In this document: in pieces, positions 1 through 64,000 of the stretch | How positions within the stretch are numbered: the first letter of the stretch is position 1 | How the letters are laid out: each line of letters begins with the position of its first letter | Assembly: GCF_001280425.1 (NCBI RefSeq) | Contig: NZ_LIUF01000001.1 | Coordinates: 538,945 to 602,944, forward strand | DNA: 64,000 bases | Direction of reading: 5' to 3' | Source: Haloarcula rubripromontorii | GTDB taxonomy: Archaea; Halobacteriota; Halobacteria; Halobacteriales; Haloarculaceae | The notes under the pieces: generated by a model | The model's input: the letters and a program-made list of their open reading frames with translations, nothing else | The model's database searches: none | What the model was told of the DNA's origin: nothing | Program-made: the position numbers and the translations under genes

Positions 1-413
1 CTTGTGTGCTTGTAGTCAAGTCGCAGTTGTGCATCGTACGTTCCAGAACTGGCGTCTTCGTCCACGCTGATGTCAAACGGCACTGTTACTTTCGGCCCGG
101 CCTGTAGCGTGCCGAGACTGCGCTTCGAGTTCTTGACTGAGATAGGGGCATCGCCTGATCCGAGTGACACAGTAAGCCCCTTTGCCGTTGTTACTTCGCT
201 GTTCAACGCCGGGTTTCGAGTGGAGCCGCTATCAAGCTCTCCGGTGTTGACCAGTGAAATTTCTATGGTCTTTTGTTCGCCCGGAGCGACTGTGTCGTCT
301 TCAATTGTTGCCACGATATCGGGGCTCCCAACGACCGCAGCGGTTGCCGTTCCGCTGGTAATGGTAATCCCGACTACAGCCAGAAGTAGCAGTTTATACT
401 TTGTAGAGGCCAT
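1..413 (-). CDS. Exported S-layer-domain-like protein (partial)
   Basis: The reading frame starts at an ATG at 413 and runs off the left edge of the window, so the C-terminus is missing. The first 25 or so residues form a signal peptide with a hydrophobic core ending in Ala-Thr-Ala-Ala. The mature part begins Val-Val-Gly-Ser-Pro-Asp-Ile and continues as Ser/Thr/Asp-rich beta-type sequence, as in archaeal COG1361-like S-layer or CARDB-like domains. In haloarchaea such proteins often sit beside an RND/MMPL permease and a TetR regulator. A TetR gene lies 490 nt away and divergent, which fits, but any permease would be outside the window. The domain name is by resemblance only. Confidence 0.6.
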   Translation of the reverse strand, partial: MASTKYKLLLLAVVGITITSGTATAAVVGSPDIVATIEDDTVAPGEQKTIEISLVNTGELDSGSTRNPALNSEVTTAKGLTVSLGSGDAPISVKNSKRSLGTLQAGPKVTVPFDISVDEDASSGTYDAQLRLDYKHT

Positions 414-899
414 GTTACTTGAGAATCCGTTCAAACCGCGTCTCGTTGCTAGCGACACTCCGTCTTGGAATTCTTCGTTTGTGAGTAGCCATTTCGTGCT
501 GTTGACTAAACGTTCAATCACATATAGTGCTTTCGTATCTTCCGGGGGCCAGACGAAAACAGGTACTCAATCAAAGCCAACACTACCTTGCTATCTATCG
601 TCTTCAACACAGTTCTACAGGCCTTATCAGACACTAATCGGTTTGAGGCAGCAGGGGGATGTATCTATGAATAGAACAAACCAGAGGACAATCCAGTGCG
701 ACCCGCTGAGACAGCGGACGACAATATGCTTAAGTTTATTGAATGTATATTCAAGAATATGGTTATCTGCAACTGTACCCGCTATCCAGTTCAATGATAG
801 AAAATACAACCCAGATTGATGTTGTGCCCTACAGTAAGAGTCGTGAAACCGTGAGCCATTTGAACCGTAACAGACAAGCAGGAAACGGTCGAAGCAACG
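414..899. other. Intergenic region between divergent genes
   Basis: This is 486 bases between the exported-protein gene and the TetR gene, more AT-rich than its surroundings. It holds one clear inverted repeat at 739-754, annotated separately. Open frames here have no protein-like composition and I support no gene. Confidence 0.5.
739..754. promoter_or_regulatory. Palindrome, possible TetR operator
   Basis: TTGAAT and ATTCAA are perfect 6-bp inverted arms around GTAT. TetR-family proteins bind short palindromes near their own gene, and the TetR gene starts about 145 nt to the right. Assignment is inference; the distance to the start codon is larger than usual for autoregulation. Confidence 0.3.
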
Positions 900-1499
900 A
901 TGACTAACGAGATATCCTTTTTCCGGGACCCAGATGGAACTCGCGAGGAGATTCTTGAATCTACATTCTATGCATTACGTCAGCACGGGTACGCGGATTT
1001 GACTATTTCAAAGATAGGTGATGAATTCGGGAAGAGTCAGTCGCTCATATATCATCATTACGATAATAAGGACGAGTTGTTGGTAGATCTTCTGGATTAT
1101 ATGCTGGAGCAGGTCGAAAATCAGGTTCCACTTCCCAATCAGTCCCCTGAAGAGTATATCGAAATAATCGTCGATGAAATATTCGGCACCAGCAGCAACA
1201 GTGATGTCGAGTTTTCGCAGGCTGTAATTGAATTGCGGGCGCAAGCAGCACACGACGACGATTACAACCGCCTCTTTCGCAGGAGTGATGATTTCATTCG
1301 AAAACAAATCGCTCGTGTCATCCGGGCAGGTGTTGATGCAGGCGCATTTGATGTCGAAGACCCATCCCAAACAGCCGCGCTGTTCCACACCGTTTTAGTC
1401 GGTATTCAGGCAGAACGAATTACCAGTGATGAGGAGACTATCGACGATGTGAGAGCCGAGTTTCAGCGGTATATCGAGAACTGTCTACTCCCTGAGTAA
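900..1499 (+). CDS. TetR/AcrR family transcriptional regulator
   Basis: This 199-residue protein has the normal length of the family. Residues about 14-60 form the N-terminal helix-turn-helix region: Arg-Glu-Glu-Ile-Leu, the Gly-Tyr-Ala-Asp-Leu-Thr turn, Ile-Ser-Lys-Ile-Gly, then Ser-Leu-Ile-Tyr-His-His-Tyr and Lys-Asp-Glu-Leu-Leu. The helical remainder would bind a ligand and dimerise. It likely represses itself or the divergent exported-protein gene, as is common for such pairs. The ligand cannot be predicted. Base composition is lower in GC than most of the window. Confidence 0.9.
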   Translation: MTNEISFFRDPDGTREEILESTFYALRQHGYADLTISKIGDEFGKSQSLIYHHYDNKDELLVDLLDYMLEQVENQVPLPNQSPEEYIEIIVDEIFGTSSNSDVEFSQAVIELRAQAAHDDDYNRLFRRSDDFIRKQIARVIRAGVDAGAFDVEDPSQTAALFHTVLVGIQAERITSDEETIDDVRAEFQRYIENCLLPE

Positions 1500-1639
1500 C
1501 CCTTTGACAGTCGCGCTTAACTGAGCAATTAACTGCCACCGCCAGCCGTTATGCCGCTACCGGGCATTGACTGCCAGTTCGATGCGGGTTTTATTACCAG
1601 TCAGACGAACTTTTGCCCGTATTGTGGCCAATCTATCGT

Positions 1640-2212
1640 ATGGTTGCAACTCGTGACTCTCAACGCACTGTCTTTCGACGGATCGCACAACAGTCATACA
1701 CTGAGTGGCCAGCATATGATTCGACACCACTGTACGAACGAAGTTCTCCCGCCGGCCTGGAAGGGGACATCCGAACCGTTGCCTCCACATGGTTCGACTA
1801 TAAGGACCACCACTCCGTCAATGAGTTCGTATCTCACTACCCATAGCGTCTGTCGAGTTTGGGCCACATGACTGGTATTCTAGAGTAACCCAGTACGGGA
1901 TGGCCCAACTGTTCCGATTATTTCTGCTCAAAGAACGTCACGGCTGGGCCCATGAAACAGCACTTCCCACATACCTCACCCAGCACCCAGAACGCCGTGA
2001 GCAGCTAGGCTTGGAGACGCTCCCGGACCAGGCGACGCTGTGGGGACGAAATCATCGGCACGAAGGAGAAAACCGACGAGTACGCCTATCAGTGGGCGAC
2101 AGTCCAGCTAGTCGGGAACGCTGTCCCACTCGTATTGGATGCACGGCCTGTACGGAAAGGCGAATCACGGAAAAAGATAGTTGAGGATCTGCTGGATTCA
2201 GCGAACAGATAG
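1640..2212 (+). pseudogene. Remnant of a haloarchaeal DDE transposase
   Basis: Three pieces in different frames resemble one haloarchaeal transposase family. The first (about 1640-1846) gives an N-terminal Arg-Asp-Ser-Gln-Arg-Thr-Val-Phe and an Asp-Tyr-Lys-Asp-His-His-Ser segment, then a stop. The second (about 1900-2040) gives Phe-Leu-Leu-Lys-Glu and Gly-Trp-Ala-His-Glu-Thr-Ala and an Asp-Gln-Ala-Thr-Leu-Trp segment. The third (2045-2212) gives Thr-Asp-Glu-Tyr-Ala-Tyr-Gln-Trp-Ala-Thr and ends in a stop. The region between the second and third pieces, expected to carry part of the catalytic domain, is missing, and so is the C-terminal half. No terminal repeats were found. Family recognition is from memory of similar sequences. 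Confidence 0.7.
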
Positions 2213-3115
2213 GGAAGAGGTATGGAAGGCAGCGGCCATTTTCGTTGCAGATTCTACCCGCTGTGTACCTGTGGTGCGGACAGTGAAGACGATATTTACT
2301 ACATCTGCTGGTCACACACCGGAAGATCGCACTTGCTGGTGTACTTCTCGATAGAATAGACAGTGACGAATAGACCCATGTTAACTCTCGATACAGGCAA
2401 TAGTGTCGCCAAGTAGCACCAAATAGCAGACTTTGAGAGATTTAACGCAAAATTTGTGCTCACATTCGGCTGGTTGCCATCTGTTTTCTGTGATTGGATA
2501 GTGAAACAGTGCCATTGGCAGAATACCTTCACTGATTCGAGGGAATTGGGCCGTCCTAAGTGCATTGACTGCAATCTTCTGATATGCACTGTTTACATCG
2601 ATAAACCAATATTCACTATATTAAATGTCAGGCGGTTCTTACCGGGATCGCTGGTCCAGCAGTAGCGACTGTCGACAGCGTGCCTGATAACATACATACA
2701 CGTGTTATACTATGGGATAAATTTATATACGATAATTGCGCCCATCATGGATCGGTCATAGTGACGCGCCACCAGAGCGCGGATAGCACAGGACCAGGGG
2801 TGCGAACAGAAAGTAGGATTTCCAGCAACACAAGCATCGCAACGCAGCCACGCTCCGCGATGTGACACATCTGGCAACACACACATCTCGTGTTGTTTTG
2901 TTGTTTGACAGCGGTAGCTATTTTTCCGGTCTTCATCGGCATTCTGCGGTAGGTCGGTCATCGCGGCTCTGACTCTGGCGGCCCTGTTACGGTGACGACG
3001 ATGCTTATTGTTCAGCGTTGTCGCCGGCGTCAGCCGTCGTTCCATACCGTCGAACGTCGCGGCACAGTGGAGGATGGGAAACGCGTAAGTATTGGGAATG
3101 AGATGATTCAAACGT
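2213..3115. other. Non-coding interval with AT-rich stretch
   Basis: About 900 bases with no supportable gene. The left part may be eroded insertion-sequence DNA continuing from the transposase remnant. 2590-2760 is markedly AT-rich. A TATA-like GTAAGTATT near 3084-3092 lies about 27 nt before the aldehyde dehydrogenase start and is a plausible promoter for it. Confidence 0.5.
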
Positions 3116-4561
3116 ATGACGCAGACGTATGAGAACTATATCGGCGGTGAGTGGACCGGAACCGGGGAGACACAGGACGTCACAAATCCAGCAGACGAAA
3201 CTGACATCGTCAGCACGGTTCCGGTGGGCTCGGCGGCAGACGCCGACGAGGCAATCGCGGCCGCAGCGGATGCGACGGATAAGTGGGCCGGGATGTCTGG
3301 TCCGGAGCGCGGTGGAATCCTGCGTGAGACCGGTGAAATACTGAAGTCTCGGAAAGACAAGCTGGCGGAAACACTGACCCGCGAAGAGGGGAAGCCGCTC
3401 GGTGAAGCCGAGGGCGAGGTCCAGCGTGCGATTGATATCTTCTATTACTACGCGGAGAAGGCACGCGACTTCGGCGGAACGGTCAAACAGCCCAGCGGCG
3501 GCCGTGCCGGTCTACAGACGAAGAAAGAGCCGATGGGCGTCGCGGCGCTCATTACGCCGTGGAACTATCCCATCGCGATCCCGGCCTGGAAGATTGCGCC
3601 CGCGCTCGCGGTCGGTAACACCGTCGTCATCAAGCCTGCAATGCAGGCACCGACCGTCGCCACGATGATTATTGAGGCGTTAGACGAGGCCGGCATTCCG
3701 GACGGCGCTATCAATCTGGTCTGTGGCCCCGGTAGCGAGGTCGGTGAGCGGCTGACCACCCACGACGACGTTGATGTGGTGTCGTTCACGGGCAGTGCCT
3801 CGGTCGGCGAGCACGTCTACGAACAGGCAACGAGCAACGGGAAGCGTGCACAGGCAGAGATGGGCGGGAAGAACCCGACGGTCGTCATGCCAAGCGCCGA
3901 CGTGGACAAGGCGGCTGACATCGTGGGTGCCGGGGCCTTCGGCGGAACAGGTCAGGCCTGTACGGCGACCTCCCGAGCAATTGTACACGAGGACGTGTAC
4001 GACGAGTTCCTCGACGCCATCGTCGACTACGCCGAGTCCCTCGAAGTCGGAAACGGTCTCGACCGGGCCGGCATGGGCCCACACGTCAGTGAGGACGAAC
4101 TCGCGGGGAGCCTAGAGTACATCGACATCGCACAGTCGGAAGGAGCAACCCTCGAAACGGGCGGCGAGGAGCTCACGGGTGGCGAGTACGACGCCGGGAA
4201 CTTCATCTCGCCGGCCGTGTTCTCCGACGTTGAATCGGATATGCGCATTGCACAGGAAGAGGTGTTCGGGCCGGTACTCGCCGTCATTCCAGTCTCCGAC
4301 TTCGACGAGGGTGTCGAAGTCGCCAACGACATCGACTACGGCCTCTCGGCCAGCATTGTCACCGACCGAATCGAGGAGGAAAACGAGTTCATCGAGCGCT
4401 CCGAGTCCGGCGTGGTCAAGATCAACGAGAAGACGACCGGCCTGGAACTGCACGTTCCCTTCGGCGGCCTCAAGCGCTCCTCGACGAACACCTACCGCGA
4501 GCAGGGCGACGCCGGACCGGAGTTCTTCAGCTACATCAAGACGGTGTACCGCAACAGCTAA
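3116..4561 (+). CDS. NAD(P)-dependent aldehyde dehydrogenase, candidate alpha-ketoglutarate semialdehyde dehydrogenase
   Basis: The 481-residue protein is a standard-length ALDH-superfamily enzyme. The general-base glutamate lies in a Glu-Met-Gly-Gly-Lys-Asn motif at about residue 248, and the catalytic cysteine in Gly-Gln-Ala-Cys-Thr at about 282. A cofactor-binding Thr-Pro-Trp-Asn-Tyr-Pro segment comes earlier. In Haloferax volcanii, oxidative xylose and arabinose breakdown ends with an ALDH that oxidises alpha-ketoglutarate semialdehyde. The sugar dehydrogenase and sugar-acid dehydratase just downstream suggest the same job here. Other aldehydes cannot be excluded from sequence alone. Confidence 0.85.
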   Translation: MTQTYENYIGGEWTGTGETQDVTNPADETDIVSTVPVGSAADADEAIAAAADATDKWAGMSGPERGGILRETGEILKSRKDKLAETLTREEGKPLGEAEGEVQRAIDIFYYYAEKARDFGGTVKQPSGGRAGLQTKKEPMGVAALITPWNYPIAIPAWKIAPALAVGNTVVIKPAMQAPTVATMIIEALDEAGIPDGAINLVCGPGSEVGERLTTHDDVDVVSFTGSASVGEHVYEQATSNGKRAQAEMGGKNPTVVMPSADVDKAADIVGAGAFGGTGQACTATSRAIVHEDVYDEFLDAIVDYAESLEVGNGLDRAGMGPHVSEDELAGSLEYIDIAQSEGATLETGGEELTGGEYDAGNFISPAVFSDVESDMRIAQEEVFGPVLAVIPVSDFDEGVEVANDIDYGLSASIVTDRIEEENEFIERSESGVVKINEKTTGLELHVPFGGLKRSSTNTYREQGDAGPEFFSYIKTVYRNS

Positions 4562-5284
4562 TCGAGGCGGCCACCGTCGTTGGCCCCAGAGTGTAACTTC
4601 TGTTACAGAATATTTATATTGTACTGATCTCTACACCCTGTTGCTCTTGTCAACCGCAAGAGCGAGCGTGCAAAGTCATGGTCGTGGCCCAACCGACGAT
4701 AGTGGAACGGTCCCAGCATCGCCACTGTCTGTCCCGTACAGACGGTCCACTCTCGTGATGAGCGCCCTGGCGTCCGGAGCACGTTTCACTGCGTCAGAGA
4801 CCCCAGCCGGGCCCGTCTGAGCGTGGCGAGAAACGAGACCGAGACTGGTATTCGGTTGGGCACAGCACCGTTTTTATCATCGGTCATTGCAGACACCCCG
4901 TGGCGACAGCGACCGGGATAGCGTTTCAAGCCAGCAACTGTCGACCGAACCGTAATCGCTCCGTAACGGCCGGCCGTTCAGTATAGCCGAACGGTTCCCG
5001 TAACGGTTGTACTGTCGTTATTCTCGATACGGAACCCGAAAGCACGGACACAGAATGGCCATAGACGGCCCGTAAAACAGCATTTGCCATTCGCAGTAGC
5101 GACCGATGGCTGTGGAATACTACTGGTTAGACTGTTAGTCTGTTCTGTAATATCGAACGATTATCTCATCCACCGGGATTTATTTACCCAAAGTATGAAC
5201 GGGTATTCTCTACCCTGGGACAGCGTAAGCTGACACGGGCGTGCCAACACAAAAGATAATATCCAGCCAGGAGACGACACCGGT
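4562..5284. other. Intergenic region in the pentose module
   Basis: This 720-base gap separates two same-strand catabolic genes, so they are probably transcribed separately. An AT-rich GAATATTTATATTG stretch lies at about 4610-4622, just after the aldehyde dehydrogenase. GATAATATCC near 5254-5263 is about 27 nt before the next start and could be its TATA region. I found no gene or RNA. Confidence 0.5.
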
Positions 5285-6367
5285 ATGAACGTCGACGCGC
5301 TCACGGGCGGATTCGACCGTCGAGACTGGCAGGAACAGACAGAAACTGACGACCCCGTTCGGTTTGCGATGATCGGCGTCGGCTGGTGGACAACCGAACA
5401 GGCGATGCCTGCCGTCGACGCGGGAGACCTCTGTGAAACGACGGTACTGGTCAGCAGTGACCGAGAGAAGGCAGCCGATGTAGCCGCTGATTCGGAGACA
5501 GTCGAGCACGCGATCACCTACGAGGAGTTTCACGACGGGGCCGCGAGCGACGCGTACGACGCCGTCTACATCGTCACGCCGAACGCGCTCCACCTCCCGT
5601 ACGTCGAAACGGCGGCGCAATTGGATAAAGCAATACTCTGCGAGAAGCCGATGGAAGCAACCATCGAGCGCGCCGAGCGGATGGTCGAGGTGTGTGACGA
5701 GCACGACGCGACGCTGATGATCGCCTATCGGATGCACACCGAGCCAGCCGTCCGGCGAGCGAAGGATCTCATCGAGGAGGGGTACATCGGCGAGCCGCTG
5801 TTCGTTCACGGCAACATGACCGAACCGATCCTCGAACTCGTCCCCGACCCCGACCAGTGGCGGCTAGACGGGGAGCTGTCCGGCGGCTGTGCCGTGATGG
5901 ACATCGGCATCTATCCGCTGAACACGAGCCGATTCCTGCTGGATGCCGACCCCGTGGCCGTCCGGGGAACCGTGGCATCGGTGCAGGAGGAGTTCGCCGA
6001 CGTGCCGGACGAACACGGCGCGTTCCAGCTAGATTTCCCGGGCCACATGTACGCGGTATGTACCGCCAGCCAGAACGCGCATCTCGATAGCCACATCTCC
6101 GTTCTCGGAACTGAGGGCAAGGTCCGCGTCGAACCTGCCTTCTACCCATGGGACGACCGCGCGCTCCAGCTGTCCCACGAGGGGACGACGGTCGACATCG
6201 GCTTCGAACAGATCGACCAGATGGAAGAGGAGTTCGAGTACTTCGCCCACTGTCTGCTGACCGACACCGAACCCTACGCCGACGGCGAGCACGGCCTCGT
6301 CGACATTAACACCATCAAAGCCGTCTACGAGGCCTCCGAGACGGAGTCGACGGTCACACTCGATTGA
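5285..6367 (+). CDS. Gfo/Idh/MocA family sugar dehydrogenase, candidate D-xylose 1-dehydrogenase
   Basis: The 360-residue protein has an N-terminal Rossmann fold with a Gly-Val-Gly-Trp-Trp turn at residues 31-35 for NAD(P), and the family's Glu-Lys-Pro motif at about 120-122. Haloarchaeal D-xylose dehydrogenases belong to this family and have this length. They oxidise xylose to xylonolactone with NADP. The following MBL-fold hydrolase and the enolase-superfamily dehydratase would open the lactone and dehydrate the acid, so context supports a pentose role. The next gene starts 45 nt downstream, so the two are likely cotranscribed. Exact sugar specificity is inferred. Confidence 0.85.
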   Translation: MNVDALTGGFDRRDWQEQTETDDPVRFAMIGVGWWTTEQAMPAVDAGDLCETTVLVSSDREKAADVAADSETVEHAITYEEFHDGAASDAYDAVYIVTPNALHLPYVETAAQLDKAILCEKPMEATIERAERMVEVCDEHDATLMIAYRMHTEPAVRRAKDLIEEGYIGEPLFVHGNMTEPILELVPDPDQWRLDGELSGGCAVMDIGIYPLNTSRFLLDADPVAVRGTVASVQEEFADVPDEHGAFQLDFPGHMYAVCTASQNAHLDSHISVLGTEGKVRVEPAFYPWDDRALQLSHEGTTVDIGFEQIDQMEEEFEYFAHCLLTDTEPYADGEHGLVDINTIKAVYEASETESTVTLD

Positions 6368-6411
6368 AGGCGGTGCGAGATTTTTTCACCCGGCCAGGCA
6401 TAGTTCAGCGC

Positions 6412-7272
6412 ATGGTTCAGTCAACGTGGGACGACTGGTTCGTCCGCGACGAGATAGAAGCGACAGACCCCGGCGACGGCGTCGTGATCTGGTATCTCGG
6501 CTGTAACGGGTTCGTGCTCCGCTCGCAGTCGACGACGCTGTACATCGACCCCTACTTCGGGACTGGCGACCCGCCGAACCTCATCCGCATGATTCCGGTA
6601 CCGATGGACCCCGCCGACGCGACCGAGTGTGATGCCACACTCGTCACGCACGAACATATCGACCACATGCATCCGCCGTCGTACGGCCCGCTGGTCGAGG
6701 ACCTCGGCGCTGATCTGTATGCACCGTCGGCATCGTATGACTCCCCGGACTACGACGGTGAGATGCGGGTGCCTGACGGGCAGCGCAACGAAATCGCCGT
6801 CGGTGATGAGTTCGTTGTCGGTGATTTCACCATCCACGTTACCGAGACGAACGACCCTGACGCCATCGAACCGGTGGGGTACGTCATCGAGCACGACGCC
6901 GGGACGTTCTTCCACGCCGGCGACAGCCGGCCCGCAGAGGCGTTTACCGGCGTTGGCGAACGGTTCGACATCGACGTGGGCGCGCTGGCGTTTGGCACCG
7001 TCGGCTCTATCTACGAGCCCGAGCCAGACAGCGGTGTCAGAACGAAGTGGTATATGGACGAAAACGAGATCATCGAGGCCGCGAACCAGCTTCAGCTCTC
7101 CCGGTTGCTCCCCTCGCATCACGATATGTGGCAGGGCGAAGCCGGCGACCCGAAGGTGCTGCACGAGCACGCGGTGTCGTTCGACTACCCCCGAGTCATC
7201 GAACCGCTGTATATCGGCTGTTCGGTGCGGCTGGGTGAGCCCGGTATTCGTCGTCTCGACGCGCTGGACTGA
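6412..7272 (+). CDS. MBL-fold metallo-hydrolase, UlaG-like; candidate sugar lactonase
   Basis: I chose the ATG at 6412 over an upstream TTG at 6364 that would overlap the dehydrogenase gene. The product has 286 residues. The metal-binding signature His-Glu-His-Ile-Asp-His is at residues 80-85, with further ligands likely in His-Ala-Gly-Asp-Ser and the C-terminal Ser-His-His-Asp. The fold is that of UlaG, a lactone-opening enzyme. Placed between a sugar dehydrogenase and a sugar-acid dehydratase, it is a good candidate for the pentonolactonase step. This substrate is inferred from position. Confidence 0.8.
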   Translation: MVQSTWDDWFVRDEIEATDPGDGVVIWYLGCNGFVLRSQSTTLYIDPYFGTGDPPNLIRMIPVPMDPADATECDATLVTHEHIDHMHPPSYGPLVEDLGADLYAPSASYDSPDYDGEMRVPDGQRNEIAVGDEFVVGDFTIHVTETNDPDAIEPVGYVIEHDAGTFFHAGDSRPAEAFTGVGERFDIDVGALAFGTVGSIYEPEPDSGVRTKWYMDENEIIEAANQLQLSRLLPSHHDMWQGEAGDPKVLHEHAVSFDYPRVIEPLYIGCSVRLGEPGIRRLDALD

Positions 7273-7373
7273 ATGGGACAGGCGGTCCGGTCGCTGCTGT
7301 GGCGGCCGCTCAGGCAGAGACGGCGTTTTGTCACGGGGTAGCTTTAATACCCCCACCACAGTATGTCCGGCAA

Positions 7374-8549
7374 ATGTCGCCAACGATAACGAAAATCGAA
7401 AGCCGAGAGTTCGAGTACCCCCTCGAAGACGTGGGGACCGACAAGCACGGTTTCAATCTGGTCTATGCGCCGGGCGAGACAACCACGCGGAAACTATTCG
7501 GCGTCCAGATTCACACTGACGAGGGAATCACGGGCGAGTACGTCGGCGGTAATTCGCCGGCAGCCGCCCAGTACAACATTATCGCCCAGTACCTCATCGG
7601 CAAAGACCCGCTGAAACGCGAGAAGCACTGGTCCGAGTGCAAGCGCGCACTCCGGAAGTACGACCGGATGGGCATCGGCCCAATCGACATCGCGCTGTGG
7701 GACTTCGCCGGCAAGTACTACGACGCGCCGATTCACGAACTGCTGGGGACCTATCGCGAGCGCATCCCCGCCTACGCGTCGACGTACCACGGCGACGACG
7801 CGGGCGGGCTGGACTCGCCTGCGGCCTTTGCTGACTTCGCCGAAGAGTGCCGCGACGAGGGCTTCGGCGGCTTCAAGATCCACGGCTGGGGCGGCGGCGA
7901 CGACGCCCGGAGTCTCGACCGCGAAGTCGAGGCGGTCCACGCTGTCGGCGAGGCAGTCGGTGACGAGATGGACCTGATGCACGACCCGGCCTGCGAACTG
8001 GAGACGTTTGCCGACGCGCTGGAGCTGGGTCGGGCGCTCGATGAGCAGGACTTCTTCTGGTACGAGGACCCGTTCCGCGACGGCGGTATCTCACAGCACG
8101 CCCACAAGAAGCTGGCGCAGAAACTCGATACGCCGATTCTCCAGACCGAACACATCCGCGGACTGGAGATCAAATCCGACTTCGCCGCCAGCGAGGCGAC
8201 CGACTTCCTCCGGGCCGACCCCGAGTACGACGCGGGCATCACCGGCGCAATCAAGGTGGCCCGGATGGCCGAAGCGTTCGGGCTGGACGTGGAGTTCCAC
8301 GCGCCCGGCCCCGCCCAGCGCCACTGCATCGCCGCCTGCCGCAACTCCAACTACTACGAGATGGCGCTGGTCCACCCGGACTGCCAGAACACCCAGCCGC
8401 CGGTGTACGAGGGCGGCTACTCCGACCTGATGGACGCCGTCGATTCCGACGGGACGGTCCCCGTTCCCGACGGCCCCGGACTGGGCGTCGACTACGACTG
8501 GGACTACATCGCCGACAACACCACCGGAAGCGTCCACACCTACGAATAG
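7374..8549 (+). CDS. Enolase-superfamily sugar-acid dehydratase, candidate xylonate dehydratase
   Basis: I chose the ATG at 7374, giving 391 residues; an in-frame upstream start adds residues that do not look conserved. The mandelate racemase/enolase signature is present: Lys-Ile-His near residues 168-170, metal ligands Asp in His-Asp-Pro-Ala (about 204), Glu in Tyr-Glu-Asp-Pro (about 231) and Glu in Thr-Glu-His (about 259). Archaeal xylonate/gluconate dehydratases of this family convert the acid to a 2-keto-3-deoxy acid. The module lacks the next dehydratase (2-keto-3-deoxypentonate to alpha-ketoglutarate semialdehyde), which must lie elsewhere. Confidence 0.85.
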   Translation: MSPTITKIESREFEYPLEDVGTDKHGFNLVYAPGETTTRKLFGVQIHTDEGITGEYVGGNSPAAAQYNIIAQYLIGKDPLKREKHWSECKRALRKYDRMGIGPIDIALWDFAGKYYDAPIHELLGTYRERIPAYASTYHGDDAGGLDSPAAFADFAEECRDEGFGGFKIHGWGGGDDARSLDREVEAVHAVGEAVGDEMDLMHDPACELETFADALELGRALDEQDFFWYEDPFRDGGISQHAHKKLAQKLDTPILQTEHIRGLEIKSDFAASEATDFLRADPEYDAGITGAIKVARMAEAFGLDVEFHAPGPAQRHCIAACRNSNYYEMALVHPDCQNTQPPVYEGGYSDLMDAVDSDGTVPVPDGPGLGVDYDWDYIADNTTGSVHTYE

Positions 8550-8579
8550 CGCCGTCGTGGCCGTCTCGCGGCCGGCCGC

Positions 8580-9506
8580 TCACTCCGCGACGTAGGCCCG
8601 GACGCCGGTTTCGAGAATCTCGCGGTAGCGGTCCACGTTGATGTCGACAGCGACACGGCTGTTAGGCTCGTTGTCGGTCGTGCCGTGTTCGTCACAGATG
8701 ACGGCCCCGTGGCAGGGGCCGCCGGTCGTGTCCACGTCGAGGTAGTACTCCTCGAAGTCCAGCACCGAGTCGTCGACGATGTCGGCGACGACAGCGGCGT
8801 CGTGGATGGCCGGCGCGTCGGCCGTCGGATAGGTCCCGGAGTCGGGCCGGTAGTCGAGCCACTCGGCGACGGTCCCCCGGACGCCACCGGCCGTGCGGAA
8901 CTCTTCGATGAACTCGGGGGAGACGGTGGCGCGGTTGGTCACGTCCAGCCCGACCATCCGCGTAGTGGCGTCCTGCAGGACGCGGCTGGCCGCCGCGGGA
9001 TCGTTGTGGAAGTTGGCCTCGGCCATCGGCGTCACGTTCCCGGTCGTCATCGCCGCTCCACCCATGAGATAGATTTCCTCGACGAGATCGGGTAACCGTG
9101 GTTCCTTTGCCAGTGCGATCGCCAGATTCGGAAGCGGACCGACGGCCGCAATCGTCAGTTCGTCTCCGTACTCGTGGGCGGCTTCTACGATTGCATCGGC
9201 CCCATGGATGTCCCGTGTGTCGCCGTCGATGTCGGGAATATCGCCGTGGAGTCCGTTCTCGCCGTGAATCCACTCCGCGGTCGTGAGGTCGTCGACGAGT
9301 GGGCGACCACAGCCCCGAGACACCGGAACATCGTAGCCACCGAGACCCAGTATCGCGTGGGCGTTTCGCGTCGTGTTCTCGATAGTCGTGTTTCCACAGA
9401 CAGTCGAGAGCCCGACCACATCGATTGCCTCGTGACCGAGTGCCATCGCCAGCATGACCGCGTCGTCGCAGCCGGGGTCCGTATCGAAGAAGACTTTCCG
9501 TGACAT
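8580..9506 (-). CDS. Nucleoside hydrolase (inosine-uridine preferring type)
   Basis: I chose the ATG at 9506, which places the Asp-Thr-Asp-Pro-Gly-Cys-Asp-Asp-Ala calcium-binding motif at residues 8-16, as in the family; a longer frame upstream lacks conserved features. The protein has 308 residues. A Tyr-Leu-Met-Gly-Gly segment and Glu-Ala-Asn-Phe-His-Asn-Asp, which binds ribose and calcium in this family, are also present. It hydrolyses the N-glycosidic bond of a nucleoside to base and ribose. It is convergent with the dehydratase gene, which could link ribose salvage to pentose use, but that is only positional. Confidence 0.9.
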   Translation of the reverse strand: MSRKVFFDTDPGCDDAVMLAMALGHEAIDVVGLSTVCGNTTIENTTRNAHAILGLGGYDVPVSRGCGRPLVDDLTTAEWIHGENGLHGDIPDIDGDTRDIHGADAIVEAAHEYGDELTIAAVGPLPNLAIALAKEPRLPDLVEEIYLMGGAAMTTGNVTPMAEANFHNDPAAASRVLQDATTRMVGLDVTNRATVSPEFIEEFRTAGGVRGTVAEWLDYRPDSGTYPTADAPAIHDAAVVADIVDDSVLDFEEYYLDVDTTGGPCHGAVICDEHGTTDNEPNSRVAVDINVDRYREILETGVRAYVAE

Positions 9507-9872
9507 ACCTTCGGCATTCCGCCCACCGGGTCTTAAAAGCTGGTACGGACTGGTCGTGACACGGACGCACCGCTGTAGACAGACCGCCAGTGTTCTGTGG
9601 GTGATCTGTCGGGCTGTCGTCGCGACCACAATCGGTGTGTCGAAATGTGTGGCCGACAGATGGGGTGTGTCAATCAAAGCCGGCTTATACTGGCCGACGG
9701 GTGTGACATTAGAGGACAGCTAAAAACAGACCCGGCCCGAAGTCGGAGTCCGGATCACAGTTCGCACAGACGGGATAGAGTCGGTCATTCGTTACAGAAC
9801 GCAGTCAGTATCCGAGAATAGTTGGACTATGGTAAATTTTAACTATATAGTCACAATACGGTATAGGAAGTG
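9507..9872. other. Divergent promoter region
   Basis: A 366-base gap between the nucleoside hydrolase and the PHP-domain protein genes. TTTTAACTATATAG at about 9837-9850 is a strong TATA-like stretch 25-35 nt before the PHP gene start. I found no small gene. Confidence 0.5.
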
Positions 9873-12800
9873 ATGGATAGAAATCACATACGGCCAGTAC
9901 TACTCAGCGTACTACTCGTTTTCTCGGTTGTCAGCACCGGCTTCCTCGGAAGTGCCGCTGCTGCACCGAGCGAGCAAAACGAGGTGGCAACGGCGAACAG
10001 TCAGACGATAGCACAGACGGCCGCAGCTGGTGGGGCGACCTGTCAGCTTGACGGGAGCTGTCCGGTTCCTGATGGGTCGGTCGATCTCAACAACAGCGGT
10101 GCCGGCGTCGACGTGTTGATCGACGGGAGCCATCAGGGCTCGACGTTCACGAAGTTCGCGAACCGACTCAGCGAACGCGGGTACGACGTCGACACGAAAC
10201 GGTCGACGAGCGGCGGGCTGACCTCGTGGAACAGTTCGGCCGCGAACGGGCTGTCGGACTACGACGTGGTCATCATTCCCGTCCCCCAGACGGCCTATAG
10301 CGAGGCCGAACAGGACGCAATCGACGAATACGTCAGAAACGGCGGCAGCCTGTTCGTCGTCGGGGACTGGACCTCACCACTACAGGGTCACGCCGGCAAG
10401 CTCAACGACATCACCGACCCGTACGGACTCCACTTCAACGGCGAGAGCGACAGATGGCTCCGGAACATTCAGGATCCGACGAACAAGACAGTTGCAGATT
10501 ACGAGTGGCGGGTCATTCTGCACAACACGGGCCAGCATCCGATAATGAACACCGTCGACACCGTGGAGTACGACGGGGTCAGCCTCAACGTGACCGATAC
10601 CGAAAACGGGACGCAGGCCCCGTTGCTGTACGGTGACAGCGATACCTACGAGTACACTTACTCCACGACAGAGAAGGAGTACCCCCGTGGCGAGCGCATC
10701 GTCGGTGCGGCCGCGACGTGGGACATCGGTGACAACGGCCGCGTCGTCGCCTTCGGCAGTCAGAAGTCGCTCACGACGTATCTCACCGACGAGTGGCAGG
10801 CCGAGCACCAGCAAACCGATACGCGGCCGTTCCTCTTCCGGACGGTGAAGTGGCTGGCCTCGTCGGGCCACGTCGAGCGACCGGACAAGCCGGTTGCCGT
10901 CACCGGCGAGCGAGTCAAGGGCGGCGAGACGCCAGCGAACGAGACCATCGTCCTGAAAAACAGTGAAGTCGCCGCCGCCATCGGCACCGAAACCAACGGA
11001 CCCTTCGGGACGCTCCCCGGTGGCATCTACGACGCCAACGCCTACGGGCTGACGACCGACCAGATCGGCGTCGCCGAGTTCGCGTTCAACAACTTCGGGA
11101 CGTGGCCGGACTACGAGTCCTTCGAGTACCAGAACGCGACCGGGCCCGACGGCGCAGCAGTCGTCACCGCGACCGGCCACGTCAGTACGAACCCGAACGT
11201 CTCCGTCACGACGACGTACACGCTGCCGGCCAACTCCAGCCACATCTGGATCAACACCACGATGGAGAACGGCGGCGACCAGCGCCTCCCGGTCAACGAT
11301 TCCGAGCGCCTCCAGAGCGGGGCAGCACTGAGTTCCGAGGGGCAGTCGACCTGGCTCCCCGGGTCAGGGAGGGTCGAGGAGACGCGGTCGCCGCCGGTGA
11401 GCGCTGACACACTCGACCAGCCCTGGGCCGCACTCACCGGAGACCGCGTGAGCTACGGCGTCTGGGGCGGGAACGGCTCCTTTACTTCGTACACGGGTTC
11501 CACGACATGGGTTGACCCGTGGCTCGAACACCGCCTCGACCCCGGCGAAACGCGGTCAGCGGAGTTCGCCCTCTTCGTCGGCGCGGAGGGCGCAAGTAGC
11601 GCGACCAGCGAGTACTACAACAAGCAGCATGGCACCGAGACGGGGACGGTGACCGGCAACATCGAGAGTACGGACAACGAGTCCGTCTCACAGGCAACGG
11701 TCACCGCCTCGAAGGGCGACCGTGCGTTCACCTACACCGTCGGATCGGAGACGGGTTCGTACGAACTCGAACTCCCCGCCGGCGAGTACACGCTGACGGC
11801 CGATGCCAGCGGATTTGCGGCGTCAGAGGCAAAGTCCGTCACTGTCAGCGGCGGCGAGACGGCCACCGCCGACTTCGACTCGCTTGAAGGACCGGCACCA
11901 GTCAACGTCACCGCAACGATAGACGACGAGGGCGAGGTCAGTCCCGCCGACGCCCGGATTACGGTGCTCGACGACGGCACCGCGGTCCAGACCGTCTACA
12001 CGCAGACGACGCCGGCCGGGACGGCCTCGTTCCAGCTCCCGCCCGGTAACTACACGCTGGTGTTTAACCACGGGACCGGCTACATCGCCGAGCCGGTCGA
12101 AAAGAACGTCTCAGTGACCCCCGGCGAGGCAGTCAGCGTCAACGCGACGTTCACCGAGGAACTGGACCCCAGCGAACGCAACTGGGTCGGTATCGACCCC
12201 CACGCTCACAGCAGCGTCAGCTTCGACGGCAAGACGCCCATCGATAACTTCGTCGCCATTCAGAAGTCGGCGGGCGTCGACGCAGTGTTCATCTCCGACC
12301 ACAACGCCATCGGCGGCTGGGGGTCGATGGAGTCACAGGCCGAGGAGCGCGACATCATGTTCATCCGGAGCGAGGAGATCACGACCGGCGACCTCGGGCA
12401 CTTCAACCCCTATCCGATGCACGGCGAGGAGATGGTCGACTCCGACGGGACGCTCGTGGAGTTCATCGAGGAGTCCCGTAACCGACACAACGCAACGGTG
12501 TTCCAGATCAACCATCCGGGTGACCGCTTCGTCAGCCTCGACAGCGCGCCCGGACAACACGAGAAGTACCTTCCGATGGTCGACGCCATCGAGGCGTACA
12601 ACGGCCCGTACGGCGAGTCCGACGCCGCCAGCGTCCGCGGGCTGTTCACCCTCTGGAACAACGGCTACGAGATTACGGCAACCGGTGTCAGCGACGACCA
12701 CTGTTCGCAGTGCTTCCCGGCGAAATACGGGAGCGCCCGCACCCGAGCATACGTCGAGGGGACCGTTACGCCAGAGAAGTGGGCTCAGTCAGTGAAGGAC

Positions 12801-13325
12801 GGGCACACGTACGCGACGTACGGCCCGGCCGTCGAGTTCACTGTCGACGACAGGATGCCCGGCGAAACCGTGAACACGACCGCCGGGTCGTCCGTGGAGG
12901 CGTCCGCAACGGTCAGGAACCTCGACGAACTGGCCTACGCCGAGGTCATCCGGAACGGTACGACCGTCTCGAACGTCACGCTCGACGGGACAAACGACAC
13001 CATGAGCACCGACGTTGACATCGACGGGAACGCCTGGGTCGCCTTCCGCGTCGTCGACGAGGACGGCGACCGAGCGCTGACCAGCCCGGTCTGGATTTCG
13101 ACCAACCAGCAGGCCGAATCCGGGACTGACGGCAACGGCGAGTCCGGCGGTGCCACCGCGACTGTTGCGCCTGACACCGAGGGCGAGTCAGCGGCAACGG
13201 CGGGAGACGACGCTGGAACTGCGGAGTCGGAGACGACCGCCGCGTCCGGACCCGGGTTCACCGCCGTCGTCACACTGCTCGCGCTCGTCGGCGCAGCGCT
13301 GCTCGCAACGCGCCGGGGGACCTGA
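9873..13325 (+). CDS. Large exported PHP-domain (CehA/McbA-like) protein with PGF-CTERM-like tail
   Basis: I use the ATG at 9873 rather than the GTG just before it; the protein has 1150 residues. A signal peptide (about 1-30) is followed by a DUF4350/GATase-like region where Asp-Val-Val-Ile-Ile-Pro and Gly-Gly-Ser-Leu-Phe-Val-Val-Gly-Asp stand out. Two carboxypeptidase-regulatory-like beta domains come next (about 590-760). The PHP metal site starts with His-Ala-His at about 777-779 and continues with Ser-Asp-His-Asn, Asn-His-Pro-Gly and Ser-Asp-Asp-His. An acidic Ser/Thr-rich linker leads to Gly-Pro-Gly-Phe, a membrane span and an Arg-Arg end. This matches an archaeosortase substrate anchored outside the cell. 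Substrate unknown; phosphoester or carbohydrate-linked targets are possible. Confidence 0.85.
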   Translation: MDRNHIRPVLLSVLLVFSVVSTGFLGSAAAAPSEQNEVATANSQTIAQTAAAGGATCQLDGSCPVPDGSVDLNNSGAGVDVLIDGSHQGSTFTKFANRLSERGYDVDTKRSTSGGLTSWNSSAANGLSDYDVVIIPVPQTAYSEAEQDAIDEYVRNGGSLFVVGDWTSPLQGHAGKLNDITDPYGLHFNGESDRWLRNIQDPTNKTVADYEWRVILHNTGQHPIMNTVDTVEYDGVSLNVTDTENGTQAPLLYGDSDTYEYTYSTTEKEYPRGERIVGAAATWDIGDNGRVVAFGSQKSLTTYLTDEWQAEHQQTDTRPFLFRTVKWLASSGHVERPDKPVAVTGERVKGGETPANETIVLKNSEVAAAIGTETNGPFGTLPGGIYDANAYGLTTDQIGVAEFAFNNFGTWPDYESFEYQNATGPDGAAVVTATGHVSTNPNVSVTTTYTLPANSSHIWINTTMENGGDQRLPVNDSERLQSGAALSSEGQSTWLPGSGRVEETRSPPVSADTLDQPWAALTGDRVSYGVWGGNGSFTSYTGSTTWVDPWLEHRLDPGETRSAEFALFVGAEGASSATSEYYNKQHGTETGTVTGNIESTDNESVSQATVTASKGDRAFTYTVGSETGSYELELPAGEYTLTADASGFAASEAKSVTVSGGETATADFDSLEGPAPVNVTATIDDEGEVSPADARITVLDDGTAVQTVYTQTTPAGTASFQLPPGNYTLVFNHGTGYIAEPVEKNVSVTPGEAVSVNATFTEELDPSERNWVGIDPHAHSSVSFDGKTPIDNFVAIQKSAGVDAVFISDHNAIGGWGSMESQAEERDIMFIRSEEITTGDLGHFNPYPMHGEEMVDSDGTLVEFIEESRNRHNATVFQINHPGDRFVSLDSAPGQHEKYLPMVDAIEAYNGPYGESDAASVRGLFTLWNNGYEITATGVSDDHCSQCFPAKYGSARTRAYVEGTVTPEKWAQSVKDGHTYATYGPAVEFTVDDRMPGETVNTTAGSSVEASATVRNLDELAYAEVIRNGTTVSNVTLDGTNDTMSTDVDIDGNAWVAFRVVDEDGDRALTSPVWISTNQQAESGTDGNGESGGATATVAPDTEGESAATAGDDAGTAESETTAASGPGFTAVVTLLALVGAALLATRRGT

Positions 13326-13328
13326 GCC

Positions 13329-14048
13329 ATGCGGGACACCAGCCAGCGACGGAGTCGACGTGGGTTCCTCGGAGCCCTCGCGGTGGCTGCGGTGACCACC
13401 GCTGGCTGTAGCAGCCTCGGCGGCACGCAGAACAGCCAGCCGGGCGACGCCGGGGCTGGCGGCGCAGCGGAAACATCCGAGGAAACGCCCACACAGGCAG
13501 ACAGTGGGGCGCACCACGACGATGCGCACGGCCACACGCACGCAGACGGCAGTCACAACCACGGCGACGGGCACAGCCACGACGGCGAACACGCCGGCAG
13601 CGACGACGAAGCCGCCAGTGCGGCCGACACCGAACTCGCTGCGTTCGAATCACACCTGCGCAAGTGGTTCGTCGATATCGACTCGCTTGCCGTCGAAGAC
13701 AGCCGCATCAGGCTGACCTACGTCACGAAGAGCACGCGCGGCCACGAACTCGCGGCTGGCATCGAGACAGTCGTCGTCTCGTTCATCCAGGCGTACACGG
13801 ATGACTGGGGGGTGGAAGGTCTCGACGCGGAGGTGATCGAGCCGTCCGGCGAGGTGATGGGCTACTGGCGAACCGAATCGCGGTGGGTCGAACCGGTCAC
13901 CGAGGGCCACGAGACGCGGACCGCGCTGCTCGAACGGACTCTCGACACGTATCACGGTCGACTCACCCGCGACCACGACCACGCTGGAGCGGACCACAGC
14001 GAGAACGGCACGCACCACCATAACGAGACAGAACACGCGGACCACTGA
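13329..14048 (+). CDS. Histidine-rich Tat lipoprotein
   Basis: The 239-residue protein begins with a twin-arginine signal (Arg-Arg-Ser-Arg-Arg-Gly-Phe-Leu-Gly) and a Thr-Ala-Gly-Cys lipobox, so it should be folded before export and lipid-anchored. Residues about 57-90 are a His/Asp/Gly-rich stretch with many His-Asp, His-Gly and His-Thr pairs, and the C-terminus carries a second His cluster. These look like zinc- or other metal-binding tails. The middle domain (about 95-200) is unfamiliar. The gene lies 3 bases after the PHP protein gene, so the two are probably one operon and it may supply metal to that enzyme or share its function. Confidence 0.7.
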   Translation: MRDTSQRRSRRGFLGALAVAAVTTAGCSSLGGTQNSQPGDAGAGGAAETSEETPTQADSGAHHDDAHGHTHADGSHNHGDGHSHDGEHAGSDDEAASAADTELAAFESHLRKWFVDIDSLAVEDSRIRLTYVTKSTRGHELAAGIETVVVSFIQAYTDDWGVEGLDAEVIEPSGEVMGYWRTESRWVEPVTEGHETRTALLERTLDTYHGRLTRDHDHAGADHSENGTHHHNETEHADH

Positions 14049-14131
14049 CGGCGGCAGCGTCGTCGCTGCCGTCGCCGTCGTTCTGAGAGAAAATGTGAGC
14101 CGATTCGGTGCGAAAAGAGCCGTGGAGTTGC

Positions 14132-14326
14132 TCAGACTTTCAGCAGCGACAGCAGGCTGACGCCGACGTCGAAGTACTCGATGAGGCGATAGCCGACGAG
14201 GATTCCGAGGATACCCATGACACCGGCGAGGTTCGGCGGGGCCGGAATGGGGACATCCAGCAGTCCGAACACAACGCCGGTAGCGACGCCGGTCATCGTC
14301 GCGACGATAACGAGTGAGAGATTCAT
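14132..14326 (-). CDS. XapX domain membrane protein
   Basis: The 64-residue protein has two membrane segments joined by Val-Pro-Ile-Pro-Ala-Pro-Pro-Asn-Leu-Ala-Gly, the signature of the XapX family. A second hydrophobic segment reads Val-Met-Gly-Ile-Leu-Gly-Ile-Leu-Val-Gly-Tyr. The family is small, widespread and of unknown function. It has no obvious partner here. Confidence 0.85.
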   Translation of the reverse strand: MNLSLVIVATMTGVATGVVFGLLDVPIPAPPNLAGVMGILGILVGYRLIEYFDVGVSLLSLLKV

Positions 14327-14794
14327 CGGCCGGTCACCACTGTCCTGCCACGAGGAGCTACCCAGTCGCGTGTCAGAGCGCCCCGAGAGCGGTCAGAGAG
14401 TGTGTTTGCAGTGTGTGTCATTAGTGGCGTAGAGAACGGGTTCAAGCGGTAAGTATGCTCCTCATCGGACCAGCAGTGGTGGGGAGTAGCACACACCAAC
14501 CACGGGCGGACCTGTAATACCGATATATACGGCCATGTGAGAAGGGCATCCACCGTTTTAGATCCTATTTTTCACAGTTCTCAGACCATATTCTGCATAT
14601 CTCGAAGTAGAAAAAGTAAGTGTAACTGTATACTCTTCAGGTGCAGTCATTCCGTATATTGCAAAGATAGATAACCCATAAGTAGAGATAATATGGACCA
14701 GCTATACACAGATTTAACGGCCGCAGTGGTGCAGTCATAACCAGTATCCTCCGGGAGGCTGGTGTTTATAACCAAGCCACGGGAACTAATGACG
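14327..14794. other. Intergenic region before the quinone oxidoreductase
   Basis: About 470 bases, AT-rich after 14550. It contains an inverted repeat and a TATA-like element next to the oxidoreductase start (described separately). I found no gene in the rest. Confidence 0.5.
14741..14770 (+). promoter_or_regulatory. Inverted repeat abutting a TATA element
   Basis: CCAG and CTGG form outer arms and CCTCC and GGAGG inner arms of an inverted repeat at 14741-14762. It is followed at once by TTTATA at 14765-14770, about 27 nt before the ATG at 14795. The geometry fits a leaderless promoter with a regulator site over or beside the BRE. Function is inferred. Confidence 0.45.
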
Positions 14795-15835
14795 ATGCAA
14801 GCCGTTCAGTTCGACAGTCACGGCGACCGTGATGTGCTCGAGTATGGCGAGTTTCCCGACCCCGAACCCGGCCGCGACGAGGTGGTCATCGACGTGAAAG
14901 CGGCCGCGCTGAACCACCTCGACATCTGGACCCGGCGCGGCCTTCCCGGTATCGATCTCGATATGCCACACATCCCGGGCAGTGACGCCGCGGGCGTCGT
15001 CGACGAAGTCGGTGACGACGTCTCGCGTTTCGAACCCGGCGACCGAGTGGCTGTCCTCGCCGGCAAAAGCGGCGGTGGCGACGAGTTCACGCGAAAGGGT
15101 GACCCGACACTCGCGCCGGATTTCCACATCATCGGCGAACACGTCCGGGGCGTCCACAGCGAGTACGCCGCTGTGCCCGCCGAAAACCTCACGCCAGTCC
15201 CCGAAGGCGTCGACTGGGAGACAGCCGCCGCGTCGCCGCTCGTGTTCCAGACCGCCTGGCGGATGCTGCGCGACCGCGGCGACCTGAAAGCCGGCGAGTC
15301 GGTACTGGTCCTCGGCGCGTCCGGCGGCGTGGGTCACGCGGCCGTCCAGGTCGCGGACCACGCTGGCGCTGAGGTGTTCGCGACCGCCAGCACCCAAGAG
15401 AAACTCGACTACGCAGAAGAACTGGGTGCGGATCACACCATCAACTACGAGGAGGCGGACTTCGCGAGCGAAATCCGGGACCTGACCGACGGGCGCGGCG
15501 TCGACATGGTTGTCGACCACATCGGCGCACAGACCTGGCAGGACTCGCTCAAAAGTCTCGTCAAGGGCGGCCGCGTGGTCACCTGCGGCGCGACGACGGG
15601 CGGCAACCCCGAGACCGACATCAACCGCATCTTCTGGAACCAGTTGCAGGTCATCGGGTCGACGATGGCCACCCCGGGGCAGGCCGACGAAGTGCTGGAG
15701 CTGGTCTGGCAAGGAGAAATGGAACCGCGGGTCCGCGAGACGCTCCCCATGAGCGAGATCGCCAGAGCCCACGAGATAATCGAGGACCGCGAGGGCTTCG
15801 GAAAGGTCGTCGTCGTTCCCGACAGCGAGCTGTAG
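14795..15835 (+). CDS. Zinc-type NADPH:quinone oxidoreductase (MDR family)
   Basis: I chose the ATG at 14795 (Met-Gln-Ala-Val-Gln-Phe), which is typical for the family and lies about 27 nt after TTTATA; an ATG two codons earlier is possible. The 346-residue protein has the GroES-like fold at the N-terminus and a Rossmann fold with Gly-Ala-Ser-Gly-Gly-Val-Gly near residues 173-179. Members reduce quinones or enones with NADPH. An upstream inverted repeat suggests regulated expression. Confidence 0.85.
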   Translation: MQAVQFDSHGDRDVLEYGEFPDPEPGRDEVVIDVKAAALNHLDIWTRRGLPGIDLDMPHIPGSDAAGVVDEVGDDVSRFEPGDRVAVLAGKSGGGDEFTRKGDPTLAPDFHIIGEHVRGVHSEYAAVPAENLTPVPEGVDWETAAASPLVFQTAWRMLRDRGDLKAGESVLVLGASGGVGHAAVQVADHAGAEVFATASTQEKLDYAEELGADHTINYEEADFASEIRDLTDGRGVDMVVDHIGAQTWQDSLKSLVKGGRVVTCGATTGGNPETDINRIFWNQLQVIGSTMATPGQADEVLELVWQGEMEPRVRETLPMSEIARAHEIIEDREGFGKVVVVPDSEL

Positions 15836-15856
15836 GACCGATCCGCGTTTTTCTCG

Positions 15857-17068
15857 CTACTCTGTTCCGAACCGAGCTGTCGCGAACTGCTCGAAAGGGG
15901 CCGAGTACTGCATCAGCATCGTTCCGAGAATACTCATCAGAAGGACGTAGGCGACGGTAAACGAGTAGACCGCGTTGGCCAGTGCTGTCGACAGTGACGT
16001 GCCTGCGCCGGTCAGCGCAACGGCGGCGATGATCAGGGAGAACTCGCCGCGGGTAACCATCCCGAGGCCGACACGCATCGACCGGCGCGGGTTGAGATCG
16101 TAGGCGCGCCCGCTCAGATAGCCGGATAGGATTTTCGTCGGTGTCGTAACGACGATAGCGGCGGCGACGAGTCCCGCGACGCCGGCGAACAGCCGCGGAT
16201 CGGTCTCGACGCCGATCCAGAAGAAAAACACCGCCGCGAACGTGTCGCGGAGCGGTTCCAGCAGGCTCTCCAGTTTGTGCGTGTGGGTGGTCGGGGCGAA
16301 GGCCATGCCGACGAAGAACGCGGCGACGGCCTCGCTGACGCCGATAGCGAGGGCGAAACCGGAGATCAAGACCGTGATGCCGACGGCCCGCACCACCGTG
16401 AACTCGTTCGAGGTCGTCTGTAAGGCCCGCTCGAACCACGGCGTCCCGTAGCGGGCTAAGAGCAGGAGCGCGACGATGAACGAGAGCGCGACGCCGACGG
16501 ACATCGCGGCGGCCCCGACATCGGACCCGCCGGTGACGAGCGCGGCTGCGACTGTGAGGTACACCGCGATGAACAGGTCCTCGAACACGAGCGTCCCGAG
16601 CATCGGGTCGGCCTCGTCGTTGGCGATCCAGCCGAGGTCGATGAGCGACTTCGTGATGATGGCCGACGAGGAGATGTAGACGATACCGGCGATAAGGAAG
16701 GCCGCGAGCGGGTCCCGGAACAGCGCGAATCCGAGCACGAGACCGGCCCCGAAGTTGATGCCGAGGTCGATAGTCCCCGCTCTGGTGATGCGCTCCCAGC
16801 TCTCCAGCAGTCGGTCGAGGTTGAACTCCAGTCCGAGGAAAAACAGCAGAAAGACGATACCCAGCTCCGCGCCGAGTTCGACGAACTCCGAGGACTCGAC
16901 GACGGGGAGGCCGTAGCCGGCGACTGAGAACTGCCCCGCGACAGACGGCGACAGCAGCATCCCGATGAGGATGTAGAACGGGATTACCGACTTGTTCAGC
17001 CACACAGCGACGAGCGTGGCGGCGGCGACAGCGGCGAACAGGACACCGATGCCGAGCAGGTCAGCCAC
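15857..17068 (-). CDS. CPA2-type cation:proton antiporter, membrane subunit (Kef/KhtU-like)
   Basis: The start is a GTG at 17068; the longer frame upstream is low-complexity and overlaps the neighbouring gene. The 403-residue product has 11-13 membrane segments and reads Leu-Leu-Phe-Phe-Leu-Gly-Leu-Glu-Phe-Asn-Leu in the conserved core. It should exchange K+ or Na+ for protons. Unlike longer KefB/C proteins it lacks a cytoplasmic TrkA-N domain. The preceding gene supplies a separate TrkA-C subunit, as in KhtT-KhtU pairs. Confidence 0.85.
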   Translation of the reverse strand: MADLLGIGVLFAAVAAATLVAVWLNKSVIPFYILIGMLLSPSVAGQFSVAGYGLPVVESSEFVELGAELGIVFLLFFLGLEFNLDRLLESWERITRAGTIDLGINFGAGLVLGFALFRDPLAAFLIAGIVYISSSAIITKSLIDLGWIANDEADPMLGTLVFEDLFIAVYLTVAAALVTGGSDVGAAAMSVGVALSFIVALLLLARYGTPWFERALQTTSNEFTVVRAVGITVLISGFALAIGVSEAVAAFFVGMAFAPTTHTHKLESLLEPLRDTFAAVFFFWIGVETDPRLFAGVAGLVAAAIVVTTPTKILSGYLSGRAYDLNPRRSMRVGLGMVTRGEFSLIIAAVALTGAGTSLSTALANAVYSFTVAYVLLMSILGTMLMQYSAPFEQFATARFGTE

Positions 17069-17099
17069 GGCGGGCCTCCGGCGCTTCGGTCCCAGCCAT

Positions 17100-17588
17100 C
17101 TACAGGTCTCCGGTGAGGAGCCTCTCGAACTGCTCACAGTTCTCGCGTTCGCCGATAACCACGAGGGTATCCGAGGCTTCGATCTGCATGTCGGGCGACG
17201 GGCCGGCGATGACGTTGCCATCGCGCTGCATCGCGACGACAGTGACGCCTGTCCGCTGCCCGACGTTAGCACCGGCCAGCGTCTTGCCGACCAGCGGCGA
17301 GTCGTTCTCGACCGCGTACCACTCCAGCAGCGTCCCCTCCGACAGCATCGTCTCGACGTGGCTGGATTCGACCGGCTGGAAGTACGCGCCTTCGAGTATC
17401 GTGCCGACCATCCGCGCCAGCCGGTCGGAGAGTTCGAGGAGTTTCTCCGAGTCGGCGTCGTCGTCCTCTTTGAGGTACAGTTCGCGCGTGCCCGTGTTGT
17501 GGGTCACGACTACCAGTTGCTGCCCGCCGCCGATGTCCACCTCGTGTTTTTTTCCCACACCAGGCAGGTCGGTCTCTGTCACGTCCAT
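17100..17588 (-). CDS. TrkA-C domain regulatory subunit (KhtT-like)
   Basis: This 162-residue soluble protein has a C-terminal RCK_C/TrkA-C domain (about 85-160) with Leu-Val-Gly-Lys-Thr-Leu and Asp-Thr-Leu-Val-Val-Ile-Gly, and an N-terminal domain like KhtT. It lies immediately upstream of the antiporter gene with a 31-nt gap and is cotranscribed with it. It likely gates the antiporter in response to a nucleotide or ion. Confidence 0.8.
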   Translation of the reverse strand: MDVTETDLPGVGKKHEVDIGGGQQLVVVTHNTGTRELYLKEDDDADSEKLLELSDRLARMVGTILEGAYFQPVESSHVETMLSEGTLLEWYAVENDSPLVGKTLAGANVGQRTGVTVVAMQRDGNVIAGPSPDMQIEASDTLVVIGERENCEQFERLLTGDL

Positions 17589-17716
17589 AGCCCGGAATTG
17601 CGTTCGACCGCGTATAAGCCCCTATGCCCGGGCCCAGATAGCGGGTCGCCGACAGCCGAGCGGCGGGACCCAAAGGTATTAGTGGATTCCTGCTAACGTT
17701 CAGGCAAGCCAACTTT

Positions 17717-17744
17717 CGCTAAAACAACTCAGATTGTTTTAGCG
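17717..17744. promoter_or_regulatory. Cobalamin-locus operator, site D (before the cbiX-like gene)
   Basis: A perfect inverted repeat: CGCTAAAACA at 17717-17726 and TGTTTTAGCG at 17735-17744 around an 8-base spacer. It contains the TAAAACAA-N6-TTGTTTTA core seen, with small changes, at four other promoters of this locus. It ends 13 bases before the start codon at 17758. No T-run follows, so it is not a standard terminator. An operator role is inferred from recurrence. Confidence 0.65.
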
Positions 17745-17757
17745 TCGGACGCTACCA

Positions 17758-18531
17758 ATGCCACACGACACACTCCTGCTCATCGGTCGGGACACGTCAC
17801 GCGCTACGCCCTACGAGACACACGCTCGCCGGCTTCGCGAGCGCGGGGTAGCTACCGACGTGACGGTGCTGACCTACGACCACGAACCCCGTCGGGAGTT
17901 ACGCGACGAACTGGTAGCCATCGATGCCGACCGCGTGTTCGCGCTGCCGATGACCGTCGCTCACGACCACACGACAGTCACGGACGTCCCGGCAGCACTC
18001 GACGAAATCGACGCCGAGACACACTACTGTGAACCAGTCGGGCGAAGCCCGCTGCTGACCGAAGCGCTCCGTGACCGCGCCACTGCTGCGGTCCCGGAGG
18101 CCGCTGACTCCTCCGTCGCGCTCGTCGCCTTCGGCTCCAGCGGCAAGCCGTATCAACGTCAGGTGACGGAGTATCACGCCGAGCGCCTGCGCGAGCGCTC
18201 GGCCTTCGGCGAGGTCGAGCCCTGCTATCTGCTGCAAAACCCCGCTGTCGAATGTGTCCGGTACAATCTCACCCACGACCACGCCGTCGCCGTGCCGCTC
18301 TTTCTCGCGCCGACTGACGCGACAGAGACGCAGATTCCCGCCAAACTCGATCTCGACAGGGGCGGACTCGCCTACACCGACACGCTGGACGACCACCCGC
18401 TTGTCACCGAGGCCGTCGCGACCGCCGTCGAAACGGCACGGACGATGGCCGACTCACGCACGCCACAGACGTTCGAGACGACGCTGGCCGCGACAAACCG
18501 GCCGATGGCGACCGACGGCGAGGGCGACTAG
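17758..18531 (+). CDS. CbiX-family protein with altered chelatase motifs
   Basis: The 257-residue protein has the two-lobed layout of CbiX/sirohydrochlorin chelatases. Lobe 1 begins Leu-Leu-Leu-Ile-Gly-Arg-Asp-Thr-Ser where active CbiX has Gly-His-Gly-Ser, so the catalytic histidine is replaced. The second lobe begins Val-Ala-Phe-Gly-Ser-Ser and keeps one candidate ligand in Asp-Asp-His-Pro-Leu-Val near the C-terminus. A second CbiX in this locus (30039-31262) keeps the motif. This copy may be an inactive or repurposed cobalt-binding protein. The palindrome just upstream places it in the presumed cobalamin regulon. Family assignment is by pattern. Confidence 0.7.
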   Translation: MPHDTLLLIGRDTSRATPYETHARRLRERGVATDVTVLTYDHEPRRELRDELVAIDADRVFALPMTVAHDHTTVTDVPAALDEIDAETHYCEPVGRSPLLTEALRDRATAAVPEAADSSVALVAFGSSGKPYQRQVTEYHAERLRERSAFGEVEPCYLLQNPAVECVRYNLTHDHAVAVPLFLAPTDATETQIPAKLDLDRGGLAYTDTLDDHPLVTEAVATAVETARTMADSRTPQTFETTLAATNRPMATDGEGD

Positions 18532-18918
18532 GACCGGTTTGCTCGGTTCTTGCTAAGTCAGCGGGCCGTTTTGAAGTAGAAAATAGCACGGACAGCGCTT
18601 TTCGGACCGCCTCGAACGCCCTCGACCGCTCGCGGTCGCCGGCCGGCATATCCTCGCTCGCGTCGCTCGCTCGGATAGCGGCCGCCCAGGCGACTCCCCG
18701 CTGGCGCGAGTCGCTCACGGCTCGTCCCTCGCCGTTCGCGAACGAGGCGCGGCGCGCCTCGTCGGTCTCGCCCGTTCAGTCCGCCAGGAGCGTCCGTCCG
18801 AGTCGACAGCCTGCCCTTCCCCGGGGCGGCCGACGGAGCGGCCGCCCGGCCACGGCTGATTGAACGTGTGAAGCAAAGCGGCAGGTGAACAATCGAGAAG
18901 GCCCGCACACTGGCGCGG
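18532..18918. other. Convergent intergenic region
   Basis: About 390 bases between the ends of the cbiX-like gene and cbiE. Much of it is GC-rich with repeated tcgctcg/cgagcga short inverted motifs around 18650-18690, common in haloarchaeal spacers. No gene or recognisable RNA. Confidence 0.5.
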
Positions 18919-19680
18919 TCAGTTCCGGCGCACGACCAGCACCGAGAGATCGGAAAACTGCGTGTCCTCCCGACCGTCACCGCCGGCCCCAGTAGCGAGG
19001 TCGCCAAGCGTCGTCGCGGTGCGGGCCTCGTCGTCGTGGGTGAGCCGCTCGTACACCAGCGCCGGCAGTTCGGGGTCGGCCCCCGAATCGAGCAGGTCGG
19101 CGGCGATGTCCTCGGGCATCAGGTCGAACGGCCGCGGGAGGACGAGCAAGTGCCGGTCGCCCACGTCGCGGCGGAGGCGGTCGCGGTCCGCCGAGAGGTC
19201 GCCGCTCTTGTGCAGCGTGACGAAGGTCGTGTCCTCCATCGGCGTCCGGGCGCGGCTGGCCGCAATCTGGAGTGAGGAGATGCCCGGCACGACGCGGACG
19301 GGGCGGTCGACGGCCCGCTGGACCTTCCCGACGAACTGGTAGCCCGAGTGGTTCGGGTCGCCCATCAGCACGGCCGTGCCGCGCTCGCCGGCGGCCACGC
19401 GCTCGGCGAAGGCGTCGAGCGTGTCCAGTTCGTCGCGGTAGCCACAGGTCAGCAGGTCCGCGTCGGTGCGGTCGGCGACGAAGTCGACGACGGTCTCGAA
19501 GCCGACGACCACGTCGGCCTCCCGAATCGCGTCCTCGCCGCGCGGCGTGAGGAAGTCGAGGTTCCCGGGGCCGATGCCGACGGCGCGGACCGGCCGGTCG
19601 GCGTCGGGGTTCTCGGGCGCGCTCGCCGCGAGAGCGGCGGGGTCCGGCCCGCTGTCGAGGTCGTAATCGTCCTCAGTCAT
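18919..19680 (-). CDS. cbiE: Cobalt-precorrin-7 (C5)-methyltransferase
   Basis: The 253-residue SAM-dependent tetrapyrrole methylase has Gly-Ile-Gly-Pro-Gly-Asn-Leu-Asp-Phe-Leu-Thr near the N-terminus and Val-Pro-Gly-Ile-Ser-Ser-Leu-Gln in the middle, both diagnostic of CbiE. It methylates C5 of cobalt-precorrin-7. In many bacteria CbiE is fused to CbiT; here CbiT is a separate gene at 37988-38593. It is last in the minus-strand cobN-cbiC-cbiE unit, 66 nt after cbiC. An acidic N-terminal extension of about 30 residues is a haloarchaeal trait. Confidence 0.9.
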   Translation of the reverse strand: MTEDDYDLDSGPDPAALAASAPENPDADRPVRAVGIGPGNLDFLTPRGEDAIREADVVVGFETVVDFVADRTDADLLTCGYRDELDTLDAFAERVAAGERGTAVLMGDPNHSGYQFVGKVQRAVDRPVRVVPGISSLQIAASRARTPMEDTTFVTLHKSGDLSADRDRLRRDVGDRHLLVLPRPFDLMPEDIAADLLDSGADPELPALVYERLTHDDEARTATTLGDLATGAGGDGREDTQFSDLSVLVVRRN

Positions 19681-19746
19681 CCAGAGCGACCTCGCCCTCG
19701 CGGCTCGCGGGTCGTTCCTCCCCGCTCACTCTTCCCGAGGGAGTGG

Positions 19747-20517
19747 TCATAGATCAACCTCCCCCTCGCGTACGTCACTTGCGACGTGCACCAGTTCGTT
19801 CGTCAGGCCGGCGGCCAGCCCGCTCCCGCCGCGGCGGCCGACGTTCGTGATGGCCGGAACGCCGTACTCGGCCGCGACTTCGCGGAGCCGCTGTCGGCTC
19901 TCGGCGGCCTTCACGAAGCCGACCGGCGTGGCGACGACGACCGCCGGGCGCGTGCCGTCCTCGATGCAGTCCGCCAGCGCGAGCGCCGCGGTCGGCGCAT
20001 TGCCCACGACGGCGATAGCGCCGTCGTAGACGCCTTCCCTGTCGAGTTCCAGCACGGACGCGGCCGTCCGGGTCATGCCCGTCTCGGCGGCCAGTTCCGC
20101 GCCGTTGCCGATGGCCTTCCGAACCGGGCAGTCGTGGCCGCGGCCGGTGATACCCGCTTTCACCATCGTGATGTCGGTGACGATTGGCTGTTCGTCCAGC
20201 ACGGCGCGCGCACCCGCGCGGACCGGTTCGTCGTCGTCCGCGCCGGTGAAGCGGACGAGGTGCTGGAACTCGGGGTCCCCGGTCGCGTGGACCGACTTCT
20301 GGCGGATGCGGTCGGCGAGCGTCTCGTCAGGGACGAGTTCGCGCACGCGGTCCATCGAGGTCTCGGCGATGTCCATCGCGTTCTCCGTCGTCGCGCCGAG
20401 GTCGGCGTACTCCTCGAAGTCGTCCTCGCTGTTCGTGCCGTCTGTCGCGTCGTCTGCGTCGGCGGTTTCACCGCCTCCGTCTCGCGACCCCTCCGGCGTC
20501 GCGCCATCAGTCGTCAT
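19747..20517 (-). CDS. cbiC: Cobalt-precorrin-8 methylmutase
   Basis: The 256-residue protein has a CbiC/CobH core from about residue 40, with Ala-Gly-Ile-Thr-Gly-Arg, Val-Val-Gly-Asn-Ala-Pro-Thr-Ala, Thr-Pro-Val-Gly-Phe-Val-Lys-Ala and Asn-Val-Gly-Arg-Arg-Gly-Gly-Ser motifs. It moves the C11 methyl group to C12 to give cobyrinate. The first 40 residues are an acidic extension. Its start overlaps the end of cobN by 11 nt, implying translational coupling. Confidence 0.92.
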   Translation of the reverse strand: MTTDGATPEGSRDGGGETADADDATDGTNSEDDFEEYADLGATTENAMDIAETSMDRVRELVPDETLADRIRQKSVHATGDPEFQHLVRFTGADDDEPVRAGARAVLDEQPIVTDITMVKAGITGRGHDCPVRKAIGNGAELAAETGMTRTAASVLELDREGVYDGAIAVVGNAPTAALALADCIEDGTRPAVVVATPVGFVKAAESRQRLREVAAEYGVPAITNVGRRGGSGLAAGLTNELVHVASDVREGEVDL

Positions 20518-23500
20518 CCGAGGTCACCTCCGTCCGTTCTGGACCGCTGTTGCGCGCTTCGAGGTCGCCATCCACTTCCAGGTTCAAGTCCCTGAGCTGG
20601 TCGCGGGTCTCGTCGTCGGCATCCCAGAGGCCGCGGTCGATAGCCTCCAACAGCGTATCGGTGATGGAGTCCAGCGCCCAAGGGTTCACGTCGCGGAGCC
20701 AGTCTTGCCGCTCTTCGTCGAAGGCGTAGCGCTCGGCCACGTCGTCCCACAGCGTGTCGCTGACGACGCCGGTGGTGGCGTCCCAGCCCAGCACCACGTC
20801 GACCGTCGTCGAGAGGTCGCCAGCGCCCTTGTAGCCGTGTTCCTCCATCGAGTCGAGCCACGAGGGGTTGAGCACGCGGGCGCGCATCGCCTTGCGCACC
20901 TTCTCCCCGTTGGTGTACACGTCGACGTTGTCGGGGTCCGACGAATCGCCGACGTAGGAGTTCGGTTCCTCGCCGGCGATCTCCGTCACGGCGGAGATGA
21001 ATCCGCCGTGGAAGGCGTACCAGTCCGAGGAGTCGAACTCGTCCTGTTCGGCGGTGTCCTCGATCTTGACCGTCGCGTCGACCGACGAGAGTCGGCGTTC
21101 GAAGGACTCGTGGGCCTCGCTGACGCGGCCGCGCGACCCCATCGCGTAGCCGCCCCACTGGACGTACACGTCGGCGAGGTCCGAGCGGTCGTCCCAGTTG
21201 CCCTCGTCGACGGCCTTGTTCGTGCCCGCGCCGTAGCCGCCGGGTCGCGTCGTGAACACGCGCTGTGTCGCGGCGCTGCGGGCGTCGCCCTCGTCCATGC
21301 CGTCGGCCACGAGGTCGTCGGTCTCCGCTTCGACGTGCTTCTTGACGTAGTTCATCTCGTGTGGCTCGTCGAGGTCGACGACGGCGTCGACGGCGTCGTG
21401 GACGACCCCCGCCGCCGCCGGGAAGGCGTCCCGGAACAGGCCGGAGACGCGCGTCGTCACGTCGATGCGCGGGCGGCCCAGTTCGTCGAGAGGAATCGGC
21501 TCCACGTCCTCGACGCGGCCGGCGTCGGACCAGACCGGTTCGACGCCCATCAGCGCGAGTACCTGCGCGATGGTCTCGCCGCGCGTGCGGACGGTTGGCG
21601 TCCCCCAGACCACGACCCCGATCTCCTCGGGATACTCGCCCTCGTCGCTCTCGTGGCGGTCGACCACGCCGGATGCGACCTCGCGGCCCACGTCCCAGGC
21701 CGTCTTGGCCGGGACCTTCCGCGGGTCGAGCGTGTAGAAGTTCCGGGCGGTGGGGAGCAGGTCGACGCCGCCGCGGGTCGGCGCGCCGGAGCCGCCGGGC
21801 GGGACGTACTCGCCGGCCAGCGCGTCGGCGGTGCGGGGAATTTCGTCGGCCGCGCCGGCCACCCGCGGGGCGGCCTCCTCGCAGATGTACGCGAGCGCCT
21901 CGCGCAGGTCGTCGTGTGCACCCGACCGCACGCGGGCGTCGCCGAGCGGTTCGATGTCGACCACGAGGAGGTTCATGTTCACCTCGGAGTCGCTGTCTTC
22001 GAGTTCACTCTCGGGCACGTCGAAGTCGTGCTCGGCGAGCGTTCGGACGAGGTCTTTGCTCGTCTCGTGGACGCGGTCGGCGGCCTCGGCGTAGGTCATC
22101 CCCAGCGCCTCGTCGTACTCGCCGGGGGCGTTGCGCAGTTTGTCGTAGTCGACGCCGAGAACGCCTGCGACGCTCTCGCGAAGCGACGGCGCGCCGGGGT
22201 TCTCCAGGCGCGTGAGCGCGACCAGATAGTCGACGAGCCGGTCGTCGGCCGGCGGCTCACCCATCGTGTGCAAGCCTTTGCGTATCTGGGTCGTCTTCAC
22301 GTCGGTCAAGTACTCGTGGACGCGCTCGACGAGGGCATCGATGTCGAGGTCCTCGCCTTCCACAGCACCTTCCGCAAGGGTCGACCCGGCTTCATCGGGA
22401 CCGCGCACGTCGGCCTTCTCGTCGATCTCGCCCGCAATCCCGAGTTCCACGGCGAGGTCCAGTTCGTCCACGGTCGCGCGGATCTGTTCTGCGAGGTGCT
22501 CGCCGTCGTCGGTGCGGGCGTCCTCCATGCCCGCCTCGCGGTAGCGGTCGGCCAGTTCCTCCAGGTCGGCCAGGTCGTCATAGGTGCCGGCGTTGGCCAT
22601 CACCGGCGTCAGGTAGTCGACGATGGCGGCGTAGGACCGGCGCTTGGCCTGGGTCCCCTCGCCGGGGTTGTTGACGATGTAGGGGTAGACGTTCGGGATG
22701 TCGTCGACGAGCTGGTCGGGCGCGCTCTCGCCGTCGAGTCCGACGGTCTTGCCGGGGAGCCACTCCAGACTGCCGTGAGTCCCGAGGTGGACGACGGCGT
22801 CGGTCTCGTAGCTGTTTCGGAGCCAGCGGTAGAACGCGACGTAGTCGTGGGGTGGCTGGAGGTCCGAGTCGTGGTACACCTTCGAGGGGTCCATGCCGAA
22901 CCCGCGCGGGGGCTGGACCGTGACGAGGACGTTGCCGAACTCGACGCCGGGGATGGCGAACGGGCGCTCGGGCGGGTCGCCCCACTCCTCGACGACGTTC
23001 TCGCGGAAGTCGGCGTCGAGTCCCTCGAACCACTCACCGTACTGGGCGGGTGAGACGGTGTCGACGCTCAGTTCGCGCACATCCTCCGGAGCGACCCAGC
23101 GGTCGTCGAGTGTCAGTTGGGCGGTGAGGCGTTCGACGAGCGACTGGCCGCTGTCGGGCATCGTGTTCCCGAGGTCGTAGCCGCGAGCGTCCAGTTCCTC
23201 CAGCAGGTTCACCGTGCTCTCGGGCGAGTCCAGCCCGAAGGCCGTCCCGATGCCGTCGTCGCTGGGCGGGTAGTTGTGGAGGACGACGGCCACGTTCTTC
23301 TCGTCGTTCGGGGTGTGGCGCAGTTCGGCCCAGTTGACCACGAGGCGGGCGACGTGGTCGACGCGGTCCTCGATGGGGAAGTGCTGTTTCGGCGCGCTCC
23401 CGATGTCGGCGTCGTCCTCGGTGCGCTCCTTGCCCGAGATGGGGTGGGTGATGACGTTGCCGTCGAACTCCGGGAGCGCGACCGAGAGCGCGAGTTCGAA

Positions 23501-24394
23501 GCCCATCACGCCCGTGTCGCTGGCGTCGTACCGCGAGCGGGAGCGCATCGTCGTCACCGTCTGGATGACGGGGACGCCGAGCTTGTCGAGGAACACGTCC
23601 TCTGCGCTCTGGCCCTCGTCGTCCGCGCTGCGGCCGCGCTCGTCCATCGACAGCGAGAACATGAACGACGAGCAGACGGCGTCGACGAGTGGATTGCCGT
23701 CCTCGTCCAGCAGCCACTCCTCGGTGACCTGCTCGGCGTTCCACTGGCCCTCGGCGTCGGTCGCCGGCTCGCAGAATATCGGGAGCGCGTTCGCGCCCTG
23801 GGCCTCGATGGCCCGGACCTGCGCGTCGACGTACCGGGTGTTCTCGTGGGTCCAGTGAGACTCGTAGAACCACACGGCGACGGTCGGCTTCGCGGGGTCG
23901 AACGTCGCCCGCAGGTCCTCGATGTTCGCGCCCGGATGGTCGGGATGGTACACCCCCTCCGTCGGGAGCGTCACCGGGTCGTCGTAGGATGGGTCGGCGT
24001 CGCCGTACTGCGCGACGAGGTAGCGGGCGCAGTTGGCGACGTTTTTCGCGCCGCCTTTCTCCAAGTACTCGTAGACGGTCTCGCGGTGCTCGTCGGGGAC
24101 CGACGTGTCCTCGAAGGCGAAGGCGTCGCCCGTCGCTTTCACCACGAGCGGGACGCCGGCCTCGCGCAGGCGCTCGACGGCCATCTCGTAGCCGGGCATG
24201 CTGTCCTCGGCCCCGTGGAGCCAGAGGACGACGGCGTCGGCGTCGGTCAGTTCGTCGACGAACGCCTCGACCGCCGGCTCGTCGTCGAGGTCGCTCTCCG
24301 AGCGCACGACGAGGTCGGCCTCGACCTCGCCCGCGGCCCGCTGGACGGTCCCGAGTTCGTTCTCCGTCGCGGTGTAGAGTCCTAGCTGTGGCAT
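20507..24394 (-). CDS. cobN: Cobaltochelatase large subunit CobN
   Basis: The 1295-residue protein matches the CobN/BchH family in length and features. The N-terminus has an Asp-Ala-Val-Val-Leu-Trp-Leu-His-Gly segment, the middle has His-Leu-Gly-Thr-His-Gly-Ser-Leu-Glu-Trp-Leu-Pro-Gly-Lys, and the C-terminal third has Arg-Pro-Arg-Ile-Asp-Val. CobN is the metal- and porphyrin-binding subunit and works with an AAA+/VWA ATPase, encoded divergently by chlID. Its start lies beside operator site A, whose TTGTATTAGTA could be a TATA element about 27 nt upstream. cbiC overlaps its stop, so cobN leads a three-gene operon. Confidence 0.95.
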   Translation of the reverse strand: MPQLGLYTATENELGTVQRAAGEVEADLVVRSESDLDDEPAVEAFVDELTDADAVVLWLHGAEDSMPGYEMAVERLREAGVPLVVKATGDAFAFEDTSVPDEHRETVYEYLEKGGAKNVANCARYLVAQYGDADPSYDDPVTLPTEGVYHPDHPGANIEDLRATFDPAKPTVAVWFYESHWTHENTRYVDAQVRAIEAQGANALPIFCEPATDAEGQWNAEQVTEEWLLDEDGNPLVDAVCSSFMFSLSMDERGRSADDEGQSAEDVFLDKLGVPVIQTVTTMRSRSRYDASDTGVMGFELALSVALPEFDGNVITHPISGKERTEDDADIGSAPKQHFPIEDRVDHVARLVVNWAELRHTPNDEKNVAVVLHNYPPSDDGIGTAFGLDSPESTVNLLEELDARGYDLGNTMPDSGQSLVERLTAQLTLDDRWVAPEDVRELSVDTVSPAQYGEWFEGLDADFRENVVEEWGDPPERPFAIPGVEFGNVLVTVQPPRGFGMDPSKVYHDSDLQPPHDYVAFYRWLRNSYETDAVVHLGTHGSLEWLPGKTVGLDGESAPDQLVDDIPNVYPYIVNNPGEGTQAKRRSYAAIVDYLTPVMANAGTYDDLADLEELADRYREAGMEDARTDDGEHLAEQIRATVDELDLAVELGIAGEIDEKADVRGPDEAGSTLAEGAVEGEDLDIDALVERVHEYLTDVKTTQIRKGLHTMGEPPADDRLVDYLVALTRLENPGAPSLRESVAGVLGVDYDKLRNAPGEYDEALGMTYAEAADRVHETSKDLVRTLAEHDFDVPESELEDSDSEVNMNLLVVDIEPLGDARVRSGAHDDLREALAYICEEAAPRVAGAADEIPRTADALAGEYVPPGGSGAPTRGGVDLLPTARNFYTLDPRKVPAKTAWDVGREVASGVVDRHESDEGEYPEEIGVVVWGTPTVRTRGETIAQVLALMGVEPVWSDAGRVEDVEPIPLDELGRPRIDVTTRVSGLFRDAFPAAAGVVHDAVDAVVDLDEPHEMNYVKKHVEAETDDLVADGMDEGDARSAATQRVFTTRPGGYGAGTNKAVDEGNWDDRSDLADVYVQWGGYAMGSRGRVSEAHESFERRLSSVDATVKIEDTAEQDEFDSSDWYAFHGGFISAVTEIAGEEPNSYVGDSSDPDNVDVYTNGEKVRKAMRARVLNPSWLDSMEEHGYKGAGDLSTTVDVVLGWDATTGVVSDTLWDDVAERYAFDEERQDWLRDVNPWALDSITDTLLEAIDRGLWDADDETRDQLRDLNLEVDGDLEARNSGPERTEVTSDDD

Positions 24395-24413
24395 AACGTT
24401 ATTAAATCTCCGT

Positions 24414-24441
24414 TTGTACTAATACAAGTATGGTTGTATTC
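24414..24441. promoter_or_regulatory. Cobalamin-locus operator, site A (between cobN and chlID)
   Basis: TAATACAA at 24420-24427 and TTGTATTC at 24434-24441 flank a 6-base spacer, and an overlapping palindrome TTGTACTAATACAA occupies 24414-24427. The left part covers the likely TATA element of cobN; the right arm runs into the first codons of chlID (ATG at 24430). One protein bound here could control both directions. A chlID TATA-like TATTAAAT lies near 24401-24408, 27 nt before its ATG. Related sites occur at D, E, B and C. Confidence 0.65.
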
Positions 24442-26568
24442 GGCGCGGGCAAAAAAGCTTCGCAGGGGGTCTCCTTCGCGTCCGTGGTGGGCCAGCGAGA
24501 CCTGAAAGAGGGGCTGCTCGCGGTCGCGACGGACAACGACCTCGACGGCCTGCTGGTCCGCGGCGAGAAGGGCACGGCGAAGTCGACGGCGGTGCGCGCC
24601 CTCGCTGACTTGCTCCCCAAGCAGCGGGCGGTCGCGGACTGCCCCTACGGCTGTCCGCCCGACCGCCCCGACGCACAGTGCGAGGACTGCCGGTCGCGGG
24701 CGGACCCGCCAGTCGAGACGCGGCCGGTCCCGCTGGTTACGCTCCCGCTGGGCGCGACGCGGGACCGCGTCGTCGGCACGCTCTCGGTGGCGGACGCGCT
24801 GGACGGCGACCACGAGTTCGACCCCGGCCTGCTGGCCCGCGCGAACCGCGGCATCCTCTACGTCGACGAGGTGAACCTGCTCGACGACCACCTCGTGGAC
24901 GTGCTGCTCGATGCCGCTGCGAGCGGAGTGAACCGCGTCGAGCGCGACGGCGTCACCGTCACGCACCCCGCCGAGTTCACGCTCGTCGGGACGATGAACC
25001 CCGAGGAGGGCGACCTCCGCCCGCAGCTGCGGGACCGCTTCGCGCTCCAGACCGAGGTCAGCGCGTGCGACGACCTCGACGACCGGGTCGCCATCATCGA
25101 CCGGGCGCTCAGCGAGGGCGGTGACGAGGAGGCACAGACCAACGCCGACCGCGCACCCGGCGAGCGACTGCGGACCGCCCGCGAGCTTCTCCCGGAGGTC
25201 GACCTCGCCCGCGAGTTCCGCGAGGAGATCGCCGAGCTCTGCCGGGACGCGGGCCTCGACGGTCACCGCGGCGACATCGCCACCGCGCGGGCGGCCCGGA
25301 CCTTTGCCGCGCTCGACGGTCGGACGACGGTACTCGAATCAGACATCGAGCGCGCCGCCGAGTTCGCGCTGCCCCATCGGCTCACCTCCCGGCCGTTCGA
25401 GGACGCGCCGGACGTGGACGACGTGCTCGACGACCACTTCGATGACGACGAGGGCGAAAACGGGGAAGAATCTACAGAGAGCGGACAGGAAGGAGACGAG
25501 ACAGACGGCGAGGAGGCAGGCGGCGAGTCAGCGGATGACGGCAGTGACGGCGAGGCCGACGACGAAACCGAACAGCAGGAACAGCGGCCGGACGACAGCG
25601 GAGACTCCGGGGAGGACGGCGAGAGTGAGTCGGGCGAGCGCGGCGAGCAGCCGACGCCCGCCTCGGCCGACAGCGACGGCGAGCGACAGGAAAGAGAGGC
25701 CGGCGACAGCGAAGGGGAGGCTGGAGGCGACGGTGAGGAAGGAGACTCCGACCAGTCCGACGAGCCCGAAAACGCCACCCCGCTGGTGCCGGGCCAGTCC
25801 CGGGCCGCAGTCGGCGACAGCGGCGCACCCGACGTGGACGCCCCGACAGTGGACACGGACGGCGGGAGTGCAAGCGGCCGTGCGAGCGCGACGGGAACGA
25901 AGCGCGGCGCAACGGTCCGCACCGAGCGCGCCGGCCGCGACGACGAGGTCGACGCTGCAGCGTCGGTCCGAGCAGCAGCCAGCCGCGGGAGCGACCGCGT
26001 CGAGTCGCGAGACCTCCGAAAGTCAGTTCGCGCAGGCGACGCCGAGACGCTGGTCGTGTTCGCCGTCGACGCGAGCGCGTCGATGCGGCCGGCGATGCGC
26101 GCGGCGAAGGGCACTGTTCTCGAACTGCTGAAAGACGCCTATCAGGCACGCGACGGCGTGGCGTTCGTGACGTTCGCCGGCAAGGGCGCGGACGTGGTCC
26201 TGCCGCCGACCGACAGCGTCTCGCTGGCGGCCCGACATCTGAAGGACCTCCCGACCGGTGACCGGACGCCGCTGCCGGACGGACTGACAGCCACTCGCGA
26301 GGTCCTCGACCGGGCGGACCCGGACGCCGGCGTCGTCGTTGTCGTGACTGACGGCCGGGCGAACACCGCCGACGGGAGCCCGGTCGAAGCGACCAGAACC
26401 GCGGCGCGGACGCTTGGTGAAGCAGCCGACCGGACCGTTGTCGTGAATGCTGGTGAAGAGGGGCGTGCTGGATTGCTCGACCTCGTTGCAGAGGAAACAG
26501 ACGCAGCGGTCGTCCCGCTGGACGCGCTGACCGCCGAGCGCGTCGACGCCGCCGCCAGCGAACGATAG
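24430..26568 (+). CDS. chlID: ChlI/ChlD-type ATPase subunit of cobaltochelatase (fused AAA+ and VWA)
   Basis: The 712-residue protein joins both halves of the chelatase motor. Residues about 20-330 are a BchI-like AAA+ domain with Walker A Gly-Glu-Lys-Gly-Thr-Ala-Lys-Ser-Thr at 45-53 and Walker B Leu-Tyr-Val-Asp-Glu-Val-Asn. A long Glu/Asp/Ser/Gly-rich linker (about 335-460) follows. A VWA domain carries the MIDAS motif Asp-Ala-Ser-Ala-Ser at about 547-551. It is divergent from cobN with a 35-nt gap containing operator site A. The start at 24430 fits a leaderless mRNA. It powers CobN-dependent cobalt insertion. Confidence 0.9.
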   Translation: MVVFGAGKKASQGVSFASVVGQRDLKEGLLAVATDNDLDGLLVRGEKGTAKSTAVRALADLLPKQRAVADCPYGCPPDRPDAQCEDCRSRADPPVETRPVPLVTLPLGATRDRVVGTLSVADALDGDHEFDPGLLARANRGILYVDEVNLLDDHLVDVLLDAAASGVNRVERDGVTVTHPAEFTLVGTMNPEEGDLRPQLRDRFALQTEVSACDDLDDRVAIIDRALSEGGDEEAQTNADRAPGERLRTARELLPEVDLAREFREEIAELCRDAGLDGHRGDIATARAARTFAALDGRTTVLESDIERAAEFALPHRLTSRPFEDAPDVDDVLDDHFDDDEGENGEESTESGQEGDETDGEEAGGESADDGSDGEADDETEQQEQRPDDSGDSGEDGESESGERGEQPTPASADSDGERQEREAGDSEGEAGGDGEEGDSDQSDEPENATPLVPGQSRAAVGDSGAPDVDAPTVDTDGGSASGRASATGTKRGATVRTERAGRDDEVDAAASVRAAASRGSDRVESRDLRKSVRAGDAETLVVFAVDASASMRPAMRAAKGTVLELLKDAYQARDGVAFVTFAGKGADVVLPPTDSVSLAARHLKDLPTGDRTPLPDGLTATREVLDRADPDAGVVVVVTDGRANTADGSPVEATRTAARTLGEAADRTVVVNAGEEGRAGLLDLVAEETDAAVVPLDALTAERVDAAASER

Positions 26569-26594
26569 TCCCCCGAAACAGTGTCAGGCGGAAG

Positions 26595-26623
26595 TTTTAC
26601 AATCTTACTTGTTCTTAAGACAA
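26595..26623. promoter_or_regulatory. Cobalamin-locus operator, site E (before cbtB)
   Basis: TTTTACAA at 26595-26602 and TTGTTCTT at 26609-26616 flank the spacer TCTTAC, keeping the ACAA-N6-TTGT core, and an AAGACAA half-site follows up to 26623. The centre is about 30 nt before the cbtB ATG at 26635, so a bound protein would block the TATA region. It is the weakest match of the five. Confidence 0.5.
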
Positions 26624-26634
26624 ATGAGATTTCA

Positions 26635-26841
26635 ATGCAGGACGACACTGACACTGCACGCGCAACGGACAGCGTGCACGACCGTATCGAACGCGCCAGA
26701 GCGTCGCTGACCGGCCCACAGGTCGCCATCGCCGTTGCGCTGGTGGCGGCGCTCGGCTTCACGCTGCTGTTCGTGCAGGACCCGATGCTGCACGACTCAC
26801 TGCACAACTTCCGACACAGCGCCGGCATCACCTGTCACTGA
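26635..26841 (+). CDS. cbtB: Cobalt transporter accessory protein CbtB
   Basis: I chose the ATG at 26635 over a GTG at 26581, because the extra residues lie across operator site E. The product has 68 residues: a short charged N-terminus, one membrane segment (about 28-48) and a His-rich tail with His-Asp-Ser-Leu-His, Phe-Arg-His-Ser-Ala-Gly and a final Cys-His. This is the CbtB pattern, and the tail is the likely cobalt site. Its stop overlaps the cbtA start (TGATG). Confidence 0.9.
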   Translation: MQDDTDTARATDSVHDRIERARASLTGPQVAIAVALVAALGFTLLFVQDPMLHDSLHNFRHSAGITCH

Positions 26842-27551
26842 TGGCGACTAACTACCTCGAACGCGGCGCGGCGGCCGGCGTGGCGGGTGGGCTGGTCTAC
26901 GGCCTGTTCGTCGCGACGGTCGGGAACGCCTTCACCGCCGGGCTGGAGACGTTCGAACACAGCCACGGCGGGGGTGGCCCCGTCGTCTCCGGACTCACGA
27001 CGACCGTCGCCAGCATCGGCGGCGGCGTCCTCTGGGGCCTGCTGTTCGGCATCGCCGTCTTCGGCATGGCGTACTTCTTCCTCGAGCCGGCGATCCCCGG
27101 TTCCGGGGCGACGAAACGGCTCGCGCTCGCGGGAGCCGGCTTTCTCACCGTCTCCGGCGCGCCGTGGCTCGTCTTGCCGCCACAGCCGCCGGGCGTCGAG
27201 CAGGCGCTCGGAACGGAGACGCGCCTGGCCTGGTACGCCGGCCTGATGACGCTGGGGGCGCTGGTCGCAGTGCTTGCCGGGCTTGCGTATCAGCGGACAG
27301 AACACCGCCACACCGCTGTTCGACTCGGAGCCACGGCGCTGCCGCTCGCGCTGCTCGCGGTTCCGGTCGCACTCGCGCCCGCGAACCCGGTCCACGGCGA
27401 CGTTCCTGCCGCGCTCGTCGCGGCCTACCGCTGGACAGTCGTGTTCGGCCAGCTAGTGCTGTGGGCCACCATCGCTGGTGTTCACACCTGGCTCGGAGAC
27501 AGTGAGACCCCGGTCACGGACGACTTGGACTATCCCGCGACAGCAGACTGA
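26841..27551 (+). CDS. cbtA: Cobalt transporter subunit CbtA
   Basis: The 236-residue protein has five or six membrane segments and the CbtA N-terminus Tyr-Leu-Glu-Arg-Gly-Ala-Ala-Ala-Gly-Val-Ala-Gly-Gly. A His-rich loop Glu-His-Ser-His-Gly-Gly-Gly lies after the first segment and could bind cobalt. CbtAB pairs are predicted B12-regulated cobalt importers. It is translationally coupled to cbtB and lies downstream of chlID, so the unit couples cobalt uptake and insertion. Confidence 0.88.
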   Translation: MATNYLERGAAAGVAGGLVYGLFVATVGNAFTAGLETFEHSHGGGGPVVSGLTTTVASIGGGVLWGLLFGIAVFGMAYFFLEPAIPGSGATKRLALAGAGFLTVSGAPWLVLPPQPPGVEQALGTETRLAWYAGLMTLGALVAVLAGLAYQRTEHRHTAVRLGATALPLALLAVPVALAPANPVHGDVPAALVAAYRWTVVFGQLVLWATIAGVHTWLGDSETPVTDDLDYPATAD

Positions 27552-27563
27552 CAACGACGCGGC

Positions 27564-28244
27564 TCAGATTTTTCCCGCAACCGTCCCGAGGTTCAGCGCC
27601 AGCCCGACGATAGCGACGACGGCGGCGATAGCGAGGTCCGCCGTCGTCCCGCCGACGCTGAACGGGGCCGTGCCGGCCGATGCCAGTGCGCCGAACCCGA
27701 TACCGGCGACGACGAGCGCCACGCCGGCCAGCCCGACGAGCATCGTGCCGGTCTGGCCGAACCGACCAGCCGCCCGGTCCGCCTCGTACCGGTCCAGCGC
27801 GTCGTGCATCGTCTCGGTGACCGCCGCCTCGACATCCGCCATCTGCCCCGAAAGGTAGGTGTGCAGCGTCTCCTCGTGCTCGTCGAGGTCCGCGGCGCGC
27901 TCGGAAAGCTGCGCGTCGTACTCTGTCAGTTCGGCCTCACGCTCGTCGAGGTCGGTCTCGCGGTCCTCAATCGCGGCTTCGCGTTCATCGAGCTGGTACT
28001 CCCGCTCGTCCAGTTCCGTCTCTCGTCGGTCGAGTTCGTCCTCGCGGGCGTCAATTTTCTCTTCGCGCCGGTCGAGTTCCGCACTTCGCTGGTCGAGACC
28101 CATCTCCCGCTCGTTGAGCCGTCGCTGCATCTGTGCGAACTCCCGCTCGCGCTCTGTAGGGTGATCGGCGGCGCTGTCGTCGTCGGCTTCGGCGTCCGCC
28201 TCCGACTGTGCCTCCTCGTGGTCAGGATCTGTGTTATCGGCCAT
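27564..28244 (-). CDS. Coiled-coil membrane-anchored protein
   Basis: The 226-residue protein has an acidic N-terminus (1-30), a long coiled coil (about 30-125) built from near-exact 7-residue units of the Glu-Leu-Asp-x-Arg-Glu type, and two hydrophobic segments at the C-terminus (about 165-187 and 200-222). It should be membrane-anchored with a cytoplasmic or external rod. It is convergent with cbtA. I do not recognise a family, and a cobalamin role is not supported beyond position. Confidence 0.7.
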   Translation of the reverse strand: MADNTDPDHEEAQSEADAEADDDSAADHPTEREREFAQMQRRLNEREMGLDQRSAELDRREEKIDAREDELDRRETELDEREYQLDEREAAIEDRETDLDEREAELTEYDAQLSERAADLDEHEETLHTYLSGQMADVEAAVTETMHDALDRYEADRAAGRFGQTGTMLVGLAGVALVVAGIGFGALASAGTAPFSVGGTTADLAIAAVVAIVGLALNLGTVAGKI

Positions 28245-28392
28245 ACTGGGCTCCCATACCGAGACGCTACGACTGGTGGATGGTTAGTTTGACACCACAT
28301 AACACAGTAATCGGAGCCAAACCGGGGAGAGCGCGTCTACCTCAAAAAGCATTTTCCGGACCGCTGCCGGTCCAGATTGGCACGTCAGTGCG

Positions 28393-29652
28393 TCAGCGAC
28401 AGGGCTTCGCTGTCCCGACTCGATGCAGCCGATACGCGCCGCGCTCCCGACCCTCGTCATGGTAGACGACCGGCTCTTCGACAGCGACGGCGGTCCCGTC
28501 GGAGACTGCGGCCGCCGTCACAACGCCGTCGGTGTCCAGCGTGTCGACGGGGCCGTCTGCGACATCGAACAGCCGAAGTGCGTGGTCGTCGGCGTCGCGG
28601 TCCCGGAAGTTCTGCGCGCCGGGAACGGCCAGCACCGAGCCGTCGGTCCCCAGACCGCTGGCGAAGCCGCCGACGGGCGCGTCCCAGCGACGGTCGCCAT
28701 CGAGTGAGAGACCAGCGGCGGTGTGTTCGTTCGGATGGCGGGCGTCCGTCTCGCGGCCGTCCTCGGGGTAGGTGTTGCCGGTAACGAACACCGCTCCCTC
28801 GCCCGACGTGTGGACGTGGTTCGGGTACGCGTAGACGGTGTCGCCGGCCACGTCGGTCGGCGTCGCCAGCGGAACGCGCCAGCGTTCCCGACCGCCGCTG
28901 TCGAGTCGGTAGCCACAGTAGTCGCCGTGGCTGGAGACGACAGCGCCCCCGTCGAGCAGCGACACATCGCCGACGCGGCGCTGGCCGTCGGTTCCGGGGT
29001 CCCACATCCAGCGCGGGTCGCCGTCGTCGGCGTCGAGGACGACGAGGCCGTGCTGGTGGTCGCCGGGACAGCGGTTGTACGCGACAGCGACGCGGTTCTC
29101 GTCGGCGTCGAGCGAGATGGGGGAGCCGTCGGTTCGGTACGTCCAGTCGATGGTTCCGTCAGGTCCGAAGGCGTAGACGACACTCTCGAAGTGGCGCAGG
29201 TCGTTTCCGTCGTCGTCGGTTCGGCGTTCGTACCGCCGGGCGGCGGCGTAGAGCCGGTCACTGTCGGTGGCGAGGCTGGCGACGAACGGCAGCAGGAAGC
29301 GCGTCTCCTGCTGGGCTTCACCGAGGTCCGTCCGGGTTTCGTACCGCCATTGCAGGTCTCCGTCGGCGTCGTGACAGCGGATCTCGCCGCGGGCGCTACG
29401 CTCGCCGACGACGACACCGCCGTCGAAGGGCACCGCCGCGACGACACTCGGTTCGCCATCCGTCTCGTACTGCCAGCGCCGGTGTGGCGGGCCGGAATCC
29501 GCTGACACGTCGAACGCCTGCAAGTCCCCGTCAGAAGTCCCAACAACCGCCAGCCCGTCGGTCAGCGTGACCGCCGAACGGCGACCCTGGTGGCGCGAAC
29601 GAGCCGGGGCCACGTCACCGAGGTCGACGGTCGGGGTGCGCTGGCTACTCAT
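28393..29652 (-). CDS. PQQ-type beta-propeller protein in the cobalamin operon
   Basis: I chose the ATG at 29652, giving 419 residues; the longer frame upstream lies over the previous gene. Repeating units with Trp-(Gln/Arg)-Tyr-Glu-Thr and Val-Val-x-Leu-Asp-Ala-Asp-Asp-Gly-Asp-Pro-Arg-Trp suggest a seven- or eight-bladed propeller like PQQ-repeat proteins. There is no signal peptide, so it should be cytoplasmic. Its start overlaps the end of the preceding DUF3209-like gene by 8 nt, so it is translated with the cobalamin genes. Its function in the pathway is unknown. Confidence 0.75.
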   Translation of the reverse strand: MSSQRTPTVDLGDVAPARSRHQGRRSAVTLTDGLAVVGTSDGDLQAFDVSADSGPPHRRWQYETDGEPSVVAAVPFDGGVVVGERSARGEIRCHDADGDLQWRYETRTDLGEAQQETRFLLPFVASLATDSDRLYAAARRYERRTDDDGNDLRHFESVVYAFGPDGTIDWTYRTDGSPISLDADENRVAVAYNRCPGDHQHGLVVLDADDGDPRWMWDPGTDGQRRVGDVSLLDGGAVVSSHGDYCGYRLDSGGRERWRVPLATPTDVAGDTVYAYPNHVHTSGEGAVFVTGNTYPEDGRETDARHPNEHTAAGLSLDGDRRWDAPVGGFASGLGTDGSVLAVPGAQNFRDRDADDHALRLFDVADGPVDTLDTDGVVTAAAVSDGTAVAVEEPVVYHDEGRERGAYRLHRVGTAKPCR

Positions 29653-30016
29653 CGACCGGGAAGGCCTCATGGAGCACGTCGTGGGCCTCACCGAGCCCGG
29701 CGAGGACATCCTCGCCCTGCATGGTGATGCGTGACACCGCCCGCTCGGCGTCGCGGACGGCAACGAGTCGGCCCCGGAGGTAGTCGTATTCGGGGTCATC
29801 CTCGTCAGTCGCGGCGATCTCTTCTTCGAGGTCCACGAGCGCCGCGTCGAGGTGGCGCTCAATGGCGGCCAGCGTCTCCGCGCCGGCCAGCGCCTCAATA
29901 GGGCCGGTCATGTGGCCCTCCAGCTCCTGTTCGGCGTGCTGGCGGGCGTGGTCGTCTTCGGTACCGAGAACGTTCATGAGGCCCAGTCGGAGGGCCTCGA
30001 TTTCGTAGCAGCTCAT
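29645..30016 (-). CDS. DUF3209-like small protein of cobalamin operon
   Basis: I chose the ATG at 30016 (Met-Ser-Cys-Tyr-Glu-Ile-Glu-Ala-Leu-Arg). The 123-residue, highly acidic, helical protein begins with the Ser-Cys-Tyr-Glu-Ile motif of DUF3209-like proteins that accompany cobalamin genes in haloarchaea. A His-Ala-Arg-Gln-His-Ala-Glu stretch could bind metal. It lies 22 nt after the CbiX-ferredoxin gene and overlaps the propeller gene. Role unknown. Confidence 0.75.
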   Translation of the reverse strand: MSCYEIEALRLGLMNVLGTEDDHARQHAEQELEGHMTGPIEALAGAETLAAIERHLDAALVDLEEEIAATDEDDPEYDYLRGRLVAVRDAERAVSRITMQGEDVLAGLGEAHDVLHEAFPVDE

Positions 30017-30038
30017 GGGTGTAGTAGTGGTGGAAGTC

Positions 30039-31262
30039 TCAAAGCGTCTGGTCGACAAGTTCGCTTACGATGCGGTCACGGTCCAGATGTGAGGAGACGA
30101 TGTCGGCGGCGTCCTCATCTTCGACGCCGCCGTACCAGACGCCGTCGGGGTAGACGGCGACCATCGGCCCCTCGCCACAGCGGCCGAGACACGACGACCG
30201 CGTGATGCGGGCGTCGCACTGGTCGCTGTCGCGGGCGGCCTGACGCAGTCGTTCGAGGACCGCCGGCGCGCCGTCCTGCGCGCAGGTCTGGTTCGTGCAG
30301 ACGGCAACGTGCTTTTCCGGGGCGTCGTGGACGTGCGGGTCGTCGTCGACGTTCTCGCGGTCGGCGTGTTCGGCCTGGTGGGTCAGCGCCCGGAGCATCG
30401 CCCGCGCGCCGCCCTGATCCTCCTCGTAGCCGTCGAGTTCGACCTTGTACTTGCAGGTGTCACAGGACATCTCGACGCTCCCCGTTCGCGCCTCCTGCCA
30501 GCGGTCGCCGAGCACGTCCAGCAGGCGCGTATCGGTCCCGAGCGGTTCGCCCGGCGCGGCGTCGACGTAGGGGTACTCGTCGTCGAACTCGCGTGCGCCG
30601 TCCTTGATGCGGCCGGTCAGCACGCCGTCGCCGAGCATGTACGGGATGACGACGACGGCGTCGGGGCGGGTCTTGGCGATGTCGTGCAGCGTCTCGTCGA
30701 GCAGCGGCTCGGTGACGCCGATAAAGGAGGCCTCGACCCGCGAGAACTCGCGACCCTCGTACAGCAGGCGGGCGAGTTTGTGCACGTCGGCGTTGGCGTC
30801 CGGGTCGCTGGAGCCGCGGGCACAGACGACGGCGGCTACCTCGTCGGCCTCGCGGTCGACGCCCAGTTCGGCCTCGACAGCGGCCGCGCGGTCGTCCAGC
30901 AGGTCCAGCAACGCCGGGTGGACGCCCAGATGTGCGCCGTTGTTGATGGTCAGTTCGGGGTGGGCCTCGCGGGCCTGCTCGACGGCCAGGGGCACGTCGT
31001 TTTTGACGTGGCTGGCGGCGAACAGGGAGAGGTGGACCACCGACACCTGCGAGACTGCACCGGCCAGTCCCGCGATGGCGTCGTCGATGGCCGGCTCCGC
31101 GAGTTCGAGGAAGGCCGCGTCGACCGGGATGCCGAGCCGTCCCTCCAGTTCGACCGCGAGGTCGCGGACCTGTTCATTGGACTTCTCGCGGCGGGAGCCG
31201 TGGCCGACGAGCAACACTGCCTCGTCGTCCAGCGTCTCGGGTGCGCTGATAGCCTCGCTCAT
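30039..31262 (-). CDS. cbiX: CbiX sirohydrochlorin cobaltochelatase fused to a 2Fe-2S ferredoxin-like domain
   Basis: The start is the ATG at 31262, giving 407 residues. Residues about 15-255 form CbiX with the active-site Gly-His-Gly-Ser near 21-24 and a second histidine in His-Leu-Gly-Val-His-Pro. A Ser-Cys-Asp-Thr-Cys-Lys linker follows near 275. Residues about 325-400 are a thioredoxin-like 2Fe-2S ferredoxin with Val-Cys-Thr-Asn-Gln-Thr-Cys and Ser-Ser-Cys-Leu-Gly-Arg-Cys-Gly-Glu-Gly-Pro. CbiX inserts cobalt into sirohydrochlorin early in the anaerobic route. The fused iron-sulfur part may sense redox state or supply electrons. Its start overlaps the stop of the preceding gene. Confidence 0.88.
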   Translation of the reverse strand: MSEAISAPETLDDEAVLLVGHGSRREKSNEQVRDLAVELEGRLGIPVDAAFLELAEPAIDDAIAGLAGAVSQVSVVHLSLFAASHVKNDVPLAVEQAREAHPELTINNGAHLGVHPALLDLLDDRAAAVEAELGVDREADEVAAVVCARGSSDPDANADVHKLARLLYEGREFSRVEASFIGVTEPLLDETLHDIAKTRPDAVVVIPYMLGDGVLTGRIKDGAREFDDEYPYVDAAPGEPLGTDTRLLDVLGDRWQEARTGSVEMSCDTCKYKVELDGYEEDQGGARAMLRALTHQAEHADRENVDDDPHVHDAPEKHVAVCTNQTCAQDGAPAVLERLRQAARDSDQCDARITRSSCLGRCGEGPMVAVYPDGVWYGGVEDEDAADIVSSHLDRDRIVSELVDQTL

Positions 31263-31921
31263 TATCGGACTCGTTCGATGCTCTTCCGGAGCTTGCGCCG
31301 CCGGCTGGGCGCGAACAGCCCCGTTTCCTCGCTGCCCTCGTACAGCCAGTCGCCGAGGGCAGGTGCCGCGTCGTCGTCGACGCCGAACCAGTAGCCCGAC
31401 GAGGTTTCCGAGAGGTCGTCGTAGGGCGCGTCGACCGGACAGCGGTCCAGCAACGTCTGAATCGTCCGGAGCAGGCGCTCGTCGCTGTGGACGAAGGAGA
31501 TGCCGACGGCGTCGTCGTCGGACTTGAAACACACCGTGCCACAGCCCTCCAGCAACCCCCGGAGGAGCTGGCGGTCGTAGTCGGCCAGCGCGTCGAAGCG
31601 GTAGCCGCCCGAATCGCCGTCGAAGGGGAGTCCGAGTGCGGCGCTGGCGCGGTCCGCGAGGCCGCCGACGACCTGCACCGTGAACTCCTCTTCTGTGCGT
31701 GTTATCGAGGTGTCGTGAGCGTACGCACGCTCGACGATTCGGCGGTCGGCCCGCTCCGCGCCGGCAATGGAGGCCAGTCGCCGGGCGGCCGTCTCGTCGT
31801 TCGTTCGAACCGTGACACAGCCGTCCTCGCACTCGCCGTCACCGGCGACCCGCCCCCAGAAGTACGCCGTCTCGGGGTGGGCCGCGAGCATATCGTTCGG
31901 CGCACCGGTTTCGACGCTCAT
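31262..31921 (-). CDS. LAGLIDADG-like protein embedded in the cobalamin operon
   Basis: This 219-residue protein looks like a two-repeat LAGLIDADG homing-endonuclease fold. Repeat 1 has Tyr-Phe-Trp-Gly-Arg-Val-Ala-Gly-Asp-Gly-Glu at residues 20-30; repeat 2 has Leu-Leu-Arg-Gly-Leu-Leu-Glu-Gly-Cys-Gly-Thr at 119-129, followed by a Leu-Leu-Arg-Thr-Ile-Gln-x-Leu-Leu helix. The metal-binding acid is kept in repeat 1 (Asp28) but replaced by Cys127 in repeat 2, so nuclease activity is doubtful. It is not an intein or intron product: it is a separate gene overlapping the ferredoxin gene by 4 nt and cbiX by 3 nt. A DNA-binding regulatory role is possible. Related haloarchaeal proteins are usually just called cobalamin biosynthesis proteins. 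Confidence 0.65.
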   Translation of the reverse strand: MSVETGAPNDMLAAHPETAYFWGRVAGDGECEDGCVTVRTNDETAARRLASIAGAERADRRIVERAYAHDTSITRTEEEFTVQVVGGLADRASAALGLPFDGDSGGYRFDALADYDRQLLRGLLEGCGTVCFKSDDDAVGISFVHSDERLLRTIQTLLDRCPVDAPYDDLSETSSGYWFGVDDDAAPALGDWLYEGSEETGLFAPSRRRKLRKSIERVR

Positions 31922-32190
31922 GGCTGGACCTCCTCGGTGTCAGTCGCCGGCGCGTCGACTGCCCCTGCGTCCTCCTCGACGGACTCCACGTGAATCGCGT
32001 CCAGCGGACAGGCCGCGGCGGCCTGCTCGGCGTCGTCTCGCCGGTCGTCGTCGAAGGTGGCCGTCACCGCGTGCTCGTCGTCCGTCTCGATGGCAGCCAG
32101 CCCCTCGCTGTCCTCGACGAAGCGGTCGTCCCGGACGAGGCAGGCGAACACGCCGTCGCAGGCGTCGCGGTCGATTGTGATGCGGTACAT
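31918..32190 (-). CDS. Ferredoxin, probably 3Fe-4S
   Basis: The 90-residue protein has Asp-Ala-Cys-Asp-Gly-Val-Phe-Ala-Cys near residues 9-15 and Ala-Cys-Pro-Leu-Asp-Ala-Ile near 60. Only three cysteines fit a cluster, which suggests [3Fe-4S]. It probably passes electrons to a step of corrin synthesis, such as ring contraction or cobalt reduction. It overlaps the LAGLIDADG-like gene by 4 nt and cbiH by 1 nt. Confidence 0.85.
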   Translation of the reverse strand: MYRITIDRDACDGVFACLVRDDRFVEDSEGLAAIETDDEHAVTATFDDDRRDDAEQAAAACPLDAIHVESVEEDAGAVDAPATDTEEVQP

Positions 32191-33287
32191 CAGTAGTCGT
32201 ACTTGGTCTCGTAGCCCCGCGGGGTCACCATCCGGTCGTCCCAGACGTAGGTGTCCTCGTTGCCCACCAGCAGGGTCGTAGTCATGTCCACGAGGTCGGT
32301 CTCGCCCAGGTCAGGCAGGTCGCCGAGTTCGACGATTTCGACCTGCTCGTCCTCGCGGCCGGCGGCGTGGACGACGCCGACGGGCGTCTCGGGGTCGCGG
32401 TGCTCCAGCAGGATTTCACAGCACTTCTCGTAGTTGTCCCGGCGCTTGCGGCTCCAGGGGTTGTAGATGGTGATGGTAAAGCCCTCCTTGGCGGCGGCGT
32501 GGAGCCGCGACTCGATGGTCGGCATGTCGGTGAGGTGGTCCGACAGCGAGATGGAGACGGTGTCGTTGACCAGCGGCGCGCCCACGCGGGCCGCACAGGA
32601 CTGAGCCGCCGGGACGCCGGGCACCACGTCGAAATCGAGCATCGTCGCCGTCGCGCCCTTCGATTCGATGATCTCCAGCGCGAGGCCGGCCAGCGCGTAC
32701 ACGTTCGGGTCGCCGCTGCCGATAATGGCCACGTCGTTGCCCGCCAGCGCGCGGTCGATAGCCTCCTCCGTTCGGGACACCTCGCCGCACATCGGCGTGT
32801 TGTAGATGTCCTCGGCCTGTTCAGTTACTTCGTCGGGCAGGAGTTCGACGTAGGTGGTGTAGCCGACGATGTGTTCGGCGTCGAGCAGTGCGGAGCGAGC
32901 GCGGGCGGTCATCCCTTCAGGCTGGCCGGGACCGAGACCGACGGCGATGAGCTGGCCCGGCTCGGCGTCGAAGTCGTCGACCGTCGCACCGACTTCCTCC
33001 TCTTCCTCCGAGTCGCTGGAGGCGGACGCGCCACAGGAGCTACCGCTCGACGACGAATCGGAGGAGGACGACGCCCCGCACTTGGAAGTCGTGTCGTCGC
33101 CCGCGTCCGGCGTCGTTTCTGTGGACGAGCTTGCCGAGCTCGCGCCGCACTTGGAGCCGGTGTCGGGCTCTGCTTCCGCTTCGCTCGCGGCGTTGCCGCT
33201 CGCGCTTTCCGAGGGGCTTCGCGTCTCGCTTGCGCCGCATTTCGATTCCGTCTCTGTACTCGCGTCTGTGGTGTTGTCAGTACTCAT
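32190..33287 (-). CDS. cbiH: Cobalt-precorrin-3B C17-methyltransferase with a Cys-repeat N-terminal tail
   Basis: The methylase domain (about residues 110-365) has Gly-Leu-Gly-Pro-Gly-Gln-Pro-Glu-Gly-Met-Thr, Ser-Gly-Asp-Pro-Asn-Val-Tyr, Val-Pro-Gly-Val-Pro-Ala and a C-terminal Val-Thr-Pro-Arg-Gly-Tyr, as in CbiH/CobJ. The first 105 residues are a Ser/Thr/Glu-rich tail with four Cys-Gly-Ala-Ser units (cysteines 17, 47, 70 and 85), three preceded by Ser-Lys. Such a tail is not part of normal CbiH. It may bind cobalt or another soft metal. It is the second of two cbiH genes in this operon, starting 2 bases after the first ends. Confidence 0.88.
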   Translation of the reverse strand: MSTDNTTDASTETESKCGASETRSPSESASGNAASEAEAEPDTGSKCGASSASSSTETTPDAGDDTTSKCGASSSSDSSSSGSSCGASASSDSEEEEEVGATVDDFDAEPGQLIAVGLGPGQPEGMTARARSALLDAEHIVGYTTYVELLPDEVTEQAEDIYNTPMCGEVSRTEEAIDRALAGNDVAIIGSGDPNVYALAGLALEIIESKGATATMLDFDVVPGVPAAQSCAARVGAPLVNDTVSISLSDHLTDMPTIESRLHAAAKEGFTITIYNPWSRKRRDNYEKCCEILLEHRDPETPVGVVHAAGREDEQVEIVELGDLPDLGETDLVDMTTTLLVGNEDTYVWDDRMVTPRGYETKYDY

Positions 33288-33289
33288 TG

Positions 33290-34216
33290 TCAGAAATCGT
33301 CGACGTCACGCCCGCCGCGCGGGGTGACGAGGAACTCCTGGTAGTCGTTGCGCCACACTTCGGTCTCGTGAGTGCCGACGACGATGGACGAACCCATGCC
33401 GCCGACCTTGTCGTCGTGGTCGGGCAGGTCGCCAAGCGTCGTGATGGTCTCCGTTTCGTCGTCGAGGTTGCGGCCGGCCTCGCCGCGACCGGAGTCGTTG
33501 ACGATAGCGGCAGGCACGTCGTCGGCTCGTTCCTCCCGCAACACGTCGACGGCCCGCTCGTAGTCGCGCCAGCAGTTGTAGAGGACGACGACGAAGCCGC
33601 TAATCGCGGCCGCCCGGAGCTTTTCCTCGATTTCGTCCCAGCCGCGCCACTTGTCGGACAGCGAGATGGTACAGAAATCGTTCGACAGCGGCGCTCCGAG
33701 GTTCGCCGCCCCCGACAGCGCTGCGGTCACGCCGGGGACGATTTCGATTGGCACGTCGTCGGCGTCGTCGGCGTCGGCCATCGTAAAGAGGAGGTCGGAC
33801 TTCCCGTAGACGTTCGGGTCGCCGCCGGAGACGTGGGCGATGTCCTCGCCGGCACGGACCCGCTCGAAGGCCTCGCGGGCGAGTTCGACCTGCTTGCCCA
33901 TCGACGACCGGATGAGCGTCTGGCGGCTGCCGTCGGGTCGCTCCAGCACGGTCCCTTCCTCATCGGCGATTTCGCCGTCGTCGGTTTCGCCGTCGAGTTC
34001 GGCGGACTGGGGCGGAAGCGTCCCGTCTTTCCGCAGGAACTCCTGATAGAGGTTCGAGGCGATGATGCAGTCGGCGGTCTGGATGACGTCTTTCGCCCGC
34101 TGGGTCATGTCGTGGGGGAGGCCCGGCCCGATGCCAACCACGTACAGCGTCCCGTAGTCGGCTGGACGCGTCGCCTCGGCCGCGGCCGCTGTCGACTGGC
34201 GCCCGTCGCTGCTCAT
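33290..34216 (-). CDS. cbiH: Cobalt-precorrin C17-methyltransferase paralogue (first CbiH)
   Basis: I chose the ATG at 34216, giving 308 residues. It has Gly-Ile-Gly-Pro-Gly-Leu-Pro-His-Asp-Met-Thr, Ser-Gly-Gly-Asp-Pro-Asn-Val-Tyr, Val-Pro-Gly-Val-Thr-Ala and Val-Thr-Pro-Arg-Gly-Gly, so it is CbiH-like. A variable acidic insertion sits near residues 65-105. Two CbiH paralogues side by side suggest that one has another role, such as the ring-contraction partner step. The start codon overlaps the stop of a 16-codon upstream ORF, and operator site B lies 70-100 nt upstream. Confidence 0.85.
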   Translation of the reverse strand: MSSDGRQSTAAAAEATRPADYGTLYVVGIGPGLPHDMTQRAKDVIQTADCIIASNLYQEFLRKDGTLPPQSAELDGETDDGEIADEEGTVLERPDGSRQTLIRSSMGKQVELAREAFERVRAGEDIAHVSGGDPNVYGKSDLLFTMADADDADDVPIEIVPGVTAALSGAANLGAPLSNDFCTISLSDKWRGWDEIEEKLRAAAISGFVVVLYNCWRDYERAVDVLREERADDVPAAIVNDSGRGEAGRNLDDETETITTLGDLPDHDDKVGGMGSSIVVGTHETEVWRNDYQEFLVTPRGGRDVDDF

Positions 34217-34263
34217 CCTGTGTCTCCGAGAGCCGCCGGTCGAATCTCGATACTGTGGCGCAT
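34213..34263 (-). CDS. 16-codon upstream ORF coupled to the cbiH operon
   Basis: From the ATG at 34263 a frame of 16 codons ends in a TGA that overlaps the cbiH ATG as ATGA. A TATA-like TTTTAT at about 34287-34292 lies 27 nt before the uORF ATG, so a leaderless transcript would start at this uORF, not at cbiH. The product (beginning Met-Arg-His-Ser-Ile-Glu) has no known function; the act of translating it may control cbiH. This is inference from geometry. Confidence 0.35.
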   Translation of the reverse strand: MRHSIEIRPAALGDTG

Positions 34264-34287
34264 GGTGAGTACAACGCCGCTTTCGCA

Positions 34288-34315
34288 TAAAACAATTGTG
34301 CTTGTATTAGTTCAA
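34288..34315. promoter_or_regulatory. Cobalamin-locus operator, site B (before the cbiH operon)
   Basis: TAAAACAA at 34288-34295, a 6-base spacer, TTGTATTA at 34302-34309, then GTTCAA completing a second overlapping palindrome. The layout and most bases match site C, including the extra CAA half-site. On the minus strand the left arm reads TTGTTTTA and contains the likely TATA element. A protein bound here would block the cbiH promoter. Confidence 0.65.
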
Positions 34316-34429
34316 GCAGAGGCGTTAGCAGAGAAAGTCAGGTTGTCACGAGGGTCGGAGTCTGATCGAGAAAACACAGAGCTTCGACCGGTTGTGTCCG
34401 CAGTCGCGCTCGAATACCGCGACAACTGA

Positions 34430-35194
34430 TCAGGTGTTGCTCAGTCCCCCATCGACGACGACACTCTCGCCGTTGACGTAGGAGGCCATATCGCTGGCGA
34501 GGAACGTCGCCACGTCGGCGATCTCCTCGGGTTCGCCGAAGCGGCCCGAGGGGATGAGTTCCTTCAGCATCATCTTCGTCGTGTCGTCGATCCGCTCGTC
34601 CTCGAACATCTGCGTCTTGCTGTAGCCCGGATGGATGGCGTTGACCCGGATGTCGTAGTTGCTCAGGCGGTCCGCGAGCGCGTAGGTGAACAGTCGAACC
34701 GCGCCCTTGGACGTGCAGTAGTTGACCAGCAGCCCGGTACCGCGGATACCGCCCGAACTGGACATATTGATGACGGTCCCGCCGCCGTTCTCCCGCATCG
34801 CCTCGGTCGCGACCTGCGCGCCGAAGAACACACCCTTCGTGTTCACGTCCATCAGCCGGTCGTAGTCCGCCTCTGTGGTCTCGTAGAAGTCCGCTATCTC
34901 GGAGATCCCGGCGTTGTTGACCATGATATCGATACCGCCCAGTTCTTCGGCCGCGGCGACGGCCACTTCCAGATCGTCGGGACTGGTCACGTCACATTCG
35001 ACAAAGTGTGCGTCTCGGTCGGTCTCGGCTTCGACTAGTTCGTGGGTCGGTTGACCGCCCTCGCGGGGCTCCTCCTGCTGGTCTGCGACAATCACGTCAG
35101 CACCGTGCTCCGCGTACCGTCGGCAGATGGCCCGGCCGAACCCGCTCGCGCCGCCCGTGACGACCGCCGTCTTGTCTTCGAGTAGTGTTGTCAT
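34430..35194 (-). CDS. Short-chain dehydrogenase/reductase
   Basis: I chose the ATG at 35194, giving 254 residues, the classic SDR length. It has Thr-Gly-Gly-Ala-Ser-Gly-Phe-Gly (cofactor turn), Asn-Asn-Ala-Gly and a catalytic Tyr-Cys-Thr-Ser-Lys. The C-terminal Tyr-Val-Asn-Gly-Glu-Ser-Val-Val-Val-Asp-Gly-Gly is typical of FabG-like enzymes. An AT-rich TATA-like stretch at 35215-35232 suggests its own promoter. It sits between two cobalamin operons but has no operator of the shared type, so it is probably unrelated to B12. Confidence 0.88.
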   Translation of the reverse strand: MTTLLEDKTAVVTGGASGFGRAICRRYAEHGADVIVADQQEEPREGGQPTHELVEAETDRDAHFVECDVTSPDDLEVAVAAAEELGGIDIMVNNAGISEIADFYETTEADYDRLMDVNTKGVFFGAQVATEAMRENGGGTVINMSSSGGIRGTGLLVNYCTSKGAVRLFTYALADRLSNYDIRVNAIHPGYSKTQMFEDERIDDTTKMMLKELIPSGRFGEPEEIADVATFLASDMASYVNGESVVVDGGLSNT

Positions 35195-35211
35195 GCGACA
35201 GCTATCACCAC

Positions 35212-35232
35212 AGCCGCATATAATAAATAAGT
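35212..35232 (-). promoter_or_regulatory. TATA region of the SDR gene
   Basis: An AT-rich run reading TTATTTATTATATG on the minus strand is centred about 27 nt upstream of the SDR start codon at 35194. It is a strong haloarchaeal TATA candidate for a leaderless transcript. Confidence 0.5.
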
Positions 35233-35351
35233 TTAGAGTTGTACAGTGACAGAGACGCGGAACAATTGTCGAGTCGCCGCCCGGGATAGTCACGCAGTTG
35301 CTCGGTGGCCGAAAAGCGGAGCTGAAAACGCAGTGTGTGAGAAACAGGAAG

Positions 35352-36323
35352 TTAGCGCCCGATGGCGACGGTAACGGCCTCGTCGTAGCGCGTCTTCTCG
35401 GCCAGCAGGTCGTGTTCGCGACCGGCGGCAATAGCCGAGGCCTCGGCGATGCCCGGCCAGCCGATGAGTTCCTTCGAGCGCGAGGGCGTGGGACCCTCGA
35501 ACTCCTCTAGGGTCTCCTTCTCGAATGCGACGACGCCCAGGCCCCACTCCTCAGCCGCGGCGAGCATGCCGTCCTCATCGGCTTTCCGGGTGCCTGTTGC
35601 GACGAACTCCACGTCGCCGCGGTCGAGGTCAGCCTCGTCCAGCGCCTGCTCCCAGGCCGCGTGGAACTGCTCGACATCCGCGCCGGCAACGCTACCGGTT
35701 CCGAGGACGACGCCGTCGTCTTTGTTACGTTTGAGCACGGTCACATCGTCGTCGACCAGCACTGCTTTCGGCCCGTCGAGGCGCTCGATGGGGCCGAGTT
35801 CGTCGTCGAGCACGGCGAGGTTCGTCGCGACCGTCGAGTCGCCGTTGACCACGTGGGCGTCCAGCGCCTTCGCCTGCTTCTCGACGCCCTGCTTGTCCGC
35901 GGCCTCGCTGGCGGTGGTCATCGCTGGGACCGCGCCCATGCTCGCCAGGTCGTCGGCGACCTGGTTCGCGCCGTGGTGGCCGCCGGTGATGGGGATGGCC
36001 CACGTGAGTTCCTCGTCGACGACACAGATGGCGGGGTCGTCCCACTTGTCGTCGAGCAGGTGCGCGGTCTTGCGCATTGCGATACCGCTGGCCATCAGAC
36101 CGATGAAACAGTCGTATTCGCCCCAGTACTCCTCGAACACGTCGCCGTGGTATTCGAGGATGTCGATGGACTCGTAGCGGTCGCCGATGCCGTCGACGAT
36201 GTCTTCGGCGGTGTCCATCTTCCGCTCGAAGGCGACGATGGCGATGTCCTCTGCCACCTCGCCGTCGGAGTCGGGCGCTTTGCAACTGTTCGAACTGGAT
36301 TCGTTGTCTGTGTCAGTGCTCAT
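35352..36323 (-). CDS. cbiG: Cobalt-precorrin 5A hydrolase CbiG
   Basis: The 323-residue protein has the CbiG core: Ile-Gly-Leu-Met-Ala-Ser-Gly-Ile-Ala-Met-Arg near residue 75, Thr-Gly-Gly-His-His-Gly-Ala-Asn, and a C-terminal Val-Ala-Thr-Gly-Thr-Arg-Lys-Ala-Asp. CbiG opens the delta-lactone of cobalt-precorrin-5A with loss of acetaldehyde. The N-terminus is an acidic Ser-rich tail with one cysteine. The gene overlaps the cbiF stop by one base and ends the cbiT-cbiL-cbiF-cbiG operon. Confidence 0.92.
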   Translation of the reverse strand: MSTDTDNESSSNSCKAPDSDGEVAEDIAIVAFERKMDTAEDIVDGIGDRYESIDILEYHGDVFEEYWGEYDCFIGLMASGIAMRKTAHLLDDKWDDPAICVVDEELTWAIPITGGHHGANQVADDLASMGAVPAMTTASEAADKQGVEKQAKALDAHVVNGDSTVATNLAVLDDELGPIERLDGPKAVLVDDDVTVLKRNKDDGVVLGTGSVAGADVEQFHAAWEQALDEADLDRGDVEFVATGTRKADEDGMLAAAEEWGLGVVAFEKETLEEFEGPTPSRSKELIGWPGIAEASAIAAGREHDLLAEKTRYDEAVTVAIGR

Positions 36324-37201
36324 CAGTCGTCAGCCTCCTGTGAATCCGCGTCGCTTCCCCGGTTCGCCCAGTCGCCATAGAGGAACGACCGCTCGTAGTC
36401 CTCGCCGCCGACGGCGTCGCCGATGACGACCATCGCGGAGGCGCGGTAGCCGGCGTCCTCGACTTTTTCGCCGATGGTCTCGATGGTCCCCTCGATGACG
36501 TCCTCGTCGGGCCAGGACGCGTGGTACACCGCGGCGACGGGCGTGTCGGGGTCGTGGCCGTCTTCGAGTAGCCTGTCCATCGTCTCGCCCACGGCGTGGG
36601 TCCCCAGATAGATACAGGTCGTCACGTCGCCCATGCCGACGAACTCGGAGATGTGGTCCTCGTCTTCGTCCAGCGTCTTGCCCTGCGGGCGGGTGAAGGC
36701 GACGTGGTTGGCGACCTCGTTCAGCGTCAACTGGGTTCGCATCGTCGCGCTGGCGGCGAAGGCGGAGGTGACGCCGGGGACGATGTAGGTCGGCACGCCC
36801 TCGTGTTCAAGCGCGTCCATCTGCTCCAGCGCCGCGCCGTAGATGGCGGGGTCGCCGCTGTGAAGCCGGACCACGGTGTCGCCGGCCTCGTAGGCGTCCC
36901 GCATCAGCGGAATCAGCTCTTCGAGGTCCTTGCCGATGGAGGACACTGTCTCCGCGTCCTCACAGTACTCCTCCAGCAGTTCGCTGTTGACGAGCGAGCC
37001 GGCGTGGACCACGAGGTCGGCGTCGGCCAGCAGGTCGCGGCCAGCGACGGTCAGCAGACGGGGATTTCCGGGGCCGGCCCCGACGAAGGGGATGCCCTCC
37101 TGCTCGTCGCCGGCACTGTACTCGTACACGCGGTCGTCGCGGTTCCCGGCGACGGAGTCGATGGCCGTCTGCGGGTCCGTCTCGCCAGCCTCGTCAGTCA
37201 T
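36323..37201 (-). CDS. cbiF: Cobalt-precorrin-4 C11-methyltransferase
   Basis: I chose the ATG at 37201, giving 292 residues. The methylase domain starts Val-Gly-Ala-Gly-Pro-Gly-Asn-Pro-Arg-Leu-Leu-Thr and contains His-Ala-Gly-Ser-Leu-Val-Asn, His-Ser-Gly-Asp-Pro-Ala-Ile-Tyr and Val-Pro-Gly-Val-Thr-Ser, all CbiF/CobM marks. It uses SAM to methylate C11. Its start overlaps the cbiL stop by 8 nt. Confidence 0.92.
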   Translation of the reverse strand: MTDEAGETDPQTAIDSVAGNRDDRVYEYSAGDEQEGIPFVGAGPGNPRLLTVAGRDLLADADLVVHAGSLVNSELLEEYCEDAETVSSIGKDLEELIPLMRDAYEAGDTVVRLHSGDPAIYGAALEQMDALEHEGVPTYIVPGVTSAFAASATMRTQLTLNEVANHVAFTRPQGKTLDEDEDHISEFVGMGDVTTCIYLGTHAVGETMDRLLEDGHDPDTPVAAVYHASWPDEDVIEGTIETIGEKVEDAGYRASAMVVIGDAVGGEDYERSFLYGDWANRGSDADSQEADD

Positions 37202-37991
37202 GCTGCACCTCGTCACCGCAAAGGGCGGCTTCAGAGCGTTCCTGTCGCGCGACTGCTCCGGAACCGTTCTCGCCGCCGTCGGTCACGACACCGCTCTCGT
37301 CGGCGGCTTCGAGGAAGGCGTCGGTCGCCTGCTCGACGCGCGTCTCGGGTTTCTCGGCGTAGGCCAGCGTGTAGTAGTCTCGCTCGTCGATCTCGGTCGG
37401 GTCGTCGGTGACGATGGTCTCGCCCTGCTCCATGAACAGCCGGCGGCCGTACACCACGTCGTAACCGGCCTCGACCAGCCCCTCGTGGGTGGCCGGCGCG
37501 TCGGTCACCTTGAACAGAATCATCCGGTCGGGGCCGGTCGGCGACGCGCCGCGGTCGGCCTCTCGGAGTGCGAGGCTCGACCCGGCGGTGATTTCCACGC
37601 CCAGCGCCGTCGCAAAGGCCGACATGGCGCTGACGCCGGGCACCACTTCGAGGTCGACCTCGGGGTGGAACGCGGCCAGCGTCCGCCGGAGGTGACCGAA
37701 CGTCGAGTAGACGTTCGGGTCCCCGAGCGTGACGAAGGCGGCGTCGCCGTCGCGGGCGGTCGGCGCGATTTCGGCGGCGGCCGCCTTCCACGCCTCGCGC
37801 AGTTTCTCCTCGTCGCGCGTCATCGGGAAGTCGAGGTCGCCGATGCGGTCCTCGGGAACGTGTTCGGTCGCGACCGACCGCGAGAGCCGCCCCGGCGAGT
37901 ACACTACGTCGGCGGATTCCAGCGCGCGCTTCCCGCGGACGGTAACTAAGTCGGGCTGGCCGGGACCGAGGCCGATGCCGTAGAGCGTCAT
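37194..37991 (-). CDS. cbiL: Cobalt-precorrin-2 C20-methyltransferase
   Basis: The 265-residue protein starts Met-Thr-Leu-Tyr-Gly-Ile-Gly-Leu-Gly-Pro-Gly-Gln-Pro-Asp-Leu-Val-Thr. It has Leu-Gly-Asp-Pro-Asn-Val-Tyr-Ser-Thr and Val-Pro-Gly-Val-Ser-Ala, which mark CbiL/CobI. It adds the C20 methyl group that is later lost at ring contraction. Its start overlaps the end of cbiT by 4 nt. Confidence 0.92.
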   Translation of the reverse strand: MTLYGIGLGPGQPDLVTVRGKRALESADVVYSPGRLSRSVATEHVPEDRIGDLDFPMTRDEEKLREAWKAAAAEIAPTARDGDAAFVTLGDPNVYSTFGHLRRTLAAFHPEVDLEVVPGVSAMSAFATALGVEITAGSSLALREADRGASPTGPDRMILFKVTDAPATHEGLVEAGYDVVYGRRLFMEQGETIVTDDPTEIDERDYYTLAYAEKPETRVEQATDAFLEAADESGVVTDGGENGSGAVARQERSEAALCGDEVQHD

Positions 37992-38593
37992 CGGTCGCCT
38001 CCGTTCGTCGCCCCAGCTTCTGCCGGCGATCCGCCGTCAGCGGCAACGTCCTCGCTGGCGCTGCCGACGAGCATGTACACTGGATTCTCCGAATTGAAGC
38101 TCGTCGCGCCGGCGAGTTCGTAGCCGTGGCTCACCTGAAACTGGACGACTTCCTCCAGAATATCGCGTTCGCGGAAGGCCTCCGTCGCCGCGCCGGCGAC
38201 TTCGAGCCGCGAGACGTTCATCACGATTCGGTCGACGCCGGTCTCGACCGCGTGATCGAGAACGGCCTCGTAGTTGCGCGACCCGCCGAGGAAGAGGGCG
38301 TCGGCGTCGTCGGGCAGGCCCTCCGGGGCCTCGGCCTCGCGGAGTTCGACGTTGGCGTCGACGTCGTTGGCGGCGAGGTTCTTGCGAGTCACGTCGAGTC
38401 GATTCCCCTTGCGTTCGAGTGCAGTGACTCGCCCGGCCCGGCGCGCCGCCGTGATGGTGACGGCACCGGTACAGGAACCGACCTCCACGAAGTGGTCAGC
38501 CTCGGTGAGAGCGAGTTTGCTGGCGAGGACGGCCCGGACCTCCGGCTTGGTGGGACCGGCCTTCGCATCGTGTGGGAGCGAGACGCGGGACAT
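37988..38593 (-). CDS. cbiT: Cobalt-precorrin-6B/7 C15-methyltransferase (decarboxylating) CbiT
   Basis: I chose the ATG at 38593, giving 201 residues. The Rossmann-type methyltransferase has Asp-His-Phe-Val-Glu-Val-Gly-Ser-Cys-Thr-Gly for SAM and Asp-Ala-Leu-Phe-Leu-Gly-Gly-Ser further on. The N-terminal Pro-His-Asp-Ala-Lys-Ala-Gly-Pro-Thr-Lys-Pro-Glu-Val resembles the CbiT Pro-x-Thr-Lys-x-Glu-(Ile/Val) motif. A TATA-like TTTTA in operator site C lies 27 nt upstream, consistent with a leaderless start. It leads the cbiT-cbiL-cbiF-cbiG operon. Confidence 0.92.
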   Translation of the reverse strand: MSRVSLPHDAKAGPTKPEVRAVLASKLALTEADHFVEVGSCTGAVTITAARRAGRVTALERKGNRLDVTRKNLAANDVDANVELREAEAPEGLPDDADALFLGGSRNYEAVLDHAVETGVDRIVMNVSRLEVAGAATEAFRERDILEEVVQFQVSHGYELAGATSFNSENPVYMLVGSASEDVAADGGSPAEAGATNGGDR

Positions 38594-38618
38594 CACGCTA
38601 TACAACTGCAGTAGCGCG

Positions 38619-38646
38619 TAAAACAATTTTGGTTGTATTAATCCAA
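38619..38646. promoter_or_regulatory. Cobalamin-locus operator, site C (before cbiT)
   Basis: TAAAACAA at 38619-38626, spacer TTTTGG, TTGTATTA at 38633-38640, then ATCCAA completing the overlapping half-site. The arms match site B exactly and the distance to the TATA-like element is the same. The site begins 26 nt from the cbiT start codon. The operator role is inferred. Confidence 0.65.
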
Positions 38647-38694
38647 CTGCGGATGATAGCAGGGTTCGGCGAACGACGGCGTCCCACGGGTGCG

Positions 38695-40278
38695 TCAGAG
38701 CGACCGACAGCCGTAGCGATACAGCGCGGCCAGGGAACCGCCCCAGAGGAGGTGCCCGACCAGCGTCGCCAGGGTGAGGTTGGGCAGGCTCGCCTCGATG
38801 CCCACGAGCGAGAGCCACACCGGCATGACGAGCCCGGCCGCGACGAGCCAGAGCGCGACCGACCAGGCGAGGGCGACCCCATAATACTGGAACCGGTCGG
38901 AGCGGTGGCCCGGCACACTCCGGACCAGTGCGGCGTACACCAGCCCGAAGACGACGCTGTGGAAGCCGTGGGTGAGCCACCCGACCAGTGGGTTCTGGAC
39001 ACCGTACAGCGCCCCGATGACGGGAACACCACCGGAGAGGGCCTGCATCGGGACGCCCATGACGACGGCGGCGACGAGCGACGCACCGATGGCCAGGCCC
39101 AGGCGGCGCGGCGGGAGCCCGAACGCGGCGTCGGTCCGGGAAGTCACGACGCCACCGTCGGCCGAAACCCGCGGCAGCGTCAGCGTGACTGTCGTTCCGC
39201 CGTCCGTAACGGTAGCCGCCGTCCGCCCGCCGTAGCTCCGGACGAGCAAGCGAACGAGATCTAGCCCGAAACCGGTCGAGCGGTCCTCGTATGAGCCGAT
39301 CTCACCGCGGGCAATCAGGTCAAGTTGCCGCTCGGGCAGTCCCGGACCGTTGTCGCTGACGTTGATACTGACAGTGTCCTCGGCAGCGGTGACCGAAACC
39401 TCGACGTGGGGCGTATCGCTGTCATTGTAGACAACCGCGTTCTCGACCAGATGCGCGACGAGGCTGTCGAGCATCGTGTTGGCCTGCACTCGAAGGTCCG
39501 GCGGCACGTCGGCTCGAAGGTCGTAGTCGGCCGACGGGTGTGACTCACGGACAGCGTCGAGGCCCGACTCCACGCACGGGACGACGGGGACAGCATCCAG
39601 CGACAGATCGGTCCCGTCGTGGGCGATGTGTTTCATGTTCTCGACGACCTGCTGGACGCCGGCCGAACGGTTGTCGATGACCGACAGGGCCTCGGCCGCT
39701 CCGGCGTCGTCGCGCGACTCCGCGAGTTCCACCCGGCCACGGATGACCGTCAGCGCGTTCAACACCCGGTCGCGCAGGATGCGGTTGACCAGGTCGAGCC
39801 GGGCGGCCTGCTGTTCCAGTTCGTGTTGCTGTCGGTTCGACCGACCGGCGTAGACGCCGGTGAGCGCCCCGCCGACGCCGCCACCGATGAGGAAGTTCGA
39901 CAAGTACGTCCGACTCCCAGCGGTTGAGAGCGGGCCCATGCCGCCGTTTCCGACCAGCGTCACCAGAACGAGGACGAACATCGCGCCAGTGCCGGCGAGA
40001 CACCACAGCGTGACCGTCCGCACGAAGGCGCGTTCAAACTCGCCGACGGCAAGGGCGACACCGAACGCAGACAGCCCCAGACCGAGCACTAGCGGCAATA
40101 CGCCGCCGAAGACGAACGCCATCGGGCCGTCGCTGACCGCCAGCGTGACGGTAAACCGGGTCAGAAAAAAACCGAGGCTGGCGACGACGAGTCCAGACGG
40201 CGAGATGCCGCTGCCCAGAGAACGGGCAAAGTCGAACACGGTCTCTTCCGACGGGACTGTCAGCAAGATACATACCAT
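38695..40278 (-). CDS. Histidine-kinase-like sensor lacking the phospho-acceptor histidine
   Basis: The 527-residue protein has about four N-terminal membrane segments, a short coiled linker, a HisKA-like helix region at about 161-175, a HATPase domain and about four more membrane segments at the C-terminus. The ATP site is complete: Glu-Asn-Ala-Val-Val, Asp-Asn-Gly-Pro-Gly-Leu and Gly-Phe-Gly-Leu-Asp-Leu-Val. At the H-box it reads Arg-Ile-Leu-Arg-Asp-Arg-Val-Leu-Asn where haloarchaeal kinases usually have Arg-His-(Asn/Asp)-Val-Leu-Asn, so the usual histidine is absent. It may bind ATP without autophosphorylation or use another residue. The trailing membrane domain is unusual. No response regulator is adjacent. 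Confidence 0.75.
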   Translation of the reverse strand: MVCILLTVPSEETVFDFARSLGSGISPSGLVVASLGFFLTRFTVTLAVSDGPMAFVFGGVLPLVLGLGLSAFGVALAVGEFERAFVRTVTLWCLAGTGAMFVLVLVTLVGNGGMGPLSTAGSRTYLSNFLIGGGVGGALTGVYAGRSNRQQHELEQQAARLDLVNRILRDRVLNALTVIRGRVELAESRDDAGAAEALSVIDNRSAGVQQVVENMKHIAHDGTDLSLDAVPVVPCVESGLDAVRESHPSADYDLRADVPPDLRVQANTMLDSLVAHLVENAVVYNDSDTPHVEVSVTAAEDTVSINVSDNGPGLPERQLDLIARGEIGSYEDRSTGFGLDLVRLLVRSYGGRTAATVTDGGTTVTLTLPRVSADGGVVTSRTDAAFGLPPRRLGLAIGASLVAAVVMGVPMQALSGGVPVIGALYGVQNPLVGWLTHGFHSVVFGLVYAALVRSVPGHRSDRFQYYGVALAWSVALWLVAAGLVMPVWLSLVGIEASLPNLTLATLVGHLLWGGSLAALYRYGCRSL

Positions 40279-40330
40279 TTCACTTCAGGGTACAAATCGG
40301 TTCCCCGGATGAGCGGTCCGAACCGACCCG

Positions 40331-42391
<2,061 letters not shown>

Positions 42392-42435
42392 TACCCACAC
42401 ATCGGGCTGGACGGACTTGAGCCGCGTGGTTCCGG

Positions 42436-43047
42436 TTAGCAGACCGGCTTCGGGTTCACGCCGAGGTCCTCAAGCGTCTCGAAGTATTCGTCGTAGGCCG
42501 TCGAGATGACCTCGACGGCGGCCGCCTCCGCGGCGTCCCAGTCGTCGTCGGTGTCACAGACGGCGTCGAGCAGGCCGGCCGCGTCCTCGCGCAGGGCCTC
42601 CACGTCGCCGCCGGCACTGCGGAACGTACTCGCGGTCTGTGGGTCCGCCTGCCCGGTGAAGAAGCCGGTGTACTGCTCTTTGACCTTCTTGTCGACGAGC
42701 GACCAGCCGACGAAGCCGCCGAGGCGCTCGACGGTCCCATCGAGGCCGTCGAGCACGTCGTGCATCGCCGGTGTCCGGTCGGCCGGGTCGGCGTCGATGG
42801 CGTCGCGCCGCTCGGCCGTCTCGGCCGCCGCGTCGGCAAACAGCGCCGCCGCGTCGTCGGTTGCGTCGTCGCTCCAGGCGTCGAAGGTTGCGTGCGCCGC
42901 CTGCTCGCGGGCGGCCGCCGCCGCCAGTACCACGTCCGGTTCCATCTCGCCGCGGGTATCGGCGTACAGCGTCTTCGAGGAGCCAAGTCGGGAGAGTTCC
43001 GTCTGCTGGTCGTCACGGACGGCGTCGATGAGGTCGGCTGCAGTCAT
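42436..43047 (-). CDS. Rubrerythrin-like helical protein
   Basis: I chose the ATG at 43047 (Met-Thr-Ala-Ala-Asp-Leu). The 203-residue, helical, acidic protein resembles haloarchaeal proteins annotated as rubrerythrin-family, with [11 protein letters not shown] and Gly-Phe-Val-Gly-Trp-Ser-Leu. I do not see a full set of paired Glu-x-x-His iron ligands, so catalytic function is uncertain. It ends in Lys-Pro-Val-Cys. Confidence 0.55.
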
Positions 43048-43106
43048 ACTCTGGCCTGTGGCCGGCGCGGGCTTGTAACCATCGAACCCGTCGCTCAAAG
43101 GCTAAC

Positions 43107-43587
43107 GTGGCTGCGGGGAGTAAGCCCCCTTCTGTTCGGGCCAGCATTCGGCTGAGCGGCCACGTCCAGCGCTTGCGCGCGGCGTCGGACTACCTGTCGA
43201 CGCGGCCTTGCACCGGTGAGGTTTCGCCGTTCCATCGGTCCGTCGCCGGGAGCGTGGGGCGCGTCAGCGGCCCACGGAATGCGTGGGGCATCTGCGGCCC
43301 ACGTGTGGAGCACGAATGTGGTCCACAGCTGTGCGCCCCGGAGTCACCGGGTCGCGACTGCCCTCGGTGGGTTACCTCTCCCTCGCTTTGGCCGCGTGCC
43401 CCACCATCAGGTGGGCCACGACCGGCCTCGCTCGGGATTCGCACACCTCATCGGTCCGGCGACGACGTGTCGTTGCTGTTCCAGAGCCGACGGTCTCCCG
43501 CCCCGGACTTGCGCCCGGTCACCTGTCCGACAGGTGGGGGGACTTTCCTCATGGCTTGCGCCACGGGAGCCGGCCTCCCGCTGCCAC
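43107..43587 (-). ncRNA. rnpB: RNase P RNA (archaeal type A)
   Basis: On the minus strand the 5' part carries the hallmark GAGGAAAGTCCCCCCAC (about 43535-43551, CR-I) and the 3' part carries ACAGAAGGGGGCTTA (43121-43135, CR-V). The outer P1 helix can form between GTGGCAGCGGGAG (43587-43575) and CTCCCCGCAGCCAC (43120-43107) with one mismatch and a G-U pair. About 481 nt, slightly long for an archaeal type A RNA; three consecutive hairpins at 43254-43326 account for the extra length. A TTAT element near 43612-43618 is a plausible promoter. Confidence 0.93.
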
Positions 43588-43936
43588 CGATAGGTACGCC
43601 AGTGTCGCCGATAAGGCTTACCAACGACCTTTTGCTGCGGGGGGCGTCCTCGGCCGTGGACCGGCCTGTGGGCACCCCGCTTGCGGAACCGTGGTCTCGT
43701 TGAGCGGCGCGAAGCAAGGCTCGAAAGACGGGCAAGGCGAGTCTTTCGGTGGAGAAAAAGCGCGAATCGCCTCGCAGTTCGCGGGCAACTGCGCCGTCGG
43801 CGCAGTATGCACGGCGCGGGCCTGCCTTTCCCCGACGCCAGCGACGAGCCGCTGGCGCGGCCGCACTGTGGTGACGGGAGACAGTCGCGGAGTCCGCCTC
43901 CACAAGACGTTTTATCGAAGCCACGGCACAGCCACT
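43588..43936. other. Intergenic region between RNase P RNA and lipoprotein genes
   Basis: About 350 bases, GC-rich. I see no gene; an open frame running through it from 43283 is a chance extension of the lipoprotein frame across the RNase P RNA. A short direct repeat of gcgagtcttt/aaagac type occurs near 43730. Confidence 0.4.
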
Positions 43937-44575
43937 ATGACCGATTGGTGCCGTAGACGCCTCCTCACAGCGGCGGCGGCCGGACTGGCCGCCGTCGCCG
44001 GCTGCACCACGACCGACGACCCACCGCCGTCGCCGGGGCTCGACCGCCGCCCCGTCAACGGCTACGAGGTCGAACAGGTCAGAAACACCGACGCAGTCCC
44101 ACTGTTCACCCGGGAGTCGTTCCCCACGGCGACGAGCGATGGCGAGGGCACGGGTCGACCAGCCGGGAGCTACGACTACGCGTACGTGGTCTCGGAAGCG
44201 TATCTGGACGACCTCACCTTTGCGGCAGTGTCCGAGGCTCAGCGCCTCCGGTCGTTCGCCGCCGACACCGACTTCGAGACAGAGTCTGTGTATCTCTTTA
44301 CTACGCCGGTCGGTGCGTGTTACGACGTGCATATCGAGGCTATCACGCTCGACCCCGACGACGACCCGCACGGCGACTTCTGTCGGACGCTCCGGCCTGC
44401 GGATGTGGCCTGCGATGACGGCGAGTACGATACCGTCGGCTACGCGATCCGGCTTCCGGTGACCCGCGAACGGACGAGCGGCCACGGCGGCGGGATGTCG
44501 AGTTCCTGCCGCCGGGCCCCGTCACAGGTCGCCTTCGACGCCAAGCTGACGCCACACGGGAGTGAGGAGGAATGA
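43937..44575 (+). CDS. Tat-dependent lipoprotein of unknown function
   Basis: The 212-residue protein has Arg-Arg-Arg-Leu-Leu, a hydrophobic Ala/Gly-rich stretch and a Val-Ala-Gly-Cys-Thr lipobox at residues about 20-24. The mature domain has four cysteines, including Gly-Ala-Cys-Tyr and Ala-Cys-Asp-Asp, possibly disulfides. It overlaps the next gene by 4 nt (ATGA), so both are one operon. Confidence 0.7.
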   Translation: MTDWCRRRLLTAAAAGLAAVAGCTTTDDPPPSPGLDRRPVNGYEVEQVRNTDAVPLFTRESFPTATSDGEGTGRPAGSYDYAYVVSEAYLDDLTFAAVSEAQRLRSFAADTDFETESVYLFTTPVGACYDVHIEAITLDPDDDPHGDFCRTLRPADVACDDGEYDTVGYAIRLPVTRERTSGHGGGMSSSCRRAPSQVAFDAKLTPHGSEEE

Positions 44576-45885
44576 GAGAGACGACCCGCCGCGGCCTGCT
44601 GGCCACCTGCGGCGCGGGGCTGGTCGGCCTGACCGGCTGTTCGGGGTTGTCACCCTTCGGCGAGCGCGAGGAGCGCGTCGACACCGGACGGCTGGACGGC
44701 GACCTCGCGACGGTCGCGCTGCCGGGGTCGCCGTACCCGATTTCAGTCCCGGCCTCGCTCGGAGAGCGACACCGCAAGCGGGGCCGCGAACTGCTCGACG
44801 GCGTGCCCGACTCGCCATCGATTCCCAACGCCGCTGTGGCGCAGAAACTCCGGGAGGAGCGCGACCGGGCCGGGGACTCGCTGGAAGCGGACAGCGACCG
44901 CGAGGCGTGGCCGCTGGACCGTCTCGACAGCTACCGGTACGACCGGAGCAAGGCCGCGAGCGTGCGGTCGGCGTACCGCGCCGCCACAGGCAAAGACGAC
45001 GGCGACCGCCTTCGCGAGTACCGGCGCACGGTCGCCACGACCCGCTCGACGTTCGCGGGAGAACTGGCCTACCGCGCGAACGGCCCGGTTGCAGCGGTGC
45101 TGGCTCACGAGCCGCTGGAAGGACTGCTCGCCGAGTGCCGCGAGGAACTCCAGCCGATGCCGCCGTATCCAGACGACCCGCGAGCCGAGCCCTTCCGGGC
45201 CGGCGACGCCGTCGGGACCGTCGAGCGGAGCGCGGCGGCACTCGCCGACGCGCGGCGGCTACACGAGCGCTACCTGCGCGCGGCGTCCGACCCCACGCCA
45301 CAGTGGGACCAGGTCGCAGTCGCCGCCGAGTCTCTGGAGCGAACGCTCCGGTTCTCGCAGGATCGGGTCGAGGGGTACCGAGAACCCGATGCAGAGGTGT
45401 TCGAGCGGGACCTCGAAGGGACGACCGCGCGGCAACTGTACACTGACGCGGCCCGCGACCTCCGCATCCGGACCGAGGAGACGGAAGCAGCGGTCGACGA
45501 CGCGGACTTCGCAGCCGCCGTCCTCAACGCCGCTCGGGGACTCGTCGCGCTGGAGGTGCTGACGGCCGTCGTCACAGGTATCCAGGAGGGCGAGTACCAA
45601 GGCGATGTGTCGCTGTCGACGGTCCGGTCGGGCGCAAAGGCGTCCGCCGCGGCCATCGAGTCGGCCCTCGATACCGAGCCGCGGGGCCTCGCAGTTCGGC
45701 TCTGTGAGCCGGCGCTGTTCACGCACCGCAGCGCAGTCCGGAGCGTCTCCCGGTACGACCCCAACGCCCCCGACCTACTCGCGGAGTTCCGGCAGGCGGA
45801 GCTGTTAGCCAGCGCGGTCCCCGAAGCAACCGCCTTCGTCGTCGAGCGCCTGCAGGTCGGCGACGCGACTCGCCGGGACAAGTGA
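44572..45885 (+). CDS. Second exported lipoprotein, helical, unknown function
   Basis: The 437-residue protein begins with Thr-Arg-Arg-Gly-Leu-Leu and a Leu-Thr-Gly-Cys-Ser lipobox at about residue 23. The rest is largely alpha-helical and rich in Arg, Glu and Ala with no recognised domain. It is translationally coupled to the previous lipoprotein gene, so the two products may form an envelope complex. Confidence 0.7.
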   Translation: MRETTRRGLLATCGAGLVGLTGCSGLSPFGEREERVDTGRLDGDLATVALPGSPYPISVPASLGERHRKRGRELLDGVPDSPSIPNAAVAQKLREERDRAGDSLEADSDREAWPLDRLDSYRYDRSKAASVRSAYRAATGKDDGDRLREYRRTVATTRSTFAGELAYRANGPVAAVLAHEPLEGLLAECREELQPMPPYPDDPRAEPFRAGDAVGTVERSAAALADARRLHERYLRAASDPTPQWDQVAVAAESLERTLRFSQDRVEGYREPDAEVFERDLEGTTARQLYTDAARDLRIRTEETEAAVDDADFAAAVLNAARGLVALEVLTAVVTGIQEGEYQGDVSLSTVRSGAKASAAAIESALDTEPRGLAVRLCEPALFTHRSAVRSVSRYDPNAPDLLAEFRQAELLASAVPEATAFVVERLQVGDATRRDK

Positions 45886-45908
45886 AAATTGGAGAAGCGA
45901 GCGAGGAC

Positions 45909-47672
45909 TCAGTCGTCGGACGGGAGCGGTTCGCCGGAGCCGTCGGTCGGCGCGGGCGAGGCCTGCATGTCGTCGTCTTCCGCGTAGGGGTACCACGTCA
46001 TCTTCGTGTTGTGCATGTACGGGTCGTCGTAGTCCGTCTCTTCGGGTTCGACCATCTCGGCCAGCGTCTCCTCGTCGCGGTCCGCGACGAAGTCACGGAA
46101 GGTTTCGCCGCCCTCGCGGGCGTTCTTGAAGTTGTTGACGAGGTTCTTGATAGCGCCGGGCACTTCGTCGGCGGGGACGCGCATCTCCACCCAGTCGGCG
46201 AAGCGCGGGTCGTCGCCGAGGCCGCCGCCGAGGCCGATGTCGAGTGCCTCGACCGGCTCGCCGTCCTTGCGGGTCTTCATGCCGCGCAGGGACACGTCGG
46301 CAATCTGGGGCTGGGCACAGGAGGCCGTACAGCCCGAGAGGTGGATGTGGAAGTCCTTGTGGTCCTCGGGCAGTTCGACGTTGTCCTTGAGCCAGCGGGC
46401 GTACCGGACTTGGCGGTTCTTCGTCTCGACGATGGAGAGCGAGCAGTACTCCGTGCCCGTACAGGCGATGGAGCCGCGCATGAACGGCGACGGGTCCGGG
46501 GAGTAGTTCTCCAGCAGAGGCTCGCTGGTGAACTCGTCGAGGTTCTCCTCGGGCACGTCGGTGACGATGATGTTCTGGCGCTGGGTCAGGCGGACCTCGC
46601 CGGAGCCGTACTCGTCGGCGAGTTCGGCGAGTTCGAGCACGTCGTCGGCACCCATGCGGCCGACCAGCACGTTCAGGCCGACGTAGTAGTTGCCGTCCTT
46701 CTGCTCGTGAATCCCGACGTGGTCGTTGTGTCCGTCCTGGGACCCGGTGTTGTAGCTGTACTGGTCGCGCATGTCCTCGCCCGCAGTCGGGAGTTCGAAG
46801 TCGACGTACTCCTCCTGCAGGACCGAGCGCATCTTTTCCGGACCCCACTCGTCCATGAGGAACTTGATGCGGGCGTTGAAGCGGTCCTCGCGGTCGCCGT
46901 AGTCGCGGAAGAGCGCGGACATGCCGTGTGCCACGTCGGCGGCCTGCTCCGGCGGAACCCACACGTCGAGTTCGCGGGCGAGACGTGGCTCCTTGCGGGA
47001 GAGGCCGCCGCCGATGCGGACGTTGAAGCCGAGTTCGCCGTCCTTTTCGGCGGGCTCGAAGGCGAGGTCGTTGATGTCGCCCTGGCCACAGCCCTCGTCA
47101 CAGCCGGCGATGGCGACTTTCCACTTGCGCGGGAGGTTCGAGTAGTCGTCGTTGCCTTTGAACGTCTCGTGGAGGTCCTCGGCGACGGGCCAGGCGTCGA
47201 CGTGTTCGTGCTTGTCCTTGCCGGCGACCGGGCAGCCGACGATGTTGCGCCAGGAGTCACCGCAGGCCTGCTGGGTGCCGAGGCCGACGGCTTCGAGCTT
47301 CTCGAATATCTCCGGGATGTCCTCCAGCTTTATCCAGTGCAGTTGGATGGACTGGCGGGTCGTCCAGTCACAGTAGGCCTCGCCGAACTCGGGGTTGTCG
47401 ACGGGACCGGTCGCGTACTCTTTCGCGATTTCGCCGATGACCTCAAGCTGGCCCGGCTTGATGACGCCGTTTGGCGTCCCGATACGCATCATGAAGTACG
47501 ACTCCTGCCCGGAGCGCTGGTGGTACAGGCCCCACCACTTGAAGCGCTCGAACCACGCGTCGTGTTCGTCCTCCGGAATGGCGTCCCAGCCCTTCTCCGC
47601 GAACTCCATCAAATGCTCCCGTATCTCGTTGCCGTAAACCTCGTCTTTCCATTTCTCGACTTTACTGGGCAT
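45909..47672 (-). CDS. Ferredoxin-dependent nitrite/sulfite reductase
   Basis: The 587-residue protein has two nitrite/sulfite reductase half-domains and the siroheme-[4Fe-4S] cysteine sets Ala-Cys-Thr-Gly-Thr-Glu-Tyr-Cys and Gly-Cys-Thr-Ala-Ser-Cys-Ala-Gln-Pro-Gln in the C-terminal half. Haloarchaeal assimilatory nitrite reductases (Nas type) have this length and a Trp-Lys-Asp-Glu-Val-Tyr-Gly N-terminus. It would reduce nitrite to ammonia with reduced ferredoxin. Sulfite as substrate cannot be excluded. Siroheme shares its precursor with the cobalamin genes nearby. Confidence 0.9.
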   Translation of the reverse strand: MPSKVEKWKDEVYGNEIREHLMEFAEKGWDAIPEDEHDAWFERFKWWGLYHQRSGQESYFMMRIGTPNGVIKPGQLEVIGEIAKEYATGPVDNPEFGEAYCDWTTRQSIQLHWIKLEDIPEIFEKLEAVGLGTQQACGDSWRNIVGCPVAGKDKHEHVDAWPVAEDLHETFKGNDDYSNLPRKWKVAIAGCDEGCGQGDINDLAFEPAEKDGELGFNVRIGGGLSRKEPRLARELDVWVPPEQAADVAHGMSALFRDYGDREDRFNARIKFLMDEWGPEKMRSVLQEEYVDFELPTAGEDMRDQYSYNTGSQDGHNDHVGIHEQKDGNYYVGLNVLVGRMGADDVLELAELADEYGSGEVRLTQRQNIIVTDVPEENLDEFTSEPLLENYSPDPSPFMRGSIACTGTEYCSLSIVETKNRQVRYARWLKDNVELPEDHKDFHIHLSGCTASCAQPQIADVSLRGMKTRKDGEPVEALDIGLGGGLGDDPRFADWVEMRVPADEVPGAIKNLVNNFKNAREGGETFRDFVADRDEETLAEMVEPEETDYDDPYMHNTKMTWYPYAEDDDMQASPAPTDGSGEPLPSDD

Positions 47673-47764
47673 AGCTAATGTGTTCTCTCACAAGTCTCAC
47701 AGACTTATACAACACACTTTGCCGTCAACCGTCTCCCCCACTCCCCGAAACAAGATATTATTGC

Positions 47765-48106
47765 CTATTCTACGGGGTGAGCAAGCCGGGTTCGTTTCTC
47801 CGGAAAATGAACGCTCTCGTGTACAACACCGTAGAACTCGCCGGAATCGGGGTCTACGACGCGACCGACGGTCAACCAGTCGGTGACGCCGCTCTCGCCA
47901 CAGGCGATGCACTGTCCGGCTATTCGTGCCTGAATATCCGGATAATCCACGCCCACTTTCACGAACCCCTCGGCGAGGAAATCCGTCGTCTCACACCCAC
48001 AGAAGCCGCTTCGGGCCAGCAGCCACAGGTCCGAGACGTTCACTTCCCGCGAGTCGTTGACGGAGATCCAGGCCCCGTCGTCGAGCTGGTGAACGTCAGT
48101 CGTCAT
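47765..48106 (-). CDS. Small cysteine-containing protein next to nitrite reductase
   Basis: This 113-residue protein starts Met-Thr-Thr-Asp-Val-His-Gln-Leu-Asp-Asp-Gly. It has Phe-Cys-Gly-Cys and Cys-Ile-Ala-Cys-Gly-Glu-Ser, four cysteines that could bind one zinc ion. It lies 93 nt upstream of the reductase gene on the same strand. Function unknown; it may be a small regulator or a nitrogen-related accessory protein. Confidence 0.6.
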   Translation of the reverse strand: MTTDVHQLDDGAWISVNDSREVNVSDLWLLARSGFCGCETTDFLAEGFVKVGVDYPDIQARIAGQCIACGESGVTDWLTVGRVVDPDSGEFYGVVHESVHFPEKRTRLAHPVE

Positions 48107-48377
48107 TACATCTCATTAGATTCCCGAGACACCTGAGGCCATCGGCGGTCGCAAGTATCACCGCGGTCGGGTCGAATCCGTCGCAGTCGTGCGGTGACTG
48201 CATCAGATATAATGACCCACTATTTCCTGGGTTCTGTACGAGATGGGACCAAATGTTGCCTGTAAGTCGCAGTGCGGGTCAAGCTTACAGGAGAGTCTGT
48301 GTTTAAGATAATGGGGGCGTTACAGAGGAGTACGACACTACGTGGCGGCCACGCAGGTCGCTGCTGTGACTGAAACG

Positions 48378-48524
48378 ATGACGAACGCACAACAGACCCA
48401 CGACGATGACGCCGAACGCGAAGAGCCGACCACAGACCACCTCGATAACGTCGAGGACGGCTGCGGTTGCACAGAAATCTGGGAGCACATGAGCAAAGAG
48501 CGCGAGAGCGCATCTGACGACTGA
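48378..48524 (+). CDS. Small Asp-Gly-Cys-Gly-Cys protein
   Basis: I chose the ATG at 48378, giving 48 residues. A variable acidic start is followed by Val-Glu-Asp-Gly-Cys-Gly-Cys-Thr-Glu-Ile-Trp-Glu-His, a segment I recognise from small haloarchaeal proteins. The two cysteines and a histidine could bind zinc, perhaps as a dimer. Its acidic composition and conserved end support a real gene. Function unknown. Confidence 0.65.
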   Translation: MTNAQQTHDDDAEREEPTTDHLDNVEDGCGCTEIWEHMSKERESASDD

Positions 48525-48644
48525 GACAGACTGGGGACTGATTGCGCCGACACCGGGTCGGTGACAGCCGAGAATTACTTACAATAGCCTGTATGACACC
48601 CCTGTACGGGATACTTTTGTGCGGCGCTCCCCAAGCACGTATCG

Positions 48645-49322
48645 ATGCCTGAGGGGCCCGACAACGACGTTCCATCGACCGACCGCGAATCACCGGTCGG
48701 TAAACCGGTCATCCGCGGGGATCCGGCACTCACTGGCCAGCGACCCGAGGAGGCCATCGAGTTCAATCCCGACGATCCCGAGAGTCTCGAACTCGCGGCC
48801 AGAACAGTCGAGAAGTTCTCCGAGAACACCGCCGGCGCCGACGACAACGTGTTCATTCTGCGGGGCGCGGCCGCGTGTGCAGCCCTAGTCCGTGGTGAGG
48901 GGTCCTACAAGGCCGCTGCCGAGCGGGCCGGCGGCGAGGCGTCGGTCTCGTTCATCCGCAAGTGGTCCCGCGTGCACGACCTCCCCCGGTCCGTGCGCAT
49001 TCACGTCGCCAAGGGAGAGATTGCGCCGACGGCGGCCAAGCACATCGCCAGAGTCTCCGGCGAATCCCGCCTCCTACTGGCGTGGGCCGCCCTCGATCAC
49101 GACCTCACTGTCCGCCAGATTCGATCCGTTGCCAGCAGCGTCAACGACGGCGCGTCCGTAGACGCGGCACTCGCCAGAAACGGATACGCGCTGGGTGAGA
49201 TGCGGACACAACTCGGCCGCGACGCCTACTGTCGACTCCGCCGGCAGGCCGCACTCGACGGGGCATCCCCAGGGGAGGTCATCAGTGAGGCTATCGAATC
49301 GTACTTCCACGACGGACCGTAA
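48645..49322 (+). CDS. Haloarchaeal helix-turn-helix protein (DUF7119-like)
   Basis: The 225-residue protein has a disordered N-terminus and helical repeats from residue 70, with Ser-Tyr-Lys-Ala-Ala-Ala-Glu-Arg-Ala and Phe-Ile-Arg-Lys-Trp-Ser-Arg-Val, resembling a helix-turn-helix. A region with Glu-Ile-Ala-Pro-Thr-Ala-Ala-Lys-His-Ile-Ala-Arg recalls ParB-like HTHs. The end, Asp-Gly-Ala-Ser-Pro-Gly-Glu-Val-Ile-Ser-Glu-Ala-Ile-Glu-Ser-Tyr, looks like a ribbon-helix-helix tail. It is probably DNA-binding. It lies just before tRNA-Lys. Confidence 0.65.
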   Translation: MPEGPDNDVPSTDRESPVGKPVIRGDPALTGQRPEEAIEFNPDDPESLELAARTVEKFSENTAGADDNVFILRGAAACAALVRGEGSYKAAAERAGGEASVSFIRKWSRVHDLPRSVRIHVAKGEIAPTAAKHIARVSGESRLLLAWAALDHDLTVRQIRSVASSVNDGASVDAALARNGYALGEMRTQLGRDAYCRLRRQAALDGASPGEVISEAIESYFHDGP

Positions 49323-49356
49323 GGTCTTAATCGCCGCTCCCCCGAGCGAATAGCGA

Positions 49357-49430
49357 GGGCCGGTAGCTCAGTTAGGCAGAGCGTCTGGCTTTTAACCAGA
49401 TGGTCGGGGGTTCAACTCCCTCCCGGCCCG
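49357..49430 (+). tRNA. tRNA-Lys (UUU)
   Basis: A complete 74-nt cloverleaf. The acceptor GGGCCGG pairs with CCGGCCC, followed by a G discriminator. The anticodon stem TCTGG/CCAGA holds the loop CTTTTAA with anticodon TTT. The T arm GGGGG-TTCAACT-CCCTC is typical. CCA is not encoded. Its 3' end is repeated four more times downstream. Confidence 0.97.
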
Positions 49431-49940
49431 CTTCTACGACGAACGGATGTGAGGAGTGAAGCGGCCACGGAGGCGTTGAACCCTGGAAGGCACGCGCAGC
49501 GAACGGATGTGAGCGAGCATGTCTCCCTCCGGTTCAACTCCCTCCCGGCCCGTGCAACGAACTGACGAGCGCCGCGAGTCAGTGAGTGAACCGGCAGGAA
49601 AGAGTCGAATCCTGGAAGGCACGCACAGCGAACGAACGTGAGCGAGCATGTCTTCCTTCGGTTCAACTCCCTCCCGGCCCGTGCAACGAACTGACGAGCG
49701 CTGCGAGTCAGTGAGTGAACCGGCAGGAAAGAGTCGAATCCTGGAAGGCACGCACAGCGAACGAACGTGAGCGAGCATGTCTTCCTTCGGTTCAACTCCC
49801 TCCCGGCCCGTGCAACGAACTGACGAGCGCTGCGAGTCAGTGAGTGAACCGGCAGGAAAGAGTCGAATCCTGGAAGGCACGCACAGCGAACGAACGTGAG
49901 CGAGCATGTCTTCCTTCGGTTCAACTCCCTCCCGGCCCGC
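49410..49940 (+). repeat. Tandem 129-bp repeats carrying the tRNA-Lys 3' end
   Basis: The 21-bp T-arm/acceptor end of tRNA-Lys (49410-49430) reappears at 49532, 49661, 49790 and 49919. Spacings are 122, 129, 129 and 129 nt. Whole units at 49532-49660, 49661-49789 and 49790-49918 differ by only a few bases. Each contains ACTGAC and GTCAGT arms of a small hairpin. The sequence just after the tRNA (cttctacgacgaacgg) also follows the last copy. The array could come from repeated integration at the tRNA, from unequal crossover, or be a functional tail. Open frames across it only mirror the 43-codon period. Confidence 0.9.
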
Positions 49941-50127
49941 TTCTACGACGAACGGGCGTGCGGAGTGAAGCGGCTACCAAGGGTGTTGGATTACGCCACG
50001 AGCGAACGCAGTGAGTGAAGTGGCGGTGGTCCACCTCCCGCCCGGCATGCTTTCTCTGGACAAGCGGCGCGGCAGTGTCTAGTTCGAGACCGGTTCATTT
50101 ACCACCGAGACAGCGAATGTCACCAGC
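49941..50127. other. Tail of the repeat region
   Basis: The first half is diverged repeat-unit sequence containing gagcgaacgcagtgagtgaag. The remainder leads into the next gene. Nothing else supportable. Confidence 0.5.
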
Positions 50128-50355
50128 ATGGACGGAACGACCGGTACGGTTCAGCGCGTACTCACGCAACCGTTGCGCCTGCTAGGTGTCACTGTCGGTG
50201 TATTGCTCGTCGTCGCCACGCTCGCGGCGGTTGCCAGCACACCGTGGCAGACGCACGCCTCGATGGCAGCGGCGATTGTACAGATGGTCGCGGCGGTCCT
50301 GATGGGTGTACTCGGGATCGGTCTGGCGTACATCACCTGGGCAGCCGACGCGTAA
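50128..50355 (+). CDS. Small two-span membrane protein
   Basis: This 75-residue protein has two hydrophobic segments (about 17-39 and 46-68) with a short loop. It has no recognised family. Composition and a clear start support it as a real gene. Confidence 0.6.
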   Translation: MDGTTGTVQRVLTQPLRLLGVTVGVLLVVATLAAVASTPWQTHASMAAAIVQMVAAVLMGVLGIGLAYITWAADA

Positions 50356-50389
50356 GTCAGTCGTTAAAAACCGAAAACAGACGTCGTTG

Positions 50390-51259
50390 TTATCCGCGGA
50401 CGGGCATATACGCCATCCCGAGCATCAGCACGGCCGCGATGCCCGAGAGTATCGAGACGCCCCAGAAACCGTTCTTGCGCTCGTGGAAGTAGTCCTGCTG
50501 GTCGAGCGTCGCCTGGTACTGGTCGTACTGCTGAATCGGGACGATTTGGACGGTGTGGTGGTCGGGGAAGTGGGTGAAGAACTGCTGCTCGTTCAGCGTG
50601 ACGTTTCCACCCTCCGAAAGTTCGACTGTGTTTTCACGCGGGGCGAACCATTCGAGCGTCGCGCCGTCGGCGGTCACTTCGGAGATGGTGGTCTCCTGAG
50701 TGCCGCTGTCGGTCGCATACGGGTAGGTATCGCCGGGGGAGAACGTCACTGTCTCCGGCTCAGGGAGCCACTCGCTCAGTGGGACCTGCGTATTGTTCGA
50801 CCGGTAGACCACGTACTCAGTCCCGTTCTGGGTTGCCAGCGTGTTCTTGACCGAGTCGTCCTCGGCGAGGAGCGCACTGACGTTGAGTTCTTCTTCGAGA
50901 GTCACCGTACTCTCGTTGCTGTCAGTGTGTACGCGGTAGGTGTCGTTCTGATACGTCGTCGTGGCATTGTGCTCTAACGTCGCAGTGTACTGTGACGACT
51001 CGTTGGTCCACGAGAGGTCAGCTGCCATACTGCCCCCGCCACCGCCGCCGTGGCCGCCACCGCCGCCGCCAGACATGTGGATGTTCGTGGCTGTGTATTC
51101 CGTTCCGTCGACAGTGAACGTACTCTCGTTGGTCAGTTCGGCGTCAGCGTCGAGCGACACCGTCGGCCGCTGACTCTCCGCGACGCCGATGTAGGCGTAC
51201 GCAGCAACACTGATAACGAGGAAGAACGCGAAGTACGCCGCCGCGGCTCGTCGTTGCAT
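50390..51259 (-). CDS. Exported membrane-anchored protein with Gly/His-rich segment
   Basis: The 289-residue protein has an N-terminal membrane/signal segment (about 8-26) and a second membrane segment at about 262-283, so the middle faces outside. Near residue 63 is Met-Ser-Gly6-His-Gly6-Ser, a flexible glycine run with one histidine. Many Asn-x-(Ser/Thr) sites occur in the beta-rich ectodomain. It resembles a haloarchaeal DUF5803-type protein but I am not sure. Function unknown. Confidence 0.65.
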   Translation of the reverse strand: MQRRAAAAYFAFFLVISVAAYAYIGVAESQRPTVSLDADAELTNESTFTVDGTEYTATNIHMSGGGGGGHGGGGGGSMAADLSWTNESSQYTATLEHNATTTYQNDTYRVHTDSNESTVTLEEELNVSALLAEDDSVKNTLATQNGTEYVVYRSNNTQVPLSEWLPEPETVTFSPGDTYPYATDSGTQETTISEVTADGATLEWFAPRENTVELSEGGNVTLNEQQFFTHFPDHHTVQIVPIQQYDQYQATLDQQDYFHERKNGFWGVSILSGIAAVLMLGMAYMPVRG

Positions 51260-51369
51260 ATCAGGACGGTCAGTTGCCGCGCCGTTTAATGATTACTTTT
51301 CGAGCGCATTGGTACGCAGGTGACACGACCCGCTCGCTCCGGAACGACGGTGCCGATGTATCGCACCGG

Positions 51370-51702
51370 TTAGGCTGTCTCAGACTCGCCAGCGAGAACG
51401 TCGTAGCTGTCGAGCGTCCCTGCCATCGACGGGGCATCCGGGTCGTCTTTCCGCTGCGTACCGTAGTTCAGCCACACGCCGCTCGTGTAGCTGTACATCT
51501 CGAAGCCAGCGTCGGTCTCGACGACGATGTCTATGACTGCGTCCTCGGGGGCATCATCGAGAACGACAGCCGACCGAACGTCGTTGTCGTGGTGCATCAC
51601 CCAGACTGCGACAGCGCCGTCGATGTCGTCCAGCAGGGCGCTGGCCTCCGCCGGTGAGAACGGGCGGTGGGGCCAGCCGTCGACGGGTTCTGGTTCATCC
51701 AT
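51370..51702 (-). CDS. Conserved-looking small acidic protein
   Basis: The 110-residue protein is acidic with an alpha/beta pattern and Pro-Phe-Ser-Pro-Ala-Glu-Ala near the start. It has no signal or membrane segment. No family recognised. Isolated, with 110-nt spacers on both sides. Confidence 0.5.
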   Translation of the reverse strand: MDEPEPVDGWPHRPFSPAEASALLDDIDGAVAVWVMHHDNDVRSAVVLDDAPEDAVIDIVVETDAGFEMYSYTSGVWLNYGTQRKDDPDAPSMAGTLDSYDVLAGESETA

Positions 51703-51750
51703 ACCGGTCAGACGGGCCGGAATGGCATCGGTGTTCCCCCGTTTTCCCGG

Positions 51751-51930
51751 TCAGTCGGCGAAGTAGCTGGTGAAAAAGCCGGAGAGGAACGACGAAACAG
51801 CGACGGCCATGGCCATATCAGTCAGGCTCCAGGGCGCGTCTTCGTCATCAGCCAGCCAGACAGTGATGGCGACGCTGACCACCAGCGAGACGATTCCGTT
51901 GAGGAGGTGCTTGCTCTTGAGCAGACTCAT
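51751..51930 (-). CDS. Small membrane protein
   Basis: I chose the ATG at 51930, giving 59 residues with two membrane segments separated by Asp-Asp-Glu-Asp-Ala-Pro-Trp. Function unknown. Confidence 0.5.
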   Translation of the reverse strand: MSLLKSKHLLNGIVSLVVSVAITVWLADDEDAPWSLTDMAMAVAVSSFLSGFFTSYFAD

Positions 51931-52042
51931 ACGGCCCACTGTTGGTGTGGGATTCGTATAGAGATTGCCCCCAGAGCGGTGTTTGCTGACTGATACGGAG
52001 TCACCGAGTTAGCCACATGGACTGGGTCCAGCATTGTGACAG

Positions 52043-52351
52043 TTAGCCGTCACAGCAGACCGTGTAGCGAACGTCGGTCCGGACAAGCGATTCAACTCGC
52101 TCGGCTGCGCTATCGACGGTCTCGAACTGCCCCAACTTGCTCACGACCGCACCGTCCGCGCGTAACACGACTGTCCATCGGCATCCGTCCGGCCCATCGC
52201 GCTGTTCGAACACGAACTCGCGGTCGGGCAGTCGAGCGGTGATTGGGCTGTCAGTCGTGACCGTCCACGACACCCCATCATCGAGTGTGCGCTCCAGCGC
52301 CGTTTCGAGTCGTCGGGCGAGTCTGGCCATCGGTTCGTCCCGCGCGTCCAT
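52043..52351 (-). CDS. Small haloarchaeal protein of unknown function
   Basis: I chose the ATG at 52351, giving 102 residues with an amphipathic first helix and a beta-rich middle (Trp-Thr-Val-Val-Leu-Arg-Ala-Asp-Gly-Ala). It ends Thr-Val-Cys-Cys-Asp-Gly with adjacent cysteines. It is divergent from the next gene with an 80-nt promoter gap. Confidence 0.5.
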   Translation of the reverse strand: MDARDEPMARLARRLETALERTLDDGVSWTVTTDSPITARLPDREFVFEQRDGPDGCRWTVVLRADGAVVSKLGQFETVDSAAERVESLVRTDVRYTVCCDG

Positions 52352-52430
52352 ACAGGACCGTCGAGGTGGAGAAGTATAAGCCGTTGTGACACGACACAAC
52401 GTTCAAACGGCCCAGACCCGTACAGTAGGT

Positions 52431-52844
52431 GTGACTCAGTCGCTTCTCGTCTACGACGGCAGTACCGACCTGTTCCGGCGCGCTGCCGAGACGGTAACCC
52501 GCTGTGCCACGGACATCACGCCGGTCCCCTGGGAATCCGACGCGATTCAGGCGTTCCTCCGGGCGCAGTTCGACGACCCACCGTTCGCGTTCATTCTGAT
52601 CGAAGGCGAGTCCGTCCACGTCGGTGAAGCGGCTGTGAAGGAAGCGCTGGAAGGACTCGATGTCGCGGCCCCCGTCGCTCGGTTGGCCGAGCAGGTGTAC
52701 CCCACCGCCGCCGCGCCGTTCGGGCGTCTCGTCCACGGCCAGGTCCCGGCCGATATCCACGGCACCTTTCCACTGGATAAGGCGGCGAAAGCACACATCG
52801 AGCCACTCCGGCAAGTCCACACGATCCCTGTCGAAACAGAGTAA
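52431..52844 (+). CDS. Small unknown alpha/beta protein
   Basis: I chose the GTG at 52431, giving 137 residues; the longer ATG frame would overlap the divergent promoter. The start Leu-Leu-Val-Tyr-Asp-Gly-Ser-Thr-Asp-Leu-Phe-Arg-Arg recalls the DCC thiol-oxidoreductase fold, but the cysteine pair of that family is missing. Function unknown. Confidence 0.5.
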   Translation: MTQSLLVYDGSTDLFRRAAETVTRCATDITPVPWESDAIQAFLRAQFDDPPFAFILIEGESVHVGEAAVKEALEGLDVAAPVARLAEQVYPTAAAPFGRLVHGQVPADIHGTFPLDKAAKAHIEPLRQVHTIPVETE

Positions 52845-53001
52845 TCGAGACGGTCAGTAGTCTAACCCTGCCGCGCGGTCGACAGACGACAGCGCGTCGC
52901 GCCCAGAGACAGCACGCGCCGTTTTCGCACCGTGCCGATAACTGAGCGACCCACGCTCCGCTGTTCGGAGGGTTGAAAACCTGTGGCCGGCTACTGCAGG
53001 T

Positions 53002-54147
53002 ATGCTGCGGCAGTCCGTCGAGGACGCGTTCACCCTGCTTGCTGTCCTCGTCGTCCTCTCTCTCGTTATCGGACAACTCCTCGGACAGCCGATCTTGCTT
53101 GGGTACGTGACATCCGGAAGTATGTCGCCGACGCTGAATACGGGTGACGCGTTTGTCGCCGTTCCTGCCCCCGTCGCTGGCGAAGTTGAGCCGGGGGACG
53201 TCATTGTGTTCGAAGCGGTTGAGCTACAGGGCGGCGGACTGACCACACACCGGGTTGTCGCAGAGACCGAAGAGGGGTACATCACGAAAGGAGACAACAA
53301 CCCGTTCAGAGACCAGAGCGGCGGCGAACCGGTCGTCACTGACGACCGCGTCGTCGCGACAGCACTGCAGGTCAACGGACAGGTCGTCCGCCTCCCCGGC
53401 CTCGGGACCGCAATCAGCTCTGCTCGAACGGCGGCTGAAAGTGGATTGGTATTGGTTGGCGGCGCAAGCAACAGCGACCTGACGAGCGGGCAGGGGCTCA
53501 GTGGTCTGTTCATCTCTGTCGGCCTCGGGCTGTTTCTACTCGTCTTCGTCGACAGCGTCCGGGCCAGTGAGGAACGAACCAGAGACCGGACCCGGTCGCG
53601 CGATGGGGACGCGATCAACGGCTGGACGATCATACTCGCACTGGCAGTGTTGATTCTCGTTCCGGCAAACGCCGCGATGATCGCTCCGAGCGGCACACAC
53701 AGCGTCACCATCGATAGTACGAGCGAAGATGTCACACCGGGCGAACCTGTCGAGAGCGAATTCACTGCCGAAAACGGCGGGCTGGTGACGATGCTCATCG
53801 TCCTCGAATCCGCAGACCCGGACGCGGCGATGGACCGTAACCGGCTTGTTGTCCAGCGCGGTGGGTCCGCAACGGCAACGCTGTCGGTGACCGCCCCACC
53901 GCCCGGCGAACAGGCGACCGTGACCGTCGAAGAGCATCGGTACTTTCTGTTAGCACCGCCGGGCGTCATCGCGGGACTGCACCGAATTCACCCGCTGGTG
54001 GCCATCGGAGCGTTCAATTTCCTAGTTCTGGGCAGCCTTGCAGCAGCAGTCGGGGCGACCTTCGGGTTCGGAACGGCGCGCAAGCGAAGCCGGAACCGAT
54101 CGGTCCCACTGAAGCGGCAGATACGTCGCCTGCTCGGGCGTGAGTGA
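53002..54147 (+). CDS. Signal peptidase I, archaeal/SipW-like S26B, with extra C-terminal region
   Basis: The 381-residue protein has an N-terminal membrane segment (about 10-28), the catalytic Ser-Gly-Ser-Met-Ser-Pro-Thr at 38-44 (Ser40 nucleophile) and Thr-His-Arg-Val-Val with His83. A Lys-Gly-Asp-Asn-Asn motif follows near 95. This Ser/His type is the S26B group that includes SipW. After the protease part come two further membrane segments, an external beta domain and a last membrane segment, a longer tail than the housekeeping enzyme. Its neighbours encode TasA/DUF1102-like proteins, which SipW-type enzymes process, so it is probably dedicated to this locus. Confidence 0.85.
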   Translation: MLRQSVEDAFTLLAVLVVLSLVIGQLLGQPILLGYVTSGSMSPTLNTGDAFVAVPAPVAGEVEPGDVIVFEAVELQGGGLTTHRVVAETEEGYITKGDNNPFRDQSGGEPVVTDDRVVATALQVNGQVVRLPGLGTAISSARTAAESGLVLVGGASNSDLTSGQGLSGLFISVGLGLFLLVFVDSVRASEERTRDRTRSRDGDAINGWTIILALAVLILVPANAAMIAPSGTHSVTIDSTSEDVTPGEPVESEFTAENGGLVTMLIVLESADPDAAMDRNRLVVQRGGSATATLSVTAPPPGEQATVTVEEHRYFLLAPPGVIAGLHRIHPLVAIGAFNFLVLGSLAAAVGATFGFGTARKRSRNRSVPLKRQIRRLLGRE

Positions 54148-54155
54148 TGGCGAGT

Positions 54156-55295
54156 TTAGCCGGTGATATTGCCGCCACCACCGCCTGCACCTGCTGTGCT
54201 TGAACTGTAGAGATTGCTCACCTGGTCGGCAGTGAGTGCGGCGTCGTATATTTTGGGTTCGTCCATGCCACCGTTGAATCCATAGATAGCGTTCCCGCCA
54301 GGATTGAGTCCTGAGCCGAGTCGAAGCGGTTGCGTGGACGCCTGCGCGTCGGGGAGTGAAAACGTCGGCCCCTTCTGAGTCCCATTGACGTACACCTTGT
54401 CCTGTGAACCGTGGGTCCAGACAACGTGTACCCACTGGTTCTCCGTCAGTGAGACACCCGTGAGCTTGTATTCGTCGGTGGTCTCGATGAGCAGTTCCCT
54501 GTCATCAGAGCCCTGCCAACCGCCACCGAACCCGAATTGGTAGCTATCGTCGCCACGGGAGTTCCATTTGCTGAACAGTCGTGTGAGGCCGCCCTGGGTT
54601 CGGGGGAATACCCAGGCAGAGAGCGAGAAGTCGTCGGTCAGGTCGAGCGTCTCGTCGTCGGGAACGGTAACAACATCGTCGCCATCGAAGTTCAGCACTT
54701 CGCCGCGGCCCTGCTGTGATGTCGCTACGTCGGGTTCAAAAAAGAGGTCCGAGCCTCCGCCAGGACGAAACTCACGCTCACCGTCGTTGCCAGCAGCCCA
54801 TGCATCCGGAATATCTGTGCTGCTAACGTCCTCAAAGTGCCACCATGACACTCGTGGGTCGCGGCACTCGACTGAGAGCGGCCGGCTCAACTCGACACGC
54901 TTGTCGGGACCGGTCGCAGTGATGTCAAGAGCGGCAGTGGTCGTCCCTTCTGAATCACAGGAAAGCGTCGCTGTGACATCGCCGCTCTCGCCCGGCAGAA
55001 GCCTGTTCGGTGTCTGGATAGCCTCGAACGGGGGAGCGGAACCTGAACTGACGCTAATACTCGTGAGTTGCTGGTCGAAATTGTTGGTGAGCGTTGCCAG
55101 TGTCACCTGCTGGCCGTCCACACCACTGACCGAGCCGATGTCGACGCCAAGCAGCGCATCACTGTCACTGGCCGTCCCCAGGTTACTGGACCGCTTTGCG
55201 TCAATTGTAGTGACACCTGCTGTGTCGGCAGCAAGCAGGCCTGCACCGCTGGCGATGAACGCGAGTGCGCTGCGCCGGGTCCACTTTTTGCTCAT
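54156..55295 (-). CDS. Exported LamG-domain protein
   Basis: The 379-residue protein has a twin-arginine-type start (Thr-Arg-Arg-Ser-Ala-Leu-Ala-Phe-Ile). The middle (about 40-140) is a beta-sandwich-like region. The C-terminal half is a LamG/concanavalin-like domain with Phe-Ser-Leu-Ser-Ala-Trp-Val-Phe, Trp-Val-His-Val-Val-Trp-Thr and Met-Asp-Glu-Pro-Lys-Ile-Tyr-Asp-Ala-Ala-Leu, typical of carbohydrate- or adhesion-binding modules. Its start overlaps the end of the HTH gene by 4 nt, so it is coexpressed with a likely regulator. Confidence 0.8.
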   Translation of the reverse strand: MSKKWTRRSALAFIASGAGLLAADTAGVTTIDAKRSSNLGTASDSDALLGVDIGSVSGVDGQQVTLATLTNNFDQQLTSISVSSGSAPPFEAIQTPNRLLPGESGDVTATLSCDSEGTTTAALDITATGPDKRVELSRPLSVECRDPRVSWWHFEDVSSTDIPDAWAAGNDGEREFRPGGGSDLFFEPDVATSQQGRGEVLNFDGDDVVTVPDDETLDLTDDFSLSAWVFPRTQGGLTRLFSKWNSRGDDSYQFGFGGGWQGSDDRELLIETTDEYKLTGVSLTENQWVHVVWTHGSQDKVYVNGTQKGPTFSLPDAQASTQPLRLGSGLNPGGNAIYGFNGGMDEPKIYDAALTADQVSNLYSSSTAGAGGGGGNITG

Positions 55296-55852
55296 TCCAG
55301 CAGCTCCGGTGGCTTATCGGCTGCCCCGAGTTGGAGCCGGCGAGTCTCCTTGACGTGGTACGCCGCAGAGACCAGGAATAGCAACGTAATCACTGTCGGC
55401 CACACGAGCGACGGAATAGACGGTGGGAAGACACCGACCCAGATAGCGACGACAAGCGCCAGCGAGACAGCAGCGAGTCCGAGATAGTACTCCGCCCACG
55501 GTATCGAATCCCCCGGCACAACATCGAGGTACACGTCGAGGCTATCAGCAGTATCGGTCAGCGTCACCGTGCCGTTGTCGTGCGTGATGACTCCTGCGCG
55601 TTCAAGCGTCGGGAGATGTGTCTGTTGCATCGACGTGTACACGCGGTGTCGCTCCGTGGACGTGATATCCTGAATACACTTGTCGTTTTCCCACGCAGCG
55701 ACCTGCTCGGCAAGGTCAGAGAGTTCAGCACGCTCGTTCTCTTGCTTTATTGCGTGCAAAGCGTACCGACGTCGTTGATTGCTTAATATGTCGTATACGT
55801 CATCACGCGATAGCTGTCGCTTTTCCGTCCGGCTAACCCCCACCTGTCCCAT
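55292..55852 (-). CDS. Membrane-tethered winged-helix regulator (DUF7344-like)
   Basis: The 186-residue protein has an N-terminal winged helix that starts Tyr-Asp-Ile-Leu-Ser-Asn-Gln-Arg-Arg-Arg-Tyr-Ala-Leu and includes Leu-Pro-Thr-Leu-Glu-Arg-Ala-Gly-Val-Ile, as in haloarchaeal DUF7344 proteins. Two membrane segments follow (about 125-145 and 148-168). It could sense the membrane and control the adjacent exported genes. It is translationally coupled to the LamG gene. Confidence 0.75.
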   Translation of the reverse strand: MGQVGVSRTEKRQLSRDDVYDILSNQRRRYALHAIKQENERAELSDLAEQVAAWENDKCIQDITSTERHRVYTSMQQTHLPTLERAGVITHDNGTVTLTDTADSLDVYLDVVPGDSIPWAEYYLGLAAVSLALVVAIWVGVFPPSIPSLVWPTVITLLFLVSAAYHVKETRRLQLGAADKPPELLE

Positions 55853-56008
55853 GTTTCTGTTTAGACTGTACTACTTGATAGATTTTTTGTTCGTATTTGA
55901 TTCTAAATGGTAAGTAACTGTGTTTTTTACGCTAGACATCCACCGCCAGGGACAGGCGTCTGCCGGCAGCGGGGTATGGTGAGGGAGCCGAACGACAGGT
56001 CCAACCCG

Positions 56009-56656
56009 TTATACTTCAGTGATTGTGATCGTCAGATCTTCAGTTTCCCGGGCACTATCGCCCGTTTCGAGGGTTGCAGAGAGATCAGAAACGGAGCCAG
56101 CAGACACATCTTCGCTGTAGGAATTCGTACTACCGCCAATTCCAGTAAGGAGACCGCTGGTAGTATCCAGATCGACGTTGAAATTCGTCCCGTTTCCGTC
56201 GTTGTTGACCAGTTTGAAGAACCCACTCGAATAGTCGTACGTGCTGTTTGGCATCAGCCGTTCGTCACTCCCGCCGCTATCAGAGGTGTCGTAGCCAAAG
56301 ACGACAGACACATCGTTCGCGATGAGGCTTACGTAGTTCGTCGAGAGAGTTGTGCTGTCATCGGGGGTGAGAGAGTCACTGCTTGTCGGGAACAGCGTTG
56401 ACGGATCTGTGATGAGATTACCATCGGTGTCGCGGAGTGCGACCTCGTCGGCGGATGCGTCAACAAGCACGTCAGTAAACTCGGTTGCAATCTCAGAGCC
56501 GTTGCCGTCAGCGCCGACGACGTTGACTTCAACCTCACGCGTTGCGCTGACGGAGCTGAATGCCCCAGAGCCAAACGCCGCCCCAGAGCCGATACCGACT
56601 GTCCCAATGAGACCGAGTACGCTTCGACGATTTAGTTTCATATTCGATTTACTCAT
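56009..56656 (-). CDS. TasA/DUF1102-like exported protein 1
   Basis: The 215-residue protein starts with Arg-Arg-Ser-Val-Leu-Gly-Leu-Ile, a Gly/Ala-rich hydrophobic stretch and Gly-Ser-Gly-Ala-Phe-Ser-Ser-Val, followed by a Thr/Ser/Asp-rich beta domain. The Gly-Ala-Phe junction resembles the signal ends of SipW-processed CalY/TasA-type proteins. Such proteins can polymerise into fibres by strand exchange in bacteria and archaea. Its tail is beta-type and ends Leu-Thr-Ile-Thr-Ile-Thr-Glu-Val. An upstream ATG adds five residues; either start is possible. Polymerisation is inferred. Confidence 0.7.
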   Translation of the reverse strand: MSKSNMKLNRRSVLGLIGTVGIGSGAAFGSGAFSSVSATREVEVNVVGADGNGSEIATEFTDVLVDASADEVALRDTDGNLITDPSTLFPTSSDSLTPDDSTTLSTNYVSLIANDVSVVFGYDTSDSGGSDERLMPNSTYDYSSGFFKLVNNDGNGTNFNVDLDTTSGLLTGIGGSTNSYSEDVSAGSVSDLSATLETGDSARETEDLTITITEV

Positions 56657-56762
56657 CGAGAGGTTACCACTTACTATTTTGTTGCATTAACCCGGCTAAA
56701 GCACTCATTGAAGCCGCTAACGCTGTTCAGTACTAAGCCACTATGCCGTGAACTACCCTTCA

Positions 56763-57332
56763 ATGAATCGGCGTGGCTTTCTGTTTAGTATTGGTGCAGC
56801 CAGTGTGGGGACTGGTGCAGTGTTTGGCTCCGGTGCGTTCACTTCTATCGAAGCAGACCGGAACGTCAATCTGCAAGTCACCGGCGATACCGGGTCAGCA
56901 CAGGTGGGGTTTAGCCCGGGGACCGGTGCCACAGGCATCATTGGAACAGACTCGAACGAATCGGTTGACATCATCAAGTTTGAACAGACGGACCTCAACG
57001 AACGAGCGAAGACCAGCTTCGAGAACGCCTTGGAGGTCGACAACAACAGTGCGTCGAAGGTCACCCTCTACATCGATGATAGCACCACTGGCGTTGGGGA
57101 CGACCCCACAAACAGTGAGGTTCTGGACTTTCGCGCGGGCAGCGCTGATGCATCGATTGTCGGTTCAGCTCAGGCTATCACGCTCGACCCCGACGGTGGG
57201 AGTTCGGACGGGGGCTACAGCGACACCGTGGAGATAGACATCGTCGTCGACCTCCGAGATGACGGTGTTGATGGCAGTACCCTCAGTAGTATCAGCGATG
57301 TGACTTTCATCGTCGAGGCGGTCCAGCAGTAA
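56763..57332 (+). CDS. TasA/DUF1102-like exported protein 2
   Basis: I chose the ATG at 56763 over the GTG at 56748. The 189-residue protein starts Met-Asn-Arg-Arg-Gly-Phe-Leu-Phe-Ser-Ile, with Phe-Gly-Ser-Gly-Ala-Phe-Thr-Ser-Ile-Glu-Ala-Asp-Arg, matching protein 1 over the signal and cleavage region. The mature domain is beta-rich and acidic. The gene is divergent from protein 1 (about 100 nt apart), so the two may be expressed together as major and minor subunits. Confidence 0.72.
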   Translation: MNRRGFLFSIGAASVGTGAVFGSGAFTSIEADRNVNLQVTGDTGSAQVGFSPGTGATGIIGTDSNESVDIIKFEQTDLNERAKTSFENALEVDNNSASKVTLYIDDSTTGVGDDPTNSEVLDFRAGSADASIVGSAQAITLDPDGGSSDGGYSDTVEIDIVVDLRDDGVDGSTLSSISDVTFIVEAVQQ

Positions 57333-57424
57333 GTGAAACCCGATTCCGACACTGACTGTCGACCAACAGGTCCAGATACAGGCTCACACGAAGACACAAC
57401 GTAGCCGGGGCAACACAAACACCT

Positions 57425-58609
57425 ATGAATCGTACTCTCGTCGCCGTCATGGCAGCGGTCGTCCTCCTAGCAGGGACCGCTATGGCGACAGGTGCCTTCA
57501 TTACCGGCGACGAAGTGGCACCCGACCGGAACTCCGGCATCTATCTGACCCCTGCCGACACCACAAACGGGGACCAGTACGCCGAATACGACGAGACAGG
57601 GCAGCTACGCATCAGTCTCTCGCCGGTACTCCCAAACGGCCAAACCCGTGTCGACGACCTGTTTGTCGTTGGCTTTGCGGGCTACGAGGGAAATAGTAGT
57701 GCTGCTGCCGTCAAGCTGGACAGCGAGCCGGAAACAGTTCGCATATACCGGATGGACACTGGCGCACGGGTCGCCGGTGATACCGTCTCGATACAGCCAG
57801 ACGAATCAGTGCGCTTTGGGCTGGCAGTGACGCCAGCGGAACGCAACTTCACCGGAACAGTATCCATCACCGTCCCTGTTCCCGAACAGCAGTCAACCGA
57901 AGGCGACGAGAGCGCCGGAGGGGGCGGCGGTGGCGGCGGTGTATCACCCGGTGGCGATGGAGGCGGCGGGACGCAGGCCGGGAGCAATCCCGCAACGCCG
58001 ACGCCAACGCCGGGAGACGATAGCTCGACGAACGGGACCGCAGGCGAGGACGGGAACGAGACTGGAACGCCCGCTGACGGGGGAAGCGATGGCAGCGGTA
58101 CTGGCGTCGGGACACCGACCGAGACACCCACCGAAAGCGACGGAGAGACCGGAACCGTGGCCGGCGGTGGCGCTGGGCCCGCGCCGTCGAGACCCGAAGA
58201 CCAACAGCCAGCCGAGCCGAGCGGATTCGCGCCCGACTTCGACCCGGCGTTCGGAATTAACTGGGGCTCGTGGGCGTTCATCGCTGGCCTGCTCGCTGTA
58301 GTGACGAACTACCTCGTGCAGACGCGATATCATGATGTCCTCCCGGTACTCCAGACACAACCGAGTGACCGCCGGCACCGGTTCCGCCGCGTCGCTGTCC
58401 GCGAAGCGGCAATCGGTTTTGCCGGAATCGTACTCACGGTGCTTGTCGTCTCAGCGGTTTCGAGCGCTGGCTTCGGCCCAGCCCCGCAACTGGTTGCCGC
58501 GCTCGCGTTCTCCGCTGCAGCCGGCACGGTGACCGGGTATCGATTGCTCCCAAAGCTCGATGCACCGCCCGAGCCGAACGCCACTGACGGCAGCGCGGAA
58601 AAGCAGTAA
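57425..58609 (+). CDS. Exported DUF1102-like protein with long Gly/Thr linker and membrane anchor
   Basis: The 394-residue protein has a signal with Met-Ala-Thr-Gly-Ala-Phe-Ile-Thr-Gly-Asp, an N-terminal beta domain (about 30-155) like the two preceding genes, a Gly/Ser/Thr/Pro/Glu-rich linker (about 160-270) with repeated Thr-Pro-Thr-Pro and glycine runs, and three membrane segments at the C-terminus. It looks like a surface protein anchored in the membrane, perhaps the base or cap of fibres made by the TasA-like proteins. It lies 90 nt downstream of protein 2 on the same strand. Confidence 0.7.
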   Translation: MNRTLVAVMAAVVLLAGTAMATGAFITGDEVAPDRNSGIYLTPADTTNGDQYAEYDETGQLRISLSPVLPNGQTRVDDLFVVGFAGYEGNSSAAAVKLDSEPETVRIYRMDTGARVAGDTVSIQPDESVRFGLAVTPAERNFTGTVSITVPVPEQQSTEGDESAGGGGGGGGVSPGGDGGGGTQAGSNPATPTPTPGDDSSTNGTAGEDGNETGTPADGGSDGSGTGVGTPTETPTESDGETGTVAGGGAGPAPSRPEDQQPAEPSGFAPDFDPAFGINWGSWAFIAGLLAVVTNYLVQTRYHDVLPVLQTQPSDRRHRFRRVAVREAAIGFAGIVLTVLVVSAVSSAGFGPAPQLVAALAFSAAAGTVTGYRLLPKLDAPPEPNATDGSAEKQ

Positions 58610-58619
58610 AACAGCTCAC

Positions 58620-59732
58620 TCAGTCCGACGATTCAGCGTCACTATCTCCAGCAGTGACAGCAGCCCCGGGCTCTGGCGGAGGTTCGTACTGGAACAGTCG
58701 GTCGCCTGTGTACACGATGAGAGCAGAATCACTATCGGACTCGATGATACGCTCATCCGTGTCGATTGCAATATCCACGAGACCGACAAGCGAATCGACG
58801 GAAGTCGTCCAGATATCGTCGTCGACTGGATCAGCCCGGCCGACGGTTATCCACTCGTCGTACTCCTCGCGGGCAGACCTGTATACGAGCCACCGGCGCT
58901 CGGCGTCAGTTAGTGTGAGATAGTCGGTCGTGCGCCCGTAGACGAGGGCAGCAGCACAACCAAGGCCACCAAGGAGAAGTGCTGGGCCACCGAGCGTCCA
59001 GAGCGGTCCGTAGCTCTTCTCTACCTGTGTTTCGACAGTTTGCTCACCACTGTTCGTCACCGGGCCGGCGTTTTCGACACGATAACTGTTCTGGCTCGGA
59101 ATAATCGGGAGGCGGTACGTGCGAACTGTGTCGACCGACTGCCCGTTCCGTGTTCCCGAGAGAGCAACCTGAGAGATCACCGCTATCTCCAGTCGGCCGG
59201 ATGTCTGGCCGTGCTCCAAATCGATACGCCGAACAGTTTCAGCTGCGCGACTAACATTCAGCGAGAACGGAACGGACATACGCTCGTCCGCAGCCAGCGA
59301 GCGCTCAGTGTCTTGTGTCAGTGGGCGTTCTACCTCCCAGTAAACGAGCTCTCCGTTTTGCGTCGATTCGACGGATCGATACTGGACGAATACGTCAGCC
59401 GAGGCGGTGACGTCGCTTTCGTTGCTAGCGCTGTACGTGTATGCGAACGCGCCGTCCAGTACGGGAGCGACCTTTCGGAGATATACGGGCTGGTCTTCAA
59501 GCACTTCACCCTCAGGAAACGCTGAGGTACCGTTGCGAACTGTCGCATTGTGGGAAAACGACCCAGACGATTGCCACGACGACACCTGTCGCGTGGTTGT
59601 GTCCGTTCCCGGAGCAACATGCCCCGTATACGTGAGATATCCCCCAGTCGCAGCGATGGCAACCAGACAAATCAGTACCAGTTCGTAGTTGTCGACGACT
59701 GTTCGCCGTGTTTCCCGTCCCAACAACCCCAT
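58620..59732 (-). CDS. Envelope protein, DUF5305-like
   Basis: I chose the ATG at 59732 (Met-Gly-Leu-Leu-Gly-Arg), giving 370 residues. It has a membrane segment near the N-terminus, then Tyr-Thr-Gly-His-Val-Ala-Pro-Gly-Thr with a beta-rich ectodomain, a second membrane segment (about 255-277) and a cytoplasmic tail. This resembles DUF5305 proteins that accompany signal peptidases in haloarchaea. It is convergent with the previous gene. Function unknown. Confidence 0.7.
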   Translation of the reverse strand: MGLLGRETRRTVVDNYELVLICLVAIAATGGYLTYTGHVAPGTDTTTRQVSSWQSSGSFSHNATVRNGTSAFPEGEVLEDQPVYLRKVAPVLDGAFAYTYSASNESDVTASADVFVQYRSVESTQNGELVYWEVERPLTQDTERSLAADERMSVPFSLNVSRAAETVRRIDLEHGQTSGRLEIAVISQVALSGTRNGQSVDTVRTYRLPIIPSQNSYRVENAGPVTNSGEQTVETQVEKSYGPLWTLGGPALLLGGLGCAAALVYGRTTDYLTLTDAERRWLVYRSAREEYDEWITVGRADPVDDDIWTTSVDSLVGLVDIAIDTDERIIESDSDSALIVYTGDRLFQYEPPPEPGAAVTAGDSDAESSD

Positions 59733-59910
59733 TGCAACTGTAATACTGGTGCCGACAAATAAGAGTTGATACCAAATCAGCAGCGCATCTGTGACTCTAC
59801 AACCCTTCATGTAAGCGAACAGAGCTGGTGGATGTGTCTGATCCCACCACAGAATCAGGTCTGATATCTGTAGCCGAGCGCTTATTTAAATAACACGGGT
59901 ACACGTTTAT

Positions 59911-60792
59911 ATCAGCAAAACCACCGACGAGCGGACGAGAAGATCGGTACGACAAGCCGTTTCTGAGCAGATACGGCTATTCGATATTGCCCTCCTTCTT
60001 TCATTTCCATTACTCCTGTGGCTCGGATACAGCCTTCCACTAAGCGTCGGTGAATCGCTCGTTTTTAATTATAGAAACCCTACACTGCTCGCAGCGTTTA
60101 CATCTACGTTCATTCATTTCGAGTTCGGACATCTGATTACGAACGTCGGGTTGTACGTCCTCGTAGTCCCACTACTGTATGTCCTAAGCGTCCTGAGCGG
60201 CCGTCAGCAGCAGTTCCGAGTGTTTGCCTTCACGACCTTCGTTGCGTGTCCTCCCGTTCTTTCGTATCTGAATCTCGCGATTGCCAGGTCGTCTGTAACA
60301 TTCGGTGCCTCGGGAGTCGTCATGGTCTTTGTCGGCTACCTCCCACTGGCACTGAGTGAGTCCCTCGATACGAACTTCGATATCGGTCCAGTCAGCGTGT
60401 TCGCGCCAGCTTTATTCTTTGCAAGTTTGGGGTTTATCTCAGTGTTGAGCCTCCAGTCCGTGCTCCTTCAGAACCCGACAGTACTGCTGGGCACCGCCGG
60501 TCTGGTTTTAGCGACGGTGCTCAGTACAGTATTGTATGGCCTCTCAGTGTACGATCAGACCGACAATGCACGAACGAAGATTAAATCTGCAATGCGGGCA
60601 ACCGGGTACACCGACCTGCTCTTACTCACTGTTTTGTTACTTTTCCTTATCCCAATTATCGCGTTCCCCGCTAGCCCACAGGTCGATAGCGGTGTGCTAA
60701 ATCTGTATGAGCACTTCCTCGGCTACGCTTTGGGGTTCATGACTCCCTACATTGCCAGGACACAGTTACCGGGGCTATTCGTCTTTAGCTAA
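59911..60792 (+). CDS. Rhomboid-family intramembrane protease without a normal start codon, C-terminus cut by an insertion
   Basis: Rhomboid marks are clear: Phe-Ile-His-Phe-Glu-Phe-Gly-His-Leu-Ile-Thr-Asn, Gly-Ala-Ser-Gly (nucleophile Ser at about 134 when counted from 59911) and His in Glu-His-Phe-Leu-Gly-Tyr (about 268), on six or more membrane segments. The open frame runs from 59890 but has no ATG, GTG or TTG before a TTG at 60151, which would delete the first conserved motif. An ATC at 59911 gives a reasonable N-terminus. The last residues Val-Phe-Ser and the stop come from the inverted repeat of the insertion element. It is either a gene with a non-canonical start or a decaying one. 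Confidence 0.55.
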   Translation: MSKTTDERTRRSVRQAVSEQIRLFDIALLLSFPLLLWLGYSLPLSVGESLVFNYRNPTLLAAFTSTFIHFEFGHLITNVGLYVLVVPLLYVLSVLSGRQQQFRVFAFTTFVACPPVLSYLNLAIARSSVTFGASGVVMVFVGYLPLALSESLDTNFDIGPVSVFAPALFFASLGFISVLSLQSVLLQNPTVLLGTAGLVLATVLSTVLYGLSVYDQTDNARTKIKSAMRATGYTDLLLLTVLLLFLIPIIAFPASPQVDSGVLNLYEHFLGYALGFMTPYIARTQLPGLFVFS

Positions 60793-62174
60793 GACTCACA
60801 CCTCGGTTGTGTAGCGGTAGCGAGCGTCTCTTGTAAGATCGGTCGTTGTTGGTGGATTTTCTGGGCATCTTCGATTAGCCGCTCCAACAACGGCGGTGGC
60901 GAGTAACCGAGGTACTCACCGAGTTCGTGAAGGATGAGCTGGGCGTGCGACCGGAAGGTCGCCGCCCAGCGTTCCGGCGGAAACACGATCTCATCGTCGG
61001 CCTGCTCAGTGACCAGATCCAACAACTCACGACTCACCAGCAGTGACAGCAACGCTGCGTACAGTAGAATCTTCACGACATCAGGGTTGTTCGTGTCGAA
61101 TTCGTCCAGTTCGTACTGCGTCTTCAACTCACGGAACAACGTTTCTACTTCCCATCGACACCGATACAGCGTCGCTAGATCCGCCGGGAGAAACTCCTCT
61201 CTCGGTAGATTCGTGATGTATAGGTGGTAGTCGTCGGCGTCCTCGTTGCGGACGCCGACGACGCGAAATCGCTTCGTGTCCAGCGACCGGGTTCCCTCGT
61301 ACTGGCCACGCTTGAACTCCGCTTCCACCTCTACGTCGATGTACTTCCGCGAGAGATCATCGACCACATCGTGGATCTGTTTGCCCTCCAAGGGAATGGC
61401 GCGGCCGCGCCATTCCCGTAATTCCGCCGTTATCACCGGATTTGCGTTCTGCTTCAGCCGACTCACGAAGTAGCCGTCGTTCTCGTCGATCAACGCAAAG
61501 CGGCGGTATTTGAAGTACGCTCGATCAAACAGAACCAGTCGTCCTTGCAGCCACGATCCTGTCTTGAATAGCGCGCTGTCGTGCGTTTTCTCATCAGTCA
61601 CATCGATCCGTTCTATGGTCTGGTCGGTAGCGTTGTGGAGCAGGTGGAGCTTCGCTCCAGCCTGCTCCTCGTGGCGGGCTTGAAACTCATCAGAAAGAAA
61701 CTCGTGCAACCGCAACACCGTTCCATCAGCGATCATCACGTCCCTGAACCGGTCGATATCAGCATCAACAGCATCAGGGACAGCGACTTCGTCGAGGCCG
61801 CGCTCGACGAGGTCGCGGAGATACTCTGCGAGTAACGGTGTCAACCGGTGATAGAAGCCGCCAGAAGAGATCGGTTCGTCAGCTGTAGCGTTGTAGCAGC
61901 GTCTAAACCCAGCGAGTGTTCGGCTCTCGCCTGCGGCGAAGCCGAACACGAGCGCCCACACGAGGACAGGAATCTGGAGCTTACCCTCTCGCTCGACCAC
62001 GCCGAGTTCCTCGGCGTGCTCTTCGAGGAACTCAGAGGGAAACAGTGTAGTGAGCCGACGCATGATTCTCGATGAGGAGGCTCTGTTGGACACAGCTATC
62101 GCCTCCTCATTCCTCTCGAAAAGAAGCCTCGATAAGCCGCTGCTGTCACGCGGTTTCTCTCTTAGCTAAAGACG
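60780..62174. mobile_element. ISH8-type IS4-family insertion sequence
   Basis: A 1395-bp element bounded by a perfect 15-bp inverted repeat: CGTCTTTAGCTAAGA at 60780-60794 and its complement at 62160-62174. It encodes one transposase. I find no matching target duplication in the flanks, which suggests a deletion or recombination after insertion. The left flank is the rhomboid gene and the right flank the last codons of hsdM. Confidence 0.8.
60789..62063 (-). CDS. IS4-family transposase (ISH8 type)
   Basis: I chose the ATG at 62063 (Met-Arg-Arg-Leu-Thr-Thr-Leu-Phe-Pro-Ser-Glu), giving 424 residues. The DDE core includes Met-Ile-Ala-Asp-Gly-Thr, Leu-Phe-Asp-Arg-Ala-Tyr-Phe-Lys and Tyr-Arg-Cys-Arg-Trp-Glu-Val-Glu-Thr-Leu-Phe-Arg-Glu-Leu-Lys, the YREK-type signature of IS4. 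It appears intact and possibly active. Confidence 0.9.
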   Translation of the reverse strand: MRRLTTLFPSEFLEEHAEELGVVEREGKLQIPVLVWALVFGFAAGESRTLAGFRRCYNATADEPISSGGFYHRLTPLLAEYLRDLVERGLDEVAVPDAVDADIDRFRDVMIADGTVLRLHEFLSDEFQARHEEQAGAKLHLLHNATDQTIERIDVTDEKTHDSALFKTGSWLQGRLVLFDRAYFKYRRFALIDENDGYFVSRLKQNANPVITAELREWRGRAIPLEGKQIHDVVDDLSRKYIDVEVEAEFKRGQYEGTRSLDTKRFRVVGVRNEDADDYHLYITNLPREEFLPADLATLYRCRWEVETLFRELKTQYELDEFDTNNPDVVKILLYAALLSLLVSRELLDLVTEQADDEIVFPPERWAATFRSHAQLILHELGEYLGYSPPPLLERLIEDAQKIHQQRPILQETLATATQPRCES

Positions 62175-62175
62175 G

Positions 62176-62256
62176 ATGCTACGCGAGTTACAGGCCGAGC
62201 GTGACGAGATAGAAGCGCGGATGGATAGCCACATGGGGGCGCTGAACTATGAGTGA
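62176..62256 (+). pseudogene. 3' remnant of hsdM (type I methyltransferase)
   Basis: Only 26 codons and a stop remain, reading Leu-Arg-Glu-Leu-Gln-Ala-Glu-Arg-Asp-Glu-Ile-Glu-Ala and ending Ala-Leu-Asn-Tyr-Glu. This matches the C-terminal coiled tail seen in HsdM proteins and overlaps the hsdS start by 8 nt, as hsdM normally does. The rest was removed at the IS insertion. Assignment relies on the hsdS and hsdR genes that follow. Confidence 0.65.
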
Positions 62257-63562
62257 GGAAGTCGGACTGGACGAGAGACTGGATGATTCAGAGGACGAAC
62301 AGGGACAGAAGTGGCGAGAGGTGCGGCTTGAAGATGTATCTCGAAAGCGGTCGGAGAACGTTGACCCGCAGGAAGTGGACTTGGATATGCATGTTGGACT
62401 CGAACATATCGACCCCAACACGCCGTACCCGGAGTGGGAACCGGTTGGCGGCCTATCAAGCACTAAACGACGTTTCGAGGCCGGAGATATTCTGTTCGCA
62501 AAACTCCGGCCCAACCTTGAGAAATCCGCACAGCCCGATTTCGAGGGCGTTGCTTCGACTGACATATTCCCAATCGTCGCGGAAGAGGGTATCAACGCAA
62601 AGTACCTGCTGTACCGATTGAGTTCAAAACCAGCCTACGATTACGCCCGACGTACCTCGGCTGGTACCCGTATGCCACGTACCTCATGGAACCTCTTCAG
62701 TAACTTTGAGTTTGACCTTTCACCGCTTGAGGAACAACGCCGAATCGCCACCGTCCTTCACAACGTTGACCAAGCGATTCAGAAGACCAAGGGAATCATC
62801 GAACAAACAAAATCGGTGAGGGATGGACTAAGACAAAACGTGTTCTCTCAGGGTATCCGGCCTGATGGTAGATTCCGAAATTTAGATGGAAGCGAATTAA
62901 AAGAAACTCGGATTGGAAAAATCCCACCGAGTTGGCGTTTCCTCCGGCTTGATGAGGTTTGTTCAGATGTAGTTGATTGCTTAAATACCACGCCAGAATA
63001 TTCCGATGATGGGATACGAGTGATTCTAACCTCAGAAATTGAGGAAGGGAGATACAATCCCGAAGAGTCGCCCTATGTCTCAGAGGAAGTGTATGAAGAC
63101 CGGATTAGACGAATTGAGCCAAAACCGGACGACGTAGTTTTCACGCGTGAAGCACCAATCGGGGAAGCGTTCAAAATCCCTGAGGGAGAACGCTTGTGTC
63201 TCGGTCAACGTACAATGCAACTCCGTCCGGAAGCCGGAGTATTAAATTCGCACTATCTGTTAGAACTATTATACTCCGAGAAAATGCAGAGTTGGTATCG
63301 AAGAGTAGCAGTTGGTTCCACTACCAAACATATGCGTGTGGAAGATGTTGAGGGAATGAAAATCCCTGTTCCACCCATTGACGAGCAAGAGCAAATTGCC
63401 GCCTTGTTGGGTAGCTATCGTGAATATGTGGAAGCAAATATGGAACATTCTGCTCAACTCAAGCGATTGAAAGAAGGCCTCATGCAAGACCTGCTGTCGG
63501 GAACAGTCAGAACGGCCGACACGAATATCGAGGTACCGGAGGAAATCGCACAGCATGGCTGA
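62249..63562 (+). CDS. hsdS: Type I restriction-modification specificity subunit
   Basis: The 437-residue protein has two target-recognition domains. Each ends in the HsdS motif Pro-(Leu/Pro)-x-Glu-Gln followed by a helix: Ser-Pro-Leu-Glu-Glu-Gln-Arg-Arg-Ile-Ala near 165 and Pro-Pro-Ile-Asp-Glu-Gln-Glu-Gln-Ile-Ala near 380. The second half (from about 62860) is much more AT-rich than the first. It should direct the complex to a bipartite DNA site. It is complete. Confidence 0.92.
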   Translation: MSEEVGLDERLDDSEDEQGQKWREVRLEDVSRKRSENVDPQEVDLDMHVGLEHIDPNTPYPEWEPVGGLSSTKRRFEAGDILFAKLRPNLEKSAQPDFEGVASTDIFPIVAEEGINAKYLLYRLSSKPAYDYARRTSAGTRMPRTSWNLFSNFEFDLSPLEEQRRIATVLHNVDQAIQKTKGIIEQTKSVRDGLRQNVFSQGIRPDGRFRNLDGSELKETRIGKIPPSWRFLRLDEVCSDVVDCLNTTPEYSDDGIRVILTSEIEEGRYNPEESPYVSEEVYEDRIRRIEPKPDDVVFTREAPIGEAFKIPEGERLCLGQRTMQLRPEAGVLNSHYLLELLYSEKMQSWYRRVAVGSTTKHMRVEDVEGMKIPVPPIDEQEQIAALLGSYREYVEANMEHSAQLKRLKEGLMQDLLSGTVRTADTNIEVPEEIAQHG

Positions 63563-64000
63563 CCACCCATCCGAAGAGGGCGTAGAACACTCGCTTCTGT
63601 CGTGGCTCGATACCGTCGGGTGGGATACCTACGGAGAGGACGGCGACCGTGGGGCGAGCGCCCTCGACGCCGCGTATGACCGGCAGAGCCACGAAGTCGT
63701 CTACTGGGACCTGCTGGCCGAACAAGTCGTCGCGCTGAACAAGGACGTGACCGAGGAAAACGTCGAGAAATTCATCTCGTCCTTGAAACGTGACCTTGAT
63801 TCCGAGAACCTGATGGACGGCAACCGCGCGTTCCACCAGTTGCTCACCAAAGGGAAGACCTTCACCGTCCGGCGCGACGACGGCGTGACGAAGACCGTCT
63901 ACGTAGACCTGATTGACTACGAGAACCCCGAGAACAATGCCTTCCACGCCGTGAATCAGTTCTCGGTGTCGCGGGAGACGACCATCCGTCCGGACGTGAA
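63555..64000 (+). CDS. hsdR: Type I restriction enzyme R subunit (partial)
   Basis: The ATG at 63555 overlaps hsdS by 8 nt. The first 148 residues are visible; the frame continues past the window. They contain His-Ser-Leu-Leu-Ser-Trp-Leu, Asp-Arg-Gln-Ser-His-Glu-Val-Val-Tyr-Trp and Tyr-Glu-Asn-Pro-Glu-Asn-Asn-Ala-Phe-His-Ala-Val-Asn-Gln-Phe, the N-terminal pattern of HsdR nuclease domains. Helicase domains would follow outside. Confidence 0.88.
   Translation, partial: MADHPSEEGVEHSLLSWLDTVGWDTYGEDGDRGASALDAAYDRQSHEVVYWDLLAEQVVALNKDVTEENVEKFISSLKRDLDSENLMDGNRAFHQLLTKGKTFTVRRDDGVTKTVYVDLIDYENPENNAFHAVNQFSVSRETTIRPDV

Follow-up and report, generated by a model that had tools for sequence, protein, structure and literature searches.

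In bacteria, cobalamin riboswitch regulons act on B12-independent isozymes as well, and CarH-type B12 photoreceptor repressors use adenosylcobalamin. To our knowledge, no riboswitch controls B12 in haloarchaea. The archaeal vitamin repressors named in PMC10746257 are ThiR (thiamin) and RbkR (riboflavin), and the same paper predicts a cobalamin regulon with an unknown regulator, "CblrR", in P. furiosus. In Halobacterium salinarum, the cob/cbi genes are controlled by TrmB, and a second, unknown regulator, modelled as an activator, has been inferred (PMC3794607).

The TrmB motif, TACT-N7-8-GAGTA, had no match in the window (by which we mean the whole 64-kb stretch of DNA analysed here), and an Rfam scan of the window found no cobalamin riboswitch, the only matches being to RNase P RNA and a tRNA. 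What the window does contain is a dyad, ACAA-N6-TTGT, at five promoters of its B12 locus. These operators and the two Rfam matches are as follows:

17720..17741, operator D: TAAAACAACTCAGATTGTTTTA, a perfect dyad, upstream of the CbiX-like gene
24420..24441, operator A: between cobN (minus strand) and the chlI/D-like gene (plus strand)
26595..26616, operator E: weaker flanks, overlapping the TATA-like TTTTA of cbtBA
34288..34309, minus strand, operator B: its TTGTTTTA arm overlaps the TATA element
38619..38640, minus strand, operator C: upstream of cbiT at -47..-26
43109..43585, minus strand: archaeal RNase P RNA
49357..49430, plus strand: tRNA

The window holds five copies of the core, ACAANNNNNNTTGT, at 17724, 24424, 26599, 34292, and 38623, and no others; shuffled sequence gave 0.27 on average and at most 2. 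Across the 3.97-Mb genome, which is a Haloarcula judging by its near relatives, the bare core is no more frequent than in a reversed control (24 sites versus 25); five of these 24 sites fall within the 21-kb B12 locus, where ~0.13 would be expected. Bare cores outside the locus lack the A/T flanks. When the flanks were included in the search (TAAWACAAN6TTGTWTTA), all four of the genomic matches with at most one mismatch were located at B12 promoters of the window locus. Allowing two mismatches gave five matches, compared with none in the control, and at three the real and reversed counts were equal. Operator E, the fifth site, is a weaker variant of the 22-mer.

At both B and C, there is a TTG half-site 20 bp upstream and a GTTG ~21 bp downstream, and a half-conserved CAA-N6-TTT dyad lies 20 bp upstream of operator D (17705-17716). 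Operator A overlies the TATA-like TATTA of cobN, which is 26-27 nt before the cobN ATG, together with the start of chlID. In six Haloarcula genomes the dyad of operator D is conserved, and its 6-nt spacer drifts. As a separate observation, the TATA-like arm of operator D is only ~17-21 nt before the annotated ATG (window 17720-17758), which is nearer than at B and C and is unexplained.

The genes behind these operators encode corrin-ring synthesis, cobalt uptake, and cobalt chelation functions:

17758..18531, plus strand: CbiX-like gene, under operator D
18919..19680: cbiE, behind cobN
19747..20517: cbiC, behind cobN
20507..24394, minus strand: cobN, on one side of operator A
24430..26568, plus strand: chlI/chlD-like chelatase subunit, on the other side of operator A
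26635..26841, plus strand: cbtB, cobalt transporter subunit, behind operator E
26841..27551, plus strand: cbtA, behind operator E
30039..31235, minus strand (start approximate): cbiX with a C-terminal 2Fe-2S domain, operator B operon
31262..31921, minus strand: LAGLIDADG-like protein of unknown function, inside the operator B operon
31918..32190, minus strand: ferredoxin, operator B operon
32190..33287, minus strand: cbiH2
33290..34216, minus strand: cbiH-like gene 1 (cbiH1), the first long gene after operator B
34214..34263, minus strand: upstream open reading frame (uORF) of 16 codons (MRHSIEIRPAALGDTG, then stop), with its ATG at +46 from operator B
35352..36323, minus strand: cbiG
36323..37216, minus strand: cbiF
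37194..37991, minus strand: cbiL, cobalt-factor II C20-methyltransferase
37988..38593, minus strand: cbiT (TIGR02469), first gene of the cbiT-cbiL-cbiF-cbiG operon, behind operator C

The operon behind operator B thus runs cbiH1-cbiH2-ferredoxin-LAGLIDADG-like-cbiX. The stop codon of the uORF overlaps the start of cbiH1 (ATGA); in relatives, the position of its ATG and this overlap are conserved, the peptide much less so. A short-chain dehydrogenase gene (window 34430-35431, minus strand) separates cbiG from cbiH1, and operator B may have originated when the operon was split there. The LAGLIDADG-like protein, which is just under the Pfam cut-off, is found in the cbi operon of many haloarchaea; its gene is possibly among the cobalamin-cluster genes that PMC8305020 mentions as unassigned. 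As a candidate regulator it is disfavoured, though not excluded; it was unmatched in two genomes (G033 and G035), both of which have the cbiT operator.

Most of what the initial annotation had claimed about the locus held. It had reported the five dyads with correct coordinates for A, E, B, and C, and with D one base off (17719-17740 instead of 17720-17741). Its assignment of the target genes (CbiX-like, CobN/ChlI-D-like, CbtB-CbtA, the CbiH operon, and CbiT) was confirmed, as was its statement that no B12 riboswitch was seen, so far as the window is concerned. The TATA overlap that it inferred at B and C also held, with the qualification that the ATG 27 nt after the TTTTA at B, which is at the leaderless position, opens the 16-codon uORF, and cbiH1 itself starts at 34216. 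Its claim that nearly all B12 genes here have such a site before them is borne out for the genes of de novo corrin-ring synthesis, cobalt uptake, and late cobaltochelatase, with salvage genes located elsewhere falling outside this assessment. Finally, it had conceded that equally many hits before unrelated genes of the same genome would refute it; the full form has none at 0-1 mismatches.

At 2-3 mismatches, weak matches do appear in the same genome. One is located at the divergent tenA/thiR pair (thiamin), and the others have no evident link to B12. In the tenA/thiR promoter (L038:1501-1545; C2:536614 in the window genome), where thiR encodes an HTH+ThiN protein, TACAAC/GTTGTA-type half-sites resemble the B12 operator, and it is possible that this is a ThiR site with similar half-sites. 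An operator-like site with two mismatches also precedes a nitrile hydratase alpha-subunit gene (L239:9129-9150) in another Haloarcula genome, G024; cbiT was not found in that genome, which is 80% complete.

The operator is conserved throughout the haloarchaea, far beyond the window genome. We compared 80 named haloarchaeal cbiT loci from many families, including Halobacterium salinarum. The best match upstream of cbiT had 0-3 mismatches in 78 of the 80 loci and four in the remaining two, mostly at -47..-26. The motif also persists ahead of CbiT orthologues that share only 46-47% identity with the query, and in Natrialba/Natrinema-type genomes its left arm is CCAA in place of ACAA. The footprint of the 80 promoters also revealed a second dyad, CAA-N6-TT[GT], exactly 20 bp upstream, such that the cbiT array can be written as TA-NNN-CAA-N6-TTG with a 20-bp period, followed by a GTT half-site ~21 bp on. 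This tandem array overlaps the BRE/TATA. Dyads that are 20 bp apart are separated by two helical turns, and two dimers could therefore bind adjacently on one face of the DNA. As an aside, one locus labelled Salinivenus (L127, a Rhodothermota MAG) has a haloarchaeal cbiT and an a-type regulator (described below), and is probably misbinned.

Support for the idea that the signal is cobalamin came from relatives that lack cbiT, which tend to have a class I, B12-independent ribonucleotide reductase (RNR) alongside the B12-dependent NrdJ. In a sample of 245 genomes from the order, eight have both nrdA and cbiT, 68 only nrdA, and 109 only cbiT (Fisher p 3e-16 for the exclusion, uncorrected for relatedness). 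We scored nrdA promoters with a matrix built from sites of the B12-locus type; 59 of 76 nrdA or nrdR-nrdA promoters reached the threshold of >=12, compared with one of 76 in reversed sequence. Aligned by column, nrdA promoters show the same pair of dyads at 20-bp spacing; the second lies immediately ahead of the BRE/TATA, and the strong one ~20 bp upstream of the TATA. The operator is mostly absent from nrdJ promoters. Bacterial B12 regulons are known to let B12 repress a B12-free isozyme, and nrdA under the same array follows that classical logic, so that the ligand is probably cobalamin. It is favoured over cobalt because the same tandem operator is found at class I RNR promoters in genomes mostly without the pathway; cobalt would be a poor signal for organisms that do not build the corrin ring. 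There are no ligand data, and the likely identification of cobalamin rests on inference. With the array at cbi, cob, and cbt genes in the window and at nrdA in relatives, the set of targets is what we would ask of a B12-repressed regulon; the response of expression to cobalamin is inferred.

Clustering of the genes around the 80 cbiT loci yielded one transcription-factor-like family, which ORF calling placed divergent from cbiT in 23 of them. The family splits into two clades, a-type and b-type, and Pfam identified a MarR-like winged helix-turn-helix (wHTH) and a C-terminal DUF7839 in a-type, b-type, and H. salinarum proteins alike. AlphaFold predicted the winged helix and the C-terminal alpha/beta part with confidence and the middle poorly (pTM 0.41); Foldseek returned mainly MarR/IclR-type winged helices and no information on a ligand. 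In the 245-genome sample, the a-type gene and cbiT are both present in 50 genomes, and in 40 of these they are no more than 6 kb apart. In five genomes, all of one genus, the a-type gene is instead at most 8 kb from nrdA, and in one genome (G037) it is directly downstream of nrdAB. The H. salinarum a-type gene, at L131:9050-9862, is divergent from cbiT, and its protein is a ready candidate for the second cob/cbi regulator of PMC3794607, with the reservation that an activator is modelled there. We found no description of the operator or of the DUF7839 protein in the literature searched, which mostly excluded subscription papers.

The evidence for this family is uneven. A member is present in all 207 good genomes, usually as one copy that is either a- or b-type, although some genomes hold both; only the ten best candidates were scored per genome, and some second copies were possibly missed. 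The usual single copy fits replacement of the a-type by the b-type, or the reverse. With the family near-universal, no test of its presence against that of the operator is possible. The a-type was not found in 67 of 117 cbiT-bearing genomes, and some a-type genes occur in genomes with neither cbiT nor nrdA. Among a-type genes, 45 of 74 have CAA-N6-TTG in their own promoters (1-2 in the control), compared with none of 14 b-type genes. This apparent autoregulation is only suggestive, since the dyad overlaps the BRE/TATA and part of the signal may reflect the basal promoter. No gene for the regulator lies within the window. The window genome has no a-type gene, only a b-type (G000:C1:126168-126950) in a conserved housekeeping neighbourhood, unlinked to B12 genes and without an operator at its own promoter. 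Linkage of a family gene to operator-bearing targets was thus established for the a-type, and not for the b-type of the window genome.

Based on these data, we consider it likely that the five sites are operators of a haloarchaeal cobalamin regulon, whose repressor is most likely the MarR-like/DUF7839 protein. The sites, their conservation, the array geometry, the target genes, and the gene linkage are shown; repression, the ligand, and the binding protein are inferred. Each operator consists of the ACAA-N6-TTGT dyad with A/T flanks, usually accompanied by a weaker CAA-N6-TTG dyad at a distance of exactly 20 bp. In the proposed mechanism, the repressor would probably bind the operator when cobalamin is abundant and block TBP/TFB or polymerase, with two dimers predicted to cover the BRE/TATA (at cbiT, B, and nrdA), the TATA region (at E and on the cobN side of A), or the start site (on the chlID side of A). 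The pathways shut down would be those for corrin-ring synthesis, cobalt uptake, and cobalt chelation; relatives with class I RNR would shut off this B12-independent enzyme as well. The repressor would be the DUF7839 protein, of which the a-type is often beside cbiT or nrdAB, and the b-type is the only member in the window genome. The initial annotation had proposed a single repressor answering to cobalamin or cobalt, and had named a lack of enrichment near B12 genes in other haloarchaea as a refuting result. The site proved to be strongly tied to B12 genes there; the single repressor is well supported in outline and its signal is narrowed to cobalamin as the favoured one, with the direction of control, the ligand, and the protein all inferred. 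The candidate protein family is put forward with moderate confidence.

The rival that survives best accepts a cobalamin-responsive repressor site and assigns it to a different, unlinked transcription factor, with the DUF7839 gene only a passenger of the cbi cluster. In its favour, the window genome has five strong operators and no a-type gene, and its b-type is unlinked and shows no visible autoregulation. Against it, the a-type is linked to both kinds of operator-bearing locus, to cbiT across many families and to nrdAB within one genus, and we regard this rival as unlikely. That a cobalt-sensing metalloregulator binds the sites is very unlikely. The products of cbtBA, cobN, chlID, and cbiX all concern cobalt, and several HTH profiles gave weak matches to metal regulators, but the same array stands at class I RNR in genomes mostly without cobalt-dependent B12 synthesis, for which free cobalt would carry no useful information. 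There is similarly little to recommend the view that the sites are boxes for NrdR, the ATP/dATP-sensing RNR regulator, extended to B12 genes. Several operators do stand before nrdR-nrdA operons; however, the site is mostly missing from nrdJ, which is the sole RNR of many genomes, B12 and cobalt genes make up the main targets, and the dyads are 20 bp apart (there are no data on NrdR binding). An unusual core promoter (BRE/TATA) without any regulator, suggested by the coincidence of the right arm with the TATA element at cbiT, B, and C, can be all but ruled out, as the strong dyad at nrdA is ~20 bp upstream of the TATA, half-sites are kept while spacers drift, and the full form is B12-specific in the genome.

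The proposed DUF7839 repressor can be set beside the systems already described. TrmB likewise controls cob/cbi genes, but it answers to sugar. CblrR is also the regulator of a predicted archaeal cobalamin regulon; its motif was not compared with ours and the relation is unknown. CarH is, similarly, a protein repressor, whereas our candidate (MarR-like wHTH and DUF7839 by Pfam) has no MerR or B12-binding domain. As with ThiR and RbkR, an archaeal vitamin pathway would be under a two-domain HTH protein, but one with a MarR-like wHTH and DUF7839 instead of a ThiN or kinase domain, and with another ligand. A bolder reading, towards which the evidence leans not quite far enough for us to favour it, is that DUF7839 senses cobalamin in a new way, with no relation to riboswitches or to the B12-binding fold of CarH, and that DUF7839 proteins serve haloarchaea generally as B12 repressors that decide whether DNA precursors are made by the B12-dependent or the B12-independent route. 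The control of B12 in haloarchaea had been open, and our analysis supplies an operator, its geometry, a regulon, a probable ligand, and a candidate protein that is present in H. salinarum too. The closest parallel is with the bacterial cobalamin riboswitch regulons, in which a single B12-responsive control likewise governs B12 genes, cobalt transport, and B12-independent isozymes; in the haloarchaeal case, a promoter DNA dyad and presumably a protein take the place of the RNA. Our results further point to a single switch that sets B12 synthesis against the B12-free making of DNA precursors throughout an archaeal order.
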